Assembly (NCBI GenBank): GCA_001599355.1
Contig: BCGQ01000007.1
Coordinates: 686,620-750,619, forward strand
Reading direction: 5' to 3'
Length of the DNA: 64,000 nucleotides
Origin: Nakazawaea peltata
Lineage: Eukaryota > Ascomycota > Pichiomycetes > Alaninales > Pachysolenaceae
The notes beneath the pieces are model-generated. The model was not told the DNA's origin. It searched no databases and worked only from the letters and a program-made list of their open reading frames with translations. Shown here piece after piece: positions 1 to 64,000 of the stretch. The position numbers were made by a program, and so were the translations under genes. Position 1 is the stretch's first letter. Every line of letters begins with the position of its first letter.

Positions 1-1800
1 GTTGTTGAAGAATCTTTTGAGGAGGTTGATTTTAATAGTGTTGGGACTCGGTCGAGATCAGTTAGATATCAGACACGAAGTCAGTATCCGACCACTCGGA
101 GTCAGAAGCGGTCTGGGTCCCAGTATCCGAAGACTCGCAGTCAAAAGCCATCTCCGAGTCAATACCCGGAGTCACAGAGTCAATATCTGGAATCACGGAG
201 TCAAATCCAGAGCGCACAGAGTCAATATCCCCAGTCACAGAGTCAATTCCGTAAACAGAGTCAATTTTTAACCCCATCTCAAAAACTCAGAATCAAGAGA
301 AAAGAACTCTCTCTGAATTTAGATCTTTCCCTCAAAGAACCTACCGACTATGATGACGATCAACTCCCCGATGGGTTCATTGTCTTCAACGTCCCATTGT
401 CCAAGTCCTTGACTGCGTTATCTCATAAAGAACAACTCCCATTGTCAAATCTCAACTCGATTCCTGGAGTTTACCTGCATTCCCAACCTCCTTCGGTCTT
501 CAACAGTGCCGAGTCAAACAGATCCTCGGTCTTCAGTAATCTGAGCAGATCCACAGTCTCATCTGTATTCACAGACGACACTTTGGACCTGAAATTCTAC
601 ACCATCGAACTCAATAAAAGCATGGAAATGATGCAGACCGAGGAAAGCCAGCAGCGACTTTATCATTTGAAGAAACTAGCCAACCAACGTAACTCATGCC
701 GGGAATCGGTGTACTCAAATCTGTCCCAAACTTCGATAGTGAGCGAGACAACCTCTCTGCAAATCTCCAATACTCGTCCAAGTCATTTACCTCCAAAAGA
801 TAAATACGAAAGTTTGAAACATTCTCAAGATTATGAGACCATTCTCAGTAACCTGATGAAACTGGAGATTGAGAAATGCAATACCCATACTTCGTCGGTG
901 AAGAAACTGGAGAAACAACAGGACTTGGATTTGAAACTGTGGAGATCCATTCTGAACGATCAAACTAAATTGAAAGAACTGTTATCTAGAACTTCAACTC
1001 GTGAATTATGGTGGAGAGGAATCCCATCCGAGTTACGTCCGATGATTTGGTGTGATCAAATCGGTAATAAATTGAAGATCCGTCCAGATTTCGTGTCTTC
1101 GTCGGCCGAAAATCTCATCAAATCACTCTCAGAGTCCGATAAAACTCATCTTCGACAAATGATCAGAACTCATTGCTTCCCCAACTTGAATATAGCCCAG
1201 ATGAACGAACCTCTGATCATGCAAATCGTCTCGGCATTCATGAAATTCCACAACGTGTCCTCATCCCAATTGGAAATTGGCCTCTTCACTCTCACTCTGG
1301 TCTTATTACACAACATCAAATCCATAGACAAGTCATTCATTGCATTGTGTAATATCTTACATCGGAAATTACCGTACCAATTGAGAAGCGGACAAGTTGA
1401 TGAGGAGCTTTCGGCCCAATTGCTCTCGTTTGATCGGATTTTCAAGCGGAAAATCGATAGAATCGCAACTCATTTCCAAATTTACAACGTCAAATCACAA
1501 GAATTCCTCACAGAGATGTGCTCGTATTGTATGACTTCATATTTGGATCTCTCAAAGGCTTCAAGAGTCATAGATATCTACCTTTTTGAAGGAGATTCGT
1601 TCTTACTTCGTTGTGTCCTTGGGTTCATCCAAAAGATCGATTACAAGTTGTTTGGTAGTAAAGAAGAGATCATGAGAACTCTTGGACAGGATTGTCTTGT
1701 TCATTTGAATTGTAGACCGTCTAAAGAGGGGTTTAAATATTTTGATCTTGGGTTGGATGGTGATTTTTTTAAGACAGTTCGTGACATCTTACGGGACTAG
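1..1800 (+). CDS. TBC (Rab-GAP) domain protein, 5' truncated by the window edge
   Basis: The frame is open from base 1 to the TAG at 1798-1800, so the start codon lies outside the window; no ATG near 397 is needed. The first ~90 codons are a low-complexity region of repeated Ser-Gln-Tyr-Pro-like units (SQYP, SQSQ, TRSQ), followed by the acidic stretch DYDDDQLPDGF. The C-terminal half carries the TBC hallmark LWWRGIPSELRPMIW (about 1003-1050), a basic RTHCFP element resembling the arginine-finger motif, and the later helical segments. TBC proteins usually accelerate GTP hydrolysis by Rab GTPases in membrane traffic. The usual YxQG glutamine-finger motif is not obvious (SSQLEIG lies where it might be), so activity is uncertain. 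I cannot assign a specific GYP/MSB orthologue. Confidence 0.8.
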   Translation, partial: VVEESFEEVDFNSVGTRSRSVRYQTRSQYPTTRSQKRSGSQYPKTRSQKPSPSQYPESQSQYLESRSQIQSAQSQYPQSQSQFRKQSQFLTPSQKLRIKRKELSLNLDLSLKEPTDYDDDQLPDGFIVFNVPLSKSLTALSHKEQLPLSNLNSIPGVYLHSQPPSVFNSAESNRSSVFSNLSRSTVSSVFTDDTLDLKFYTIELNKSMEMMQTEESQQRLYHLKKLANQRNSCRESVYSNLSQTSIVSETTSLQISNTRPSHLPPKDKYESLKHSQDYETILSNLMKLEIEKCNTHTSSVKKLEKQQDLDLKLWRSILNDQTKLKELLSRTSTRELWWRGIPSELRPMIWCDQIGNKLKIRPDFVSSSAENLIKSLSESDKTHLRQMIRTHCFPNLNIAQMNEPLIMQIVSAFMKFHNVSSSQLEIGLFTLTLVLLHNIKSIDKSFIALCNILHRKLPYQLRSGQVDEELSAQLLSFDRIFKRKIDRIATHFQIYNVKSQEFLTEMCSYCMTSYLDLSKASRVIDIYLFEGDSFLLRCVLGFIQKIDYKLFGSKEEIMRTLGQDCLVHLNCRPSKEGFKYFDLGLDGDFFKTVRDILRD

Positions 1801-1814
1801 CTCATTAGTTCATT

Positions 1815-1885
1815 AGCTGACCACCTTGGCAGCTGACCACCTTGGAGCTCACCACCTTGGAGCTCACCACCTTGGAGCTCACCAT
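1815..1885. repeat. 15-bp tandem repeat, about 4-5 copies
   Basis: Units of the form AGCTCACCACCTTGG (first copies AGCTGACCACCTTGG) sit directly after the stop codon of the TBC gene, in the short gap between two convergent genes. This is a small minisatellite in a 3' untranslated region. Confidence 0.8.
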
Positions 1886-1967
1886 TTACGATTACATACT
1901 TATGTTTACTTCTTCTGATAGACTTCCGTCTAATACAATTACTTATACATTACTGGTCGAAGTCCTC

Positions 1968-4250
1968 TCACGACTTCCCCTCATTTATAGCCTTCAATAA
2001 ATCATCTCCATCGGTAGATGCCTTCACTTGAATCACATACGTTTGTAAAACTCCCTCTCCGTCAACTGTTGGGAACTTGATCATATTCCCCTTAGGACCC
2101 ATTTTCTCGAAATTGAAATTCTGGTGAATCAACGAGTTCAATAACACTCTTAATGAGCCGTCGGCACGGACAAGGACTCTCGTCTTGGATGTTTGTGGGT
2201 TATACAATACTTTCAATTCTCCGAGTCCCTTGGAGTCGTACTTTCCCTCAGTTAAAAGTAAGATCTTAGCACGTTTGGTGTATTTGATTTGTTCATCTTC
2301 TTCTCCGGTTTTAGTTTCGGTTTTTTGGGTTAATTCGACGATTGGTTTGAAGTTTGTTTTTGGTTCGTCTTGAGCTGGATCGTCGGTCACAGTTTCGGTC
2401 AGAGTTTCGGTCAGAGTTGTCGGAGTTTCAGTCAGAGCTGACCCGGCATTAGCCAGAGTTGATCCGAAACTGAACAGAGATGAACTTGGAGTTGATCCGA
2501 AATTGAAATTAGAAGAGAATGAGAATTTTGGTTTATCGGTTGAGTCGGTGGTAGTGCCAGTAGCAGTGCCAGTAGCAGCACCGGTAGCAGCTCCAGTTTC
2601 TGTACCACTGACTGGGGCAGCTCCAAAGGTGAAAGGTTTAGCTCCAAATGAGAATTTCGGTTTCTCCTCGCTCTTCTCCTCCCCCTTCTCTTCAGTCTTT
2701 CCAGCTCCAAATGAAAATGCCGGCTTAGATTCCTTAGATTCTTCAGATGCTCCAGTTGAACTGAAACTAAAAGCAGGTTTAGAAGAGTCTCCGAAACTAA
2801 AGGTTGGTTTATCTTTTGGTTCAGTAGAAGTTGAAGCTCCGAAACTGAAGGCTGGCTTTTCAGTTGAAGTTGGCTTTTCAGTAGTACCATTGGTAGAAGC
2901 TCCGAAACTGAAAGCTGGTTTAGCTGGAGTTTCATCTTTAGAAGTGGCTCCAAAACTGAAAGCTGGTTTAGCTGGAGTCTCCTCTTTGGTGGAAGCTCCA
3001 AATGAGAAAGCCGGTTTGGCTGGAGTCTCGTCCTTGGAAGCGGTTCCAAAGGTGAATGGTTTAGCTGGTTCGGAGGATTTAGAGTCGGAGCCGAAACTGA
3101 ATGCAGGAGTGTTTGAACCGAAACTGAATGGAGGTTGAGTTGAATTTGTACCCTCGGTGCCCTCGGTCTTGCCCTCGGTTTTATCCTCGGTTTTTTCCTC
3201 AATCTCACCCTCGGTTTTACCCTCGATCTTACCCTCGGTTTTACCCTCGGTCTCTACAGGTCCACTCTTTGGTAACTCAAACTTAAACCCATTCGCACTA
3301 TCAAGTTTAAATCCACCAAAGAACGATTTAGTCTCAGTTGGTTTAGCAGCCAACGTGAATTGAGGTCCCTCCACCTTAATATCATCATCACTATCACTGT
3401 CTTCACTATCACTATTAGGAGGTTTAGGACCAAAAGTGAAGGCCGAATTCTTGGTGGTTGGAGGCAGAGCGAGGGTGAATTGTGGACCTTCGACTTTGAT
3501 TTCGTCGTCTGATTCATCTGAAGATGATTCTGGGGCTGTCAGAGCAGGGGCAACTACTGGTGGAGCTGCCAGAACTGGGGCTGCCAGAACTGGGGCAGGT
3601 GCTGCTGGTGCTGCTGGTGCTGCTGGTGCTGCTGGAGCCACTGGCTTACTCAAGAAACTGAACACATTCGATTTTGGAGTTTCAGTTGCTGGTGCTGGTG
3701 CTGGAACTGGTGCCGTGACTGGTGCCGTGACTGGTGCCGTGACTGCTGGAACTGGTGCTGATGCCACTGGCTTGAAACTGAATCCATCTCCCTTCTTCTC
3801 AATCCCATCAACATACACTATATACTTCTCTAAAATCGATTTCAAATCGGCTGTAGGATCATTTTCAAAGCTCTTCTTAATCGCATCCACAAACTTGCTA
3901 TTTAATGCCTTCATTTTACTATTTCTCTCCACCTTATCATCACCTGAAGTACTCAGAATTGGAGTAGTGGCAGCCGCAGTCGCAGTCACAGCCCCAAATG
4001 AAGGGAAACTTGGCTTCACTGCTGGTGCCAGAGCCATAGCTCCAAATGAGAATCCATTACTACTTCCGTTGGACCCACCATTAGCTCCAACCCCCCTCTT
4101 AAACCCCCTCGGTTTCAAGATCTTTCTACCTGACAAGACTGAAGCTGAAGCCTGTTTTGGCCCTTGTGGTGTGTCGCTGTCTTCGTCAGATGGCTCTATG
4201 TAAGCATTTCTATCGGTCAATTGCTCGTCGGCTCTTCTCTTGCCAGACAT
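1968..4250 (-). CDS. NUP2: Nup2-like FG nucleoporin with C-terminal Ran-binding domain
   Basis: This 760-residue protein has the three-part layout of yeast Nup2. The N-terminus (MSGKRRADEQ, then an acidic SDEDSD patch and the basic RKILKPRGFKR) resembles the part that binds importin-alpha and the pore basket. The middle is rich in Pro/Ala and has two copies of a KVEGPQFTL motif, a Gly-Lys-Thr-Glu repeat, then about ten FSFG/FXFG repeats (roughly residues 370-620). The last ~120 residues form a RanBD1 domain (KRAKILLLTEGKYDSKGLGE through NMIKFPTVDGEG). It would act at the nuclear pore in recycling of importin-alpha and binding Gsp1/Ran-GTP. The start is the first ATG (4248-4250). The middle region is repetitive and probably polymorphic. 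Confidence 0.93.
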   Translation of the reverse strand: MSGKRRADEQLTDRNAYIEPSDEDSDTPQGPKQASASVLSGRKILKPRGFKRGVGANGGSNGSSNGFSFGAMALAPAVKPSFPSFGAVTATAAATTPILSTSGDDKVERNSKMKALNSKFVDAIKKSFENDPTADLKSILEKYIVYVDGIEKKGDGFSFKPVASAPVPAVTAPVTAPVTAPVPAPAPATETPKSNVFSFLSKPVAPAAPAAPAAPAAPAPVLAAPVLAAPPVVAPALTAPESSSDESDDEIKVEGPQFTLALPPTTKNSAFTFGPKPPNSDSEDSDSDDDIKVEGPQFTLAAKPTETKSFFGGFKLDSANGFKFELPKSGPVETEGKTEGKIEGKTEGEIEEKTEDKTEGKTEGTEGTNSTQPPFSFGSNTPAFSFGSDSKSSEPAKPFTFGTASKDETPAKPAFSFGASTKEETPAKPAFSFGATSKDETPAKPAFSFGASTNGTTEKPTSTEKPAFSFGASTSTEPKDKPTFSFGDSSKPAFSFSSTGASEESKESKPAFSFGAGKTEEKGEEKSEEKPKFSFGAKPFTFGAAPVSGTETGAATGAATGTATGTTTDSTDKPKFSFSSNFNFGSTPSSSLFSFGSTLANAGSALTETPTTLTETLTETVTDDPAQDEPKTNFKPIVELTQKTETKTGEEDEQIKYTKRAKILLLTEGKYDSKGLGELKVLYNPQTSKTRVLVRADGSLRVLLNSLIHQNFNFEKMGPKGNMIKFPTVDGEGVLQTYVIQVKASTDGDDLLKAINEGKS

Positions 4251-4680
4251 GACTATGATGGTCTAGTGGTATTCCCTCTGTAAACTGAATGCCTTTTCAA
4301 CTGTTGAATGGCATCTTCTAAACTGCTTTGAGATTGTTTCAAGCCAAATAGGGGCTGTTGGGGTGGGTTGGTGTTAGGATGTTTCGAGGAGGGACACAGA
4401 TCTCATGTTTAGGGTTGTTGCCCTGTACTTCTTCAAAGTCACATTTTTGTTACGGTCGAATTCCCATTTCCAGTATTTTAGGGGCGCCAGTAATCCCAAT
4501 TTCCCCTTTCCCTACTAAGAAATTTCGCGCATCAAACACGACTTTTCCTTAAGGAGGGAAAAATTTTTTTCTCATTTCGTTTCTTTGGCTTTTTTTTCCA
4601 TTTTTTTATATTAATTTATTCACTTATTTGTTTCTCTTTTGTTTCGTTACAGAATTGATAAGGTATCATTAATCATTAAC
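4251..4680. promoter_or_regulatory. Divergent promoter NUP2 / RPS25 with Tbf1-type site
   Basis: This gap separates NUP2 (minus) from RPS25 (plus). It contains TTAGGGTT at 4409-4416, the TTAGGG core recognised by Tbf1, which drives ribosomal-protein genes in several yeasts (family knowledge). A T-rich tract with TATATTAA (near 4608) precedes the likely RPS25 start site. The RPP0 promoter in this window also carries a TTAGGG-type core. Binding is inferred, not shown. Confidence 0.45.
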
Positions 4681-4923
4681 GTAAGTGAGATTATTCAAAG
4701 GAGAGTGGATTGGATAGAACAGTCAATCAATGGATTTGTAGTGGAATAGCGAGAATCGACTGATCAAGTGAATATAAATGGATCCATTGGAGTGAAGTCA
4801 AGATTGAAGATTAGTTGAATGACACACATTCATCTCTAGGGATAATGAAAGTTTTTAGATGTTCTTCCACCCATCCTTCCCCCATCATTCCCATCTAATA
4901 ACCACCATACTAACACCTTCCAG
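4681..4923 (+). other. 5'UTR intron of RPS25 (243 nt)
   Basis: The donor GTAAGT is at 4681-4686, the branch site TACTAAC at 4908-4914 and the acceptor CAG ends at 4923, one base before the RPS25 ATG. All three match the signals seen in the other introns of this window. Removing it leaves a short leader joined directly to A-ATG. The reading frame extends upstream through the acceptor, but that extension has no counterpart in eS25 proteins. Confidence 0.75.
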
Positions 4924-4924
4924 A

Positions 4925-5251
4925 ATGCCACCAAAGATTCAACAATCTAAAGCTGCTAAGGCTGCCGCCGCCATGGCCGGTGGTAAGAAGTCCAAGAAGA
5001 AGTGGTCCAAGGGTAAGGTTAAGGACAAGGCTAACCACGTTGTTGTTCTTGACCAAGAGAAATACGACAGAATCTTCAAGGAAGTTCAAACCTACAAGTT
5101 TGTTTCCGTCTCTGTTTTGATTGATAGATTAAAGGTTGGTGGTTCCATCGCCAGAGTTGCTTTGAGACATTTGGAGAGAGAGGGTGTCATCAAGCCAATC
5201 TTGAAGCACTCCAAGCAACTGATTTACACCAGAGCTACTGCTGCTGAGTAA
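4925..5251 (+). CDS. RPS25: 40S ribosomal protein eS25
   Basis: This 108-residue protein begins [17 protein letters not shown], exactly as yeast eS25, with the lysine-rich [11 protein letters not shown] segment and the winged-helix core ending [12 protein letters not shown]. An in-frame upstream ATG at 4859 exists but lies inside the predicted intron, so the start at 4925 is preferred. Codon 99 is CTG (5219-5221); S. cerevisiae has Ala there, which supports CUG-Ala decoding. It is a small-subunit component near the head of the 40S, likely co-regulated with RPP0 in this window. Confidence 0.96.
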
Positions 5252-5616
5252 ACTTAATTCTGTATACGAAGCAATAACATACATGGAAGATTATAATTTA
5301 TAATAAAGTTATATCTAAGAGATAGATGTAGAGTAAAAGAGTAGAGGAGATTGGGTGAGTGATCGAGATAGACTGTGAGTGATTCCAAGATTTCCCTCTC
5401 ATCCAACTTTCCTGACCCTTCGTTCATTTTGCGTTTCCTGGCCCTTCGTCCATTCCTGGCCCATTCCCCCTCCCCCTTCTGCCTGGCTTCTCTGCCTCCT
5501 CTGCCTCCTCTGTCTCCTCCTGGCCCTCCCTGGCCCCTCCCGCCTGCGCTTCCTCACAAAGAAAATTTTTCCTAAGAAAAAATTTTCCCTATAAAAACCA
5601 CACACAATCCTCTTCC
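5252..5616. other. Intergenic; pyrimidine-rich tract and TATA box of the snoRNA host
   Basis: After RPS25 comes an AT-rich 3' region, then a strongly C/T-rich run (about 5440-5545) that opens several meaningless frames. A TATAAAA box lies at 5590-5596, preceded by AAAATTTTTCC-like A/T blocks. It is well placed to drive the non-coding transcript that follows. No protein gene is seen. Confidence 0.5.
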
Positions 5617-5852
5617 TACAATTATTTAGCTAACTACCCAAGTAGCGATGGAGATCAAAGGGATCAAAGGGATCAAGTTGAAAGGGTAAAGTTGAGAATA
5701 AATCAAGCACCAATCAATCGTCTCCCCTTCGCTTTTCGTTGATGCCACTCGACCATTGATTCAGGACAGTCGTCGTGTTTCAATTGAGAGTGACCTCATC
5801 CCCCCTCCATATAAAGGTATGTTCATCTCCCCCCACCCTCATTTAAAGTATA

Positions 5853-5960
5853 CGAAAGTGTAATTTAATGATTAAAACAAATGATGTAACTTTATAAGCT
5901 GAGGATGTATATGCAGGACTAAAAAAAAGTTAGGAATTCTTCGTTTATGAATTACTTTCG
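5853..5960 (+). ncRNA. SNR57: Box C/D snoRNA, snR57-like (18S rRNA 2'-O-methylation guide)
   Basis: A terminal stem forms between CGAAAGTGTAATT (5853-5865) and AATTACTTTCG (5950-5960), with a two-base bulge. Box C is ATGATTA (5868-5874) or ATGATGT (5881-5887), and a degenerate box D ATGA lies at 5947-5950. The guide TAGGAATTCTTCGTT (5931-5945) can pair with the 18S segment AACGAGGAAUUCCUA over 15 bp (one G-U). The fifth base upstream of box D faces the G that I believe is Gm1572, the snR57 target. The weak boxes make the exact ends less certain than for the next two snoRNAs. Confidence 0.72.
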
Positions 5961-6045
5961 AATGCCATGAGAGTGGGTCTTTTTCATAGCACTGTGTGCG
6001 AGTATGCTAACAAGTTCTAAAAGGTATGTTCATATTTAAGAGAAT

Positions 6046-6149
6046 TGTTGGTTTGAATGATGAATGGTTTTCACAATCTTTACTAATCGGTGAATCTTGA
6101 GATGTACCAGATTAACACATGCATCACCATCTGACTTAGATCACCAACA
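6046..6149 (+). ncRNA. SNR55: Box C/D snoRNA, snR55-like (18S rRNA 2'-O-methylation guide)
   Basis: A perfect 7-bp terminal pairing TGTTGGT (6046-6052) with ACCAACA (6143-6149) brackets a consensus box C ATGATGA (6057-6063) and box D CTGA (6131-6134). The guide CATGCATCACCAT (6118-6130) pairs over 13 bp (two G-U) with the 18S segment GUGGUGGUGCAUG. The box D+5 rule points to the U that corresponds, from memory, to Um1269, the snR55 target. It lies in intron unit B of the host gene. Confidence 0.8.
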
Positions 6150-6216
6150 TGTTGTTCCTTATGTTCGACTACTAACTGTGATAATAGTAAGTATTTATTT
6201 GTTGCTAAGATGCCAA

Positions 6217-6325
6217 TTGACATTTATAACCTGATGATAAACCTTTTTTTTCAGTTCTGCTTCTGAACCATTCTGAAGATAACCCTTTTACCAAAGCTCA
6301 AATATCTGAGACTTATAAATGTCAA
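6217..6325 (+). ncRNA. SNR61: Box C/D snoRNA, snR61-like (25S rRNA 2'-O-methylation guide)
   Basis: A perfect 13-bp inverted repeat, TTGACATTTATAA (6217-6229) with TTATAAATGTCAA (6313-6325), encloses box C CTGATGA (6231-6237), an internal D' CTGA (6263-6266) and box D CTGA (6306-6309). The sequence CAGTTCTGCTT just before D' (6252-6262) is perfectly complementary to the conserved 25S segment AAGCAGAACUG. The +5 position marks the A I take to be Am1133, the snR61 target. A second guide may precede box D. It lies in intron unit C. Confidence 0.87.
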
Positions 6326-6448
6326 TGGCTTTCAATTTATCGATAGTTAACTAACAATTAGGAAAGGATTCTCATATATTGGAAATATATAGAAATAAAA
6401 ATACAAAATAGAGTGATAGCTAGTCTATTTCATTATGATCGTAATGTC

Positions 6449-7276
6449 TCATTTCTTGATTTGGAAGCTGTAACTGCTTTTAGCCTCTTGTTTCTTCAGT
6501 AAGAAGGATTTAATATCGGTCCACATGGATTGAATCTTTGGATTCTTTTGTTTCAGTAAGACTCCATCTAACTTGATGATAACAGAATAAACAAGAGCCT
6601 TTGTGTCATCATTGAACAGTAATTTCAATGAGTAGAATAAAGTGAAGATGACCAAAGCATAACCTGAAGTTCCTCTTAATAACAAAGTATCGACAAACAA
6701 CAAAACGAATAAAAGTAATTCATTGTATACGATCACTTTCTCTATCAGTTTAGCATTCAGCACAATTGGCTTGATCTTAAACATAGTACTCAATTGTAAA
6801 AGAGAGATGAGAGCAAAAGGTAAGATCTTGAATAAACTGGAACGGTTGAAAATCCAAACTAAAGCAAGTAATAAGTACTGGAAATTCTCCGTAGTTAACA
6901 ATGCAAAGTAAGATGGAGCAACTTTACCAAACAGATTAACCATTGATACAAAATACAGTACCACTGATCCCAAGAGACCAACCACGTAACTGATAGTAGC
7001 GATCCAAGATTGATGACTCTTATAAGTAAGGTAATACAAACTATAGATCACAGTACCCACGATACATAATACATGACCAGCAATCCACAGGTACTTATCA
7101 TAAGCCTTTGGTTTCAGCTCGATCTTTCTCAATCTCTTCTTAACGATCTTAGGAGGTTTCGAAGGAGTTTTATACTGTGATGAAGGGGCGGTAACCGAGT
7201 CCTTCAATGGAGTAGAAGGTGCTGTACTCGTGCCTTGAGATTGATTTCCATTACTATAATTGGATCCTCCGTTCAT
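6449..7276 (-). CDS. Pom33/Per33 (TMEM33) family membrane protein
   Basis: This 275-residue protein has a disordered Ser/Thr/Pro-rich N-terminus (about 1-50), then LKPKAYDKYLWIAGHVLC and at least four to five hydrophobic segments typical of TMEM33 (around residues 60-85, 88-112, 125-165 and 185-215). It ends in a Lys-rich amphipathic tail (FLLKKQEAKSSYSFQIKK). Family members sit in the ER and nuclear envelope, and Pom33 helps distribute nuclear pore complexes through a C-terminal amphipathic helix. The start is the first ATG. Whether it corresponds to POM33 or PER33 cannot be told from sequence alone; one copy is seen here. Confidence 0.8.
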   Translation of the reverse strand: MNGGSNYSNGNQSQGTSTAPSTPLKDSVTAPSSQYKTPSKPPKIVKKRLRKIELKPKAYDKYLWIAGHVLCIVGTVIYSLYYLTYKSHQSWIATISYVVGLLGSVVLYFVSMVNLFGKVAPSYFALLTTENFQYLLLALVWIFNRSSLFKILPFALISLLQLSTMFKIKPIVLNAKLIEKVIVYNELLLFVLLFVDTLLLRGTSGYALVIFTLFYSLKLLFNDDTKALVYSVIIKLDGVLLKQKNPKIQSMWTDIKSFLLKKQEAKSSYSFQIKK

Positions 7277-7641
7277 TTCAACTTATCAATCTATGTAACT
7301 TGACCTAATTGGTTGTTTTACAATCACCCAATTCCAAAGCAACCAATCTTTATGATCAGAAAATGAAATTGGCCTGTATTTTTTCCCCTGTCAAGGCGCA
7401 AAATTTCAGTTAGCGAGTTTGAAGGGTCGTGTAAGGGGGAACATAATAGTTTCGTATTTGGCTCTCCTCAGCACTCAGCTTTTTGTTACTTTTCATTATT
7501 TGCTCTGATAAATTCTTCCCTTCCTCTCTCTCTCCCTCTCTCTCTCGCTCTTTTCGTATTTCGCTCCATGCGCTACAATTCAAAACAACCAACGCGTCTA
7601 ACCAATTTAACTACCATTTAAACTACAGCTACCACCACACC

Positions 7642-7986
7642 ATGACTTCTTTACCCCTTCTGACCACTGTGGCAGATCATCACATAGACGCCTCCCAAGT
7701 ATCACCACTCGAACTCCAAGTGCTACAAGAATACGCCAAACTCCTGGCTCAACTACAAAGTTTACTACACAAAATCTACCAATTAAAGAACTTAAACAGT
7801 CAACAATTGAGTGATAATTTACGGATCTTAGAGACCAAATTGTCGTTAGTTTTCACATTATTCAAAGGAAGTGTCTATGCTTTGTTCTTGCAGACGAAAA
7901 TCAACATGAATCAATCCAATAATAACCCCAATATCGATGATGATAAAGACGACCACACCGCTTCCACTTTGAATTCAAACTACTAA
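7642..7986 (+). CDS. DAD3: DASH/Dam1 complex subunit Dad3
   Basis: This 114-residue protein contains the Dad3 core: VSPLELQVLQEYAKLLAQLQ near residue 15-35 and LETKLSLVFTLFKGSVYALF near residues 70-90, matching the yeast pattern LSPLQQEVLDKYKQL and KIGLVGTLLKGSVYSL. The tail is Asn/Asp-rich. It is a small helical subunit of the ring complex that couples kinetochores to spindle microtubules. The frame is open upstream without an ATG, and the ATG at 7642 gives the expected size (S. cerevisiae is 94 aa). Confidence 0.9.
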   Translation: MTSLPLLTTVADHHIDASQVSPLELQVLQEYAKLLAQLQSLLHKIYQLKNLNSQQLSDNLRILETKLSLVFTLFKGSVYALFLQTKINMNQSNNNPNIDDDKDDHTASTLNSNY

Positions 7987-8044
7987 ATAACCTACGGATC
8001 AACATTGTACAATATATCTATTTTTTACTGAAAATTGTAGTGTT

Positions 8045-9172
8045 TTAGACGTCGAAAATCACAACCTTACCGTCATTACCCGAAGAGGAAAAAGAGGTGA
8101 CTCCCGAACCTTGGACATTGTAAGCTCTTAACTTAGTGATGGCATTTTGATGAATTGTCTTGACGGATTTTTCACTTGATTTGACACCTTTCAAATCCAT
8201 TTGTTTGAACATATTTAAAGCGTCTCTTTGATTCATTTCATCTTCTTCCTCTGGAGTGATCATCTTCAGTGGCATCAGTTTAGAAGATGAACGAGGATCA
8301 TCAATGGCAGAAGTAGACAGCCAACCTGATTGAGGATTACCTTCAAAGACAACAGGATGGAAATCATGACCAGCTGCGATCAATTTCGAATCATTGACAA
8401 ACAAAATAGAATTGAAAGTCAAATAAGAAGTCTTGACTTCATAAAAGGCATCAGGTTGAGAAATCTCTCCACTACTTGATGGGTATACAATACCAATTGT
8501 AGAATTGTTAGCATACAGTAAGAAAGAAGCATCGGTTGGAGAGAATTTAACGTCATGAACCCATCCTCCATATTGGAAAAAGTCAAGACATAAAGTTTGG
8601 AAAGGAAGTCTTTCACCCCAAGCCGAAGGAGCTGGTTTCTCATCGACCAGTTTAATGAAACTACTGAAAACCCTGACATGACCATCGGTTGATCCAGACA
8701 GTAATAAGACGTTATTTGGATGCCAGTCCAATGATAAGATAGTGGACTTGATCGGCTTCTTAATATGCTTAGAAACCCACCAATCATTCTCTTCTTCGAA
8801 ATAACAAACAGCAATGATTCTGTCGGCAGATCCAACTGCAAATTTCAATCCATTTGGTGACCAACGAGCAATAGTGGCGGCTCTATTGATTCTCAATAAA
8901 ACTAATGAAGGTTTATAACTACCATCAACAACAGTATAAACGATCAGATTTCTATCTTCGGAACAAGTCAAGATCTTCCCGTCAGCACTGATATCAACAG
9001 CAGTGACTGTCTTGTCATGATCAGCCAAAAGAGTCACCAATTTAGGAACACCCGTTGAAACGTCATAAATCTCAACGGTGTTGTCCTTAGAGATGGCTAA
9101 GGTGCGACGATCATAAGAAAAACAGTGGTCATAAATCGGTTCTTTGGTCAATTGGAATGGTAATGGTGCCAT
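8045..9172 (-). CDS. ARC40: Arp2/3 complex subunit 1 (ARPC1, WD40)
   Basis: At 375 residues it is close to yeast Arc40 (384). It starts MAPLPFQLTKEPIYDHCFS and consists of WD-type repeats: DHDKTVTAVDISADGKILTCS, INRAATIARWSPNGLKFAVGS and LSLDWHPNNVLLLSGSTDGH. Near the end is the family's insert with a Met/Lys-rich helix, followed by the closing repeat FSSSGNDGKVVIFDV. It would be the beta-propeller subunit of Arp2/3, nucleating branched actin at endocytic patches. The ATG at 9170-9172 is the only plausible start. Confidence 0.93.
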   Translation of the reverse strand: MAPLPFQLTKEPIYDHCFSYDRRTLAISKDNTVEIYDVSTGVPKLVTLLADHDKTVTAVDISADGKILTCSEDRNLIVYTVVDGSYKPSLVLLRINRAATIARWSPNGLKFAVGSADRIIAVCYFEEENDWWVSKHIKKPIKSTILSLDWHPNNVLLLSGSTDGHVRVFSSFIKLVDEKPAPSAWGERLPFQTLCLDFFQYGGWVHDVKFSPTDASFLLYANNSTIGIVYPSSSGEISQPDAFYEVKTSYLTFNSILFVNDSKLIAAGHDFHPVVFEGNPQSGWLSTSAIDDPRSSSKLMPLKMITPEEEDEMNQRDALNMFKQMDLKGVKSSEKSVKTIHQNAITKLRAYNVQGSGVTSFSSSGNDGKVVIFDV

Positions 9173-9532
9173 ATTGCGTGTAGGAGTATCTGAGTATAGG
9201 AATATAGGAGTATATCGCTCTACTATAATCCGTTGCCCTCTTAGTACTAAGTAATTAGTTACCGCTCACTTAAATTCCGCCCCTTCCCCAGTGCGTGCAC
9301 GACCTTACCAAACCTCATATTTGGTTTTCACACACGACTTTCTGAATTTTGACTCTTCACCTCATCGATCGGAGTCAAAAATATACCCACCTGCGCGAGA
9401 AGTCAAAAATGATAAATTAACCTGGAAAATTTTTTATGATTTAGATAAGCGATTGAAGGGAACAAGAATATAAATATCTAATTGATCACAGTTGGATTAA
9501 TTTCTGTAAGAACGATTCAATTACCTACAAAG

Positions 9533-10984
9533 ATGTCTGATAACGATAAATATGCCACCCCATTGTCTTCAAGATACGCCTCTGATGAGATGAGTGCTAT
9601 CTTCTCCTTGAGGAACAGATTCTCCACCTGGAGAAAATTATGGTTAACTTTGGCTAAGGCTGAGAGAGAAGTTGGGTTGGATAATGTGATTACCGATGAG
9701 CTGATCGCCGAGATGGAGGCTCATTTGACTATCACTGATGAAGAGATCGAGGACCTGAAGAAAGAAGAGGCCATTGTCAGACATGATGTCATGCTGCACG
9801 TTCATACTTTCGGTAAGACTTGTCCTTCAGCTGCTGGTATTATTCATTTGGGTGCCACTTCTTGTTACGTCACTGACAACGCTGATTTGATCTTCTTAAG
9901 AGATCTGTACGACGTTTTGATTCCAAAGTTGGTCAACGTCATCAACAGATTGAGTAAATTCGCTTTGGAATACAAAGATTTACCTGTCTTGGGTTGGACC
10001 CATCTTCAACCTCTGCAATTGACCACTGTTGGTAAGAGAGCCACTTTATGGATCCAAGAATTGTTGTGGGACTTGAGAAATATCGAAAGAGCTCGTAACG
10101 ATTTGGGTTTGAGAGGTGTCAAGGGTACTACCGGTACTCAACTGTCCTTCTTGTCTTTATTCCATGGTGATCATGACAAAGTCGAGCTGTTGGATGAGAA
10201 GGTTGTCGAGTTATTAGGTTTCAAGTTTGCTTACCCATGTACTGGTCAAACTTACTCAAGAAAGATCGATATCGATTGTTTGGGTCCATTACTGTCCTTG
10301 GGTGCTACTGCTCATAAGATGTGTACTGATATCAGATTGTTGGCCAATTTGAAGGAGATTGAAGAGCCATTTGAAAAGAGTCAAATCGGTTCTAGTGCTA
10401 TGGCTTATAAGAGAAACCCAATGAGATCTGAAAGAGTTTGTTCTTTGGCCAGACATCTCGGATCTTTATATCAAGATCTGTTCCAGACTGCTTCTGTACA
10501 ATGGTTCGAGAGAACTTTGGATGACAGTGCCATCAGAAGAATCTCTTTACCATCTCTGTTCTTGACTGCTGATATCTTATTATCTACTTTGTTGAACATT
10601 TCTTCTGGTTTAGTTGTTTATCCAAAGGTTATTGAAAGAAGAATTCGTTCTGAGTTGCCATTCATGGCCACCGAGAACATCATTATGGCCATGGTTGAGA
10701 AGGGTGCTTCCAGACAAGATGTTCATGAAGAAATTAGAGTTCTTTCTCATCAACTGGCTGCCGTAGTTAAGGAAGAAGGTGGTGATAATGATCTTATTGA
10801 GAGAGTCAAGAAGACCGAATTCTTCAAACCAATCTGGAATGATTTAGATGCCTTGTTAGAGCCATCTACTTTCGTAGGAAGAGCTCCACAACAAGCTGAA
10901 AAGTTTGTAAATAAGACTGTTAAGGAACTGTTAGCTCCATTTGCCCATTTGTTGAACGAAGAGGAGGTTAAATTGAGTGTTTGA
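9533..10984 (+). CDS. ADE13: Adenylosuccinate lyase
   Basis: This is a 483-residue enzyme (yeast 482) of the fumarase/aspartase superfamily. It cleaves SAICAR and adenylosuccinate, releasing fumarate, in purine synthesis. The signature [14 protein letters not shown] (about residues 285-300) and the conserved [18 protein letters not shown] and GTTGTQ segments are present. The frame is open upstream, but the first ATG (9533, AAAGATGTC context) gives the family length. It has twelve in-frame CTG codons, and at least eight sit at residues that are Ala in yeast or human ADSL (codons 88, 125, 161, 204, 254, 316, 342, 408). It is the best internal evidence for CUG-Ala. Confidence 0.97.
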
Positions 10985-11195
10985 TTCTTATTTATTGCTG
11001 AATACATTAAAAATTGAGATAGAAAGTAGTGTAGATTAGTTGATAGTAGGGGCCTGACTGAAGAGTAGGTTTGGCTTGGCCAAAGTGAAGGTTTAGCTTG
11101 ACTGAAGTGAAGGTTTAGCTTGACTGAAGTGTATGTTTGACCTGGTTGAAGTGTAGGCTCGCCTTAATTACTGTAGCTCGCCTTGGTTACTCTTC

Positions 11196-11390
11196 CTCAC
11201 CTTATTCTACCTCACCTTATTCTACCTCACCTTATTCTACCTCACCTTATTCTTCCTCACCTTATTCTACCTCACCTTATTCTACCTCACCTTATTCTAC
11301 CTCACCTTATTCTACCTCACCTTATTCTACCTCACCTTATTCTACCTCACCTTATTCTACCTCACCTTATTCTACCTCACCTTATTCTAC
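11196..11390. repeat. 15-bp minisatellite, 13 near-identical copies
   Basis: Thirteen tandem units CTCACCTTATTCTAC run without interruption; one unit differs (TTCTTC in place of TTCTAC). Because the unit is a multiple of three, two plus-strand frames stay open as Ser-Pro-Tyr-Ser-Thr or His-Leu-Ile-Leu-Pro repeats. Neither has an upstream ATG, so coding is unlikely. Confidence 0.95.
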
Positions 11391-12393
11391 CTCACCCCGA
11401 TTCTCTAGACCATTCTGTACATAATTCCGATGCTTAGAGTGTCAAGAGATCTTTCGCGGCTTATGAAGCAAAATCTGCTGTTTCCAAAATCTGCTGCTTC
11501 CAAAATCTACTGCTTCCATAACTCTTCCAGAACCCATACCATTTCAGCCGTGCCCCAATCACTCAATCTCCTAACAAATTTCCACGCCTTCCTGGCTCCG
11601 AATTTGACTAAAAACGTCCAATCATCAAAACTTAAGCCCAGACCAACAATGCCCACAACTGTTCAACCAGTTAACAAGGCAATGCACATTAACTAACTAA
11701 TTCCCAACGGAAGTTCTGCATAGATGACAATTACATACAAAAAAAGAAACGACCAGAGATGAGATGAGCAGGCTTTCCAATTTTTTCTTAGTGTGTTAGA
11801 AAGGGTAAAAGTTGAGCTTGGGGGATTTGACTAGTTGTTTGAGAAGTGCCGGTATCTCCTTACAATAAACAGGGGATTTGATCATTAGAGGAGCTTCACT
11901 ATTGAGATTCCAAACGTATTTGATCACTCGATATCAATTGAATGGTCATGGTCAGTCAACTCATTGGACAGCTGGTAGTGTGATGGAGTGCGATGGCTCT
12001 CCCTCGCTTAGAACACCCCTATTTTTCTTATGCATTTTTTCGCAGCCAAGTTCCCAAATGCCCTCGGAGACCAATTTCCTAAGCCTTTAATGAAAATTAA
12101 GGTTAGGGGTAAAAAGAAACGCATCGGATTAAAGTTTGGAAATTCACGTGATCACCAAACTATAAAATCTTCGACCCAATTTCGTATGAGATCCGCTAGA
12201 ACAAATCCATACAATAATCTCAATGTCGGAAATGAGTAACAGCAACCGAACGTAATGCTTCACCACCAACCAAAACTGTGGGAAGGCTCCGACATCAAGA
12301 ATAACAACATCAAAATGCCAAGCTCTTTTCTTTTCCAAGCCATAAAAAAAAAGTCTTAGCCTAGGCGAAAAGTTGTAGGCAGACGAAATATTA

Positions 12394-12402
12394 ATCTGAT
12401 AA
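12394..12402 (+). promoter_or_regulatory. GATA-factor (iron regulator type) site ATCTGATAA
   Basis: ATCTGATAA matches the extended ATCWGATAA site bound by fungal iron-sensing GATA repressors (Fep1, SreA, Sfu1 families). Further AGATAA cores lie near 12754 and, on the other strand, near 12904. All are upstream of a siderophore-type transporter starting at 13209, which makes iron repression plausible. This is inference from motif and neighbour only. Confidence 0.35.
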
Positions 12403-13208
12403 TTCGATATGCGGATAACTAGGAGTTACGGGATTGGTCAATTAGTATTTGTTAGTTCAATTGGTTTCAATAACTTTCAATTAACTTGATTCTTATATCG
12501 GTCCATCCTTCTACTACAGACATGTGCCCTCTAAGGTCTCAACGGTTGCCCTGCACATAACTTCAATATTTGTTCACCGGGAAACCACGAAAAATTATGA
12601 ATAACTGCAACAAATAGAATGCCGGTCAATTTCGGGTTTATCATTTCGGATCTGCAGCATAGTCCAATCAAACACGCCAATTTTATCTTTCTTAACAAGC
12701 ACCTATTCAAATTGCTCATTTCTTTTTCTTAAAGCCCCCAGAGCCCGCAAATAGGAGATAACAGCTAACGCTCCATCACAGTAACGTTGACTCCTATAAG
12801 CTCATAACTATGAAATCCGGCCTCATATCGACTACTCTCTAATAAAAATCCTCCATCCCTATTTTGCACGTCACCTCGGAATCACCCTCACTGATTATCC
12901 AGATTATCTTGAAACACGCACAACCTTTTAGGGATGCTTTCCACTAACAAGAGGAAAATTTTTTTCACCTACATCTTGCATGAAAAGTACTGTGCATTTA
13001 TTCTTGTAGAAAAGATGGTATGCAAGCTCTACTAAAAGAATTTCTTGGTCTCAATAATAATGTGGGAAAGATTCCCTATTGATTCTGTTAGCTTATTGAG
13101 ACTTGTTTCTTTTTCTGAAGGGGGAGATTTTCGGATGATATAAATGAGTCCGTATTTCTCTCTATTGTAACCCCCCTGTGAATCAACTAAAGGTTTAACT
13201 TCTCAATT

Positions 13209-15095
13209 ATGTCTCTGAACATTACCAACGCTCAAGAGGAAGTTGCCTCTGCTGAAAGAAGATCTGTTTCTTCTGAAAACAAGAAAGCTCAAGACATTGA
13301 GAATTTCAATGAAGAAACAATCGAGGAATCCTCTAATAAGATTCCATCTTCTTCTGATGGTTATGACACCGAGTCTGTTCCTGAAAAGAACGTTGAAATT
13401 TACAGACAAGCTTGGACTAAGAAACTTTTGATCGTTGCTTATGCTGTCTTGATCTTTGTTGCCTTTTCTGAGAACTTTGCCAGTCAATCTACTTCCAGTT
13501 TGGACAGTTATGCTACTTCTGAGTTCAATGCCCATTCTTTGATCGCTACTGCTGCTGTCGTTTATAAGATTACCGCCATTGTCTCCTATCCAATCTTGGG
13601 TAAGACTGCTGACTTCTTGGGAAGAGCTGACGGTTTCGGTATCTCTGTTCTTATTTACACTATGTCTTATGTTTTATACGCTGCTTGTCAAAACGTTCAA
13701 ACTTATGTCTGTGCCGAGATCTTATATGCCATTGGTAAAGTTGGTTACAGAGTTTATCAACAGACTTTCATTGCTGATACCACTTCTTTGATCGACAGAG
13801 GTTTGTGGGCTCAATTACCAGATGCTATTGCTACCGTTCCAGCTTTGTATGTTGGTTCTATCATTCAAGACGTCTTCGTTTACAAATACACTTGGCGTTG
13901 GGGTTACGGTACCTGGGCTATCTGTCTTGGTATCACCACTATCCCATTAACCTTGGTCATGTACTACATCGATAAGAGAGCTAAGCTGACTGGTGAACAA
14001 AAGATTGTTAAGATCTTGCAGAGACTTCCAGAAGGATCTGTTATGAAGAAGACTCTGTACATGTTCCTCAAAGAATTGGATATTGTTGGAGGATGTATCT
14101 TCATCACTAGTTTGGCTTTGTTGTTTGTTCCAATGACTTTGACTGGTAAGTCTAGTTCTTACAAATGGAAGGAACCTCGTTTGATTGCCATGTTGTGTGT
14201 TGGTTTTGTTTTGTTCTGGATCTTCCTTGCTTGGAACTCGAGAAGATTCTCTAGAAAGCTTAACAAATCTCCTTTCATTGAGCCTCAATCTTTGACTCAC
14301 CCAACTATCCTGGTATCTTGTATTATGGTTGCCTTGGACTTGTGTGAGAACTCTTCCTTCGCTACTTACTTCAAGACTATGTTGCAAGTCAGTGGTGGAT
14401 ACACTGCTGGTGAAGCTGCCCGTATCGATGACTCCAAGAAAGCCTGTATTCAAATTTTCTCTGTCGTTGCTGGTCTCTGTATGAAATACACCAAGATGTC
14501 CAGAGTCTACGTTTACATTGGTGTTCCATTTGTTGTTTTGGGACATGGTTTATTAGTTCACTTTGTCAACACCAAGGGTGGCCTTGCTTCCACTGCCTTA
14601 TTGTACATGGCTGAAGTATTCATCGGTCTTGGTAGAGGTTTCTACCAAAGTGGTTTACTTGTTATCGTTCAAGGTGTTGCCGGTTCCCATGGTATTCCAA
14701 TGTCCACTGCTTTCTTCTTGCTGTTCCAATCTGTTGGTTCTCTTATTGGTACTTGTATTGCTGGTGGTATCTGGAACGGTATCTTGGTTACCAGATTACA
14801 AAAATACTTGCCATCTGATGCCAAGGCCAGTGCTACTAAGATTTACAAGAGTATTACTGTTGCATTGAGTTATGCCGAAGGTTCAGAGGAGAGAGATGCT
14901 ATCAACAGACTGTACCGTGAAGTTGTTCAAATTATTGGATGGGCTGGTTTAGGTGTTATCCTGCCAATGCTTATTTTGATGTTCTTTGTCAAAGACATTA
15001 CCTTAACTAAGCACAATGATATTTACACTACTGATTCTGAGGATGAAGTTGATACTATAGCCGAAGAAAAGGCAGCTGCTCAAGTTGCCAAATAG
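13209..15095 (+). CDS. Siderophore-iron MFS transporter (ARN/SIT1 family)
   Basis: This 628-residue polytopic protein has about 14 hydrophobic segments and an ~80-residue acidic, Ser-rich cytosolic N-terminus. Family-like stretches include TSSLDSYATSEFNAHSLIAT (first helices), ILGKTADFLGRADGF (loop 2-3) and RVYQQTFIADTTSLIDRGL. The long cytosolic C-terminus ends in acidic residues. ARN proteins take up ferric siderophores by proton symport at the plasma or endosomal membrane. The exact substrate cannot be predicted. The start is the first ATG. The upstream region carries candidate GATA iron-repressor sites. Confidence 0.88.
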   Translation: MSLNITNAQEEVASAERRSVSSENKKAQDIENFNEETIEESSNKIPSSSDGYDTESVPEKNVEIYRQAWTKKLLIVAYAVLIFVAFSENFASQSTSSLDSYATSEFNAHSLIATAAVVYKITAIVSYPILGKTADFLGRADGFGISVLIYTMSYVLYAACQNVQTYVCAEILYAIGKVGYRVYQQTFIADTTSLIDRGLWAQLPDAIATVPALYVGSIIQDVFVYKYTWRWGYGTWAICLGITTIPLTLVMYYIDKRAKLTGEQKIVKILQRLPEGSVMKKTLYMFLKELDIVGGCIFITSLALLFVPMTLTGKSSSYKWKEPRLIAMLCVGFVLFWIFLAWNSRRFSRKLNKSPFIEPQSLTHPTILVSCIMVALDLCENSSFATYFKTMLQVSGGYTAGEAARIDDSKKACIQIFSVVAGLCMKYTKMSRVYVYIGVPFVVLGHGLLVHFVNTKGGLASTALLYMAEVFIGLGRGFYQSGLLVIVQGVAGSHGIPMSTAFFLLFQSVGSLIGTCIAGGIWNGILVTRLQKYLPSDAKASATKIYKSITVALSYAEGSEERDAINRLYREVVQIIGWAGLGVILPMLILMFFVKDITLTKHNDIYTTDSEDEVDTIAEEKAAAQVAK

Positions 15096-15884
15096 GTATT
15101 GAAAGTTTTGCATATATTGCTTTGATTTGTTTTAATAATAGTTTTTTTTATGGATAATCGTAGACAAGAGTTAGTTGTGCTCCTCAATGAATCTCCTTTA
15201 ATCCTTCTTAAATTCCTCTCTATCCCCTTCCTATCAAAACCCCCTACACTTAACCTCCCTACACTTAATCCCCCTACACTTAACCCCCCTACACTTAACC
15301 CCCCTACACCTAACCCCCTACACCTCAATTACCCCCTTCTTTCTCGCTTATCCCTCGGCTATATAAGGAAAAAATCTCCAAATTAGTAAGGAAAATTCAC
15401 TCGGAGATATCTGTATGCGCTCAATTAGGGGCCTCTCTGCCTCTCTATAAATTACCTACTTAATCGATCTGTGAGTACACGCAGCGTACATATTATGTTT
15501 TAGATTGATTTTCACTAATATAGTGGAATTATCAGATCATAGAAACAGTTACCAAAACAATCACTCCATACTCCATATTCCTCCCCCACTGACCCCTCCT
15601 CCACTCTCCACTCTCCACTCTCCCCTCTTCCCTCCATCCCTCCTCCACATACCCCTCCTCCTCTCAATTATGTCGTCATTCTTCCCGCTTTTATCCCGCA
15701 CCTCGTCTTATTATTTCTCCCTAACTACTGGCTACTCCTTACTTTAACCGGCTATTACTAACGGTAGGACAAACTGAAAAAATTAAAAAATTTTCCTTCT
15801 ATTTTTATACCGACCCACGACCGCTTATTGAACATAAAAGCATATTCTGTATAGTTGGAGTTAGATAGTTTGAGCTATTTGAGA
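15096..15884. other. Intergenic; C-rich repeats and pyrimidine tract
   Basis: It contains a CCCCTACACTTAA minisatellite (listed separately), a TATAAAT motif near 15446 and a C/T-rich run (about 15575-15660, CCACTCTCC units). TACTAAC followed by TAG near 15756-15767 could be a 5'UTR acceptor for the next gene, but no good donor was found. No additional gene is supported. Confidence 0.45.
15238..15330. repeat. C-rich 12-14-bp tandem repeat (CCCCCTACACTTAA)
   Basis: About seven imperfect copies of CCCCTACACTTAAC on the plus strand, the last ones drifting to CACCTAA and CACCTCAA. The G-rich complement resembles yeast telomere-type repeats in character. This is an interstitial array in the 3' region of the transporter gene. 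Confidence 0.8.
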
Positions 15885-17006
15885 ATGCTGTTCATAGAGA
15901 AGTCGGAGATTATCCCTGAACGCACGGCGCGCCGTCTGCTGTCTAAGACTTTGGTGCTCATACTTACCGCGATACTATCTTTAGTGGTGTTATCGCTGGT
16001 TCATATTCCTCATTTGAACTGTTCGAGGTCTGATATTCATTTCAATCATAGTGAGGTTGATGATTCGAGGAATTTGGCTGCTGTCGATGATTTGCAGGCC
16101 AGTATTATATTGAAGGCTCGTAACCTTCTTTCATCTCCAGATCCATTATTTATGAAGAGAGATGATGATGATAATGATGATGATGGCAGTAGTAGTGGGA
16201 GCACGGTTGTTCAAGGTTCCACTAATTCTAGTTCATCTACTGTTGATCCAAGTTTCAGTAGTTCAGTTTCTGTATTGAGTTCTGCAACTCCATCGTCTAG
16301 TGAACTGTCGTCATCTGCTTCTTCATCTTCGATGTCTTCCTCATCCTCATCCTCATCTTCATCTTCATCATCGGTGTCTTCATCGTCTGTCCCATTAACT
16401 TCTTCGAGTTCTTCTTTCAGTGAACCTTCATCTTCCTTCAGCTCTTCACTGCCATTGAGTACTTCGTCTACTGAAGAATCATCGTCAACTTCCTCATCAT
16501 CTTCATCTTCCACCTCCTCAAGTTCCTCTTCCACTACTACGGAATCAGTTTATACCTCAACATCAGACAACCAGCCGATAACTGTGACTGTGACTCAAGT
16601 TGACACTCCAGCTAGTAGCCTGGCTGCCTCTTCAACTTCCTCGTCATCCTCTCCATCTCCTTCTTTGTCAACTTCATCCAAAGACACTGACAACTCAAAT
16701 GGTGGATTATCTCAAACAAACAAGATCATTGTTGGATGTGTCGTGGGTATCGGTGTTCCATTCTTGTTATTGCTCCTGTTCTTGGCTTATTGGTTCGGCT
16801 ACAGAAAGAGATCTTCCTCGACTATGAACTCTCAACACTCTGGAAGTGATTCATTAACTTCATTCAAGAACGAAGATCTTGTTGGAGACTCTCTGAGCCA
16901 CACTGGTGAAAGACAACAACAAAACAACGAAGGTTACGACCCTGACGAATTAGCAGGTAATACTTATAGAGGTAGTAGTAGGGTAAACCTGGCTACCAAC
17001 TTCTAA
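15885..17006 (+). CDS. Ser-rich single-pass surface protein, possible Mid2/Wsc-like sensor
   Basis: From the ATG at 15885 the product is 373 residues. A basic N-terminus (RTARRLLSK) and a hydrophobic segment (about 20-40) act as signal anchor or signal peptide. A lumenal part follows with a dibasic Kex2-type site MKR before an Asp tract, then about 150 residues that are mostly Ser. A second membrane segment (IIVGCVVGIGVPFLLLLLFL) and a hydrophilic tail ending YDPDELAGN...VNLATNF close it. This layout (O-mannosylated stalk, one membrane pass, short tail) is that of cell-wall stress sensors. No cysteine-rich WSC domain is seen, so Mid2/Mtl1-like is the closer guess. The function is inferred. 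Confidence 0.6.
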   Translation: MLFIEKSEIIPERTARRLLSKTLVLILTAILSLVVLSLVHIPHLNCSRSDIHFNHSEVDDSRNLAAVDDLQASIILKARNLLSSPDPLFMKRDDDDNDDDGSSSGSTVVQGSTNSSSSTVDPSFSSSVSVLSSATPSSSELSSSASSSSMSSSSSSSSSSSSSVSSSSVPLTSSSSSFSEPSSSFSSSLPLSTSSTEESSSTSSSSSSSTSSSSSSTTTESVYTSTSDNQPITVTVTQVDTPASSLAASSTSSSSSPSPSLSTSSKDTDNSNGGLSQTNKIIVGCVVGIGVPFLLLLLFLAYWFGYRKRSSSTMNSQHSGSDSLTSFKNEDLVGDSLSHTGERQQQNNEGYDPDELAGNTYRGSSRVNLATNF

Positions 17007-17110
17007 CCTGTGTTTTCTTCCCCCATATATGCATATTATCTCTTATTCCGTTTGATCTACAGCTTCTTTTGAAGAAATAAAAAGTTTATAAATAAACACT
17101 TAGATAAATA

Positions 17111-18361
17111 CTATGTATGATTTACCCAGCAATGGCCATTTCCATTGTCCTTCTCTAATTCTTGATACCAGCCTGCTTGTGCCATGGATATCTTGTGATT
17201 CTCCAAATCAAATACAAGGTAAACTGATCTTAAAAATGTATCCCCCAAAATCACATCTTCATCTGCACTAAATCCAAGAAGACACAAATCTTCTCCCTCC
17301 ACGTCAATAATCGGTTCTGTCTGGCCATTTGTCCCAATATTGTAATTCATCAAATATTCCGAGGCAGGAACCTTGATTTGTTGACCTTCAAATTTGAAGA
17401 TCAAATCTGGAGCTGTTGTATTGTAATCTTTACAAATAACTTGATATGCTCCATAATCTTCATTCCAAGTAGCTCCCAACTTATCTACAATAGCTCTTAA
17501 AGAACTTGGAGGTATAGTCATCAGAGTCGATCCGGTATCCAATAACACCTGCTGATCTCCCATTATATCAACCCCATCGAAAATTAAACCATTAGATTGA
17601 ATATAAAATTCTTTAGAGGACAACAAATTGTGATCAACTAAGTTCCCAGTGAATTTAGAATGATCAACTGATCCAAATAAGATCTCCCCACCGTTAGAAA
17701 ACTGATAATCCATATAAATTGAATAAATTTTAGAATCAATTAACCCCCCTTCATATAAATTGTCTATGTATGTTGGATATACATATTCAGTCAGAGATGA
17801 TTCTAATGAACTGAATCCCAACCCCATAAGAGAATAATCCAGAAGATTACTCTCATAAGCTATACCGAAAATTTGATCTTCAATGACTAAATCAGCATTC
17901 ACACTAACCTTATCCTTGACTAATGAACCATTAGTTATTTCATATCCACTGACATAACTGATCGTAAAATTATGACCAGTATAAGTTAATGAAGTTGAAT
18001 TTGAAAAATCAAAATAAGGTACTCCTATACTCGAGCAAGTTACCTCTGTATCATTCGAGTAATATACTTGGTCCTCCTCTAAACATTGTAATGATATTGG
18101 AGTATGAAACCATAAATCACTCGATCCAGTATCAATATATACCGGGATGTCTTGCAGAGGATCTCCAACACTCAAAGTAATTAAATACCCCACAAATCCA
18201 TTCGTCAAATATCCATAGCCACTCTTTGTCAAAAAATCAGGAATATTACGATCATCAATACCATAATGTCTCTTGGTGAACTGTAGTTTTGGTGCACCTT
18301 TTATAGGGAAGGCAGTAGAGGTGACGATAAGTATCAATAAAAGTAAATGATTCCTGATCAT
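17111..18361 (-). CDS. Secreted pepsin-like aspartic protease
   Basis: The 416-residue precursor has a signal peptide (MIRNHLLLLILIVTSTAFP), a very short propeptide ending KR (FTKR), then the mature enzyme. Both active-site aspartates are present: YIDTGSSDLWF (about residue 80) and LLDTGSTLMTIP (about residue 280). Several N-glycosylation sequons (NST, NFT, NGS) fit secretion. The C-terminus (GHCWVNHT) lacks the hydrophobic GPI tail of yapsins, so it is probably a soluble candidapepsin-like enzyme. Open frame extends 15 codons upstream with no ATG; the start at 18361 places the signal peptide correctly. Confidence 0.85.
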   Translation of the reverse strand: MIRNHLLLLILIVTSTAFPIKGAPKLQFTKRHYGIDDRNIPDFLTKSGYGYLTNGFVGYLITLSVGDPLQDIPVYIDTGSSDLWFHTPISLQCLEEDQVYYSNDTEVTCSSIGVPYFDFSNSTSLTYTGHNFTISYVSGYEITNGSLVKDKVSVNADLVIEDQIFGIAYESNLLDYSLMGLGFSSLESSLTEYVYPTYIDNLYEGGLIDSKIYSIYMDYQFSNGGEILFGSVDHSKFTGNLVDHNLLSSKEFYIQSNGLIFDGVDIMGDQQVLLDTGSTLMTIPPSSLRAIVDKLGATWNEDYGAYQVICKDYNTTAPDLIFKFEGQQIKVPASEYLMNYNIGTNGQTEPIIDVEGEDLCLLGFSADEDVILGDTFLRSVYLVFDLENHKISMAQAGWYQELEKDNGNGHCWVNHT

Positions 18362-18921
18362 TGAACTGATTGATGTGTATAGACTACATATTTGAGGTCT
18401 TGTCACCCGTTTATATATGGTTCCCTGTCCATTTCAATTCCTCCACCCCAATTACCCCCTTCTTGTAAGAAGGGGATCCCTTTCCATTTCGGGAAAAAGT
18501 CTTTCCTAATTCGGAAGATACAATAAACGGCTCAGAAATAAGATGAGTTAAGATCAGCGAGATGTTTCATATTGGACACAGGAATTGAGTTGTATTGAAG
18601 GGAGGGAAGGATCTGAGACTGTCATCTTCCCTTCTCTCGTTTCCTTTCTTCCCCCCTTCTTTTCACTGTCCCGTCCACCCCTCCCGCTCCCCCTTCCTCC
18701 CACTGCCTCCTCCTCTGCCCCCTCTGTCCCTCTGCCTCCACCCCCGATTTTCCCACCAAAAGAGCCGTACAATTGCTGCACCTGCGCATTTCTCCAACGA
18801 TAACTCCTTGCAGCGATAAGGCTGCGCTTCCCAAAAGCTTATTTAACTAGCGGAAGTCGACTGGACAAGAAATTGAAAACGTAAACTAAACACGTAACCA
18901 AGACACATCGTACCGCTCACT
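18362..18921. other. Divergent intergenic region with pyrimidine-rich tract
   Basis: It separates the protease (minus) from FRA1 (plus). Positions 18625-18755 are almost purely C/T on the plus strand, opening spurious Pro/Leu- or Gly/Glu-rich frames. TATATA near 18411-18416 is placed to serve the protease gene. No gene is supported inside. Confidence 0.45.
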
Positions 18922-20994
18922 ATGTCTAGAAGAGTCCATTCACCTGAAAGACGCAGCTCATGTTTACCATTTGCTCGTTTCTTCTCCCCAAATAAGAAAA
19001 GACAAATTGGAACTGGCACTGTTAAGCACCATGACGAGGGTCAACTGGAAAGATTTGACCATTACTTAGAGGACTATGATGATGAAGATTTGGATTATGA
19101 AGAAGATTATGATGATGAGAAGACTTTAAAAGGTGTCCCTATGTCATCCAAAGATTCTTCAATGTATGCTAAGTTCGATTCTAGTAGTAGATTGAAACTG
19201 TTGAGGAAATTGATGGTTGAGCATGAGATTGGTGTCTATATTATCCCCTCTGAGGATGAACACCAAAGTGAATATACTGCTACCAAAGACCATAGAAGAC
19301 AGTATATCTCTGGATTCACCGGATCGGCTGGTATTGCCGTTGTTAGTGTCAATAATCTGGACACTTTGTCTGGAGAAGCTCTGTTATCAACTGATGGTCG
19401 TTATTATTTACAAGCTGAACAACAATTGGATTCTAATTGGCAATTATTGAAACAGACAGTTCCTTCTAACCCAACTTGGCAACAATGGGCTATTATGAAA
19501 CTGAAAGCTAGTTCTTTCAGTAGTACTATCTCTATAGATCCTAAATTGGTCAACAATAAGAATGTCCAATGGATCAAGGAGCAATGTAAGGGAGGTCTTA
19601 AGTTCATTCCATTGTTTGAAAACTTGATAGATGTGATCTGGGATCATAATGGTGAGAGACCACTGTGGAATAACCTGCCTATCTACGAGTTACCATTGAA
19701 ATTCAGTGGTGTATCGCTGAATGACAAAATTCAAAATTGTAGGGATATCCTCAAGACCGAAGGTTGTGATGTATTGGTGGTTTCTGCTTTAGATGATATT
19801 GCTTGGCTTTTGAATCTTCGTGGAGATGACGTTATTTTCAATCCTGTCTTCTTCCTGTATGTGATTTTGACAATGGAGTCGGTATTTTTCTTCGTTGACC
19901 CAACTAAAGTAGATGAAGAAACTACGAAATATTTAACTACGGTCAAAGGTTTAATCAGAAAACCATACACTCAATTTTGGACTGATTTAGAGACTTTCAA
20001 ATCCAGTAAAATCATGGGTCCAGGTAACCCTTCTTTAGCTTTAGCAGAGATTGCCAAACCTGTTATCTCCAGATCTATCATCTCCGAATTGAAAAGTTAT
20101 AAAAACGAGGTTGAAATCTCCGGCCAAAAATCACTGCAATTTAAAGATAGTATTGCTTTAGCCCGTTACTTCTCATGGTTAGAATATCAATTGATCGTCA
20201 AAAGTGCCCAATTAACCGAATGGGAACTGCTGGAAAAAAATGAGTACTACAGAACTTTACTCCCCCACTACAAAAGTTTATCATTTGACACCATCTCCAG
20301 TAGTGGAGCAAACGGAGCCATTATCCACTACGCCCCCACCCCTGAAAAAAGTGACATCATCGACCCTGCTAAAGTCTACCTTTGTGACTCCGGTGCGCAG
20401 TACTTAGACGGCACTACAGACATCACAAGAACTATGCATTTCATGAAACCCACCGCAGAACAGATCCGCAACTACACCCTAGTTTTAAAGGGACACCTAC
20501 TGTTAAATATGGAAGTTTTCCTTGAAGGAACTACTGGCGCGCAGTTGGATATCCTCTGCAGAACTCCATTGTGGAAGTACGGCTTGAATTATAACCATGG
20601 TACAGGACATGGGATCGGTAGTTTTTTGAACGTCCACGAGCCTCCTATTTACATCGGGGCCAACGTCGAAGTCAAGCCTGACTGTTTCATCTCGAACGAA
20701 CCTGGGTACTACAAAGATGGTGAATACGGTTTGAGAATCGAGTCGGATATTCTTTGTGTGGAGGTCAAAGATAAGCCGAAATTCAATGAGAAAAAGTTCT
20801 GCGCATTCGAGTACTGCACTAAAGTTCCTTTCTGCCATAAATTGATCGATCCCTCGTTGCTTACTGAGGAGGAGATTCTGTGGGTGAATAATTTTAATTA
20901 TAAGCTCCGTGAGGAATTGATCCCTGTTTTAGATAAGGAATTCGGCGATATTAGGCTGGTAAGATGGCTTCTTAGAGAAACTCAACCTTTATAA
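18922..20994 (+). CDS. FRA1: M24B metallopeptidase, Fra1-like (Xaa-Pro aminopeptidase family)
   Basis: The 690-residue protein has a basic/Ser N-terminus, an acidic stretch of Asp/Glu/Tyr (about residues 45-72), creatinase-type N-terminal domains, and a pita-bread peptidase domain. The dinuclear metal ligands appear intact: DSGAQYLDGTTDITRT (two Asp), NHGTGHGIGSFLNVHEPP (His), SNEPGYY and GLRIESD (two Glu). In S. cerevisiae, Fra1 works with Fra2 and Grx3/4 to signal iron status to Aft1. Its role in a yeast that may use GATA repressors instead is open. The length is somewhat below yeast Fra1 (749). The start is the first ATG. Confidence 0.85.
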   Translation: MSRRVHSPERRSSCLPFARFFSPNKKRQIGTGTVKHHDEGQLERFDHYLEDYDDEDLDYEEDYDDEKTLKGVPMSSKDSSMYAKFDSSSRLKLLRKLMVEHEIGVYIIPSEDEHQSEYTATKDHRRQYISGFTGSAGIAVVSVNNLDTLSGEALLSTDGRYYLQAEQQLDSNWQLLKQTVPSNPTWQQWAIMKLKASSFSSTISIDPKLVNNKNVQWIKEQCKGGLKFIPLFENLIDVIWDHNGERPLWNNLPIYELPLKFSGVSLNDKIQNCRDILKTEGCDVLVVSALDDIAWLLNLRGDDVIFNPVFFLYVILTMESVFFFVDPTKVDEETTKYLTTVKGLIRKPYTQFWTDLETFKSSKIMGPGNPSLALAEIAKPVISRSIISELKSYKNEVEISGQKSLQFKDSIALARYFSWLEYQLIVKSAQLTEWELLEKNEYYRTLLPHYKSLSFDTISSSGANGAIIHYAPTPEKSDIIDPAKVYLCDSGAQYLDGTTDITRTMHFMKPTAEQIRNYTLVLKGHLLLNMEVFLEGTTGAQLDILCRTPLWKYGLNYNHGTGHGIGSFLNVHEPPIYIGANVEVKPDCFISNEPGYYKDGEYGLRIESDILCVEVKDKPKFNEKKFCAFEYCTKVPFCHKLIDPSLLTEEEILWVNNFNYKLREELIPVLDKEFGDIRLVRWLLRETQPL

Positions 20995-21126
20995 TTACAA
21001 GAAGTTAAAATTATCTATTTATTTTAGTTCAATATAAAAGATAAGACATAAGACCGTAATATTTTGAAAAATAGTATTAATGGGTGAGTGAGAGTTCGTA
21101 AAATGGGATGAGTAGATAAACAAAGC

Positions 21127-22284
21127 TTAAGCCGTACTCTTGGCTACTTTTCTATGTTTTAACTTCTCCTCGGTTCCATAGACTCTGTCATCGCTGTCAC
21201 CTTCCAGTTCTCTTCTGATAACCTCCATCTTCTTTACCTGAGTATTCCAAACGTTTTTATCGTTTTTCAGTTTCAGGTCGAATAATTCTTGATCTGGCTT
21301 TCTGTAAGATCCACCTAATCTGTCCCATAAAGTGGTGAATTGACCATAATTATAGTTGAAATACAAATGGTGGATAGTATGACAAGCAGCTCCATTGACT
21401 ACCGGATCATTACTCAAATATTCACCGTCATGAATCATAACGGTCCAGAAGTTGACAAATGTGAATAATAACAAGTACGAAATCTTGTGTAATGGGAAAA
21501 TGAATGGGAACCAATGGTATGGTAACGATTGCAGATATCCGTCAACTGGGTGGAACAGATGTGAAGCAAATGGAGTGCACACAATCCACTTATGATGAGG
21601 TTTGTGTAACAGTTTGTATACAGAAGGCCAGTGTAACCATCTGTGAATAAAGTAAATACCACAATCTGTGAACATGATGAACATTGGTAATTGCCAGAAT
21701 ACCAGCTTCCAACCCCCAGTAGATTCATTGATTCCTAAATATAATTTCGAATATCCCTTTAATTCGGCAAGGAACCATGGGATAGTCAACAAAACCATGA
21801 CTGGAATCAGAGTAGTCAGTTGATGGATTTCTAAAGACATTTGATTCTTCAAATATCTTGGGTGGTTGAACATAGACTTGTCAAAGACAAAGTAATAACT
21901 GAAAGAGGCAACACTGAAATATAAAGCCCATCCAAAAATGGTCATAATAAAGAATAATGAGATCAGTTGTCTCAACATATTACTTCTTGGTAATAAAGAA
22001 GCATAAGTATAAGCCGATTCCGGGAAGAAAATAGGTGGGGAAATACCATAGAGATGTCTAGGCTCAACTTTATCCGTATTCTCAAAGATCTTAGCCATGA
22101 CTCCCTCGTATGATAAAGTCTCCAGCAACAGCTGGTTCTCCACGGCAAACGGACTCGAAGAGTTGCAATTATGGAAATAACGTCTCAAGTTCAAAGGTAA
22201 ATTGTTACCCAAACTGCTTGGGACCAAGGTCGCAAACACTTGGTCAAACAAGTACGTGTCAGCTGCTTCAAGAACTAAATCCAT
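21127..22284 (-). CDS. ERG3: Sterol C-5 desaturase
   Basis: The 385-residue membrane enzyme introduces the C5-C6 double bond in ergosterol synthesis in the ER. The three histidine boxes that bind the di-iron centre are present: HRWLHW, HKPHH (with HHKW) and HTIHH, the last in the family context [15 protein letters not shown]. Four to five hydrophobic segments flank them. The Lys-rich C-terminus ([12 protein letters not shown]) could serve in ER retention. The length matches fungal Erg3 (365-386). The start is the ATG at 22282-22284. Three sterol-response motifs lie upstream. Confidence 0.96.
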
Positions 22285-22597
22285 CGTGTATATCTTATAC
22301 CCACTATATCAAGATTAATCAAATTGGCGGTCCTCGTTTATATAAATATAAACAAACCCTTAGCGAAAAATTTTGTATCAGAGCAAAAAAAAACAAAGGG
22401 GGAAAAATCAGCTTGTTTTGTCGTTTATAAAATGGTGGAGGTGCAGTAGATCAGGGAAGATTGAGAGGCAGACCCGAAAAAGGTAACGAGGGAATAATCG
22501 GAAGATAAAGAGGAGTGTCCTGTGAATTTGAGGTGGGGAGATATCCCTTGACAGTGGTTTATGTTTAGTACCGAGAATTATCCGACCCTGCTTTTTA

Positions 22598-23005
22598 TAT
22601 ACGACCGAGGCCTCTACGATTTTATCAGATCATCTCGGAAAGAGTTGTTCAACTAACAAGACAACTATCTTATCAGTTAGTAGAATTGCGGAGTAGAATT
22701 GATCCAGATCGAACCTCTTATTTGTCCTTTTTCGGACCGGCATCTCGATTCCGGTGATCCCTATCCCTTCTCCTCCGATGCTTTAGGCGCCGTCTAATAA
22801 GAAAATTAAGTTAATCACGTGACTTAGATACTCATCTCCTCGATAGTCGTATCGGCAACTTAAATTTTATATACGAAGATGCAACCGCTCCGAACAAAAA
22901 AAATGTTTATATTTCCTATAACGGATAATTTGTATAATATGGACGACCAATATGGTGAAGGCTCCAACTGATGATGGGGACATCGACGGACGACTAGATC
23001 GTATA
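22598..23005 (-). promoter_or_regulatory. Three TCGTATA sterol-response elements upstream of ERG3
   Basis: TCGTATA is the 7-bp core bound by Upc2/Ecm22 zinc-cluster regulators. It occurs at 22598-22604 and 22870-22876 (both on the ERG3 sense strand, each within TTTTATATACGA on the plus strand) and at 22999-23005 (opposite orientation). A CACGTG box lies at 22817-22822. The TATATAAA near 22337 is probably the ERG3 core promoter. The rest of 22285-23158 shows no gene. Confidence 0.6.
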
Positions 23006-23158
23006 CAAAAATAGTAGCACCAACAGAGAGTATTAACTTACGATTAGCTAGTGCATCAACAGCTGTCTGATCGGATTCGGTGTCAAAATTTCGAATTTAT
23101 GCAGATGGAAAAAAACCTTACGATTACAAGTATGTAGAGATGATGTGATTTTATATCA

Positions 23159-24148
23159 TTAAGTAGATCTAGTGGTTTTGAAATATGAGGTAACCCTTTG
23201 TTCGCCTCCATCATAATATCTCAGCTCCAACTTCTTTTCTAATTCTTCGTAGGATAATCTAGTTTTATCTTCTTTACGGTTTCCTCTCTTTGCAAGATCT
23301 TCTTTCAACCACTTTAACAGCAATGGATGTAATGAGTCTACCTTTGGAATCTTGACCAGCTTCTCTGTCTCTTCAACCTCTTCATCGTACTCTAACAGAC
23401 GTTTCAAAGCTCTAGTTGACAGATCCAGCTCGTCACTTGGAACATAGTTGATCATAGAAATATCGAAATCTTGCAACTTTTGACCTCCAGTGATATGAAT
23501 AATTCTAGTTGGCCAACTCTTGTCTCCATTGTACAGCAGTCCCAAGCCATCAAAAATATGTGTCAGGTATACGACGGTGGCATTTCTTTCGTGAGTTTCA
23601 TTACTTAAAAATTCTAACAACTTACTACGTACAAGAACATCCAAATCAACAGTCACTTCATCGAGTAATAACAAGTCAAAAGGCTTCAACAAACCCATCA
23701 GCAACTGGACACGACGCCTCTCACCATCACTTATCTGGTTCATACGCCATTCAATGTCAATATCCAACATCTCAATCAACTGGTCTCTTCTTTCTGGGAA
23801 CACATCTCCACCAATACTACTCATCAAGACAGTGAAAGGAATATCACGTTTGGTGATCTCATTATTGGCCCATTCAGTACCAAGATAAGTGATAACAGAA
23901 TTCTCAGCATTAGGTTGTCTTCTGTTGTTAAACTGGAATGGGTCGACTCCGTGAAGTAAGATACGTCCCGACTTGATCAATTTCTGTCCAGCGAGGATCT
24001 TAAGCAAGGTCGATTTACCTGCCCCATTAGGACCAATGATCAACACTTTCGACCCCCTTGGGATCGTCATATTAACGTTCAGTAATGCAACCTTCTTCGA
24101 AGGAAAGGCATATGACAAATCTTCAATAACAATAGATGGAGTGCTCAT
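23159..24148 (-). CDS. CAF16: Soluble ABC ATPase, Caf16-like
   Basis: The 329-residue protein has a single nucleotide-binding domain and no membrane segments. Walker A is GPNGAGKST, the signature region is ISDGERRRVQLLMGLL, and Walker B is DLLLLDEVTVDLD, followed by the switch His in TH. The GTEWANNEITKRDIPF and PTRIIHITGGQKL segments match Caf16, a CCR4-NOT-associated factor of unclear mechanism. The C-terminal extension (about 40 residues beyond the 289-residue yeast protein) is charged. The start is the ATG at 24146-24148; the frame upstream has no ATG. Confidence 0.88.
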   Translation of the reverse strand: MSTPSIVIEDLSYAFPSKKVALLNVNMTIPRGSKVLIIGPNGAGKSTLLKILAGQKLIKSGRILLHGVDPFQFNNRRQPNAENSVITYLGTEWANNEITKRDIPFTVLMSSIGGDVFPERRDQLIEMLDIDIEWRMNQISDGERRRVQLLMGLLKPFDLLLLDEVTVDLDVLVRSKLLEFLSNETHERNATVVYLTHIFDGLGLLYNGDKSWPTRIIHITGGQKLQDFDISMINYVPSDELDLSTRALKRLLEYDEEVEETEKLVKIPKVDSLHPLLLKWLKEDLAKRGNRKEDKTRLSYEELEKKLELRYYDGGEQRVTSYFKTTRST

Positions 24149-24447
24149 GTTACTCTCGGTGATCTCTGATCTCTTGTCTTCTTTGCCCCCATCCGCTCCC
24201 AAATATTTTTACTCGATGGCTCCCAGCCAAGTTTTTCTTTGCCCTTTGAAGCGCTCGGAAAAAATTGGCCAGCCCCGCAGGAATAAGCGAGGGCAGAGAG
24301 CCAACCGACCCAGACTGACTGGATCAACCTACCATCAAGACAGGGCCACATCGACTACAGGTGATTTGAAAAAAAAGTACCATCAGCTTTCTATACATAC
24401 ATAAAAATTTCAAGAAAACAAAACTAGTATAAAATTGATCGTTTAAA

Positions 24448-25446
24448 TCATTCAATTAAAGGCCTTATATCTTGACCTTTGAATTGCAGACCTTCAATTT
24501 TCAATTCATCAAAAACAGGCAAATGCATTCCCTGAACGGAATCCACACGTTCAACAGGACTATAAACTAAGATCTTGGCTAATAAATCTGTCAATTCTGG
24601 GTCGTAATTGTTTTTGAAAACCTTGTGTAATGGAATTGATTTAATCGGAGGGAAAGTATGTTCCATGTATTCTGGGTTCATCTTACTGATATCTTCTGGG
24701 GTAGGAGTACCCAATACTTTAATGATCTCAACCAATTGATCGATCCCACTTTCTCCAGGGAACATTGGTTGTCCCAAGATCATTTCCAGTATCACACATC
24801 CAGCAGACCATAAATCAATCTTGGTGGTATAGTTAGTTGCTCCAAAGATTAATTCGGGAGCTCTATAATAACGTGAGCAAATATATGAAACGTTAGGTTC
24901 TTGTGGATTTAATATCTTGGCGGAACCAAAATCACATAATTTCAATACACCAGTTTCTGGATTCACCAACAAATTATGTGGTTTTATATCACGATGACAG
25001 ATGCCCAATGAATGGATATACTCCAACGATCTCAATAATTGATAGGAGTAGAGCTTTATTTCCAATAATGGCATGTTCAACTTCCTTGTTGTATAAAAAT
25101 GAGATGCTCTGTATAATGTTTCAGGAACAAAGTCCAATACCAAATTGAGATACAATTCATCGTTGGGAGTATGCTGATAAAAGTAGTATTTTAAGTCAAC
25201 TACATTCTTATGTTTCAATACTTTCATGATCAGCAACTCTCTGTTTTTGAAACGTTTATCTTGTAATACCCTTTTGATAGCCACCTGTTCCTCTGATGGC
25301 ACCAATTTACTCTTGAATACCATACCAAATGATCCATGGCCCACCATAGAATATTGGGTATAGGTTATTGTTTTCTTCTCTCCAGTATGTCCATCTTCGA
25401 CTTCCTGTGTCACTAAGTCTACACCATTGTTTATTTGGTCAGCCAT
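24448..25446 (-). CDS. GSK3-family serine/threonine kinase (Rim11/Mck1/Mrk1 type)
   Basis: The 332-residue protein is essentially just a kinase domain. The glycine loop is GHGSFGMVF, the catalytic lysine is in [17 protein letters not shown], the catalytic loop is [10 protein letters not shown], the metal site is DFGSAK, and the activation loop has the conserved tyrosine in [13 protein letters not shown]. The C-lobe CMGC insert ([25 protein letters not shown]) is typical of GSK3. Yeast members act in meiosis entry, stress response and calcineurin signalling. The family member cannot be fixed. It is short at the C-terminus compared with mammalian GSK3. Confidence 0.93.
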
Positions 25447-26197
25447 GTTGTTCTAACGATAAATGCAGTGCCTTTCAGATTTAGTTCAGTCAACGTATGT
25501 CTAATATTTCCNCCCGGTTCTCTCCACTGTCTCGGTTCTTCAGTTCACCCGACTTTTTTTCTCCAACTTTTTCAGCTCAATTCCAAAGCAAAAAAAAAAA
25601 AAATGACAGGATTTAAGGAGAGCAAGTGAATGGTGGGATGATTCGAATGTGGGAATGAAAAGTCGGTACAGATTCAGATGTTATCTATATGTTTGTAGGC
25701 TCGAAAGATACTCTCACAAAACACAATATAACTCGCTATTCCACTGTATTCGTTGGTTCTATCACGACACCTCCAAGTCAGCTCCTCTCCATATAATAAA
25801 AATTATAAACAAAAAAACAAAATTGGTACCAAATGATGCAAAAAAAAAAAAAAAAGAATAAAACTATGAGGGGGAAAAATAAATAAGGAGAAAAGAAAGC
25901 AACAAAGTGACGGTGGTCAAATTCAGGAATTGGAGCATCTGCACCCCACCTTGAGGTGACTATATGCGGAGCATCTGAGTGGACCGGGTCATATCCGAAA
26001 GCCACTAATTCCAGCTCGGAATCGTAAATGTCCTTCAAATGTAAGAAACCAGATTTTATACTACTCTTCTCCAGATTTTATCCAGCCTTTCCTTCCTCTT
26101 CGCCATCTTCTCTTCTCTTGTGCTTCCCTTGGTCCCACATTAAATCTGGAGAGTGTTCCTATTTGCACGGGAAAATCACTGCAGATTGCCCCCGGTG
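25447..26197. other. Intergenic region with an N base and a structured stretch
   Basis: An ambiguous base is at 25512. Poly(A) runs occur at 25589-25602 and near 25840-25854. From 25920 to 26040 the sequence is unusually pairing-rich (see findings): a direct repeat GGAGCATCTG, a CACCT-TG-AGGTG hairpin and a closing GGAATT/AATTCC pair. The minus strand there is open as a protein-like frame but lacks ATG. I cannot say whether it is an RNA, an exon or neither. Confidence 0.35.
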
Positions 26198-26938
26198 TTA
26201 GCGAAAAAAATAATGACAGAAAATTTTCTGGGGAAAGCCGTAAAGGGGGAAAAAAAGAGCCAAGCTCGTCCTAAAAGAGATGAAAAAGCCGTGAAAGTCT
26301 GCTTTCGGAGGTGGATAAATCAGACATGTTAAATTGTTGACTTGAACTAAAATCCGAGTTAGTACACATACATTGTAAAAATTCAACTTACCATCTTGAT
26401 TTGTAGCTCCATTCATCTTATAGTCGGCGAGTAACTTCTCAACTGGCTTTCTATAAGTAGGTTTCTTTTGGATTATTCCACGATTACTCTTTGATCTCTC
26501 GTTTGTCTCGCTATTATTGCTCAAGACTCTCTCTATACTAATACTTATGTTACTTCTGAGCTTCTGAAATCTCTTTTTAGGTGTAGGTTCTGTAGCTGAA
26601 GTTACCTTTGACTTTTTTGTTTGGGGAAGAGCCAGTGGCTTAGGTTTTGGCTTGGATGCGTTCGTATAGATTGGATACTTGCCAACTAAATTATGGATTT
26701 CAGCCTTAGTTAATGTTATATCCTCAATGTGACAGACTTTTAAACCGCCTAACTTCTCCTCCAAAGACAGCAGCTTGTCAGGAATTTTTTTGGTATCTTG
26801 GCTATGAGTGCTTGTGTTGGTGCTGGTGCTTGAGCCGTTGGTACAGCTATTTCCGGAACTCTCTGAAAGTCTTTGTGGCACTTGTGTACTGGTTGAAGTA
26901 CCGATCTTCGATCCTCTGTTAAAAATTACCGAAGTCAC
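26198..26938 (-). CDS. Unrecognised basic protein without an ATG start; intron near its 3' end
   Basis: The minus-strand frame is open from 26938. It reads like a real protein: a Ser/Thr-rich N-terminus, LSLEEKLGGLKVCHIEDITL, KPKPKPLALPQTKKSK, then a Lys/Arg/Ser-rich part. No ATG occurs until the codon at about 26415, and an in-frame TAA lies a few codons upstream of the GTG at 26936-26938. That GTG has the context AAGGTGA, one base from the AAGATG context common to other starts here. An intron (26347-26391, 45 nt: GTAAGT, TACTAAC, TTTTAG) interrupts the end in frame. The tail after it is poorly protein-like. The function is unknown. Confidence 0.5.
   Translation of the reverse strand: MTSVIFNRGSKIGTSTSTQVPQRLSESSGNSCTNGSSTSTNTSTHSQDTKKIPDKLLSLEEKLGGLKVCHIEDITLTKAEIHNLVGKYPIYTNASKPKPKPLALPQTKKSKVTSATEPTPKKRFQKLRSNISISIERVLSNNSETNERSKSNRGIIQKKPTYRKPVEKLLADYKMNGATNQDGKLNFYNVCVLTRILVQVNNLTCLIYPPPKADFHGFFISFRTSLALFFPLYGFPQKIFCHYFFR
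26347..26391 (-). other. 45-nt intron in the ATG-less gene
   Basis: On the minus strand the donor GTAAGT begins at 26391, the branch site TACTAAC covers 26364-26358, and the acceptor TTTTAG ends at 26347. The length is a multiple of three, so both spliced and unspliced messages stay in frame. The signals match the THG1 and NIP30-domain gene introns. Confidence 0.75.
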
Positions 26939-28215
26939 CTTGAATAAAGTTATCTCAAATTAATACTTGGACTTGCTTCTTCTGTGATCTTGTCGAATAT
27001 ACTTAATAGCACGCTTCTCAATCACTTAATATCTCAGATAGCAAAACGAAGTGGCTATTCAATTCTGTTGTCTTGTGTATTCTCAATAATTCTGATCCCT
27101 CAAGTAGAGCCCTATTTCTGGTTGCCGTTGAATGAACAGGAAAAAGTCACAAGGCGCCGATAAAAAATCTCGAGTACAGAAAATTTTATAGCCGTGAAAA
27201 GACGAAGGTGAACGAAAAAAATATTTTGGGGAAGAAATCTCACTAAGGTCAGAAAGTGGACTTGTATAAGTATAAATACAAGAGTGGAGTAGATTGTGGA
27301 GAAGATCTTTACAGGGACAGTTTGCTTTGTGTGGGCAATATTATTCCTCGCTTATTATGCGGAGATTTGCTACAAGCGTAGCAGGTTATCCATGCGGATG
27401 ATCCCTTATGAAAGTATGACTGTTGGAGTCCGAGCTAAGTCTAACCGAAGCGAGGAAGAAGTGTGCTATCGCAAAACAATTATGTGGTCATCAATTCTCA
27501 CTGCAAAAATCTAAGTAAAAACAATAAGTGACGACAGAAAAAAAAATGTGTCACGGTATTATCTGCATAACTTAGCAAGGGATCACGGCTTTCTCGATTC
27601 GCTACAGCGCCGTGTTCTCAAAAATTAAGCTTGCTGCAGAATTAAATTGTGGGGTAATCTCTGGCTCAACTAGAGGAAAAAATCTTTATTATAATCTTAG
27701 CAGTGTATCATTTTTTGTGTAAGAGTATTTTAACCTTGATCTCAGCACCTTACAGTTTGAGAAAATTAATCGAAGATAGTAGAGGTGTCTTAGTTGAGAT
27801 AAACGCTACGATGATACAGCTTTAAATTAATAATACAACTTATCACAATCAATAGGAATCTTTATGTGTTCAGATTCTGAAAAGGATTTTACAATAGAAG
27901 ATCAAATTTTTCTTTGATCGGATTTCTCAAAATGAAATATAACAAATATATCTTCTATCTTTAAGAGGAAGAAAAATGAAGAGTTGAAAGCTCCAGATCA
28001 ATCAAACAAATTCATAACTATGCTGAACCTCTATCATCTCCTACTCCGAATAGCTTGAACAAGCTATAATCATCAACCGCATTTTGGATAAGCTTTGAAT
28101 TCATACGCAGATTACGATTTGAATGAGGCAGCCCCAGTTTTCTTCTCTAAGCAGTAATTTTCAATTTTTTTCGCGCACTCTTAGGAAAATATTTATTAAT
28201 TTCACACATAGAAGC
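26939..28215. other. 1.3-kb intergenic region upstream of tRNA-Val
   Basis: Opposed TATA-like elements occur near 27183-27190 (TATAAAATTT, minus strand) and 27269-27277 (TATAAATA, plus). A hairpin CACGGC/GCCGTG lies at about 27584-27613 and a perfect inverted repeat TAGCTTG-AA-CAAGCTA at 28051-28066. Only short frames are present (a 41-codon one from the ATG at 27391). No gene or mobile element is recognised. Confidence 0.4.
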
Positions 28216-28289
28216 GGTCTTGTAGTGTAGTGGTTCATCACGTCTCGTTTACACCGAGAAGATCGTGGGTTCGAACCCCACCTGGGCCT
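28216..28289 (+). tRNA. tRNA-Val (anticodon TAC)
   Basis: A cloverleaf can be drawn. Acceptor GGTCTTG pairs with CTGGGCC (one U-U mismatch, two G-U). The D arm holds the A box TAGTGTAGTGG. The anticodon stem TCTCG/CGAGA frames loop TTTACAC with anticodon TAC at 28250-28252. The T arm GTGGG-TTCGAAC-CCCAC holds the B box GGTTCGAACCC. There is no intron. The discriminator would be U rather than the usual A, and the acceptor stem is weak, so it may be divergent or partly decayed. The D-arm sequence closely resembles eukaryotic Val tRNAs. Confidence 0.85.
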
Positions 28290-28317
28290 TTAACGCAGTT
28301 AAAGAACAAAACACTTC

Positions 28318-28334
28318 TTTTTTTTTTTTTTTTT
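28318..28334 (+). terminator. Pol III poly(T) terminator of tRNA-Val
   Basis: A run of 17 T residues lies about 30 bases after the tRNA 3' end. The T3 directly after the mature end is too short to stop pol III, so this is the first effective terminator. Confidence 0.8.
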
Positions 28335-28510
28335 ACAAAAATCACCCCCTTTGGTAGGGGAGATGATGGGGGCAACCATAACGGAAAAAAACCAAACAGC
28401 AACACTCACAAGTACTGCTAGACCCATATACACCATCTAATAACTATTAAGCTTTATTTTTATAAATTCTAAAGAAAAAGAAAAAGATTATTTAAATATA
28501 AAATGCGATT

Positions 28511-31009
28511 TCAAACCGACTTCCATTCGCAGAAAACAGACCATCTCAGGTTATCATCTGTAAGTACAAGACCTCTGTATAAACCTGGTTCCGAAACATC
28601 TAATTCTATTCCCCAGTCCCCGTAGATCTTATTGGTACCATCAACTCTTTGTAATTTGTGGACTTTTCCTGATGGGGATTGAATCAGCAATTTCGTTGCC
28701 AGTTTGTGCTTATTGTAAGAGTCTATCTCAAAAGCGGGATGCTGCTTGACAAGGAAATTAACACTTGTATGTAATTCCAAATGATATTGCTGTGGTAATT
28801 GAATGAAAAGATCTTGGTTCAAAGTATGAACTGTTGGGTACCTCTTGACCAATGGAATTGGCTTGGAAATCCCCTGATGGAATAATTGAACACTTGATGC
28901 TAATGCAAAATTGTGCTGACTAGTCTTTTTATCACCTACAAATAACTTCAAGAAACCCATGGATGTTCTTGCTGGTAATGAACTTTTGATCACGTAGATT
29001 TTTCTATGCTTGTACCAATACAGTTGGGATAAAGTGTAGAGTTCTTGCTCTGGCTGTTGTTCAGAAACTGTTGACGAATTTGGATCTAACTCTGCATCAT
29101 CACCACTTTGAATTCTCGATAAAATATCCACATCCAGTGGTACACAAAGTTGGACTTCAGCAAGTTCTAAATTCCTCAATCTAGTAAGTGCAGCATTATA
29201 TTTGTGGAACTTCAATTGGTACTGATAAAATGAGGGGTACATTGGGGGTAACAGTATGGCAATCATGGGATCAATAGGTGGTAAGATATGTTGTTGCTCG
29301 ATGATTAATGGCGTATGAGTTGAGATAACCTCCAAGGGCTTAGCTAAGAAATAAAAAGAATTGTCTTCTGGGTTCAATACCTCAAATAATTCGTTAGTAA
29401 CATTACCCAAATTAACATCGACTATTCTTCTTTCCCCTTCAACAACCATAGAAATCCAAGAATGATTTGGCTCCAATTTGTCACTGGTGGCTATTTCATT
29501 AAAGTCCTTCAAAGGATGTTTGAAATGTCCCAATACAATATCAGTCTTAATTTGAAGATGCTGCAGTAACAGTTTGAATAACCAAGTTAATTGGTATGGA
29601 GTCAGCTTACGGTTGAAAATAATATCTGTCATCTTTGGAGAATATCTTCTATCCATTGGCTCAGAGATTACAGCGACGGCTTCCACTTTCTGGGTACAGA
29701 AGCAATAGATGGCTCTCAATTTCTCCAAATCCGACTTGAATTTAGGTGCAATGACATTGAGCAGAAGTGATTCAATAGTCTCATATTTGTCAATTGGCAT
29801 AGAAGAAATGAATTTATCTACGTGATACAAAGGAATTGAGTCCACATTAACCAATGCTTTGGACTCAACTTCGTTATAATTCAACTTCTCACTGAATCCG
29901 TTGAACGGTTTCAAAATGAAATATGGATTTTCTTGAATACATCTTTCCTCTCTCTTAGCCTTAGATTCAGAATTGATGACGATCTCACTTAACTGCTTGA
30001 CTCTTGGCTCTAACTCAGGATCAAATTCGAATGAGCCTTTCTCCTGAGTAGGAGACTGAGTAATATCAAAACTCCTATCTTCATCACCAGATAAACTCAA
30101 TGAATAAATTTGATCATCCAAAGTGACCTTAGGTTCCTTACTGAACAATTTTTTCAACAATCTTGGATGCCTTGGTTTTTGCTTGTCTACAAAGACACTT
30201 TTGACTAAATCGACTTGCTCATCTGAATTGAAATTCAGCAACCCACCTTGTAATTGGATTTCTTTGATCTTGTTCTCTCTCTCCTCTGCTTGCTGATAAT
30301 GCTTATGTCTAGCGAATGAACCAGCAGAGGTAGCACTAAAGTTAGAGTGTCCAAATTGGACTGACCGTTCAGTATCAGTAGAAATCAGGGAATCGTAAAG
30401 TCTAGCAGAGTAACCACTGACATCCAAGTTCCCTCTATGCATGGAGTTCTTCAACATTGAGAAGTCAGCTGTCTGGCTCAGCAGGGAATTCGATGACGGA
30501 GAAGATACATCTGAGAATAGAGATCTTTTTGATCTTGTTTTTGGGGGTGGTGGAGGTCTTTCATCATCACTATCGTCAGAGTAAGTGGGATGTGACAGAA
30601 CAGGCGAAGGACTGAAATTTGTTGGTTTATAACTGGTTCTTTGAGAACGGGAGTTATATCCCAATGGTGAACCCGGAGTACTAGAGCGATTGTACAGTGA
30701 CAAGTCATTAGTCGAATGAAATTTGCTGCTCTTAGCAAGAGATGATACTCTTTCTGTATTGAAACTAGCAGATTTTTGGATGAGGTTATTCAAGCTTTGT
30801 CTGGATTCAGATCTTTCAATGATCTTGACATAATTCTTAGGAAACACACCTTCCATTTTATTTCTTTGTAATCGTCCAAACCACCAATTACCGTCTCCAT
30901 AATCATAGACCTCGATTTGATCACCTTCGATCATACCAAGGTCAGAGTCTTGCTCACCCGACCATGAGTAGACAGCAATTGCTTGGCAGGGCAAAGGAGG
31001 AAGTGACAT
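28511..31009 (-). CDS. CYK3: Cytokinesis protein with SH3 and transglutaminase-like domains
   Basis: The 832-residue protein starts with an SH3 domain (AIAVYSWSGEQDSDLGMIEGD and NWWFGRLQ, ending PKNYVKII, residues 8-64). A long Ser-rich linker follows with a proline motif (RPPPPPKTR), then a transglutaminase-like domain around residues 440-560 (KLRAIYCFCTQKVEAVAV, NHSWISMVVEGERRIVDVNLGNV). In yeast and fission yeast Cyk3 the transglutaminase-like domain lacks catalysis and the protein promotes septum formation at the bud neck with Inn1 and Chs2. The length (yeast 885) and order fit. The ATG is at 31007-31009. Confidence 0.92.
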   Translation of the reverse strand: MSLPPLPCQAIAVYSWSGEQDSDLGMIEGDQIEVYDYGDGNWWFGRLQRNKMEGVFPKNYVKIIERSESRQSLNNLIQKSASFNTERVSSLAKSSKFHSTNDLSLYNRSSTPGSPLGYNSRSQRTSYKPTNFSPSPVLSHPTYSDDSDDERPPPPPKTRSKRSLFSDVSSPSSNSLLSQTADFSMLKNSMHRGNLDVSGYSARLYDSLISTDTERSVQFGHSNFSATSAGSFARHKHYQQAEERENKIKEIQLQGGLLNFNSDEQVDLVKSVFVDKQKPRHPRLLKKLFSKEPKVTLDDQIYSLSLSGDEDRSFDITQSPTQEKGSFEFDPELEPRVKQLSEIVINSESKAKREERCIQENPYFILKPFNGFSEKLNYNEVESKALVNVDSIPLYHVDKFISSMPIDKYETIESLLLNVIAPKFKSDLEKLRAIYCFCTQKVEAVAVISEPMDRRYSPKMTDIIFNRKLTPYQLTWLFKLLLQHLQIKTDIVLGHFKHPLKDFNEIATSDKLEPNHSWISMVVEGERRIVDVNLGNVTNELFEVLNPEDNSFYFLAKPLEVISTHTPLIIEQQHILPPIDPMIAILLPPMYPSFYQYQLKFHKYNAALTRLRNLELAEVQLCVPLDVDILSRIQSGDDAELDPNSSTVSEQQPEQELYTLSQLYWYKHRKIYVIKSSLPARTSMGFLKLFVGDKKTSQHNFALASSVQLFHQGISKPIPLVKRYPTVHTLNQDLFIQLPQQYHLELHTSVNFLVKQHPAFEIDSYNKHKLATKLLIQSPSGKVHKLQRVDGTNKIYGDWGIELDVSEPGLYRGLVLTDDNLRWSVFCEWKSV

Positions 31010-31430
31010 GGTACTATCAATGTGATACTCTTCCTTAATATGTAGATTTACCTCCCTATTACCTATATAATTCGATGACAGGAAGGCTTGTTTTTTTACG
31101 TTGTTTAGATGCTTAGATGACCAGAAGTTTTGTTCTTGGATTTTTTCTTTCGATCTCTTGGGGTTCCTACGTTCCTAATTGGGAATTAATTAGACATCTT
31201 ACAGATGAAACTGCTTCTACAAAGTAAGACAGCCCATTATAACGACCGCCCAAATTACTATGCAGTGATCAGATCGAGGTACTTAACAAACTTAAAATTT
31301 CGCAATATAACCCGATTTGGAAATAGGTAAATACTACTCAGGGCGGGAGAAGGAAAAAAGAAAAGAGGGTGCAGATATGACTACTAAATATGGAAATAAC
31401 GAATAAATACTGCATTTGGGAATAAATAAA
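31010..31430. other. Intergenic between CYK3 start and the malate dehydrogenase stop
   Basis: It holds the CYK3 promoter side and the malate dehydrogenase 3' flank. It is AT-rich and has no reading frame, RNA signal or repeat that I can support. Confidence 0.5.
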
Positions 31431-32465
31431 TCATAACTTCAGACCACCATTGACAAAGTTGAAGCCTTGAGTGATACTGGATTTTAAACCTTTGATGGCG
31501 ACTTGGATCATCTCCTTTTCCTCTGTAGAAGTGTTACCGAATACGTCAATTGCCTTGACTGCATGACCTCCAGGGCCAATTTCGACTGGGACTGCAAAAT
31601 ATTCAACCCCAAATTTAGAAGCAAGCTGTTTACCACCTGGAATACCTGGTAAATAGACATATGCTGCGTCTGGGTAAACACCAGAGCTTCTTCTTTTCTT
31701 TCCGGACAATGAGTCAATGATCAATTCGGCAAATCTATAACCAGCAAAAGCCATACTCAAGGTGGCTGAACCTTTACCTGCTTTCAGTTTGACCACCTCA
31801 TCACCACCGAATTGCACTCTATGGATGAACTCTTTTATTTGTTGAGGAGATACTTTGGTCTTGACTTTTTCAGAAATCAGCAGATCTAAATTGACAAAAG
31901 GTACAATAGTATCACCTGAGTGTCCTCCAATGACAGAAATTTTACCTCTAAGGTCTCTCTCTCCAATTAATTCACCTAAAAAGGTCTCTGCTCTTACAGA
32001 GTCCAATGTTGTAACTCCATATAACTTTGTAGGATCGAAGACTCCTTGCCTCTTCATTTCTTCGGCAGCAATTACAACTGTAGCATTAACTGGGTTAGAA
32101 ATAATCAATAAAGCAGCCTTAGGACAGAATTCTGCAACTCCACTCACCAAAGATCTGACAATACCAGCATTGATTTTGAATAAATCAGCTCTAGTCATAC
32201 CTGGTTTTCTTGGGATACCCAGAGGAATAATGACAATATCGGCCCCAGAAAATGCCAGCTTCATACCACTTCTGTCCTCTTTATCAGCAGGTTGGAATCC
32301 CTTCACAACAGCAGGTGAGTTAATGTGGGATAAATCAGTAGCAACTCCAGGTGCATTCACAATGTCATATAATCTCAATTCAGTGACATCAGGATTCAAC
32401 TTGCATAACAAACTTAAACTCTGCCCAATACCTCCGGCAGCTCCAGCAATAGCGACTTTAACCAT
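31431..32465 (-). CDS. Malate dehydrogenase without mitochondrial leader
   Basis: The 344-residue protein starts [20 protein letters not shown], so the NAD-binding glycine motif is at the very N-terminus and no transit peptide exists. The substrate loop IPRKPGMTR, the SNPVNATV segment and the catalytic histidine in [11 protein letters not shown] are present. It interconverts malate and oxaloacetate in the cytosol (Mdh2-like) or peroxisome (Mdh3-like). The C-terminus GGLKL ends in a tripeptide that resembles but does not fit the strict SKL-type peroxisomal signal, so location is uncertain. An ~20-residue insert ([20 protein letters not shown]) is usual in fungal forms. Confidence 0.94.
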
Positions 32466-32808
32466 TTTATTCTTTTATTCAACAATCAAATTATCGACCT
32501 AAAATTAAAGTGGCTCTTCCCTGCTTTATATCCATCGCAATGACTGATTATTTTCGGCGCCCCGGGATGATAATGGGGGGAAAATTTTTATTTTTCTGCG
32601 CGCGTGAAAGACCAACGGTGGGGGAAGAGCGATGATTCAAAAGCATGTGAATCATCACAGGGTTTGATAGATCGTGCACTACAAAAGAGAATAATAAAAG
32701 CAAAAACGTCATATTTGAAGAAAGGGGTGCAATTTCGCTCCCGCTTGTAAGTCATTAACATCTATATATCATAACCGAGTAAAATTTGAATTTTTTCTGG
32801 GGCCCATA
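32466..32808. other. Malate dehydrogenase promoter region
   Basis: It contains A/T runs (GGGGGGAAAATTTTTATTTTT), a CGCGCG patch near 32600 and a GGCGCCCCGGG cluster near 32557. No further gene is visible. Confidence 0.4.
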
Positions 32809-33675
32809 TTATAAGGCACCCAATGCAATGCTTAAACCTAAAATACCTGAGATCATCATTCCACTCTTCCAGTTGGACTTGGATTCATATACACGCAAGC
32901 TGTTGGCACTACCGGTACTGTTGATACTGTAGGTGGAAGAAGAGTCTGAAGAAGAAGATCCCTTCTTGCTTTTCTTAGTTGTAGAAGCACCGTAGGTGGT
33001 GGTCAATGTAGTGTCGGAGTAAACCAAAGTAGCGACAGATTCGGTCAGGGAGCTGCCATCTACGGAAGTGGAAGGAGTCCACCAAGCGTTACTTGAAGGA
33101 GTCCACCATTCAGTGGAAGAGGTGGTCCACCAAACAATGCTAGTTGTAGAAGTACCTGTTTCCAGCAGGGTGGTTTCGGCGGTGGCTTCTGTTTCTTTAG
33201 TAGTTTTACCAGTGGCAGTACCGGTGGTAGCTTCAGTGGCAGCTTCAGTGGCAGCGGTAGCTTCCTCATCTTGAGTATATGTGTATTGTCCGTTATTGTA
33301 AGTTGTGGCGGTGGCATCGGCTTCGGTTTCGGCAGTAGCGGCAGTAGCGGCAGTAGCGGCAGTAGCAGCAGTAGCAGCAGTAGCAGCGGTCTCAGCAGTA
33401 GCAGCGGTCTCAGCAGTAGCAGCAGTAGCAGCAGTAGCAGCGGTCTCAGCAGTAGCAGCAGTAGCGGCAGTTTCAGCAGTAGCAGTAGCGGCAGTTGCAG
33501 TCTCAGCGTCATTAGAACTATCATCAGAAGAGTCATCCGAGGAATCGCTTGATTCAGCAGCTGTCTCTCCAAGACCTCCAGTTCCTACTGCAGCTCTAGC
33601 AAAACTAGAATAAGAAAGTGCAGCAGCAGTAAAGACAATTGCTTGGGATCCTGATCCAAAAACTGAAAGAGACAT
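32809..33675 (-). CDS. GPI-type cell-wall protein with Ala/Thr/Glu repeats
   Basis: The 288-residue protein has a weakly hydrophobic N-terminal secretion signal (AIVFTAAALSYSSFARA), an acidic Ser/Asp block, then about 80 residues built of Ala-Thr-Ala and Ala-Glu-Thr-Ala units. A Thr-rich part contains three Trp-Trp-Thr motifs (IVWWTTSS, EWWTPSS, AWWTPST), and a Ser-rich spacer with KKSKKGSSSS follows. The last 18 residues (SGMMISGILGLSIALGAL) form the hydrophobic tail of a GPI precursor. The Ser/Thr content suggests O-mannosylation. The role is probably structural or adhesive. The repeats sit on a minisatellite and should vary between strains. Confidence 0.75.
   Translation of the reverse strand: MSLSVFGSGSQAIVFTAAALSYSSFARAAVGTGGLGETAAESSDSSDDSSDDSSNDAETATAATATAETAATAATAETAATAATAATAETAATAETAATAATAATAATAATAATAETEADATATTYNNGQYTYTQDEEATAATEAATEATTGTATGKTTKETEATAETTLLETGTSTTSIVWWTTSSTEWWTPSSNAWWTPSTSVDGSSLTESVATLVYSDTTLTTTYGASTTKKSKKGSSSSDSSSTYSINSTGSANSLRVYESKSNWKSGMMISGILGLSIALGAL
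33320..33505. repeat. GC-rich minisatellite coding the Ala/Thr/Glu repeats
   Basis: Nine- and six-base units (GCAGTAGCA, GCGGTCTCAGCAGTAGCA on the plus strand) repeat about twenty times. The in-frame minus-strand reading is Ala-Thr/Glu-Thr. All six frames stay open for long stretches here, producing Ser/Gly, Val/Ala and Leu/Pro shadows. Confidence 0.85.
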
Positions 33676-34463
33676 TATTATATTTTGTTTTTATTCAATA
33701 TAAACTTATCGATATCGTATAATGAGATCAAAACCAAGATCGCCAAGATAGACACGGAATCAACGTTAATTTATATAATTTACCCACCATCTTATTTTTA
33801 GAAACAGCATCTCGTCGCTTGCAGGCTTACGCATTTCAAAGGGGGTAAAAACTGAGATGGCTGGTTTTTTTGATCTTCAACCTTAATTTTTTGCTTAAAG
33901 GCGCAGTAAGAAACGATACAACTTGGGTCATCTCAAAAGCCGGATCGAAGGTTGAGCAGAAGCCGAGAATCTAAGAATCCTGATCTGTTCCACAGGAGAG
34001 ACTGATAAATCACTTGATATCTCTTGTTTTTGAAAAAGCTTTTATAAGATTGTAAAACTCCTTTTATTTTAAGAAGCCCTCTTTATATTGACTACATCAA
34101 ACTTAAGAATGGAGCGGTCTGAACCAATACTCCGATACTCAAGACGGACTCCCACTCATTGCTTTACAAATTGCTTTGGACATCAAAGAGACTCATCTTC
34201 CAAGCCATCAAACCACAACATCAAAGCACTGCCTATGCTTCCTCATAGCCCTCGAGGGTGCGTTAAAGTCAGCCTCCCCCTTTTTTTTTCTTTTTCGATG
34301 CGCGTTGTAATAGTCAAAATGAACCCCCTTTCGCTCGGTGATTGATAATTGCCGAGCGCTTCCTTAAAAAGACATGACAAGCTTTCGAGGCGAAGTACAA
34401 CAATAGTGAGAATAAAGAGGGTAAAAATAACTTAAAACGAATATTATACATAAATAAAGCTAG
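33676..34463. other. Intergenic between the GPI-protein start and the PUT4 stop
   Basis: It carries the GPI-protein promoter and the PUT4 3' flank. A 79-codon ATG frame at 34109 has no family resemblance. Nothing else is supported. Confidence 0.45.
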
Positions 34464-36182
34464 CTAACAAATCCAATTCCAGACTTTCTCAGCGAAGTTT
34501 GCCGGTTTTCTTTCTGGGAGATTTCTGTCTTCCTCCTCGACTTGTTCTAAACCTGTGAATACATCGACTTCTTCGACTGGGATGAATAATGGGGATCTGT
34601 TAAATATTTTGTGACCGGCGTATAAGACGATGAAAATTGGTAAGGTGATATAAGCTGCGACGAAATTAGCGGCATTCCAGTTACCCTTGACAAATACAGC
34701 GTAACCATTGGTTAAAGTAATAATGGAGACAAAGATAACCATAAAGTAGGTAGTGTAAGGTTGGAAAGGAGTTCTGAATGGAACTCTGTCCCACAAATTA
34801 TTGTAGGTAATAGCTTTTCTGAATCTGATGTAGGTGATACCGAGAATGACCCAAGAAATAAAACCTGAAATCGTAGAGATATTGGAGAACCAATTGAAAA
34901 CATTGGTAGTACCTGAGCTAACATTCAAGAAGGCCAAACAAGAAATGAGGGATGAGAATCCAACGGCATAATATGGAACACCCCACCTATTACAGATACC
35001 GAAAAATCTTGGTGCTTGTCCCTGTCTAGACAAAGTCATCAACGATCTAGAGGCGGCGAACAAGAAAGAGTTTCCAGAAGACCAAGCAGATGACAAGATA
35101 ACAGCATTGACGATATGATTGAGCACTTTGATACCAGCATTTTGGATTCCAATGACAAATGGAGAAGCAGCAGCACCACTAGCACCAGAATTGATAGCAT
35201 TCATCAATCTGTCATTATTATAACCTACAATGACACCGATGATAAGAGAACCAAAGATATAGAAGAAAACAATTCTGTAAATAAATCTGTTGGTCGCCTT
35301 TGGAATGTTTCTTCTCGGAGCCTCAGCTTCACCGGCTGCCGTGACAACCAATTCAGGAGACAAAATGAACAGGAAACCAGATTTGATAATACCGGTCCAA
35401 ATGTCGGTGAATCTACCAGTGTTACCTGTGGTGATATGATAGGCAAAACTTCCTGGATTTTTCCAGTAATGGAAACCTAAGACACCATTAGAAGCTGGGG
35501 CACCTCCAAAGAAGATGACAATTCCGACAATGATCAAACCCACGATACAGAGAATCTTCAAACTGGCAAACCAGAACTCAGTTTCACCATAATACTTGAC
35601 AGCTAAAAAGTTTAACAGAACAATAACCGCCAAAAAGATGGCGATCCAAGCTCCTACAGGGACCTTGTCAGTCCAATAATTGACAACACTGGCGGCTGCA
35701 GTGACCTCAGTTGCAACCAAAATAACATAAGAATACCAGTAGTTCCAACCAATAGCAAAACCCAAAGAGGGATCACAATAACGAGATACAAACCCAGAAC
35801 AAGATGCTCTAATAGGACAGAAACAAGCCATCTCACCCAATGGGTTCATGACACAATAAAGAACAATAGACATAATCATGTAAGCTGTGAGCAAGGCAGC
35901 TGGACCTGTAGTGGCCAACAGTGACCCAGATCCGACAAATAATCCGGTACCAATACAACCACCAAGGGCAATCAATTGTATGTGTCTACTTTTGAGACCC
36001 TGCTTAATGTCGTGCTCACCAAACCTTTCCAAATCATCGATGTTAGCTTTATCCACACCTTGCTGAGTATAGATAGCAGCGTCCTTCGAGAAGGAGTAAG
36101 TAGCCGACAAGGCTGGAGTCAACAGACCTGAGTCAACTTTCTCAGGATTATATTCACCTGAACTGGTATTAAAGATTCCCAT
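34464..36182 (-). CDS. PUT4: Proline-type amino acid permease (Put4-like)
   Basis: The 572-residue member of the fungal amino-acid permease family has 12 hydrophobic segments. It starts with GLKSRHIQLIALGGCIGTGLFVGSGS and carries DPSLGFAIGWNYWYSYVILVATE, SPFVIGIQNAGIKVLNHIVNAVILSSAWSSGN and NVSSGTTNVFNWFSNISTISGF, all closely matching S. cerevisiae Put4. It imports proline (and possibly Ala, Gly or GABA) with protons at the plasma membrane. GATAAG on the minus strand at 36508-36513 and other TTATC cores upstream would fit nitrogen catabolite repression; no CGG-N10-CCG Put3 site was found. Confidence 0.88.
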   Translation of the reverse strand: MGIFNTSSGEYNPEKVDSGLLTPALSATYSFSKDAAIYTQQGVDKANIDDLERFGEHDIKQGLKSRHIQLIALGGCIGTGLFVGSGSLLATTGPAALLTAYMIMSIVLYCVMNPLGEMACFCPIRASCSGFVSRYCDPSLGFAIGWNYWYSYVILVATEVTAAASVVNYWTDKVPVGAWIAIFLAVIVLLNFLAVKYYGETEFWFASLKILCIVGLIIVGIVIFFGGAPASNGVLGFHYWKNPGSFAYHITTGNTGRFTDIWTGIIKSGFLFILSPELVVTAAGEAEAPRRNIPKATNRFIYRIVFFYIFGSLIIGVIVGYNNDRLMNAINSGASGAAASPFVIGIQNAGIKVLNHIVNAVILSSAWSSGNSFLFAASRSLMTLSRQGQAPRFFGICNRWGVPYYAVGFSSLISCLAFLNVSSGTTNVFNWFSNISTISGFISWVILGITYIRFRKAITYNNLWDRVPFRTPFQPYTTYFMVIFVSIITLTNGYAVFVKGNWNAANFVAAYITLPIFIVLYAGHKIFNRSPLFIPVEEVDVFTGLEQVEEEDRNLPERKPANFAEKVWNWIC

Positions 36183-37835
36183 GATGTGTTATCTATGGGT
36201 TGATAAATACTATTGTAGATAGGTCATAAGACTAGATTCAAAAAACTGGGGATTTACACATCTATTTAAATGATTATTGGCCGGATATGGATAGGTCATC
36301 AATGTTATCAATGAGGAGTGCAATATCACATATCTCGAAATTTTTCATCGTTTGGTACTTCCCTAGTTTTTTGGGTGTTCTGGCAGTTTATGTGCAGAAA
36401 AAGAAAAGGAACCCACCATGAATTGCCCTTTTCAGAAATCGGAACGCATAGTTCTGAAAGGATTTGCATTTATAGGGTGAAAGTAAAAACACATAATTTT
36501 TCGAAGCCTTATCTCTGAATCGATAGCGATGACTTATTCTGGTGAACGGCAATGGGTCATAACAATTTTTGTTCTTGATCTTCACCCCTTTTATCACACC
36601 GCGCAGCTACTGTTCTGGGGAACTCAAGCGATGGTAGGCGTTTTGTTTATAGCGAAAAAGCAATGTGGGTCAAAATGCCTTACAAAGAATGATAGCGCAA
36701 CTGGGAGAAAGTCGCTTGGAGTTGTTCATTCTGAAAAACATAAAGAAAAAAATTCTGTGCAGATTTCTTTCAAACAAAAGAATTTGATAACCAGAGGCGT
36801 GAGGAGTGGTAAACGTACCTCTGGTATCTGCACATGAGAGTCGAATTTCTTCGGAGTCACATAATAAGTGAGAGCCGTAGTAGGTTCCAGATTATAGTTA
36901 CATCATAAATAAGATTTCTCGCTTGGACTTGACCATTTTATGATCCCATCCCCTCATTAAAATAACCCCCCCTCTAAATTCAATGTTCTCCGTTCATCCA
37001 TTCTACAATAAGTTTGCCCTTTGCAGACGACACTCAACTGCCTGACCCTTAGATTTTCTCCTGGGGATATCTAAGACATCATTCCGAGATAACTGCAATT
37101 TTCTGCAAATAATGCCGTAAATTTTCTTTTCAGGATTTTCTATCTGATCTTTTAGGGGAAACAGTTACTCGATTTGACTAAGAGGAAAATACAAAACGGT
37201 TGAAGAAAAAAGCTTTGCGCAAAAAAAAAATTGTGGTAGTTAGACCTGTCACCGGCGATAAAAAACCCCACAAACGCCGTCGAGACTATATAAAATGGAG
37301 TTTACAGGGAGGTGGCAGGTAGAGATCAGGAGAGTTATAGATAACACAGCGGATAATCGTACCGCATTAGATGAGTTCGGGTAGATGAAATGATAAGCCA
37401 CAGTTATCTTTATCGGAATGTGTAGATAACCAATTTTCGATAATCTCGGGTAAGCCGTTACTTCAGAATGAAAATTATTGTGAATTGTGTTCGTTGGTAG
37501 GCTACTGAATATCCTATTGTTGAATTGGTAGATGATAGGCTGCTGTGCCTGTTTAACCCCACAGGACAGAACTCCAATTAGAACTCAAACCATCCACACC
37601 GAGACCTCACCCCCCAAATACGTCGTGCACATCCTCCTAATTATGCTCATCTCCATTAGACTTCCAAATAAAGTAATTCCCATATAAAGTATCTGCTTAG
37701 TAAAAAGAAAAAGAAGAGGGAAAAAATTTTTTCTTACAAAAAAAATTTTTAAAGTGAAAAGATTTTGAGAGGGAAGAGTTGAGAAGAAGAGAAGAGCAAG
37801 AGTTTACAGACGCTAAAGGCAGTGAGATAGTCAAG
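36183..37835. other. 1.65-kb divergent intergenic region PUT4 / RPA135
   Basis: The PUT4-proximal half has GATA cores and a 102-codon frame (36529) without credible features. The middle has a TATATAAAA box (37287-37295) followed by pairing-rich, non-coding sequence (candidate RNA, see findings). Just before RPA135 the A/T blocks GGGAAAAAATTTTTTC and AAAAAAAATTTTTAAAG (37717-37755) resemble RRPE elements of ribosome-biogenesis genes. Confidence 0.5.
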
Positions 37836-40800
37836 ATGAAGGCTTCTTTCAGAACTCTTGAGCGCGAGGAGCGGTTCAAGAACCCTCCTAAAGATAAGAA
37901 GGAGTTGTATCCGGAGTTAGTGGATGCAGTCTCTCCTCACATCGGATCATTCAATGCTTTAACTGAAGGTCCAGGTGGAGGATTATTGAACTTGGGTGTC
38001 AAAGATATCGGGTCAATTACCGTTTTTGACACCAACAATGATACCCTGTTGGGTAACAAGTTGAGTATCAGAGTCGATTCTGTACAATTGCTGAAGCCAT
38101 CGGTACCTAATACCGATAAGTTGTCCATCAACAGAAGAACTTACCCAGCCGAATGTAGAGAAAGAATGGTTACTTATAGATCCAAGTTCATGTTGAAAGT
38201 TGTATGGAATGTGAACAATGGTGAGGAAATCAGTGAGGTCAGAGATGCAGGTCAAGTTCCTATCATGGTCAAATCTAACAGATGTCATTTGGAGAATTTG
38301 TCTCCCGCCGAATTAGTTCAACTGAGAGAAGAATCCGACGAATTAGGTGGTTATTTCATCGTTAATGGTATCGAGAAGTTGATCCGTATGTTGATTGTTC
38401 AAAGAAGAAACCATCCAATGCTGATTATCCGTCCTTCCTTCGCCAACAGAGGTGCCTCATATACAAAATTCGGTATCCAAATCAGATCCGTAAGGCCTGA
38501 TCAAACCTCTCAAACTAACGTCTTACATTATCTTAACGATGGTAATGTGACATTCAGATTCAGTTGGAGAAAAAACGAATATTTGGTTCCTGTCATGATG
38601 GTGCTCAAACTGTTAGTAGAAACCAGTGATAGAGAAATCTTTGATGGTATCGTAGGCGCCGAAACCACCAACTCGTTCTTGACCGATCGTTTGGAATTGA
38701 TGTTAAGAACTTACAAGAGTTACAACTTGTACTCTCAGCAAGAAACTTTGGCATATTTGGGTGACAAATTCAGAGTCGTTTTCAACGCCTCTCCGGACGT
38801 CTCCGATATCGATGTCGGTAAAGAAGTGTTGAGAAGAATCGTCTTAGTCCACTTACCCAACAACGAAGACAAGTTCAGAATGTTATTGTTCATGATCAGA
38901 AAATTATACGCGTTAGTCGCCGGAGATTGCGCGCCGGATAATCCCGATGCATCACAACACCAAGAAGTCTTAGTCGGTGGATTCCTTTACGGTATGATCT
39001 TAAAGGAGAAGGTGGAGGAATATTTACAAAGTATTCGTTTACAAATTCAATCTGATATCAACCGTGGGGTCGCCGTTAACTTCAATGATAGAAAGTATAT
39101 GAGTAGGGTCTTTATGAGGATCAACGAAAACATCGGTCAGAAGTTACAATACTTCTTAAGTACTGGTAACTTGGTATCTCAATCCGGGTTGGATTTACAA
39201 CAAGTTTCCGGTTATACCGTTGTTGCCGAGAAGATCAATTTCCACAGATTCATTTCCCATTTCCGAATGGTTCACAGAGGTTCTTTCTTCGCTCAGTTGA
39301 AAACTACCACTGTTCGTAAATTGCTCCCAGAATCGTGGGGTTTCTTATGTCCTGTCCATACACCGGATGGATCTCCGTGTGGTTTATTGAACCATTTACT
39401 GTTCAAATGTAAAATTGCTACTAGTGAGTCTGATGTCTCCAAGGTTCCTGAGGCTTTAAGATTATTGGGTGTTTCTTCTGCCCAACTGTTCGCTGCTGGT
39501 CCTAAAGTATGCTGTGTTCAATTAGACGGTAAGGTTGTAGGATGGTGTTCTCATGAACAAGGTAAGATCATTGCTGATACTTTGAGATATTGGAAAGTTG
39601 AAGGAACTCATGGTTTACCTTTAGATTTGGAAATTGGTTACGTTCCTCCTTCCACTAAAGGTCAATATCCTGGTTTGTACATCTTTGGAGGTTATTCTAG
39701 AATGATGAGACCTGTTAAATACTTGCCTTTAGGCAAAGAGGATATCGTTGGTCCATTCGAACAAGTATATATGAATGTTGCTGTCACTCCTGAAGAGATT
39801 GAGAACAATGTACATACTCATGTCGAGTTTGCTCCAACTAATATGTTATCCATCTTGGCTAACTTGACTCCATTCTCCGACTTCAACCAATCTCCAAGAA
39901 ATATGTACCAATGTCAGATGGGTAAGCAAACTATGGGTACTCCGGGTGTTGCTTTGGTTCATAGATCTGATAACAAATTGTATCAATTACAAACTGGTCA
40001 GACTCCAATTGTTAAGGCCAATTTGTATGACAATTTCGGTATGGACAACTTCCCTAACGGCACTAATGCCGTCGTTGCCGTTATCTCTTATACTGGTTAC
40101 GATATGGATGATGCGATGATCATCAACAAATCTGCCGATGAAAGAGGTTTCGGTTATGGTACAGTTTTGAAGGTTGAGAAGGTCGACTTGAGTAATGGAA
40201 GAAGAAGAGGTGATCCAATCACTCAACATTTCGGTTTTGGACAAGATGAATGGCCAGAGCAATGGAAAGACAAATTGGATGACGATGGGTTACCTATTAT
40301 TGGTGTAAAGGTCGAGGAAGGTGATCCAATTGTTGCTTATTATGATGAGACTATTGGTAAGACCAAGGTTAAGACTTACCACTCTTCTGAACCAGCTTAT
40401 ATCGATGAGGTCAAATTACTTGGAGATGATAATGGAGACCAAGAATTCCAAAGTTTGACCATCAAATATAGAATTACCAGACAGCCTCAAATTGGTGATA
40501 AATTCTCTTCCAGACACGGACAGAAAGGTGTTTGTTCTAGAAAATGGCCAGCTATTGATTTACCATTCAGTGAGACTGGTATTCAACCAGATGTCATCAT
40601 TAACCCTCATGCTTTCCCATCTCGTATGACCATTGGTATGTTTGTCGAGTCTCTTGCCGGTAAAGCTGGTGCCTTACATGGTATTCTGCAAGATGCCACT
40701 CCATGGAAGTTCAGTGAGTCTGATACTCCTCTGGACTTCTTTGGTGAACAATTGAAACTGGCCGGTTACAATTACCACGGTAATGAACCAATGTATTCTG

Positions 40801-41339
40801 GTGCTACTGGTGAAGAATTAAGAGCCGATATTTATATTGGTGTCGTTTACTATCAAAGATTGAGACATATGGTTAACGATAAGTTCCAAGTCAGATCTAC
40901 TGGTCCAGTCAACTCCTTAACCATGCAACCTGTTAAGGGACGTAAGCGTTCTGGTGGTATTCGTGTGGGAGAAATGGAGAGAGATGCATTAATTGGTCAT
41001 GGTACTTCTTATTTGTTACAGGACAGATTATTGAACTGTTCTGATTACACTCAAACATCGGTATGTAAGAGTTGTGGTTCCTTATTGACTACTCAATCAT
41101 CTGTCCCAAGAATTGGAACTGCTTCCACTGTTCGTTGTCGTCGTTGTGCCGTCAAAGTTGACCCACTGGTATCCCATTCTAACGTTGATGAGCTGGATAT
41201 TTGGGAGGACGGTCAAGGTAATAAATTCATTGGAGGTCATGATACTACTACTGTTGCCGTGCCTTTCGTCTTGAAATACTTGGATTCTGAATTGAATGCC
41301 ATGGGTATTAAGATGACCTATAATGTTGTTCCTAAATAA
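37836..41339 (+). CDS. RPA135: RNA polymerase I second-largest subunit
   Basis: The 1167-residue protein aligns from end to end with yeast Rpa135: FRTLERE at the N-terminus, GGYFIVNGIEKLIRMLIVQRRNHPM, the wall and lobe regions, GYDMDDAMIINKSADERGFGYG, the hybrid-binding IGDKFSSRHGQKGVCS, and the C-terminal zinc-binding cysteines (CKSCG, CRRC). The frame is open 19 codons upstream but without ATG, so the ATG at 37836 (GTCAAGATGA) is the start. At least six CTG codons fall on residues that are Ala in yeast (86, 196, 259, 522, 951, 966). It makes the pre-rRNA in the nucleolus. Confidence 0.98.
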   Translation: MKASFRTLEREERFKNPPKDKKELYPELVDAVSPHIGSFNALTEGPGGGLLNLGVKDIGSITVFDTNNDTLLGNKLSIRVDSVQLLKPSVPNTDKLSINRRTYPAECRERMVTYRSKFMLKVVWNVNNGEEISEVRDAGQVPIMVKSNRCHLENLSPAELVQLREESDELGGYFIVNGIEKLIRMLIVQRRNHPMLIIRPSFANRGASYTKFGIQIRSVRPDQTSQTNVLHYLNDGNVTFRFSWRKNEYLVPVMMVLKLLVETSDREIFDGIVGAETTNSFLTDRLELMLRTYKSYNLYSQQETLAYLGDKFRVVFNASPDVSDIDVGKEVLRRIVLVHLPNNEDKFRMLLFMIRKLYALVAGDCAPDNPDASQHQEVLVGGFLYGMILKEKVEEYLQSIRLQIQSDINRGVAVNFNDRKYMSRVFMRINENIGQKLQYFLSTGNLVSQSGLDLQQVSGYTVVAEKINFHRFISHFRMVHRGSFFAQLKTTTVRKLLPESWGFLCPVHTPDGSPCGLLNHLLFKCKIATSESDVSKVPEALRLLGVSSAQLFAAGPKVCCVQLDGKVVGWCSHEQGKIIADTLRYWKVEGTHGLPLDLEIGYVPPSTKGQYPGLYIFGGYSRMMRPVKYLPLGKEDIVGPFEQVYMNVAVTPEEIENNVHTHVEFAPTNMLSILANLTPFSDFNQSPRNMYQCQMGKQTMGTPGVALVHRSDNKLYQLQTGQTPIVKANLYDNFGMDNFPNGTNAVVAVISYTGYDMDDAMIINKSADERGFGYGTVLKVEKVDLSNGRRRGDPITQHFGFGQDEWPEQWKDKLDDDGLPIIGVKVEEGDPIVAYYDETIGKTKVKTYHSSEPAYIDEVKLLGDDNGDQEFQSLTIKYRITRQPQIGDKFSSRHGQKGVCSRKWPAIDLPFSETGIQPDVIINPHAFPSRMTIGMFVESLAGKAGALHGILQDATPWKFSESDTPLDFFGEQLKLAGYNYHGNEPMYSGATGEELRADIYIGVVYYQRLRHMVNDKFQVRSTGPVNSLTMQPVKGRKRSGGIRVGEMERDALIGHGTSYLLQDRLLNCSDYTQTSVCKSCGSLLTTQSSVPRIGTASTVRCRRCAVKVDPLVSHSNVDELDIWEDGQGNKFIGGHDTTTVAVPFVLKYLDSELNAMGIKMTYNVVPK

Positions 41340-41470
41340 TCTGTTCATATATAAAGTCATTAATTAGAGTTTTGAAATTTCAATTACTATTCCTAAAAGG
41401 GTAATATAGATAAGCGATCCCAAACAGGTAATTCCTAAAAAAGTAATCGACGGAGAAAGAGAAAAGAGAT

Positions 41471-41496
41471 AAAATTTTTTAGCTCGATGCGATGAG
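41471..41496 (+). promoter_or_regulatory. RRPE and PAC motifs before THG1
   Basis: AAAATTTTTT (41471-41480, RRPE-like) and GCGATGAG (41489-41496, PAC core) are eight bases apart and end 28 bases before the ATG. In other yeasts this pair marks ribosome and tRNA biogenesis genes, bound by Stb3 and by Dot6/Tod6. The position is unusually close to the start codon. Confidence 0.55.
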
Positions 41497-41524
41497 GTTG
41501 GTCGAGGATGGGTCAAGATTGAAG

Positions 41525-42407
41525 ATGGCGAATTCACGGTAAGTTTTGTATTGCAGATGGTAGAAATTATGATGGTAAAGTACTAACTAAGAGTCACAGA
41601 TTCGAATATGTCAAAAATTTCGAAAGAGAAAACTATTTATTACCTGATACTTTCATAGTGATAAGAATAGATGGAAGAGGATTTCATAAGTTCAGTGATG
41701 CATATTCATTTGAGAAGCCAAATGATATGAGCGCATTGGAATTGATGAACCAATGCGCTCATAAGATCATGGAAGATGTCCCAGATGTAATAATGCTGTA
41801 TGGAGATAGCGATGAATATTCATTTTTACTAAGGAGGAACTGTGATGTGTTTGAGAGGAGAGAACTGAAGTTGATCACTATGTTTAGTTCATCGTTCACG
41901 ACTTATTATCAATTTTATTGGCGAGACTATTTCCCAGATAAACCTTTACAACCGAACAGATTACCCCAATTTGATCTGAGACTGGTCATGTATCCTACAG
42001 TTCAAAATGTTAGAGATTATTTCAGTTGGAGACAAGTCGATTGTCATATAAATAATTTGTACAACACAACTTTTTGGAGTTTAGTACAATTGGGTAAAAT
42101 GACACCTCAAGAACTGGAAAATAAATTAATGGGTACTCTCCTGAAAGATAAAAATGAGATTTTGTTCAGTGAATTTGGAATCAACTACAACAATGAACCT
42201 GAAATGTTCAAGAAGGGAACCTTAATAGTACGAGAATCAGATGAAGGAGTTTTGATTGGAGATTCCACGCTGGATAATTCCTCGGTGAAAAATACCCTCA
42301 GCAGAAAACAACTACAAAAAATCACAAAAACCTTAAGAAAAGCCAATTTAACTCACTACCACAAAGATATAGTCAACAACGATGAGTTTTGGCAGCAATT
42401 ACATTGA
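41525..42407 (+). CDS. THG1: tRNA-His guanylyltransferase, spliced
   Basis: Exon 1 (41525-41538) encodes MANS plus two bases. A 61-nt intron (41539-41599: GTAAGT, TACTAAC at 41581-41587, CACAG) splits codon 5, and exon 2 runs 41600-42407. The 273-residue product starts MANSRFEYVKNFE, matching yeast MANSKFGYVRQFE. It carries the metal-binding RIDGRGFHKFS and the GDSDEYSF and FSEFGINYNNEPEMFKKG motifs. It adds the essential G-1 to tRNA-His. The codon before YGDSDEYSF is CTG (41796-41798), Ala in yeast and human. It lies 185 bp after RPA135. Confidence 0.96.
41539..41599 (+). other. 61-nt THG1 intron
   Basis: Donor GTAAGT (41539-41544), branch TACTAAC (41581-41587), acceptor CACAG ending 41599. 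Splicing restores the conserved N-terminus, which gives strong support. Confidence 0.93.
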
Positions 42408-42718
42408 AATGGTATTATTTCCGCATTGGGTAATATAATTCACAGATCTTAGCCTAGTTTTGCATTTCGGGTTTCGCACACTGCCCGCGTTATTGTTTAG
42501 CGGTGCCTCGCTTGAGCCCTTTTCCGGTCACGCACGCGTGATTTGATAGATTACTTTTTCTTTTTTAGCTCAAAGAGGCAAGAACACGTAAAAATCAAGA
42601 TGCAAAATTATATTTTATTAGATGCATTAAATTTGCTTTCATTTATATAACTCATTACTGTAGGAGTATAGTATAAGAGGGTCATTGGATAGGAACCTAG
42701 TGCAATCAACCCTACATC
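42408..42718. other. Intergenic between THG1 and the Q/S-rich gene
   Basis: It contains a G/C-richer patch (CACACTGCCCGCGTTATTG, about 42478-42496) and T-rich sequence. No gene or RNA is seen. Confidence 0.45.
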
Positions 42719-44143
42719 ATGAAAACTATGAGACCTAATTTGACTATCCAATTGAATAGATCCAGAAAAAACTCCACTATGGACCGGAATGGGTCGACCG
42801 GATCTGGGTTTTTGACGCCGATTGATCAGACAATCACCACTCCGGTGTATCCGCCACCTAACCCACAATTTTTTGGAAATGCTCCTAACTCGGCGGTATC
42901 GATGAACGATTCCGCTGAAGTTAGTACTCCAGTGGAAGAGACTATCAGTAGACAAGGTTCTACATTTTCTTTATATTCGGATGATGAAATGATGACAGGT
43001 ACAGAAACCCCACAGCAATTACCTCAAGGTCAGTTCCAAAAACACCCTGGGTTAACGAGAACTTCTTCTGTCGCTTCTTCCGTGGCAGGTGGAGATAACT
43101 CGTTTGTGTATGCTATCAACTTCACAAAACAGTTTGACACATTACTCATGGCTGTGTATCAGACGTATGTGAATAAGCCTGATACTACCCCATTTGATAC
43201 TAAACATCCTCCTGGTGGGATTGCTTCTAGAGTTAGTAGAGATCTGTTACGTCAGTCGATAGTGGATAAAGTGGTGATTGATTATAAGAAAAGTGAGGAA
43301 TTGTGGGCTAAACTGAATATTGGTTATACTTTGACTGTGATTAGAAAAAGATTAATCGAGCTTTGTGATCCTCAAGCTTACCTGCTGCTGCAACTGCTGC
43401 ATCATCATCAGCAATCGTCGTTTAGTTCATTTGATGATACTCCTATTGAACTCCAACCGTTTTTGACAAGACAATCTTCTTTTGTACTGCAGCATCAATT
43501 ACAAAGACAAAACTCTACATCTTCGCAAAGCTTTTCGATATCTAATGGGTTGAATTCGACTCAACAAGCATCTGGCTCACAACATAAGCCATCTTGGTTA
43601 CATTTGAACAGTTCGTTCATGACTCATAGACTTTCATCTACAGACAGTCTCGTTGAGAATGCTAATTTTAGCAACAATTCGAGGTCACAATCTATTTCTA
43701 GAAATCAACAGCAGCATAATACACCACCTTCACTCTCAAGATGGACTTCCAATGATAACGATTTTGATATGTCATTCAACAAGACAGGATCTAATCGTGA
43801 TGACGTTATTGCACAACAAATGTTGTACTTCCCTCCTCCACAGATTCCATTTGGAGGATCGGCTAACCTTACACCTCCACAACAACAACTGGCTCAATTA
43901 GAACAACAACCATTGTCATTGAACACTCATTTAGAGAGTCCTTTCCACCCATCTTTTACAATTGGTGGTGGAAATGGAACTCCAACTAGTAGTGATCAAA
44001 GTAGCGGTTTACAGAGTCCATTTGAAGAAGTAGTGCATAGGAATAAGTCGATGGACAGTAATGCCGAAGAACAAGATCCGTTGTACAATGCTACGCATAA
44101 CAGGAAACGTGACAGTTTGATCAAGAAGAGAGGTGGTCGGTGA
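42719..44143 (+). CDS. Uncharacterised fungal protein, Gln/Ser/Asn-rich
   Basis: The 474-residue protein has one compact conserved-looking segment (about residues 120-225: FVYAINFTKQFDTLLMAVYQ, PFDTKHPPGGIASRVSRDLL, then a helix ending RKRLIELC). It is flanked by Ser/Thr-Pro-rich and Gln/Asn-rich disorder (QQQHN, PPQQQLAQLEQQP) and a basic tail (RKRDSLIKKRGGR). From memory the core resembles a small uncharacterised yeast family (YPL229W/YMR181C), but I am not sure. Its composition suggests a regulatory or RNA-associated role, which is speculation. The ATG at 42719 is the first in frame. Confidence 0.6.
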   Translation: MKTMRPNLTIQLNRSRKNSTMDRNGSTGSGFLTPIDQTITTPVYPPPNPQFFGNAPNSAVSMNDSAEVSTPVEETISRQGSTFSLYSDDEMMTGTETPQQLPQGQFQKHPGLTRTSSVASSVAGGDNSFVYAINFTKQFDTLLMAVYQTYVNKPDTTPFDTKHPPGGIASRVSRDLLRQSIVDKVVIDYKKSEELWAKLNIGYTLTVIRKRLIELCDPQAYLLLQLLHHHQQSSFSSFDDTPIELQPFLTRQSSFVLQHQLQRQNSTSSQSFSISNGLNSTQQASGSQHKPSWLHLNSSFMTHRLSSTDSLVENANFSNNSRSQSISRNQQQHNTPPSLSRWTSNDNDFDMSFNKTGSNRDDVIAQQMLYFPPPQIPFGGSANLTPPQQQLAQLEQQPLSLNTHLESPFHPSFTIGGGNGTPTSSDQSSGLQSPFEEVVHRNKSMDSNAEEQDPLYNATHNRKRDSLIKKRGGR

Positions 44144-44322
44144 TGAGTTGCATATGATTTAGTTCGTATATTATAATATCAAGACGTTTTTTTTATACAA
44201 AACCTCTCCCTAACTTAACCCACCCTGCAGAATAGTACTATTTAACAATACCCCGGATCTGAGGCAAAGGTCGTGCACAGACGAACAAATATCCAGTTAC
44301 AGAAAACCGTTTCTTTTCAGCC

Positions 44323-44414
44323 CACGTGGGGGTGTTCCGCGCATAGTAAAGAAAGCCAAGGAAGCCAAGGAAATGCAGAAAGAAAAGAGGGTGATTTTTG
44401 TTAGCGCACGTGGG
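44323..44414 (+). promoter_or_regulatory. Two Pho4-type boxes CACGTGGG upstream of PHO84
   Basis: CACGTGGG occurs at 44323-44330 and again at 44407-44414, the high-affinity form of the Pho4 E-box, about 280 and 195 bases before the PHO84 ATG. S. cerevisiae PHO84 has the same kind of paired sites. TATAAATA near 44491 follows at a suitable distance. Phosphate-starvation induction is therefore likely. Confidence 0.75.
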
Positions 44415-44604
44415 CTATTTGGGGGGTTAGTTGAAACGAGATGCACACGAGTAGATACCGAAGTGGGCAGTGGGACGAAGGCTTTTGAATATAAATAGCT
44501 TAAAAGGTGCTGAATTTGTTAATACCTCGTGTGACATTAAAACAAGGGGAAGATTTAGTGGCTTTTACAAAGTTTTACTAATAATTATACACTAATAATA
44601 AGAG

Positions 44605-46353
44605 ATGAGTTCCAGTAAAAGAGATTTGGAGGCATCTAACAAGAAGCTGAAATCTGGTAACGCTGCTTTCCATGATTTTGTGAATGATTTTGCCGATGTT
44701 GAAGATCCTTTAGAAAGAAGAAGATTAGCCCTTGAAAAAATCGATAATGCAAAGTTCGGTTGGTACCATGTTAGAGCCATCTGTGTTGGTGGTGTTGGTT
44801 TCTTGACCGATGCTTATGATATTTTTGCTATCAACTTGGCTGTCACCATGTTGAAGTTTGTTTTCTGGGAAGGTTCTATGCCAGCTTCTACTGAGACTCT
44901 TTTGAAAGTATCTACTTCCGTTGGTACTGTTATTGGTCAATTAGGTTTCGGAAGATTAGCTGATGCAGTTGGTCGTCATAGAATTTATGGTTCCGAATTA
45001 ATCATTATGATTGTCGCCACTATTTTCCAAGTCACCTTGGGTCAAGCTCCGCTGATTAACTTTGCTGCTATCTTGACCTTCTGGAGAATTTTCATGGGTA
45101 TTGGTATTGGTGCTGACTACCCAACATCATCTGTCATCACTTCTGAATTTGCAACCACTAAGCACAGAGGTCTGATCATCGGTTCTGTCTTTGCTAACCA
45201 AGGTTGGGGTCAGTTATTAGCTGGTATTGTCTCTGTCATCATCGTTAGAGCTTACAAGAGTGATTTGATCGTAGCTGCTAATGCTTCTGAATGTACTGGT
45301 GATTGTTTAAAGGCTGTCGATGAAATGTGGAGAATTTTAGTTGGTTTCGGTGCCGTCCCAGCCGTTTGTGCTTTGTACTTCAGATTAACTATTCCTCCTT
45401 CTCCAAGATATCAATTGACTAATTTGGAGGCCGAAGCTGAAGTCGAATCTGACAGTGAACAAAATACCAAGAAACAACAACCAACAGGTACCGAAGTTAC
45501 CACTGTCGATGCTCTGTCTGTTGCTGAATCTGAACCAGAAGAAAATCCAAACGGTACTTTCAGAGAATTCTGTCTGCATTTCAGTCAATGGAAACATTTA
45601 AGAATTTTGATCGGTACTGCCGGTTGTTGGTTTGCCTTGGATGTTGCTTTCTACGGTCTTGGATTGAATACCTCTGTCATTTTAGAAGCCATTGGATTTG
45701 CTAGTGACGAAAATGTCTACGACAAATTATACAATGTATGTGCTGGTAATTTGATTTTAATTTGTGCCGGTTCCATCCCAGGTTACTGGTTCAGTGTCTT
45801 CACTGTTGATATCCTCGGAAGAAAATTCATCACCATCATGGGTTTCACCATCTTGACCATCTTATTCTGTGTCATTGGTTTCGCTTACCATAAGCTTTCT
45901 CAAAATGCTTTATTAGCTTTATATGTATTATCTCAATTCTTTGAGAATTTCGGTCCAAATGCCACCACTTATATCATTGCTCTGGAATGTTTCCCATCCA
46001 AATTTAGATCTACTGCTCATGGTATTTCTGCTGCTAGTGGTAAAGTTGGTGCTATTGTTGCCCAAACAGCTTTGGGTACCCTTGTTAACCATGGATGTTC
46101 CGCTGATAACCAGAACTGTTTCTTACCTCATGTCATGGAGATCTTTGCCTTATTCATGCTGTTGGGTATCGGTTTAGGTTTCCTCTTACCAGAGACTAAG
46201 AGACAGACTTTAGAAGATTTAGCTGAGAGATTACATGGAGAGATTAATCCTAGTAGAATTGCTCTGGAGAGAAATGCCAACAACAACAATATCCCTCTCA
46301 GTGACATCAGTCAGACCGAGTCTGCTACTAAGACTAGCTCTATTGAAGCTTAG
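44605..46353 (+). CDS. PHO84: High-affinity phosphate:H+ symporter
   Basis: The 582-residue MFS protein (yeast 587) has 12 membrane segments. Hallmarks are GFLTDAYDIFAINL (helix 1), GRLADAVGRHRIYG (loop 2-3), the PHS signature region GIGIGADYPTSSVITSEFATTKHRG, a central hydrophilic loop and WFALDVAFYGLGLN (helix 7). CTG codons 150, 190 and 460 align with Ala in relatives. It imports phosphate at the plasma membrane and probably also signals. A Glu/Ser-rich loop (about 275-315) is suited to regulation. The start is the first ATG. Confidence 0.96.
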   Translation: MSSSKRDLEASNKKLKSGNAAFHDFVNDFADVEDPLERRRLALEKIDNAKFGWYHVRAICVGGVGFLTDAYDIFAINLAVTMLKFVFWEGSMPASTETLLKVSTSVGTVIGQLGFGRLADAVGRHRIYGSELIIMIVATIFQVTLGQAPLINFAAILTFWRIFMGIGIGADYPTSSVITSEFATTKHRGLIIGSVFANQGWGQLLAGIVSVIIVRAYKSDLIVAANASECTGDCLKAVDEMWRILVGFGAVPAVCALYFRLTIPPSPRYQLTNLEAEAEVESDSEQNTKKQQPTGTEVTTVDALSVAESEPEENPNGTFREFCLHFSQWKHLRILIGTAGCWFALDVAFYGLGLNTSVILEAIGFASDENVYDKLYNVCAGNLILICAGSIPGYWFSVFTVDILGRKFITIMGFTILTILFCVIGFAYHKLSQNALLALYVLSQFFENFGPNATTYIIALECFPSKFRSTAHGISAASGKVGAIVAQTALGTLVNHGCSADNQNCFLPHVMEIFALFMLLGIGLGFLLPETKRQTLEDLAERLHGEINPSRIALERNANNNNIPLSDISQTESATKTSSIEA

Positions 46354-46667
46354 GCTATATAGAATTTTGCATTTGATGATTAATAGATTATGACTATACT
46401 AAAAGAAATGATTACGTAAGCTTTCTTACTGGTTAGAATAGTTTATAGGGCTATGATTACATAAGCTTTCCCAATTAGTAAAATTGGAATAAAATACACG
46501 ACTTTATAATCATCGCCTAAGAACTGTCTCTAGAGGATGGTTTAAGAGATCTTTTTGAGACTCTACATTAATTAGACAATACAGCAACTAAGTATATTAA
46601 TCATAACGATAAACCCGATAACTATATATGTACTGTTTTTGGAAGAAATGATTCGTTAACGACTAGC
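46354..46667. other. Convergent intergenic PHO84 / RPP0
   Basis: It is AT-rich 3' flanking sequence of both genes. A 15-base near-repeat (GATTACGTAAGCTTTC and GATTACATAAGCTTTC) occurs about 45 bases apart. Nothing else is seen. Confidence 0.45.
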
Positions 46668-47600
46668 TTAGTCGAACAAACCGAAGCCCATGTCGGCATC
46701 GGATTCATCCTCTTCCTCAGCAACAGCCTCTTCAGCTGGAGCAGCATCATCGGCAGCAGCAGCGACTGGAGCAGCAGCAGCATAAGCTTCTGGGTTGGCC
46801 AATCTGTCCTTGATGGCTTCAGAACCCTCGAAGGTGTAGTCAGTGGCAATAGACAAAGCCAAAACATTCTTATAGTTGTTGATAAGAGTGTGACCAACAG
46901 ATGGCAAGGTTGGGTAACCGATAGCCAAAGAGATGGAGGCAATGGTGTTGACAGCAGAGACGAAGTGAGAAATCAACTCGTCGTCGGTGATATCCAAAAT
47001 AGAGGATGGGAAGACTTGTCCGTTGTCGTAAACTTGGACAACAGTCATACCGTAGGTGAATGGAGAGATGTTCAACAAGTTCAACAAGGAAGCTTCAGAA
47101 GCACCAACCTTTCCACCGGCTTCAACAACCTTAACGTCGTTGGTAATTTCAATGGTACCTCTGGCAATCTTGGTTGGAACACCCAAAGCTTGGAAGAAAG
47201 AGGTTTTACCTGGCTCCATACCGGTGTTACCGGCTGGGACCCAAACGTCGGCTGGAGCCAAAGCACCGGCTCTGGCTGGAGCAGCGACTCTGTTAGCAAC
47301 AACAGTGTCTCTGATGGTCTTCAAGTCACCGTTGGTGAAGATGAAACCAACGTTACCTCTAACGTATGGCAACAACTTCTCAAACTCTGGCAACTCAGCC
47401 AAGAAACCTCTGATGGCTCTTCTGACCATGGTGTTCTTACCCATCAAAACGACGGCCTCACCTCTCAAAGCCTTTCTGATTTCGTGCATTTGTTGGGAAG
47501 AGACATTGTCAACACCAACAACGAAGATAGACTTGTAGTCTTCCAACAATTGTCTTAACTTGGAGAAGTATTCAACTTTCTTTTCACGAGCGCCTCCCAT
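46668..47600 (-). CDS. RPP0: 60S ribosomal stalk protein P0 (uL10)
   Basis: The 310-residue protein starts [20 protein letters not shown] and matches yeast P0 throughout ([58 protein letters not shown]). The Ala-rich hinge and the acidic [12 protein letters not shown] tail, which contacts elongation factors, are present. It anchors P1/P2 on the GTPase-associated centre. The highly expressed gene appears to contain no in-frame CTG, as expected for a reassigned codon. The ATG is at 47598-47600. Confidence 0.98.
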
Positions 47601-47946
47601 TTCGAACTTAAATAGATGATAGGATGTTTAAAGGTTCCCTTTTGATCTAAATCAATACTCTTTAAAATATGAAAAGATGATAAATTTGACTCCTTTTTTT
47701 CACTCTAGGGAAAATGAGGGAGATGAAAAATTTTCCCACGTTCAACCAGGTGAGTTTCCTAAAATGGATGGGTTAAAATTGTAGTTTGCTGATAGGGTGG
47801 AAACCCTAGTCACGTTGACCCCTGCGCAGTGAACATCGTAACACCAAATTACACAAATAAATAAAGGGGGTTCGCAGAAGGGGGTTAGTAACGCATTTAA
47901 GTAATATATCTGTATATATTGGGTATCTTAGTTTGAGCGTAATCTT
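47601..47946. promoter_or_regulatory. Divergent promoter RPP0 / basic-tailed gene, Tbf1-like core next to CACGTT
   Basis: AAACCCTA (47801-47808; complement TAGGGTTT) lies two bases from CACGTT (47811-47816), a half-match to the Cbf1 box. Tbf1 with Cbf1 controls ribosomal-protein genes in some yeasts. AAAATTTTCCC near 47730 is an RRPE-like block. The remainder is AT-rich. Confidence 0.4.
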
Positions 47947-49407
47947 ATGGAATCATTATGTAGACCAACCGTCTCAAAGTTTCAACTCACTCAAAAGGAA
48001 GTGGAGGAGGGGATAAGTGAAGGCCCTTCAAATCAGAATCCTCCCTTAGATATTGCCAATATACAAGAGGTCAAGAAAGGTGCTTTGAGGCTTGAATTAA
48101 AAAACTTGAATCAAATAATAAACAGATTTCTAGAAATTGGATGTGAAGAAGATATCTTTCCCGAATTATGGAGAAGATTGGAGTTATGTTTAGGTCGGAT
48201 TCGACAGTTGGATATGAATATATCTGAGATGAGCATTTTGTCGTCATCGTTAGTGAGGAGCTTACTTTTTATGGTATTGCCAGCTGTTAAGCTACGTATT
48301 CTCACTAAGGAAAATCAATGCATGATTCCGGAATCTTTATTTGGCTACGACTTCTTAGAGAGTTTAGCTCTTCTGATTGAAAGTATATGTGTGCTCATTT
48401 CAATGGGTGCCAATGTACAGTTCAACCTTATAATTGAAATGACAGATGGGCTTCTTTCGAACTGTGTCAGGGTGACCAACAACGATGGATGTCAACAGAT
48501 ATTGCTCCATACCATAAAGAAAATTCTCAAAATCTTAGGTGCTAACTCTTTTGACTGGCTTGAGAATTTCGTAAACCGTTACTCTGATCTCAATTCTAAA
48601 TTATCTTTCATTTTATTAGAGTTATTACTTGAATTGGTGAGATCTCCCTACTTCAAAATGTCTGAACATTATGATAAAGTTGCATCCTTAGCACATATTC
48701 TCCCACCCAATGATTTTGAAAGGTTGTGTAGCACTTTGGAACGAAGATTTCCCTTGATGAGTATTCAAAACATCCCTACGTTGAGAGCAATATCTGATAA
48801 AGAAACGGTAATTCTTGGGAGTGAAAGCAAGGAATACACTGTAGGAGAAGAAGGCTTCAAGCATTACCTAACGACGTCTCCTACTCGTAATTCTAAACAA
48901 CCGTCCTGGATAGCAATTTTTGATAGTCCATCAATATGTAGTAGTACAAGCAAAGAGTCTAAAGTTTCATCTGTTCCAACTTGTGTTGTTATCCAAAAGC
49001 TCCCCAGTCATCGAACTCGTTTTTGCTTGAGATGCAAAAGGCTGTATAGATACATCACTAGTGCTATATTTGTTGTATTTTACAGAGAGCACCAAGAAGA
49101 GAGGACGAAACATGTCAAGAAAGCAAAACGGCTGAAGAGAAACAGACATCTAAAGGTCTATTTAAGAACAGTCAAACGTAAAGAACTGTTGAAAACTCAT
49201 TACCCCCTTGAAAGAAATCGTGCCAGGCGTGAACGTTTACAGCTGTATTATAGATTACATAAACGTCATCTGGATGCCAGACGTCTCAAATATCTGAGCT
49301 GCCAAGGAACATATATTAGGCAAGTCAAAGGAGGATTCCAAAGGCTTCAACTTAAATATCATTCAAAGATAGACAGAATATCTCACAAATTATATGGAAG
49401 TGACTAG
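47947..49407 (+). CDS. Unrecognised protein with very basic C-terminus
   Basis: I do not recognise this 486-residue protein. The N-terminal two thirds (about 45-280) look helical and folded, with Leu-rich stretches (LSFILLELLLELVRSPYF) reminiscent of an armadillo or HEAT-like alpha-solenoid. After a Ser/Thr linker comes a CLRCKRLYRYITSAIFVVFY segment, then about 100 residues dense in Arg, Lys, His and Tyr (KHVKKAKRLKRNRHLKVYLR, RARRERLQLYYRLHKRHLDARR). The tail could bind nucleic acid or be a nuclear signal; CxxC alone is too little for a zinc site. Codon use is not obviously foreign. The start is the first ATG after the divergent promoter. Confidence 0.6.
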   Translation: MESLCRPTVSKFQLTQKEVEEGISEGPSNQNPPLDIANIQEVKKGALRLELKNLNQIINRFLEIGCEEDIFPELWRRLELCLGRIRQLDMNISEMSILSSSLVRSLLFMVLPAVKLRILTKENQCMIPESLFGYDFLESLALLIESICVLISMGANVQFNLIIEMTDGLLSNCVRVTNNDGCQQILLHTIKKILKILGANSFDWLENFVNRYSDLNSKLSFILLELLLELVRSPYFKMSEHYDKVASLAHILPPNDFERLCSTLERRFPLMSIQNIPTLRAISDKETVILGSESKEYTVGEEGFKHYLTTSPTRNSKQPSWIAIFDSPSICSSTSKESKVSSVPTCVVIQKLPSHRTRFCLRCKRLYRYITSAIFVVFYREHQEERTKHVKKAKRLKRNRHLKVYLRTVKRKELLKTHYPLERNRARRERLQLYYRLHKRHLDARRLKYLSCQGTYIRQVKGGFQRLQLKYHSKIDRISHKLYGSD

Positions 49408-49441
49408 CACATATTAAATAATTAGCTATCTAAAAAAGAAT

Positions 49442-50728
49442 TCAAAAGTAATAGGAGTTATCTTCGAATGGAATTGGTCCTTCGATAGAATCGTAATCCT
49501 CTAAAGTCTTACAAATAGTCTCTGCAGCAGAGATTAAATCTTCTTCGGGGATGGTCAAAGCAGGAGAAATTCTTATTCTGTTGGCACCTTTTGTTCTAGC
49601 AATGACACCCCTCTTTGCCAAAATACCACAAAATCTTCTTCCTTGGATTTCGGAATCTAATACAACAGCAATGAACAACCCTTGGCCCGAGACCTCGGCA
49701 AGATGAGGTGGATTTCTCTTCAAAATGTGTTGCTTGAATTTTTCACCCATCTCTAAAGACCTTTCAGCAAGCTTCTCTTCAACCAAGACCTCTAAAGCAG
49801 CAATGGCAGCGTCAGTGGCTGGTGGAGTTGCTGCCATGGTAGACCCAACCTCTGCAACGGACATAATACCCATTACCTTCTTGTCTCCCATAACACCACT
49901 CAATGGGAAGAGACCACCAGCAAGAGCCTTACCAAGACAAACTAAATCAGGTTTGGCACCGTCTTTGAAAGAAGCAAGATTATAACCAGTTCTTCCTAAA
50001 CCAGTTTGTACTTCATCGGCAATCATCAAAACGTTATATTTCTTACAAATTTCACAGACTTCTTTGATGTACCCCTCTGGTGGCAAGATAATACCGGCAG
50101 AGCCTTGGATCGGTTCGATCATGAAGGCAGCAACTTTGTCGGCATATTTAAGTAAAGCATCTTCCAAATCCTGCAGAACACCATATCTGATGATTGAGCC
50201 ATCAGGAAGTACAGGACCAACATTCTGGGTGTAAGGCCCGAACTCAGGGTGACGAGGGTAAGCCATGGCTTGAGTAGAGATAGTGCAACCATGGTAACAA
50301 TCAGCAGCAGACAAGATGATGGCTTCACCAGCTGGGATGTTCTTAGTGACCAAACCCCATTTTCTTGCAATTTTCATAGCAGCATCAGTAGCCTCTCCAC
50401 CACTGGTCAAGGCCACGAATTTTTCATACCCAAATATTTCAGTTAACTTAGCCCCCAAGGCAGCATATGAAGCAGTCATGAATGAGGTGTTTACCATGGC
50501 ACTTTTTTGTAAGGCCTCAATAGCAGCTTTAACAATCTTTGAATTGTTGTGGCCCATATTGACTACGGCAAACATTCCCAGCAAATCAATGTACTCTTTA
50601 CCATCGACGTCATACAATTTGGCATTCTCGGCGCGCTCGATAGCGATTGGCATAGGGGTGAAACCAGAGCAAATATGCTCTTGGTATACATCAACGACGG
50701 ATTGAGTCTTTTCAGAGATTGTATTCAT
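49442..50728 (-). CDS. Class III PLP-dependent aminotransferase, ornithine-aminotransferase-like
   Basis: The 428-residue enzyme has the fold-type I hallmarks: TSGGEATDAAMKIARKWG (cofactor phosphate region), the aspartate in ADEVQTGLGRTG, and the Schiff-base lysine in CLGKALAGGLFPLSGVMG. The FGPYTQNVGPVLPDGS and EPIQGSAGIILPPEGYI stretches parallel ornithine delta-aminotransferase (Car2). Yeast Car2 has NTGAEAVETALK where this has TSGGEATDAAMK, so it may be a paralogue or a related omega-aminotransferase, not Car2 itself. There is no mitochondrial leader. Substrate is unproven. The ATG is at 50726-50728. Confidence 0.82.
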   Translation of the reverse strand: MNTISEKTQSVVDVYQEHICSGFTPMPIAIERAENAKLYDVDGKEYIDLLGMFAVVNMGHNNSKIVKAAIEALQKSAMVNTSFMTASYAALGAKLTEIFGYEKFVALTSGGEATDAAMKIARKWGLVTKNIPAGEAIILSAADCYHGCTISTQAMAYPRHPEFGPYTQNVGPVLPDGSIIRYGVLQDLEDALLKYADKVAAFMIEPIQGSAGIILPPEGYIKEVCEICKKYNVLMIADEVQTGLGRTGYNLASFKDGAKPDLVCLGKALAGGLFPLSGVMGDKKVMGIMSVAEVGSTMAATPPATDAAIAALEVLVEEKLAERSLEMGEKFKQHILKRNPPHLAEVSGQGLFIAVVLDSEIQGRRFCGILAKRGVIARTKGANRIRISPALTIPEEDLISAAETICKTLEDYDSIEGPIPFEDNSYYF

Positions 50729-51053
50729 GTTGAGGTCTCTAAAGTTGGACGGTGTTATTTTTCTTCGAGGGGTTGTGAAATATTTATGTTACCATCAACA
50801 ACTGGAACTGGTATCCCTCAACCACCCTGGTTCTGTGACTCATTTGGGAAATATAAGCGATAAGATAAGAAAGGGGGAAACAAATCGCGCGTTGCCGATT
50901 TGGGAAATCAAAACGGCTGAAAGTACCCTGGGATTTGAAAATGATAAATTGCTAAGCAAGATGAGTTCCTCAAGGACTTGTAGGAGATGAGCTGAAGTAA
51001 AAGAGGATATTTCGACAGTAGTTAATGGAACACGCCACAGAGAGAGCATAATC
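50729..51053. other. Divergent promoter, aminotransferase / NIP30-domain gene
   Basis: It is mixed-composition sequence with a CGCGCG patch near 50886. It has no clear TATA, RNA or repeat and no additional gene. Confidence 0.4.
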
Positions 51054-51674
51054 ATGTCACGATTCGTCAAGGAAGGTTCATTAAGAGAAGAAGAATTGAA
51101 ACTCGAAGAATCTCGAGCTCAAAAAGATGAACTGGAGTATTTGGAGAATAAACAAAAGGCAGAAAGAAAGTCGTTGCTGCAACAACTTTCTGATAATAGG
51201 GCTAAGAAAGCTTTAGAACTGCAACAATTGACTGAAGATCAGAATTCGGCCTACAAAATCGATTCTAAGGATTTGAAATATTACAATTCTCTTAAGCTGA
51301 AGGAAGAACTGACAACCCTGGCTAAGAAGTTGGAAGTTGAGAGAAATCTAGAAGAGTTCAGGAAGTAAGTATCGGAATTTTAAATTCGAGGTAGATCGTT
51401 TACTAACAATAACAGAAACAAAATTCAATTGGAATTGGCGTCAAAATCCTCAAAATCTCAAGTCACCGATGTGAATATACCAGACGTTAAGAAAGTGACA
51501 TTGAAGAGGAAGAAGCTTGGAGTATCAAGCGCAAATAACAAGAAATCAAAGAAAGAAACTGAACTGGTATCGGAGACAGATCACTCAACTACGCTGACTA
51601 GTTCTAATCCATCTTCACTACCCAAATCACTAGTATCTGGCTACTCATCGTCCAGTGATGACGAAGACGACTGA
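51054..51674 (+). CDS. NIP30/FAM192A-domain protein, spliced
   Basis: Exon 1 (51054-51364) and exon 2 (51416-51674) flank a 51-nt intron (GTAAGT at 51365, TACTAAC 51401-51407, AACAG ending 51415). The joined 189-residue protein starts MSRFVKEGSLREEELKLEE. It has a charged helical region where SLLQQLSDNRAKKALELQQLTEDQ parallels the NIP30 (PSME3IP1/FAM192A) pattern of a short Leu motif followed by a charged helix. A Lys-rich segment (KKVTLKRKKLG, KKSKKE) and an acidic tail SSSSDDEDD, a likely CK2 target, close it. The human relative binds the PA28-gamma proteasome activator; the yeast role is unknown. Confidence 0.72.
51365..51415 (+). other. 51-nt intron of the NIP30-domain gene
   Basis: Donor GTAAGT (51365-51370), branch TACTAAC (51401-51407), acceptor ACAG ending 51415. 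Unspliced, exon 1 meets TAA inside the intron. Splicing joins AA|A (Lys) in frame to exon 2. Confidence 0.9.
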
Positions 51675-51814
51675 TGTAAGATGTCCATTTTAGGCAATTT
51701 GATATTATACACACTACCTTCAAATTATCATTTAAAATTTTTCCCTTCGTTCAATTCGCTTTTCAATCGATGATCAAACCGTAAAGGGGCTAAGAAGAAA
51801 CCGAATAATTCAGC

Positions 51815-52120
51815 ATGTTTTTCCAGTCATTTTTACGTCCAGTTGTGAAGAGCATCGGAAACACACTTTCACAGTCGACGATGGTTTTGGAGTCGCCCTC
51901 CTTATTAATCACCAGAAACTCCACCAAGACACATAGAGCCACCTACAAGAGATGGAGAAAGACCGCTAAGGGATACAAGAGAGGAGTCGCTAACCGTGCT
52001 CACGGTAATGCCGGATGGTCGAATAGAGTGCTCGATGATTTGTCTGGAACAAAGACATCCACTCGCAGTGGACATGGTAACCAAACCGTCAGAATCAAGA
52101 AATTACTTCCCTTCTTGTAA
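51815..52120 (+). CDS. Mitochondrial ribosomal protein bL35m
   Basis: The 101-residue protein has an N-terminal mitochondrial-type presequence (about 1-32, with Arg, Lys and Ser and no acidic residues until residue 26). The L35 core follows: KTHRATYKRWRKTAKGYKRG, then ANRAHGNAGWSNR, matching the bacterial pattern K-T(K/H)-x(2)-A-KR(F/W)-x-K-T-G-x-K. It would sit in the mitochondrial large subunit. The size fits yeast bL35m. The ATG at 51815 is the only start in frame. Confidence 0.8.
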   Translation: MFFQSFLRPVVKSIGNTLSQSTMVLESPSLLITRNSTKTHRATYKRWRKTAKGYKRGVANRAHGNAGWSNRVLDDLSGTKTSTRSGHGNQTVRIKKLLPFL

Positions 52121-52208
52121 AATCGTGTATATAGAGGAATAAATCTTCAATTAGAATTATTTAATAGTGTAGATCATGAAAAATTTATTGTGTGTGTATT
52201 TTTAAACT

Positions 52209-55139
52209 CTATTTGTCATATTCATGTTCATCCCACTCACCTGTGGCATCGTTTCTTTTCAATTCGGCAGTAGGGAAATAATGATAGTTCGTTTTCAAAG
52301 TGACTGCGTATGGGACATTGTCGTAGGTGACACATCTGATCTTAATGTAGGTGTTATCAGGAATACCTTTGACCAGAGCCATGAATGAGCTCAAATCAGG
52401 AGTCGAGACCCCATCGACATGAGTGATGAAGTTAGTTGGATGGATACCGTAGTGTCTTGCTGGGGATCCCTGAGCTCTACTATTAACGTAGACACTGGAA
52501 GGTAAATTCATCATCGATTGTCTAACACCTTGATGAGGAGCTTGTAAAACGGCACCACACCACATGACCAAGTGGCTGGTGTTTAAATCTTTAGTAGACA
52601 CAGTATGAACTTTGAGGTCGATGACTTCTTTCTTTCTGACAATCTTGAAGTTCAACTCCTCGCTCTTCTGTGAGATCTCATTGATGTCTCTGGAACGAGT
52701 GATGAGCTTATCATTGATCGATAAAATGACATCACCAGCGACCAAGGGAGTTGATGGGCGCCCTGGTTTGGCAACAGTCACTTTTGACACAGCAAGGAAC
52801 TGCAGTCTCTCAGGTTCCGAGTCTTCCAATCTCTTGATCCATTCGGCTGGAACGTTTCTAACCCTTCCAACGTACACACTGATAGAACCGAACTCCAGTT
52901 CAACAATTCTCAAATCAGGGATAGGCTGGCCATTCTGCAAAGGTCTGATGACATTTAATAAATCTACAACATCGATGGCCATCTTAAATATAGCGCTATT
53001 CTCGCCTCTCTGACCTCCCAAGAAAGGCAACCACAAGGCCCTGACAGTACCATCAGTGTCGGCCAAAACACCAGACAAACATACTGAGGCATTGTTACTG
53101 TCGACTTGAATACCTTCGAAATTAGTGGCTCTATATCTTGGACCCAACGGGTTAGCAGGAATATTCGTAGAAGTAATATCGGTGACCTTAGTTTCAGAAA
53201 CCATGGCTCTGAAACCGTTGTTGAAACCAATGAAGACACACTTGTCTCCAATCTTCATTGGGGTTTCACTGAATTTAGGAGTTTGTAATGGAGCTGCTAC
53301 TAAAGCAGGATCATATTTTACAATGGCATAGTTTAAAGTTGGGTGTAAGAAGATCACCTTGGCCGGGATGACTATGGAATCGGCAATCGACACCTCGACA
53401 TCAAGCAAATCATGAGGAATAGCATATCTAGAAACAACAACATATCCATTAGTAGCATCTATGACGAGACTCTGAAGTCTGATTCTTTCGAATGGGAACA
53501 GATCCATAGTGATCGGGAGAACAACACTGGCCAAAACCATACTTCTAGCCAATTGGTTACAACCGTCAAATTCACTCTTGAAATCTGTGATTGGAGCCGA
53601 TTGTGGTTCCAAAGTCAGAGGAGGAAGTGGTTTATCTTGAATATCGGTGAAGTCCCATAATCCGGTCTTATCATTTCTCTTAGCAGATCTGAAAGACGAG
53701 TGCCAATGACGATCGATCAAAACAGACAGAACACTTGGAGAATGTAAATCGGTGACATGCTTGAATCTCATACTAACTCTGCTTCTATCAGGAATCGTTT
53801 TCAAGATTTCTACAAAAGTATCTAAGTCTGGAGTGTCTTTGTCATCAACAGACTCGACCACCCAACCAGTTTTATCGTCATCCTGGATATGGAACGATCC
53901 AGAAGCATTGTTAATGAAGACACCCTTGACAGGAATGCAATATATACGGGCCATTTGGTAACTCATGTTGTTGAACGTGGCTCCACATACTTCTACGTAT
54001 CTATCTGGGGTGATAGCATGTAAATCCCCAACTGTACATTCTACTTCTACGATATCTCCGCCTCTTTGAAGAACAATGCTCACTGACTCTCCAACAGAAG
54101 AGTCCAAAATATCATCAACCTTAATAAAAGTCGAGATTAACTGTCCATTAATACTGATCAAACAATCACCTTCGCTGATCTTTCCTTCGGCTGGACCTCC
54201 AGGCAATATGACTTCGGCAACCAATAAACCAATCGAGTCTGGGAAAGATTCTCTCAGTTGACGTTCAGCCTCCAGAGTCAAACCTAATCTACGACACTCA
54301 TCAAATGGTCTCAAGATCCACTGTACTTGGATGGTACCTCTAGTGACAGGCATATCTTCTTGTATACATTTCAACAGTCTGGCAGCCCTGTAAACCGGTA
54401 AGAAGAAGTCAGTGGAAGACTCGGTAGATCCACCAGCTTGCAAAGCCACAGCATGTCCATCTATATTGACGACTGGGGAACCAGAAGATCCACCAGATGC
54501 ACTAGCAGCCGCTTGAATATACTCGGTATTGAAATCATTATAAGTTAACCCACCATATTCTGGGGCATTTCTATCCAATCTGGAGATGAAACCTGCTAAA
54601 ATAGACAATTTTTCACCGGCATCGTTACCAACGACTCTGATCTCTTCACCTACTCTTGCTAATTCTGGTCTTAATTGCAATGAACGGACTTGCATGTACT
54701 TAATTTTGGCAGGGTCGAACTTCAAGAACCCAAAATCGTGAACCGGATCTCTGAAAATAGGAATAACATCGCATTCTTCATGGTTATCAAACACAGCATA
54801 ACCCCAAAATGGACCCACTCCAACGACATGTCTATTGGTCATGATGATTCCACGGTCACTATCGACGACGAACCCGGTGGCTTGACTTACTACGGCCGGG
54901 TCGGAGTCAAAGTTCACAGTTTGCAGGAAGTGGATCGAGACCACTGATTTGACGACTTTTTGGATAGCCGCCTTCCAGGCCTTGTCTTCTGACATGACAG
55001 GCATGTTTTTGATCTCTTGATCTCCTTCTTCCATCTCATAGTCACTTGTATGTGATGAGAAATCATCACCGTTTTCGATTCTGGCACTCTTTGGGTGGTA
55101 ATCCAGAATCTCCTCGTCAAGAGCTCTTTTGACTGTCAT
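52209..55139 (-). CDS. NMA111: HtrA-like nuclear serine protease
   Basis: The 976-residue protein (yeast Nma111 is 997) has an active trypsin-like half and a degenerate second half, each followed by PDZ modules. The catalytic triad is visible: His in TNRHVVGVG, Asp in VHDFGFLKFDP and Ser in GGSSGSPVVN. A basic N-terminal patch (MTVKRALDEEILDYHPKSAR) may be a nuclear signal. Nma111 is a nuclear chaperone/protease linked to heat tolerance and lipid homeostasis. The frame is open 14 codons further upstream without ATG, so the ATG at 55137-55139 is used. Confidence 0.96.
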   Translation of the reverse strand: MTVKRALDEEILDYHPKSARIENGDDFSSHTSDYEMEEGDQEIKNMPVMSEDKAWKAAIQKVVKSVVSIHFLQTVNFDSDPAVVSQATGFVVDSDRGIIMTNRHVVGVGPFWGYAVFDNHEECDVIPIFRDPVHDFGFLKFDPAKIKYMQVRSLQLRPELARVGEEIRVVGNDAGEKLSILAGFISRLDRNAPEYGGLTYNDFNTEYIQAAASASGGSSGSPVVNIDGHAVALQAGGSTESSTDFFLPVYRAARLLKCIQEDMPVTRGTIQVQWILRPFDECRRLGLTLEAERQLRESFPDSIGLLVAEVILPGGPAEGKISEGDCLISINGQLISTFIKVDDILDSSVGESVSIVLQRGGDIVEVECTVGDLHAITPDRYVEVCGATFNNMSYQMARIYCIPVKGVFINNASGSFHIQDDDKTGWVVESVDDKDTPDLDTFVEILKTIPDRSRVSMRFKHVTDLHSPSVLSVLIDRHWHSSFRSAKRNDKTGLWDFTDIQDKPLPPLTLEPQSAPITDFKSEFDGCNQLARSMVLASVVLPITMDLFPFERIRLQSLVIDATNGYVVVSRYAIPHDLLDVEVSIADSIVIPAKVIFLHPTLNYAIVKYDPALVAAPLQTPKFSETPMKIGDKCVFIGFNNGFRAMVSETKVTDITSTNIPANPLGPRYRATNFEGIQVDSNNASVCLSGVLADTDGTVRALWLPFLGGQRGENSAIFKMAIDVVDLLNVIRPLQNGQPIPDLRIVELEFGSISVYVGRVRNVPAEWIKRLEDSEPERLQFLAVSKVTVAKPGRPSTPLVAGDVILSINDKLITRSRDINEISQKSEELNFKIVRKKEVIDLKVHTVSTKDLNTSHLVMWCGAVLQAPHQGVRQSMMNLPSSVYVNSRAQGSPARHYGIHPTNFITHVDGVSTPDLSSFMALVKGIPDNTYIKIRCVTYDNVPYAVTLKTNYHYFPTAELKRNDATGEWDEHEYDK

Positions 55140-55392
55140 CTTGATGCTACGAGGGTGTGTTGTGGTTAGGCTGAAGGTCACAAGATTTACAACTTTTCAG
55201 AGGGTGAAAAAAGAGGTCGAAAATTTTTTTTCAGGGGGGCAAAAATATACAAAAGGGGAAGGTGAGGGCAGGAAATGCGAGGAGGGTCTGAGCGAAGGGG
55301 CAGACCATGACAGGCAAAGGAGGACGGGCAGATCAGGATGGGCAGACCAGGACGGGCAGACAAGACAGGCAGACAAGGCAGGCATCTCTGGC

Positions 55393-56493
55393 TTATGTCA
55401 TCGATTTAGCCGTCGAAAGTATATGATCTCTCCAAACCAGGTAATCCTTCTCGGGCACAAACACTTGATTAACTGTTAACATGTTCCCCATCGAAGGAAT
55501 GATAGTATGAGCTTCCGAATAATGGTTGTATTCTAACTTTAACTGCTTGACCCATTTGGCATCGGAGAAGAAATCTTCAATCAAGTTGAGCCATTCGATT
55601 AAACTTTGTCTTAAAAGATTACCTTTTTGCTCAGAATGTAATTTCTCGAAGAATTGTTGTTTGGCTCGTTGATCTAGACTTTTATGGTGGATAATCTTGA
55701 AAACTAAAGCAACTAATCCACATAGTAATGCCCATTCATGTTTGATTCTATTATGGAAATCCACAAATGTCGCTAATACTTTTTCGGTGACTTTTTGTGG
55801 GATTTGGAATTGGTTACAGAATTTAATAACTTCAGCCGTACTTAAGTAAACTTTCTTATTTGGAGACATGAATGGAGTGATGGTTTTGATTGTAGAGGCA
55901 GTTTGGAACGGAGACAGACCGATTTTCTCTAATGTAGTTCTATTCAAAGCTCCTGGAGGTCTTCCACGGCCTCTTTTTGATGGAGATACACCATCCAGTG
56001 GTGATCCAGATCCTGAATTTGGTTCACTTTTAGGTGTCCCCTTAGCAGTTCTTGGAGTTCTTGGCGTTCGAGGGGTCCTTTCACCAAATAATCTCTTCCT
56101 AGCAGAATTTAGATCATCAGCCAATTGTGGCTCCGAATTTTGACCTCTTTTCGGGGTCCCTCTCGAAGGTGTAACAGGCAGTGATTTCTGAGGTGATGCC
56201 ATATTCAATAACGTTTGCCGCAGTTGTACCAATATTTTATTCAGAGCACCCGGAGCAAGTGGAATCTTATCCATTTTCAGACTAGGAAAGTCCTCATATT
56301 TCGATTGGAATCTCTCGACCCCAAGAATAGCACATAAATGGTACCTTGCAACTTCCTCCAGCGGCTTAAGAGTCAATTTGTTAGAGGAAAGGGCATAAAG
56401 TCTTGACACGTATTCGGTTAATTGAGGGGGACATTTCTCGAATTCCGCGCCTAGTACGTCATACAAAGCATTCTTGACTAACTGGGTCGTCAT
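55393..56493 (-). CDS. ORC6: Origin recognition complex subunit 6, with AT-hook
   Basis: The 366-residue protein has two cyclin-box-like folds around a disordered middle. The N-terminus has EEVARYHLCAILGVERF (yeast EEVARCHICAYIASQKM) and DKIPLAPGALNKILVQLRQTL. The C-terminus has MGNMLTVNQVFVPEKDYLVW (yeast [20 protein letters not shown]). The linker contains a cyclin-docking RKRLF (132-136), a run of TPR units (CDK sites, 140-153) and an AT-hook core RGRP (176-179), flanked by K173 and G181. ORC6 loads Mcm2-7 and is blocked by CDK. The AT-hook is not a feature I know from S. cerevisiae Orc6. The ATG is at 56491-56493. Confidence 0.93.
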   Translation of the reverse strand: MTTQLVKNALYDVLGAEFEKCPPQLTEYVSRLYALSSNKLTLKPLEEVARYHLCAILGVERFQSKYEDFPSLKMDKIPLAPGALNKILVQLRQTLLNMASPQKSLPVTPSRGTPKRGQNSEPQLADDLNSARKRLFGERTPRTPRTPRTAKGTPKSEPNSGSGSPLDGVSPSKRGRGRPPGALNRTTLEKIGLSPFQTASTIKTITPFMSPNKKVYLSTAEVIKFCNQFQIPQKVTEKVLATFVDFHNRIKHEWALLCGLVALVFKIIHHKSLDQRAKQQFFEKLHSEQKGNLLRQSLIEWLNLIEDFFSDAKWVKQLKLEYNHYSEAHTIIPSMGNMLTVNQVFVPEKDYLVWRDHILSTAKSMT

Positions 56494-56730
56494 ATCAGCG
56501 GGTTGTTTGTCCAATCCACCAGCGTCAAAGTCGTCGCTTATTTCACCATTTGCCAAAGTGTGCGCGTCTCTCGATCAGATTTGCCCTCTTGCCCTTCTCC
56601 TCCTCATAAGGGCCGGAATATCTTGATATTTTGCTGAGAGGAGATTCGTTGCTTCTCCACATTTTTTGTACCGAATTTAATCATTTGATTACTTTTGAAA
56701 GGGTTGACAAGGAGAGGAGAATCATTCAAT

Positions 56731-57243
56731 ATGATGCGAATTTTGGTATCGAACAGGGTGTTATTGACCCAGACTTCAAGAAGAACTTTTGGATCAACTG
56801 CTTTATTACTCCAAGATTCGACTTTACCAACTAAGGGATTACCTGATATTGTTAGCACTGAGGACACTTCAAATTTGCCTAAAGAAATCATTAGTGGGGT
56901 TCCTAAGGAGCTTGCCCTGAACAGAATTGTGAGAATTTATAAGGAATCCAAGCTGGCTACACAAAGTGGATCAAAGAATCGTAAGTTTTGGAAGATCGAT
57001 TGGGATATCTATGGTAAGGGTAACCGTTGGGAGAATGATTTGATGGGATACCAAGGAACTTCTGATGCTATGCAGGGAACTAGATTGAATTTTGAAAGTA
57101 AGGAAGCTGCTATTAAGTTTGCATCTGGTCAAGGGTATGATTATTATGTACAAGAACCAAAGGAGAGGACTTTTAGAAAGAAGGAGTATGCAGTTAATTT
57201 TCTTCATTCTAGTGGAAAGTTGAAACATATTCGTACAAAGTAG
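56731..57243 (+). CDS. Mitochondrial complex I 18-21 kDa subunit (NDUFS4 family)
   Basis: The 170-residue precursor has a presequence rich in Arg, Ser and Thr ([22 protein letters not shown]). The ETC complex I subunit domain follows: [46 protein letters not shown]-type helix and GYDYYVQEP, ending [12 protein letters not shown]. Its presence shows a proton-pumping NADH dehydrogenase, absent from Saccharomyces but kept in most other yeasts. The frame is open upstream without ATG. It is divergent from ORC6, with 237 bp between starts. Confidence 0.92.
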
Positions 57244-57406
57244 GTGCCCGGCAACTGCATGCCAGGCAACTGCATGCCAGGCATTACCGGTCAAGGATTA
57301 CCAACCAGATATTACCAGCCAGGCACTGCGCGAATTTGTCTTGTGGATTTTTCTACATTTCAACTAATCTCCACTATTATTTATTTATTTATCAATTTAT
57401 TTATCT

Positions 57407-57445
<39 letters not shown>

Positions 57446-58046
57446 TTACACTTTGATAATCTATTGATATGTAGGGTTGATGAGTATAGGAGGTTATCAG
57501 CAGTGAATGGGTAGTCATTGGGTAGTCAATGGGTTGTCAATGGGTCAGTTAGTTAATATCTGTTAGATGAAACCAGATTATCTCCTCTACATTCAATTTA
57601 TTAATTATCATTGAATGTGCTTACGCTATCCTCCCCTTGCCGTCCCTCCACCATCCTCTCTCTTTCCTCCTTTCCCTTCATTTTCCTTTCACCACCCCCT
57701 TAGCTTTCCTTTTTGCTCCCCTTCTCCTCCCCTTTTCCTCCGCTTTTGCTCCCCCTTTATTCTCCTTACGCTGTGTTTCCCTTCGCTGTGTTTTCCCTTC
57801 GCTGTGTTTTCCCTTCGCTGTGTTTTCCCTTCGCTGTGTTTTCCCTTCGCTGTGTTTTCCCTTCGCTCTGTTTCTTCTCCCTATTTTCCCTCTCTTTGTT
57901 TTCCCCTCTGTGTGTTTCCCCGTCTCTTTTCCCTTTGCTCTTCCCTATCTAAAGCACTTTACAAAACGCCAAAGATTTAAAAATTTTCTCCATCTCTTTC
58001 AAAACAACTCCACATCAACTCCCTCAACTCCACTTGTATATTAACC
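57244..58046. repeat. Intergenic region crowded with tandem repeats
   Basis: Four arrays occur in 800 bp. CAACTGCATGCCAGG is repeated about twice (57251-57280) with drifting relatives to 57330. A TTTA microsatellite covers about 57378-57447. TGGGTAGTCA/TGGGTTGTCA units lie at 57510-57545. A 17-bp minisatellite CTTCGCTGTGTTTTCCC (about 57767-57880, at least five perfect units) lies in a C/T-rich stretch preceding SET1. Frames opened across the 17-bp array (Phe-Ala-Val-Phe-Ser-Leu repeats) have no credible start. Confidence 0.85.
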
Positions 58047-61000
58047 ATGTCATATAGTCGTCCATCCTCATCGTATGGAGATGGTCGGCCGACGAACCGC
58101 GGAGAAAATGGCTCTTTAGCGGTCCCAAGACTGCCAAAAGGTCTTCTTTCGGCGGCAACAGAACAACCAGACAGACACGACGAGCATCATCATCCTTCAT
58201 ATCGCAGAGCCAATGGATATCACGGTAGAAAACCACAGGCTGGTCCTAGACACCATTACCAACGTGATGACCGTTATCGGCATGACCAGGATAGGTATGA
58301 GCATGGTCGGTATGCTGAGCATTATAGTGACGGGTATAGTGAGCGCCGTAGTGAGCATCGTAATGGGCGCGGTGACCGCCATACTGAGCGTAACGGCCGC
58401 CATAGCGAGTATTATAGTGAGCGCGATGACCGTAGTAAGGAGAATTATAGTGACCGCCGTACTGACAGTCATACCGGGCATCATAGTGAGCATCGTGGTG
58501 AGCATCATAGTGAGCGCCATAATGATGCCGGGCACGATAATAATGCCGGGCACGATAATGATTCCAGACCCGATAATGATGCCGGGAACGTACAACTGAT
58601 CTCCTATAACACCCTCCCCTTTGTCTCACAAAAGCATTATCAACTCAACTCCCAACCAATAATACCCACAGATACTGACAAAAGTGCCAAAATAATATAC
58701 GATCCCGACCTTTCTAAAGACAAGAGCGAAGGAAAAATACCCAAATATAAACGGATAGATATCACAGTTTCTCGTCAGATCAAAGTTCCAGACCCAAGAC
58801 TCTCCTTCCAAAGGTATCCTGTCTTCCGTATACATCATCGAGACTCGAAGAAGACGTTATATCGAGAGCTTAAACAGAGTAAATTTATTTATGACAAGAA
58901 CTCGCATGGTCCTCCGCCAGAATGTGAGATTATCATCCATGGATATTCCATCAACACCTCCGAGAACTTGATCAAGAACACTATGAAAGTGTATGGTCAG
59001 ATTGAAGAGCTTATCAGTGTATCTGACCCTGATACTGGGGCTCCCTTGGGTATTTGTAGAATCAAGTTTGCCGGTTCTCCAGATAAGGCTTCTTTAATTG
59101 CTCGTAAGGCTATTCTGGAGACAGATAGACGTATGAAATTAAATGGAGTCGTAGTGAAGGTGGTCTTGAATGACCATAAAGATGTACTGTTAAACAGGAT
59201 TATGGAGCTGAAGATTGGTCTGAAACGTAAACAGATCCAACAGAAAGCTGCCGAAATCGCTCAGGCCAAACCAATTCCAAAACCTGTTCTGCCTGTGGCT
59301 CTGAAACCTAAACCTGTATCTGCTAATTTACTTGAGATAGGATCCCCAGATGTCAAAGCATTATTCAAGGAATCCACTCTGGCATCTCAACCTGGAAGAA
59401 CAAAGACTGTTGTCTCCAAAACAATCACCAATTATATCAGGAATATGGACACTTTCACCATTCCAAGCAATCTTAAAGCATCTATCAATGGGAAACCATT
59501 TTTATTCCTTCCTATTCTGGATGCTCCAACTAATATTAGCTGTTTAAATGAGTATTTCCACAATTACGCATACACCAGGATCTTCCGTGGAGATACTGGT
59601 CATTATATAGTTTTCAAATGCTTGAAATTTGCTAACGAATGTTTCAGAGCAGAGTTTGGAAAAGAGGTAAAATTGGAAGATGGTCAAAGACGTTCGGTCT
59701 GTCGTTTAATGATGCGTCTTGTTGTTTCTCCTAAATGGGAGGATCTTTTCACCGGTTCAGAGATCATTTCTAGCTCTAGAAAATTCTTGTTAAATGACTT
59801 TAAATCGAAGTTGGTTAAAGATGTATGGGATGATCTTAATTCTCTGGTTATTGAGATGTTGGATCCAAAGAATTTCCCAGAAGCTGCTGCTAAATTGAAG
59901 GAGGCCAATGAACGGAAGAAGAAAGAAGAACTGGCAATCAGACCATCTCAACTGGAAGGAGCCCGTGCTGTTCATGCTTTTGCTAAACCTGCAAGTACTG
60001 ATATATATTCTATTAATGGTCAAGTTAGCAAGACTGTCAAGTTACCATCGATTAAGAAAACGAGTCTTAAAAGACCAGGTGATAAGAAAACTTCTGCAAG
60101 AAGAAGGGCTCTTGATATTGTTCCTATGACTCACGCTTTGAACTACAGTAATGAAGATGATAGTAAGACTGTGACACCTGAGGAGACACCGGCTCCAATC
60201 TCGGAATCTGAATCTGAAGATGAGGAACTGGAGGTTGAACAGAAGCCTATCAAAGTCAAGAAACCAAAGAAACAGAAGGTCAAGAGTGAAGAAGAGGAAG
60301 ATGAGGAAGATGAGGAAGAAGAAGAGGAAGAAGAAGAGGAAGAAGAAGAGGAAGAAGAAGAGGAAGAAGAAGAGGAAGAAGAAGAGGAAGAAGATGTAGA
60401 AATGAAAGATCTGTCTTCTGAACCAACCTCTCCTGAAGAACATGAGTCCAAAATTGAGAGAGATGATTCTAATATTAATCCTCTCTATAGACCAAGTACG
60501 GAACTTCCAGCACCTGTTTATCCATATTATCATGATAAACTCCAGTATTTCAACTCGATTTTCTCTATTATCAAAGACGAAGAAGATTTCAAATTACTGA
60601 AAGAGCTTTGTTCCAATATTGCTCCAACTTCAAATATCAAGAATTTACAATATTGGGCTTGGAAACAAAGACAGGATTACGAGATGGCCGAGAAATTCAA
60701 ACTCATCAACGAAAGAAATGGTAATACTTTCGAGCTTGATTATGATGAACAATTGGATCAATTCTTCGAGAACTCAACTGGGTCATGGAAAAGTGAAGGG
60801 TTCCGGAAGATTCCTGACAACAAAAAAGCTGCCTATTTACCTCATAAGCGTAAGATTCATCAACCTTTGAACATTGTGAAGCATGGAGGAGAAGAGCATG
60901 TCCAACAGCAACATACATCCAGTAGCAGCAGTAGTAATAATGCCAATAATTCTCGTGTCAATCGTGCAAATAACAGAAGATTTGCAGCAGATATCAAGTC

Positions 61001-61484
61001 GATTGGTACCGAGACCGATATTTTGGAATTAAACCAGTTGGCTAAACGTAAGAAGCCTGTTTCCTTCGCCAGAAGTGCTATTCATAACTGGGGATTATAC
61101 GCTTTGGAACCAATTTCCGCTGGTGAAATGATTATCGAGTATGTTGGTGATAGAATTCGTCAACAGGTGGCAGAATTAAGAGAGAAGAAGTATTTGAAGT
61201 CAGGTATTGGATCATCTTACCTTTTCCGTGTGGATGAAAATACCGTTATCGATGCCACTAAAAAAGGTGGAATTGCTCGTTTCATCAACCATTGTTGTGA
61301 TCCAAGTTGTACAGCTAAGATTATCAAAGTAGAAGGTAAGAAGAGAATTGTCATTTATGCTTTGAGGGATATTGGGTGTAATGAAGAATTGACTTATGAT
61401 TACAAATTTGAGAGGGAAACCAATAATGACGAACGTATTCCTTGTTTATGTGGGGCACTGACATGTAAGGGATTTTTGAATTAG
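58047..61484 (+). CDS. SET1: COMPASS histone H3-K4 methyltransferase
   Basis: The 1145-residue protein has the Set1 order. A disordered N-terminus is followed by an RRM (about 280-385, [22 protein letters not shown]) and a second RRM-like domain (about 470-570). An Asp/Glu-rich linker has ~35 Glu in a row (about 750-785), then comes an N-SET region. The SET domain starts near residue 1010 ([26 protein letters not shown]) with catalytic motifs INHCCDPSC and EELTYDYKF and the post-SET cysteines [13 protein letters not shown]. It mono- to trimethylates H3K4 at active genes. An extra tetrapeptide-repeat region at about residues 75-175 is unusual. The ATG at 58047 is the start. Confidence 0.97.
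58290..58600 (+). repeat. 12-nt degenerate tandem repeat in SET1 encoding H/R/Y-S-E units
   Basis: Units such as CATAGTGAGCGC repeat about 20-25 times and decay at the 3' end into 18-nt GGGCACGATAAT units (Ala-Gly-His-Asp-Asn). The protein reads as (His/Arg/Tyr)-(Ser/Thr)-(Glu/Asp)-(His/Arg/Tyr). Other frames on both strands stay open as a by-product. Confidence 0.85.
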
Positions 61485-61581
61485 TATAATTCGTGTAATA
61501 TAAGAATAGTTAATGTATTATTTGTAAGTATTGATTTTTAGTATAGCTCTATAGCTCTAATTATAGTTGTAAGTATACCTC

Positions 61582-62307
61582 TTAGAAAGGAATCTCTGTA
61601 CCATCATAACTAAGGAATTTACCAGTCTCAGTCACATCATCAATAACTTTCAATTGCATTTTAGCACTTTGTTCTGAAGTGATCATAGGAGGAGCACTAG
61701 CCAAAAATGAAAAGATCAGTCTAGTCGAATCTGTCTCTACAACACCAGGATGAATGACACATACAATGGTATCAGGTTCCTCTCTAGCAATTTCCTTCAG
61801 AATGAAATTCAAGTACAGCTTGGAAGCACCATACAGAGAAGATCTGATAGGAATGGTGTCAAAAATTGTAATAGATCCAAGGACAGTAGTCGTAAAGATC
61901 AATTTCTTAACACTTTTCCATAACTCTTCCTTCTTCTTAAGCTCTTGGTAGAACATAACAGGACCTAAACTGTTGATATTGAAATGGTCGGTGAACTCAG
62001 AAAGAGAGACCTTATCAATATCTTGATAAGCTTCAGGTCTTGAAATCCCGGCATTGAAAAGAATGACGTCAATTTTGTTCACAGTTGAAGCTAACTCTGA
62101 AACAAAGTTGGAAGTACTCTCTTGGTCACCAACTACGAGTTTGCTGATCTTAAGGTTACCTGTTTCTTTCAGCAACTCAGACAAGATTTCTGAATCTTTC
62201 TGGACTGTGGCAATAACAGTTGTATCTTTTCTAGAGGTGAGCTCTTTAATAAGAGAAAACCCAATCCCTCTGCTGGAACCGATAACTAAGTAAGTAGTGT
62301 TAGGCAT
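61582..62307 (-). CDS. Short-chain dehydrogenase/reductase, copy 1
   Basis: The 241-residue single-domain Rossmann enzyme of the classical SDR type has the cofactor motif IGSSRGIG (residues 9-16) with a basic RK soon after, the NAG motif in LFNAGISRP, a catalytic Ser in TTVLGSITIF and YGASK. PG follows in IHPGVVETD. The nearest families are sniffer/C-factor-type carbonyl reductases. Substrate is unknown. A second copy lies 853 bp upstream at 63161, in the same orientation, so the pair arose by tandem duplication. The ATG is at 62305-62307. Confidence 0.88.
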   Translation of the reverse strand: MPNTTYLVIGSSRGIGFSLIKELTSRKDTTVIATVQKDSEILSELLKETGNLKISKLVVGDQESTSNFVSELASTVNKIDVILFNAGISRPEAYQDIDKVSLSEFTDHFNINSLGPVMFYQELKKKEELWKSVKKLIFTTTVLGSITIFDTIPIRSSLYGASKLYLNFILKEIAREEPDTIVCVIHPGVVETDSTRLIFSFLASAPPMITSEQSAKMQLKVIDDVTETGKFLSYDGTEIPF

Positions 62308-63160
62308 TGTTAAATATTAATGACTTTCTCATCTTCTTCATTTGAGAGGGGAAGTCAACGTTATTTATATCATTAGAGATTCTATTATATTCCAATATAT
62401 TCCAATGCCATGTAATTTAATCATATACTTAAAACTGATGAATTATTTTAATCCAAAAATAACCCCCCAACAAAACTGGTCCTGGTCCATACTTGGTTAG
62501 TTGGGGTTCATTTGATAATTCAACTTCTTTCGTATAATCCTCCCAAACCACCCCAACAAACTAGTCTAAATCTAAGTTTCAGTTCAGTTGGCATTCATAT
62601 AAAGCTCAATGATATTCATCCCTCTTCTATCATCTTCCATAATCCTCCACAATAAAACCCCCAACAAAATTTCCATCTTCGCTCACCAAAAAAAGGGGGC
62701 GTTTTCGCTTAAGCAAAAAGATTAAGAAAGAGATCGATGATGACTAATGAGTAAAGCATTTGAGTGACATAGAAGAAAATCGTGTAAGTGAATGAAGGTA
62801 GTCTTCACCTTGGAGTACGCCTCAAATAGTCTGTAGCCTGGACTGAGAATCGGAGGAGGAGGGGAGTAGGAATGTATGATTATAGATGCTACCTAATTCT
62901 TATAGGGTAGGTATGCAGGACCTTAATCACCCCCTAAAACTAAACGTTTATGCAAGACTAAGGAACTAACTACAGCTAACCGGGAATATGGATGGGACAA
63001 ATTAAAAGAATTTCATTCTTATATACAGTGAGTTATCTAGGTGATAGTACAACAATATATAAATAACTTTATAACACAAATTGGCTACCATAGCCCCTCC
63101 TCACCACCCCATCCCCTTACCATAAGAATAGGTATATAATTATTTGTTGAAAATAAGAAC
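62308..63160. promoter_or_regulatory. SDR copy 1 promoter with three CCCCAACAAA motifs
   Basis: CCCCAACAAA (TTTGTTGGGG on the gene's sense strand) occurs at 62465-62474, 62551-62560 and 62659-62668. The first forms a bulged inverted repeat with GTTGGGGTT about 40 bases on. No reading frame or RNA is supported in the rest; the last ~150 bases are the 3' flank of copy 2. Confidence 0.45.
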
Positions 63161-63910
63161 TCAGAAAGGCAGCTCGGTTCCATCATAAACGAGGAACTTA
63201 CCTGTTTCAGTCAGAGCATCAATAACCTTCAATTGCAGTTTAGCACTTTCTTCTGGACTAATAATTGGCGGACCACCTTCTGGGGCTTCACTTGAACCGG
63301 ATGCCAAAAATTGGAACACCAGTCTGGCCAGATCAGTGTCAACAACACCGGGATGAATAACACAGACGATAGTATCAGGTTCTTCTGTTGCAATTTCTTT
63401 CAGAATATAGTTCAAATACAGTTTGGAAGCACCGTACAGTGAAGATTTGACAGTGAGTTTATCAAATACAGTGATAGAACCAAGCATTGAGGTGACGAAG
63501 AATAACTTGTTAACAGTTTTCCATAACTCTTCCTTCTTTTTAATCGCTTGGTAAAACATCAAAGGACCCAAACTGTTGATATTGAAATGATCTGAAAACT
63601 CAGAGAGTGGAACCTTATCAACTTCTTGGTATACTTCAGGTCTGCAAATTCCAGCATTGAAAATGATAGTATCAACCCTTTTCACAGTGGAAGCCAATTC
63701 AGAAACAAAACTTGATGTACTATCTTGATCACCTACCAAATATTTGAGGATCTTAATGTTACCTCTTTCTTGCAGTAAATCGCTTAAGGTTGGTGAATCA
63801 TTTTTGAGAGTAGCAATAACAGTGGTATCTTTCCGGGAGGTAAGCTCCTTAACGAGAGCGAGGCCAATACCTCTGCTCGCACCAATAACTAAGTAAGTGG
63901 AATTAGACAT
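63161..63910 (-). CDS. Short-chain dehydrogenase/reductase, copy 2
   Basis: The 249-residue paralogue of the 61.6-kb gene is about 70% identical by eye. It has the same IGASRGIG, FNAGICRP, Ser in SMLGSITVF, YGASK and IHPGVVDTD motifs. The main difference is an insertion of about eight residues (SGSSEAPEG region) before the C-terminal helix. Both copies look intact and under constraint, so they may differ in substrate or regulation. The ATG is at 63908-63910; only 90 bases of its promoter are inside the window. Confidence 0.88.
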   Translation of the reverse strand: MSNSTYLVIGASRGIGLALVKELTSRKDTTVIATLKNDSPTLSDLLQERGNIKILKYLVGDQDSTSSFVSELASTVKRVDTIIFNAGICRPEVYQEVDKVPLSEFSDHFNINSLGPLMFYQAIKKKEELWKTVNKLFFVTSMLGSITVFDKLTVKSSLYGASKLYLNYILKEIATEEPDTIVCVIHPGVVDTDLARLVFQFLASGSSEAPEGGPPIISPEESAKLQLKVIDALTETGKFLVYDGTELPF

Positions 63911-64000
63911 TGAATAAAAAGAATTTTGATTTAGATCGTTGATCGTGTTTTGGTAGATTTCAAAATCTACTTTACAAGCAGATCAATGGAGAGTATATAT

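Follow-up and report, generated by a model that had tools for sequence, protein, structure and literature searches.

In the yeasts that Krassowski et al. (2018) group as the Ala clade, namely Pachysolen, Nakazawaea and Peterozyma, the nuclear codon CUG is translated as alanine, and the tRNA(CAG) of these yeasts is described as derived from tRNA-Ala by anticodon change (PMC5951914). In related yeasts, the same codon has been reassigned in the CUG-Ser1 (Candida clade) and CUG-Ser2 (Ascoidea, Saccharomycopsis) codes (PMC5951914). The altered code considered here is already described and not new: CUG-Ala corresponds to NCBI table 26, and the initial annotation was right in stating that it is known from Pachysolen and relatives.

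The DNA analyzed here is a 64-kb stretch from Nakazawaea peltata (the window, i.e., the whole stretch at its full length). It is chromosomal and belongs to a budding yeast placed in the Alaninales, within the group formed by Pachysolen, Nakazawaea and Peterozyma. Its earlier assignment to the CUG-Ala clade is backed by a three-gene tree, in which the window, a metagenome pair and Pachysolen are grouped with a support of 100/99. In the same tree, this group joins Komagataella, Kuraishia, Ogataea, C. boidinii and C. arabinofermentans at 80/87 (a node that is not starred), placing it beside the Leu2 clade. As three orthologues are 85.5, 85.9 and 74.9% identical to those of Pachysolen tannophilus, the source is not P. 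tannophilus itself. CUG in this window almost certainly means alanine and not leucine, as supported by the conservation pattern, a tRNA gene with its identity elements, the absence of class II CAG tRNAs in our searches and the phylogenetic place.

Conservation was scored at every CTG codon (n = 36) of three conserved genes, the last of which had been absent from the earlier citation of sites:

9533..10984, plus strand: ADE13 (adenylosuccinate lyase), 12 CTG codons at 9701, 9755, 9794, 9905, 10013, 10142, 10187, 10292, 10478, 10556, 10754 and 10928
37836..41339, plus strand: RPA135 (RNA polymerase I second-largest subunit), 12 CTG codons
21127..22284, minus strand: ERG3-type C-5 sterol desaturase, 12 CTG codons

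Homologues were the best 120 of 7999 (ADE13), 2653 (RPA135) and 1830 (ERG3). For the profile test, sequences more than 97% identical were thinned, leaving 68, 73 and 117 of 120, respectively, and columns less than 70% occupied were skipped, with all 36 CTG sites being retained. Using these best 120 homologues per gene, the CTG sites score +50.3 for alanine, -17.5 for serine and -44.0 for leucine. Scoring CTG sites against homologues, as had been proposed in the initial annotation, puts alanine ahead of both alternatives by a wide margin. In the same test, the standard meaning was recovered for all 47 control codons with at least five sites; below this threshold, AGC (two sites) came out as Lys. 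The commonest residue at the 36 columns is Ala in 23 cases, Ser in three, Lys in three, Leu in one and others in six. Alanine is commonest at 11 of 12 CTG sites in ADE13 (best 120 homologues, thinned), reaching a weighted share of at least 0.96 at eight of them (codons 57, 75, 88, 125, 161, 342, 408 and 466), as well as at six of 12 in RPA135 (codons 86, 196, 259, 522, 951 and 966; Leu at none) and six of 12 in ERG3, where codon 360 meets Leu/Val and codon 337 Lys/Arg. Genuine alanine codons give a comparable picture, with Ala commonest at 71 of 97 GCN sites and no difference from CTG (p = 0.29). By this measure of protein conservation, CUG acts like a GCN codon.

If the standard code applied instead, CUG would be leucine and the alanine matches a matter of coincidence or alignment effects. 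Leucine is indeed commonest at that one site, and single sites in an aminopeptidase and a malate dehydrogenase (see below) meet Leu. Nevertheless, leucine lies 94.3 profile units under alanine, though TTA, TTG and CTT, and likewise CTC (four sites), come out as Leu under identical scoring. Moreover, Leu is commonest at 1/36 CTG sites versus 157/172 TTA/TTG sites (Fisher p ~1e-26), and with these codon controls chance is excluded. Together with a census of 16 tRNA genes lacking tRNA-Leu(CAG), described below, this leaves the standard code with a negligible probability. Serine, as in the CUG-Ser1 or Ser2 code, is the second-best meaning both here and in summed Pfam bits, but falls 67.8 units under alanine. 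At columns conserved to at least 90% (best 120 homologues per gene), CTG occupies 16 of 67 Ala, 0 of 137 Leu and 0 of 60 Ser positions. Consistent with this, the metagenome relative P0001 shows Leu at three columns that are Ala in 118 or 119 of 120 homologues, a pattern that standard-code translation of its CTGs would produce; P0241 also has Leu where nearly all homologues carry Ala.

The idea that CUG avoids conserved sites was considered separately and found no support in the three genes, as CTG accounts for 16/66 alanine-coded conserved columns versus 20/67 variable ones. Among thinned homologues, 13/36 CTG versus 47/97 GCN sites lie at columns of at least 90% Ala, a difference leaning, if anything, toward avoidance.

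The initial annotation had cited 18 CTG codons on conserved alanines (ADE13 seven, RPA135 six, THG1 one, PHO84 three, RPS25 one), all of which are in frame at the positions given. This citation was selective, with full counts of 12, 12, seven and eight for ADE13, RPA135, THG1 and PHO84, respectively; codon counts here use 29 of 35 open frames, six overlapping frames being omitted. The 13 cited ADE13 and RPA135 sites all fall within the 23 columns in which Ala is commonest. The further claim that Leu or Ser would break the sites overstates the case against Ser at some of them, since Ser occurs in 20 of 68 homologues at ADE13 codon 254 and in 18 of 73 at RPA135 codon 522. Further genes were compared with solved structures:

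41727..42407, plus strand: THG1 (tRNA-His guanylyltransferase), downstream part covered by the open frame starting at 41727, seven CTG codons including 41796
44605..46353, plus strand: PHO84-type phosphate transporter (name from the initial annotation), eight CTG codons
31431..32465, minus strand: malate dehydrogenase, six CTG codons
18922..20994, plus strand: Xaa-Pro aminopeptidase, 15 CTG codons
8045..9172, minus strand: ARPC1-type subunit of the Arp2/3 complex, seven CTG codons
5003..5251, plus strand: RPS25 (eS25), C-terminal part, one CTG codon (5219, codon 73 of the stretch)

These alignments were read by eye from longer match lists (two each for THG1, PHO84, malate dehydrogenase and aminopeptidase, five for RPS25, three for ARPC1) and are mixed for fast-changing proteins. 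THG1 aligned with 3wbz shows Ala at five of seven CTG sites and Leu at none, and at codon 24 (41796) the two relatives shown (3wbz, 3otb) both carry Ala, in agreement with the earlier claim. The same applies to RPS25, whose CTG meets Ala in four of the five relatives shown among 30 matches (8ut0, 4u3m, 3j6x, 9spj) and Val in 7nwg. For the PHO84-type transporter, five CTG sites align with 7sp5, where the residues are D, T, I, A and A; here, the claim holds for 45982 (Ala), whereas 45052 meets Asp and 45172 Thr. In malate dehydrogenase, each of the two chains shown (5zi2, 4wle) has Ala opposite codons 82 and 227, codon 196 meets Leu of 5zi2 in a poorly aligned loop, and the remaining CTG sites are neither Ala nor Leu. 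The 12 aligned sites of the aminopeptidase meet Ala six times, Leu once (codon 194) and others five times in 3ctz, versus Ala once, Leu three times and others eight times in the more distant 4s2r, codon 194 being Leu in both relatives shown. Codons 76, 158 and 285 of the ARPC1-type subunit are Ala in 3dwl (76 and 158 also in 7t5q), while its other CTG codons meet D, Y, F, T or E, W, T or a gap, and Leu at none. As a post hoc observation on a single gene, that at 46668..47600 (minus strand), presumably encoding an acidic ribosomal protein P0 homologue, has 41 alanine codons comprising GCT 27, GCC 14, GCA 0, GCG 0 and CTG 0.

Translation under the three candidate codes was also compared by Pfam. 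Summed over 22 families in ten proteins, table 26 yields 2927.8 bits, table 1 2857.5 and table 12 2895.0, amounting to margins of 70.3 bits for Ala over Leu and 32.8 over Ser; the sums were made by hand, omitting families overlapping a better one. Two of the ten proteins score slightly higher with Leu (304.0 vs 303.9; 344.3 vs 343.3) and one with Ser (83.1 vs 82.8). Among the omitted overlapping families, MFS_1 (93.3 vs 84.4 for Ala) and PK_Tyr_Ser-Thr (84.1 vs 83.7) favor Ser, AAA_21 favors Ala and PDZ favors Leu.

A tRNA gene for CUG was found outside the window by pattern and ARAGORN:

G000:C4:81426-81498: tRNA(CAG)

The G3:U70 pair is a determinant of alanyl-tRNA synthetase. As anticipated in the initial annotation, which had proposed looking for a tRNA(CAG) of alanine identity elsewhere in the genome, this gene carries G3:U70 and discriminator A73, both common to the two tRNA-Ala sequences. 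The comparison covered 28 class I tRNA sequences, not the full complement (63 of 608 candidates scored; no His, Ile, Phe or Tyr tRNA included), and within it G3:U70 occurs only in tRNA(CAG) and these two. ARAGORN and the Rfam tRNA model (50.9 bits) are the basis for the cloverleaf, although the Rfam fast filters at gathering setting missed the gene; single-strand folding was uninformative (z 0.15, with a minimum-energy fold that is not a cloverleaf). A T run lies just 3' of the gene, and no second copy was detected at E up to 10, so that within the scope of these searches the gene counts as single copy. With G3:U70 and A73, tRNA(CAG) would be charged with alanine, which would then be inserted at CUG; charging, decoding and fidelity are deduced here from sequence.

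Its 5-base variable loop marks tRNA(CAG) as class I and not as a class II serine tRNA. Among 16 class II genes found by D-arm pattern, from which a diverged D arm could escape, none is a tRNA-Leu or tRNA-Ser with CAG, the seven tRNA-Ser genes having AGA (three), GCU (two), UGA (one) and CGA (one). Serine at CUG is very improbable, despite the higher Ser scores of one protein's family and of MFS_1. Additionally, the pattern GGCCGAGYGGT...CAGG for tRNA-Leu(CAG) matches tRNA-Leu(AAG) only, and within the D-arm census, subject to the same escape, the ancestral tRNA-Leu(CAG) is lost. Hence, no cognate rival for CUG is known.

A single tRNA-Leu(UAG) gene was found in the census, with a predicted intron of 120 bases, and in principle this tRNA might read CUG by wobble. 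CUG might then be mostly alanine but ambiguous, with a few per cent Leu arising from such wobble or from mischarging of tRNA(CAG) by LeuRS. This tRNA(CAG) carries A35, G37 and A73, which PMC8629427 assigns to leucine identity in yeast. For Pachysolen, 10% Leu was obtained by one de novo peptide approach, called mistaken in PMC8645108, versus >99% Ala reported elsewhere. Almost Ala-free columns are also in slight excess (3/36 CTG vs 1/97 GCN sites, p = 0.06), namely RPA135 71 (Arg/Tyr), ERG3 337 (Lys) and ERG3 360 (Leu/Val). On the other hand, Leu would cost much at the 16 columns with at least 90% Ala, conserved Leu columns are free of CTG, and the potential competitor is a single intron-containing gene, so that we regard ambiguity as rather unlikely compared with plain alanine.

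The origin of the tRNA(CAG) body was addressed by comparison with the single tRNA gene that is reported for the window:

28216..28288, plus strand: tRNA-Val(UAC)

The D arm of tRNA(CAG) is not alanine-like; D arm and anticodon stem resemble tRNA-Val(UAC). Overall identity is 50/71 to both Ala(AGC) and Val(UAC). The best tree topology joins tRNA(CAG) with Val(UAC) at 38/79, a clade with Ala not being rejected (p-AU 0.404). No tRNA-Val(CAC) was evident from two patterns (matched strings inspected), and descent from such a tRNA by one anticodon change is considered only as a component of the speculative reading that follows. In this joint reading, CUG may have become an ordinary codon for alanine, placed at invariant sites with about the same freedom as GCN, with its tRNA stemming from a non-Ala body (nearest: tRNA-Val(UAC)) that gained G3:U70 rather than from an anticodon-changed tRNA-Ala, and with the wobble-competing tRNA-Leu(UAG) throttled by its long intron. 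The tRNA(CAG) body and this intron offer testable leads on how reassignment arose and stays clean.

In practical terms, table 26 is required for translating every protein of this genome, and public protein sets seem to contain wrongly translated relatives already (P0001, P0241). CUG is common here and is also used at conserved alanines, a finding relevant to the idea that reassigned codons are limited to unimportant sites. This genome resembles those of the CUG-Ala yeasts in that CUG falls on conserved Ala columns, the tRNA(CAG) bears G3:U70, no tRNA-Leu(CAG) was detected in the D-arm census, and the window groups with Pachysolen at 100/99. CUG-Ser1 and CUG-Ser2 yeasts, in contrast, possess serine tRNAs with anticodon CAG, none of which was found here in the D-arm census, and serine fits worse than alanine. 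In Ashbya mitochondria, CUU and CUA, likewise leucine-box codons, mean alanine according to PMC3874161; that case is mitochondrial and involves other codons, whereas the code of the window is nuclear and concerns CUG.

That CUG is decoded as alanine had been proposed in the initial annotation from 18 CTG codons in ADE13, RPA135, THG1, PHO84 and RPS25, all of which (18/18) were indeed found in frame at their positions. Since these sites had been hand-picked, the conserved genes ADE13, RPA135 and ERG3 were scored at every codon, each CTG included, against column profiles of the best 120 of 7999, 2653 and 1830 homologues, respectively. The ADE13 query carried X at CTG in the homologue search and the RPA135 and ERG3 queries carried Leu, so that the latter searches were biased against the CUG-Ala hypothesis; the alignments themselves were made with the query masked at CTG, and thinning at 97% identity left 68, 73 and 117 sequences. 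Over the 36 CTG sites, alanine scored +50.3 natural-log units, followed by Ser (-17.5), Thr (-36.9), Val (-42.3) and Leu (-44.0), and the same scoring recovered the standard meaning of all 47 control codons with at least five sites, including TTA, TTG and CTT as leucine. The placement of CTG on conserved alanines was likewise borne out, as the most frequent residue is Ala at 23 of the 36 sites (Lys 3, Ser 3, Leu, Glu, Arg, His, Thr, Tyr and Phe 1 each), a share not distinguishable from that of GCN sites in these genes (71/97, p = 0.29). Leucine, in contrast, is commonest at 1/36 CTG sites versus 157/172 TTR and 12/14 CTT/CTC sites, CTA being absent from the three genes. The 67 alanine columns with at least 90% identity are encoded by GCT (26), GCC (20), CTG (16), GCA (3), GCG (1) and TGT (1), while CTG occurs at none of the 137 leucine and none of the 60 serine columns of this conservation in the three genes. 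Columns almost free of alanine were found at 3/36 CTG versus 1/97 GCN sites (p = 0.06), a faint hint that some CTG sites are not plain alanine sites.

Pfam scans of ten proteins translated with NCBI tables 26, 1 and 12 (CUG as Ala, Leu and Ser) gave 2927.8, 2857.5 and 2895.0 bits, summed by hand over 22 families with the better of each overlapping pair kept, i.e., a margin for alanine of 70.3 bits over leucine and 32.8 over serine. Alanine scored best in seven of the ten proteins, leucine in two (by 0.1 and 1.0 bits) and serine in one (by 0.3); in the phosphate transporter, the overlapping family MFS_1, which lies outside the sum, preferred serine (93.3 versus 84.4 for alanine). Alignments with solved relatives, judged by eye, agree with alanine where sites are conserved and give a mixed picture where they vary: against 3ctz, 12 CTG sites of the aminopeptidase could be aligned (Ala 6, Leu 1), and against the more distant 4s2r, Ala was found once and Leu three times.

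The window lies at G000:C7:686620-750619 of a genome of 11.6 Mb in 11 contigs, in which a pattern search for U33-CAG plus B box gave 51 matches. Fifty were put through ARAGORN in loci cut around them, and the remaining one falls inside tRNA-Leu(AAG), scanned as loci L093/L107. A single tRNA with anticodon CAG emerged among the 51, at G000:C4:81426-81498 (L084:1469-1541), and sequence search of the genome gave no second copy. ARAGORN assigns it the label Leu; it reaches 50.9 bits against the Rfam tRNA model, is missed by the Rfam fast filters, and has a variable loop of 5 bases and a T run directly downstream. Its acceptor stem carries A73 and G3:U70, the pair named in the initial annotation as a test for alanine identity of a tRNA(CAG) elsewhere in the genome; among 28 class I sequences compared, part of the genome's set, G3:U70 is limited to tRNA(CAG) and two tRNA-Ala. 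The 6:67 mismatch is common to tRNA(CAG) and tRNA-Ala and is present too in Val(UAC) and Arg(CCG). Despite the alanine-like acceptor stem, the D arm, of GTGTAGNGGTTATCAC type, is close to that of tRNA-Val(UAC) and unlike the tRNA-Ala arm GCGTAGTTGGTAGCGC; its pattern is otherwise matched by four tRNA-Gln genes only. Overall identity is 50/71 to both Val(UAC) and Ala(AGC), and a tRNA-Ala origin was not rejected in a tree test (p-AU 0.404).

G3:U70 is recognised by alanyl-tRNA synthetase. As this enzyme, like SerRS, needs no particular anticodon bases according to a passage of PMC5951914, a tRNA with an alanine-type acceptor stem and anticodon CAG would be expected to be charged with alanine and to bring it to CUG. 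Leakage might arise from tRNA-Leu(UAG) reading CUG by wobble, or from LeuRS acting on A35, G37 and A73 of tRNA(CAG), named as leucine identity elements in a part of PMC8629427. A D-arm pattern census, with anticodons taken from the matched strings, gave 16 class II genes (Leu: CAA 5, UAA 2, AAG 1, UAG 1; Ser: AGA 3, GCU 2, UGA 1, CGA 1), none with CAG, though a gene whose D arm has diverged could escape it; one intron-bearing Leu(CAA) copy was labelled Val by ARAGORN. The single tRNA-Leu(UAG) gene found, at about 804518-804725 of G000:C4 (placed from locus L087; also in L105), has a 120-base intron predicted by ARAGORN; the largest canonical tRNA introns known, 134-318 nt, are given in a section of PMC5951914 for tRNA-Leu(CAG) of other yeasts. 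Within the window, tRNA-Val(UAC) at 28216-28289 is the only tRNA found; its acceptor stem has U3:G70 and is mismatched at 6:67, and its discriminator base is T (U), while tRNA-Val(AAC) of the same genome has A73. The C/D box snoRNAs snR57, snR55 and snR61 lie in tandem at 5862-6312 (Rfam).

CUG makes up 237 of 14,294 codons in 29 frames of the window (21% of alanine codons) and, as a rough figure from 79 open stop-to-stop stretches of other loci, 710 of 35,000 (28%). In reassigned clades, CUG is described in part of PMC5951914 as relatively rare and away from conserved sites; CTG avoidance is stated for Serinales and Ascoideales in an excerpt of PMC11540330. The P0-type ribosomal protein gene at 46668-47600 uses GCT 27 and GCC 14 times for its 41 alanine codons and CTG never, while CTG provides 12 of 47 in ADE13, which may point to avoidance of CUG where expression is high.

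In a tree of ADE13, RPA135 and ERG3 (13 rows, 2032 columns, the window's CTGs masked), the window and a metagenome pair group at 100/98 and join Pachysolen tannophilus at 100/99, in keeping with the proposed clade; this group adjoins Komagataella, Kuraishia, Ogataea, C. boidinii and C. arabinofermentans (80/87). The P. tannophilus orthologues are 85.5% (ADE13), 85.9% (RPA135) and 74.9% (ERG3) identical to those of the window. The metagenome ADE13 (P0001) carries Leu at columns 342, 408 and 466, where 118 or 119 of the best 120 homologues have Ala, the pattern expected if the standard code had been used to translate a CUG-Ala relative, and the metagenome ERG3 (P0241) carries Leu at column 156, alanine in nearly all homologues listed. 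For a publicly deposited relative of this yeast, the wrong code appears to have been used in translation. Pachysolen, Nakazawaea and Peterozyma are placed in Pachysolenaceae, Alaninales, by NCBI. The CUG-Ala finding is correct, and the code is already known, as the initial annotation had acknowledged, since it has been described for these three genera (passages of PMC5951914 and PMC8645108); of 462 yeast species screened computationally, as summarised in a portion of PMC8629427, 453 gave a meaning of CUG that fits the known distribution.
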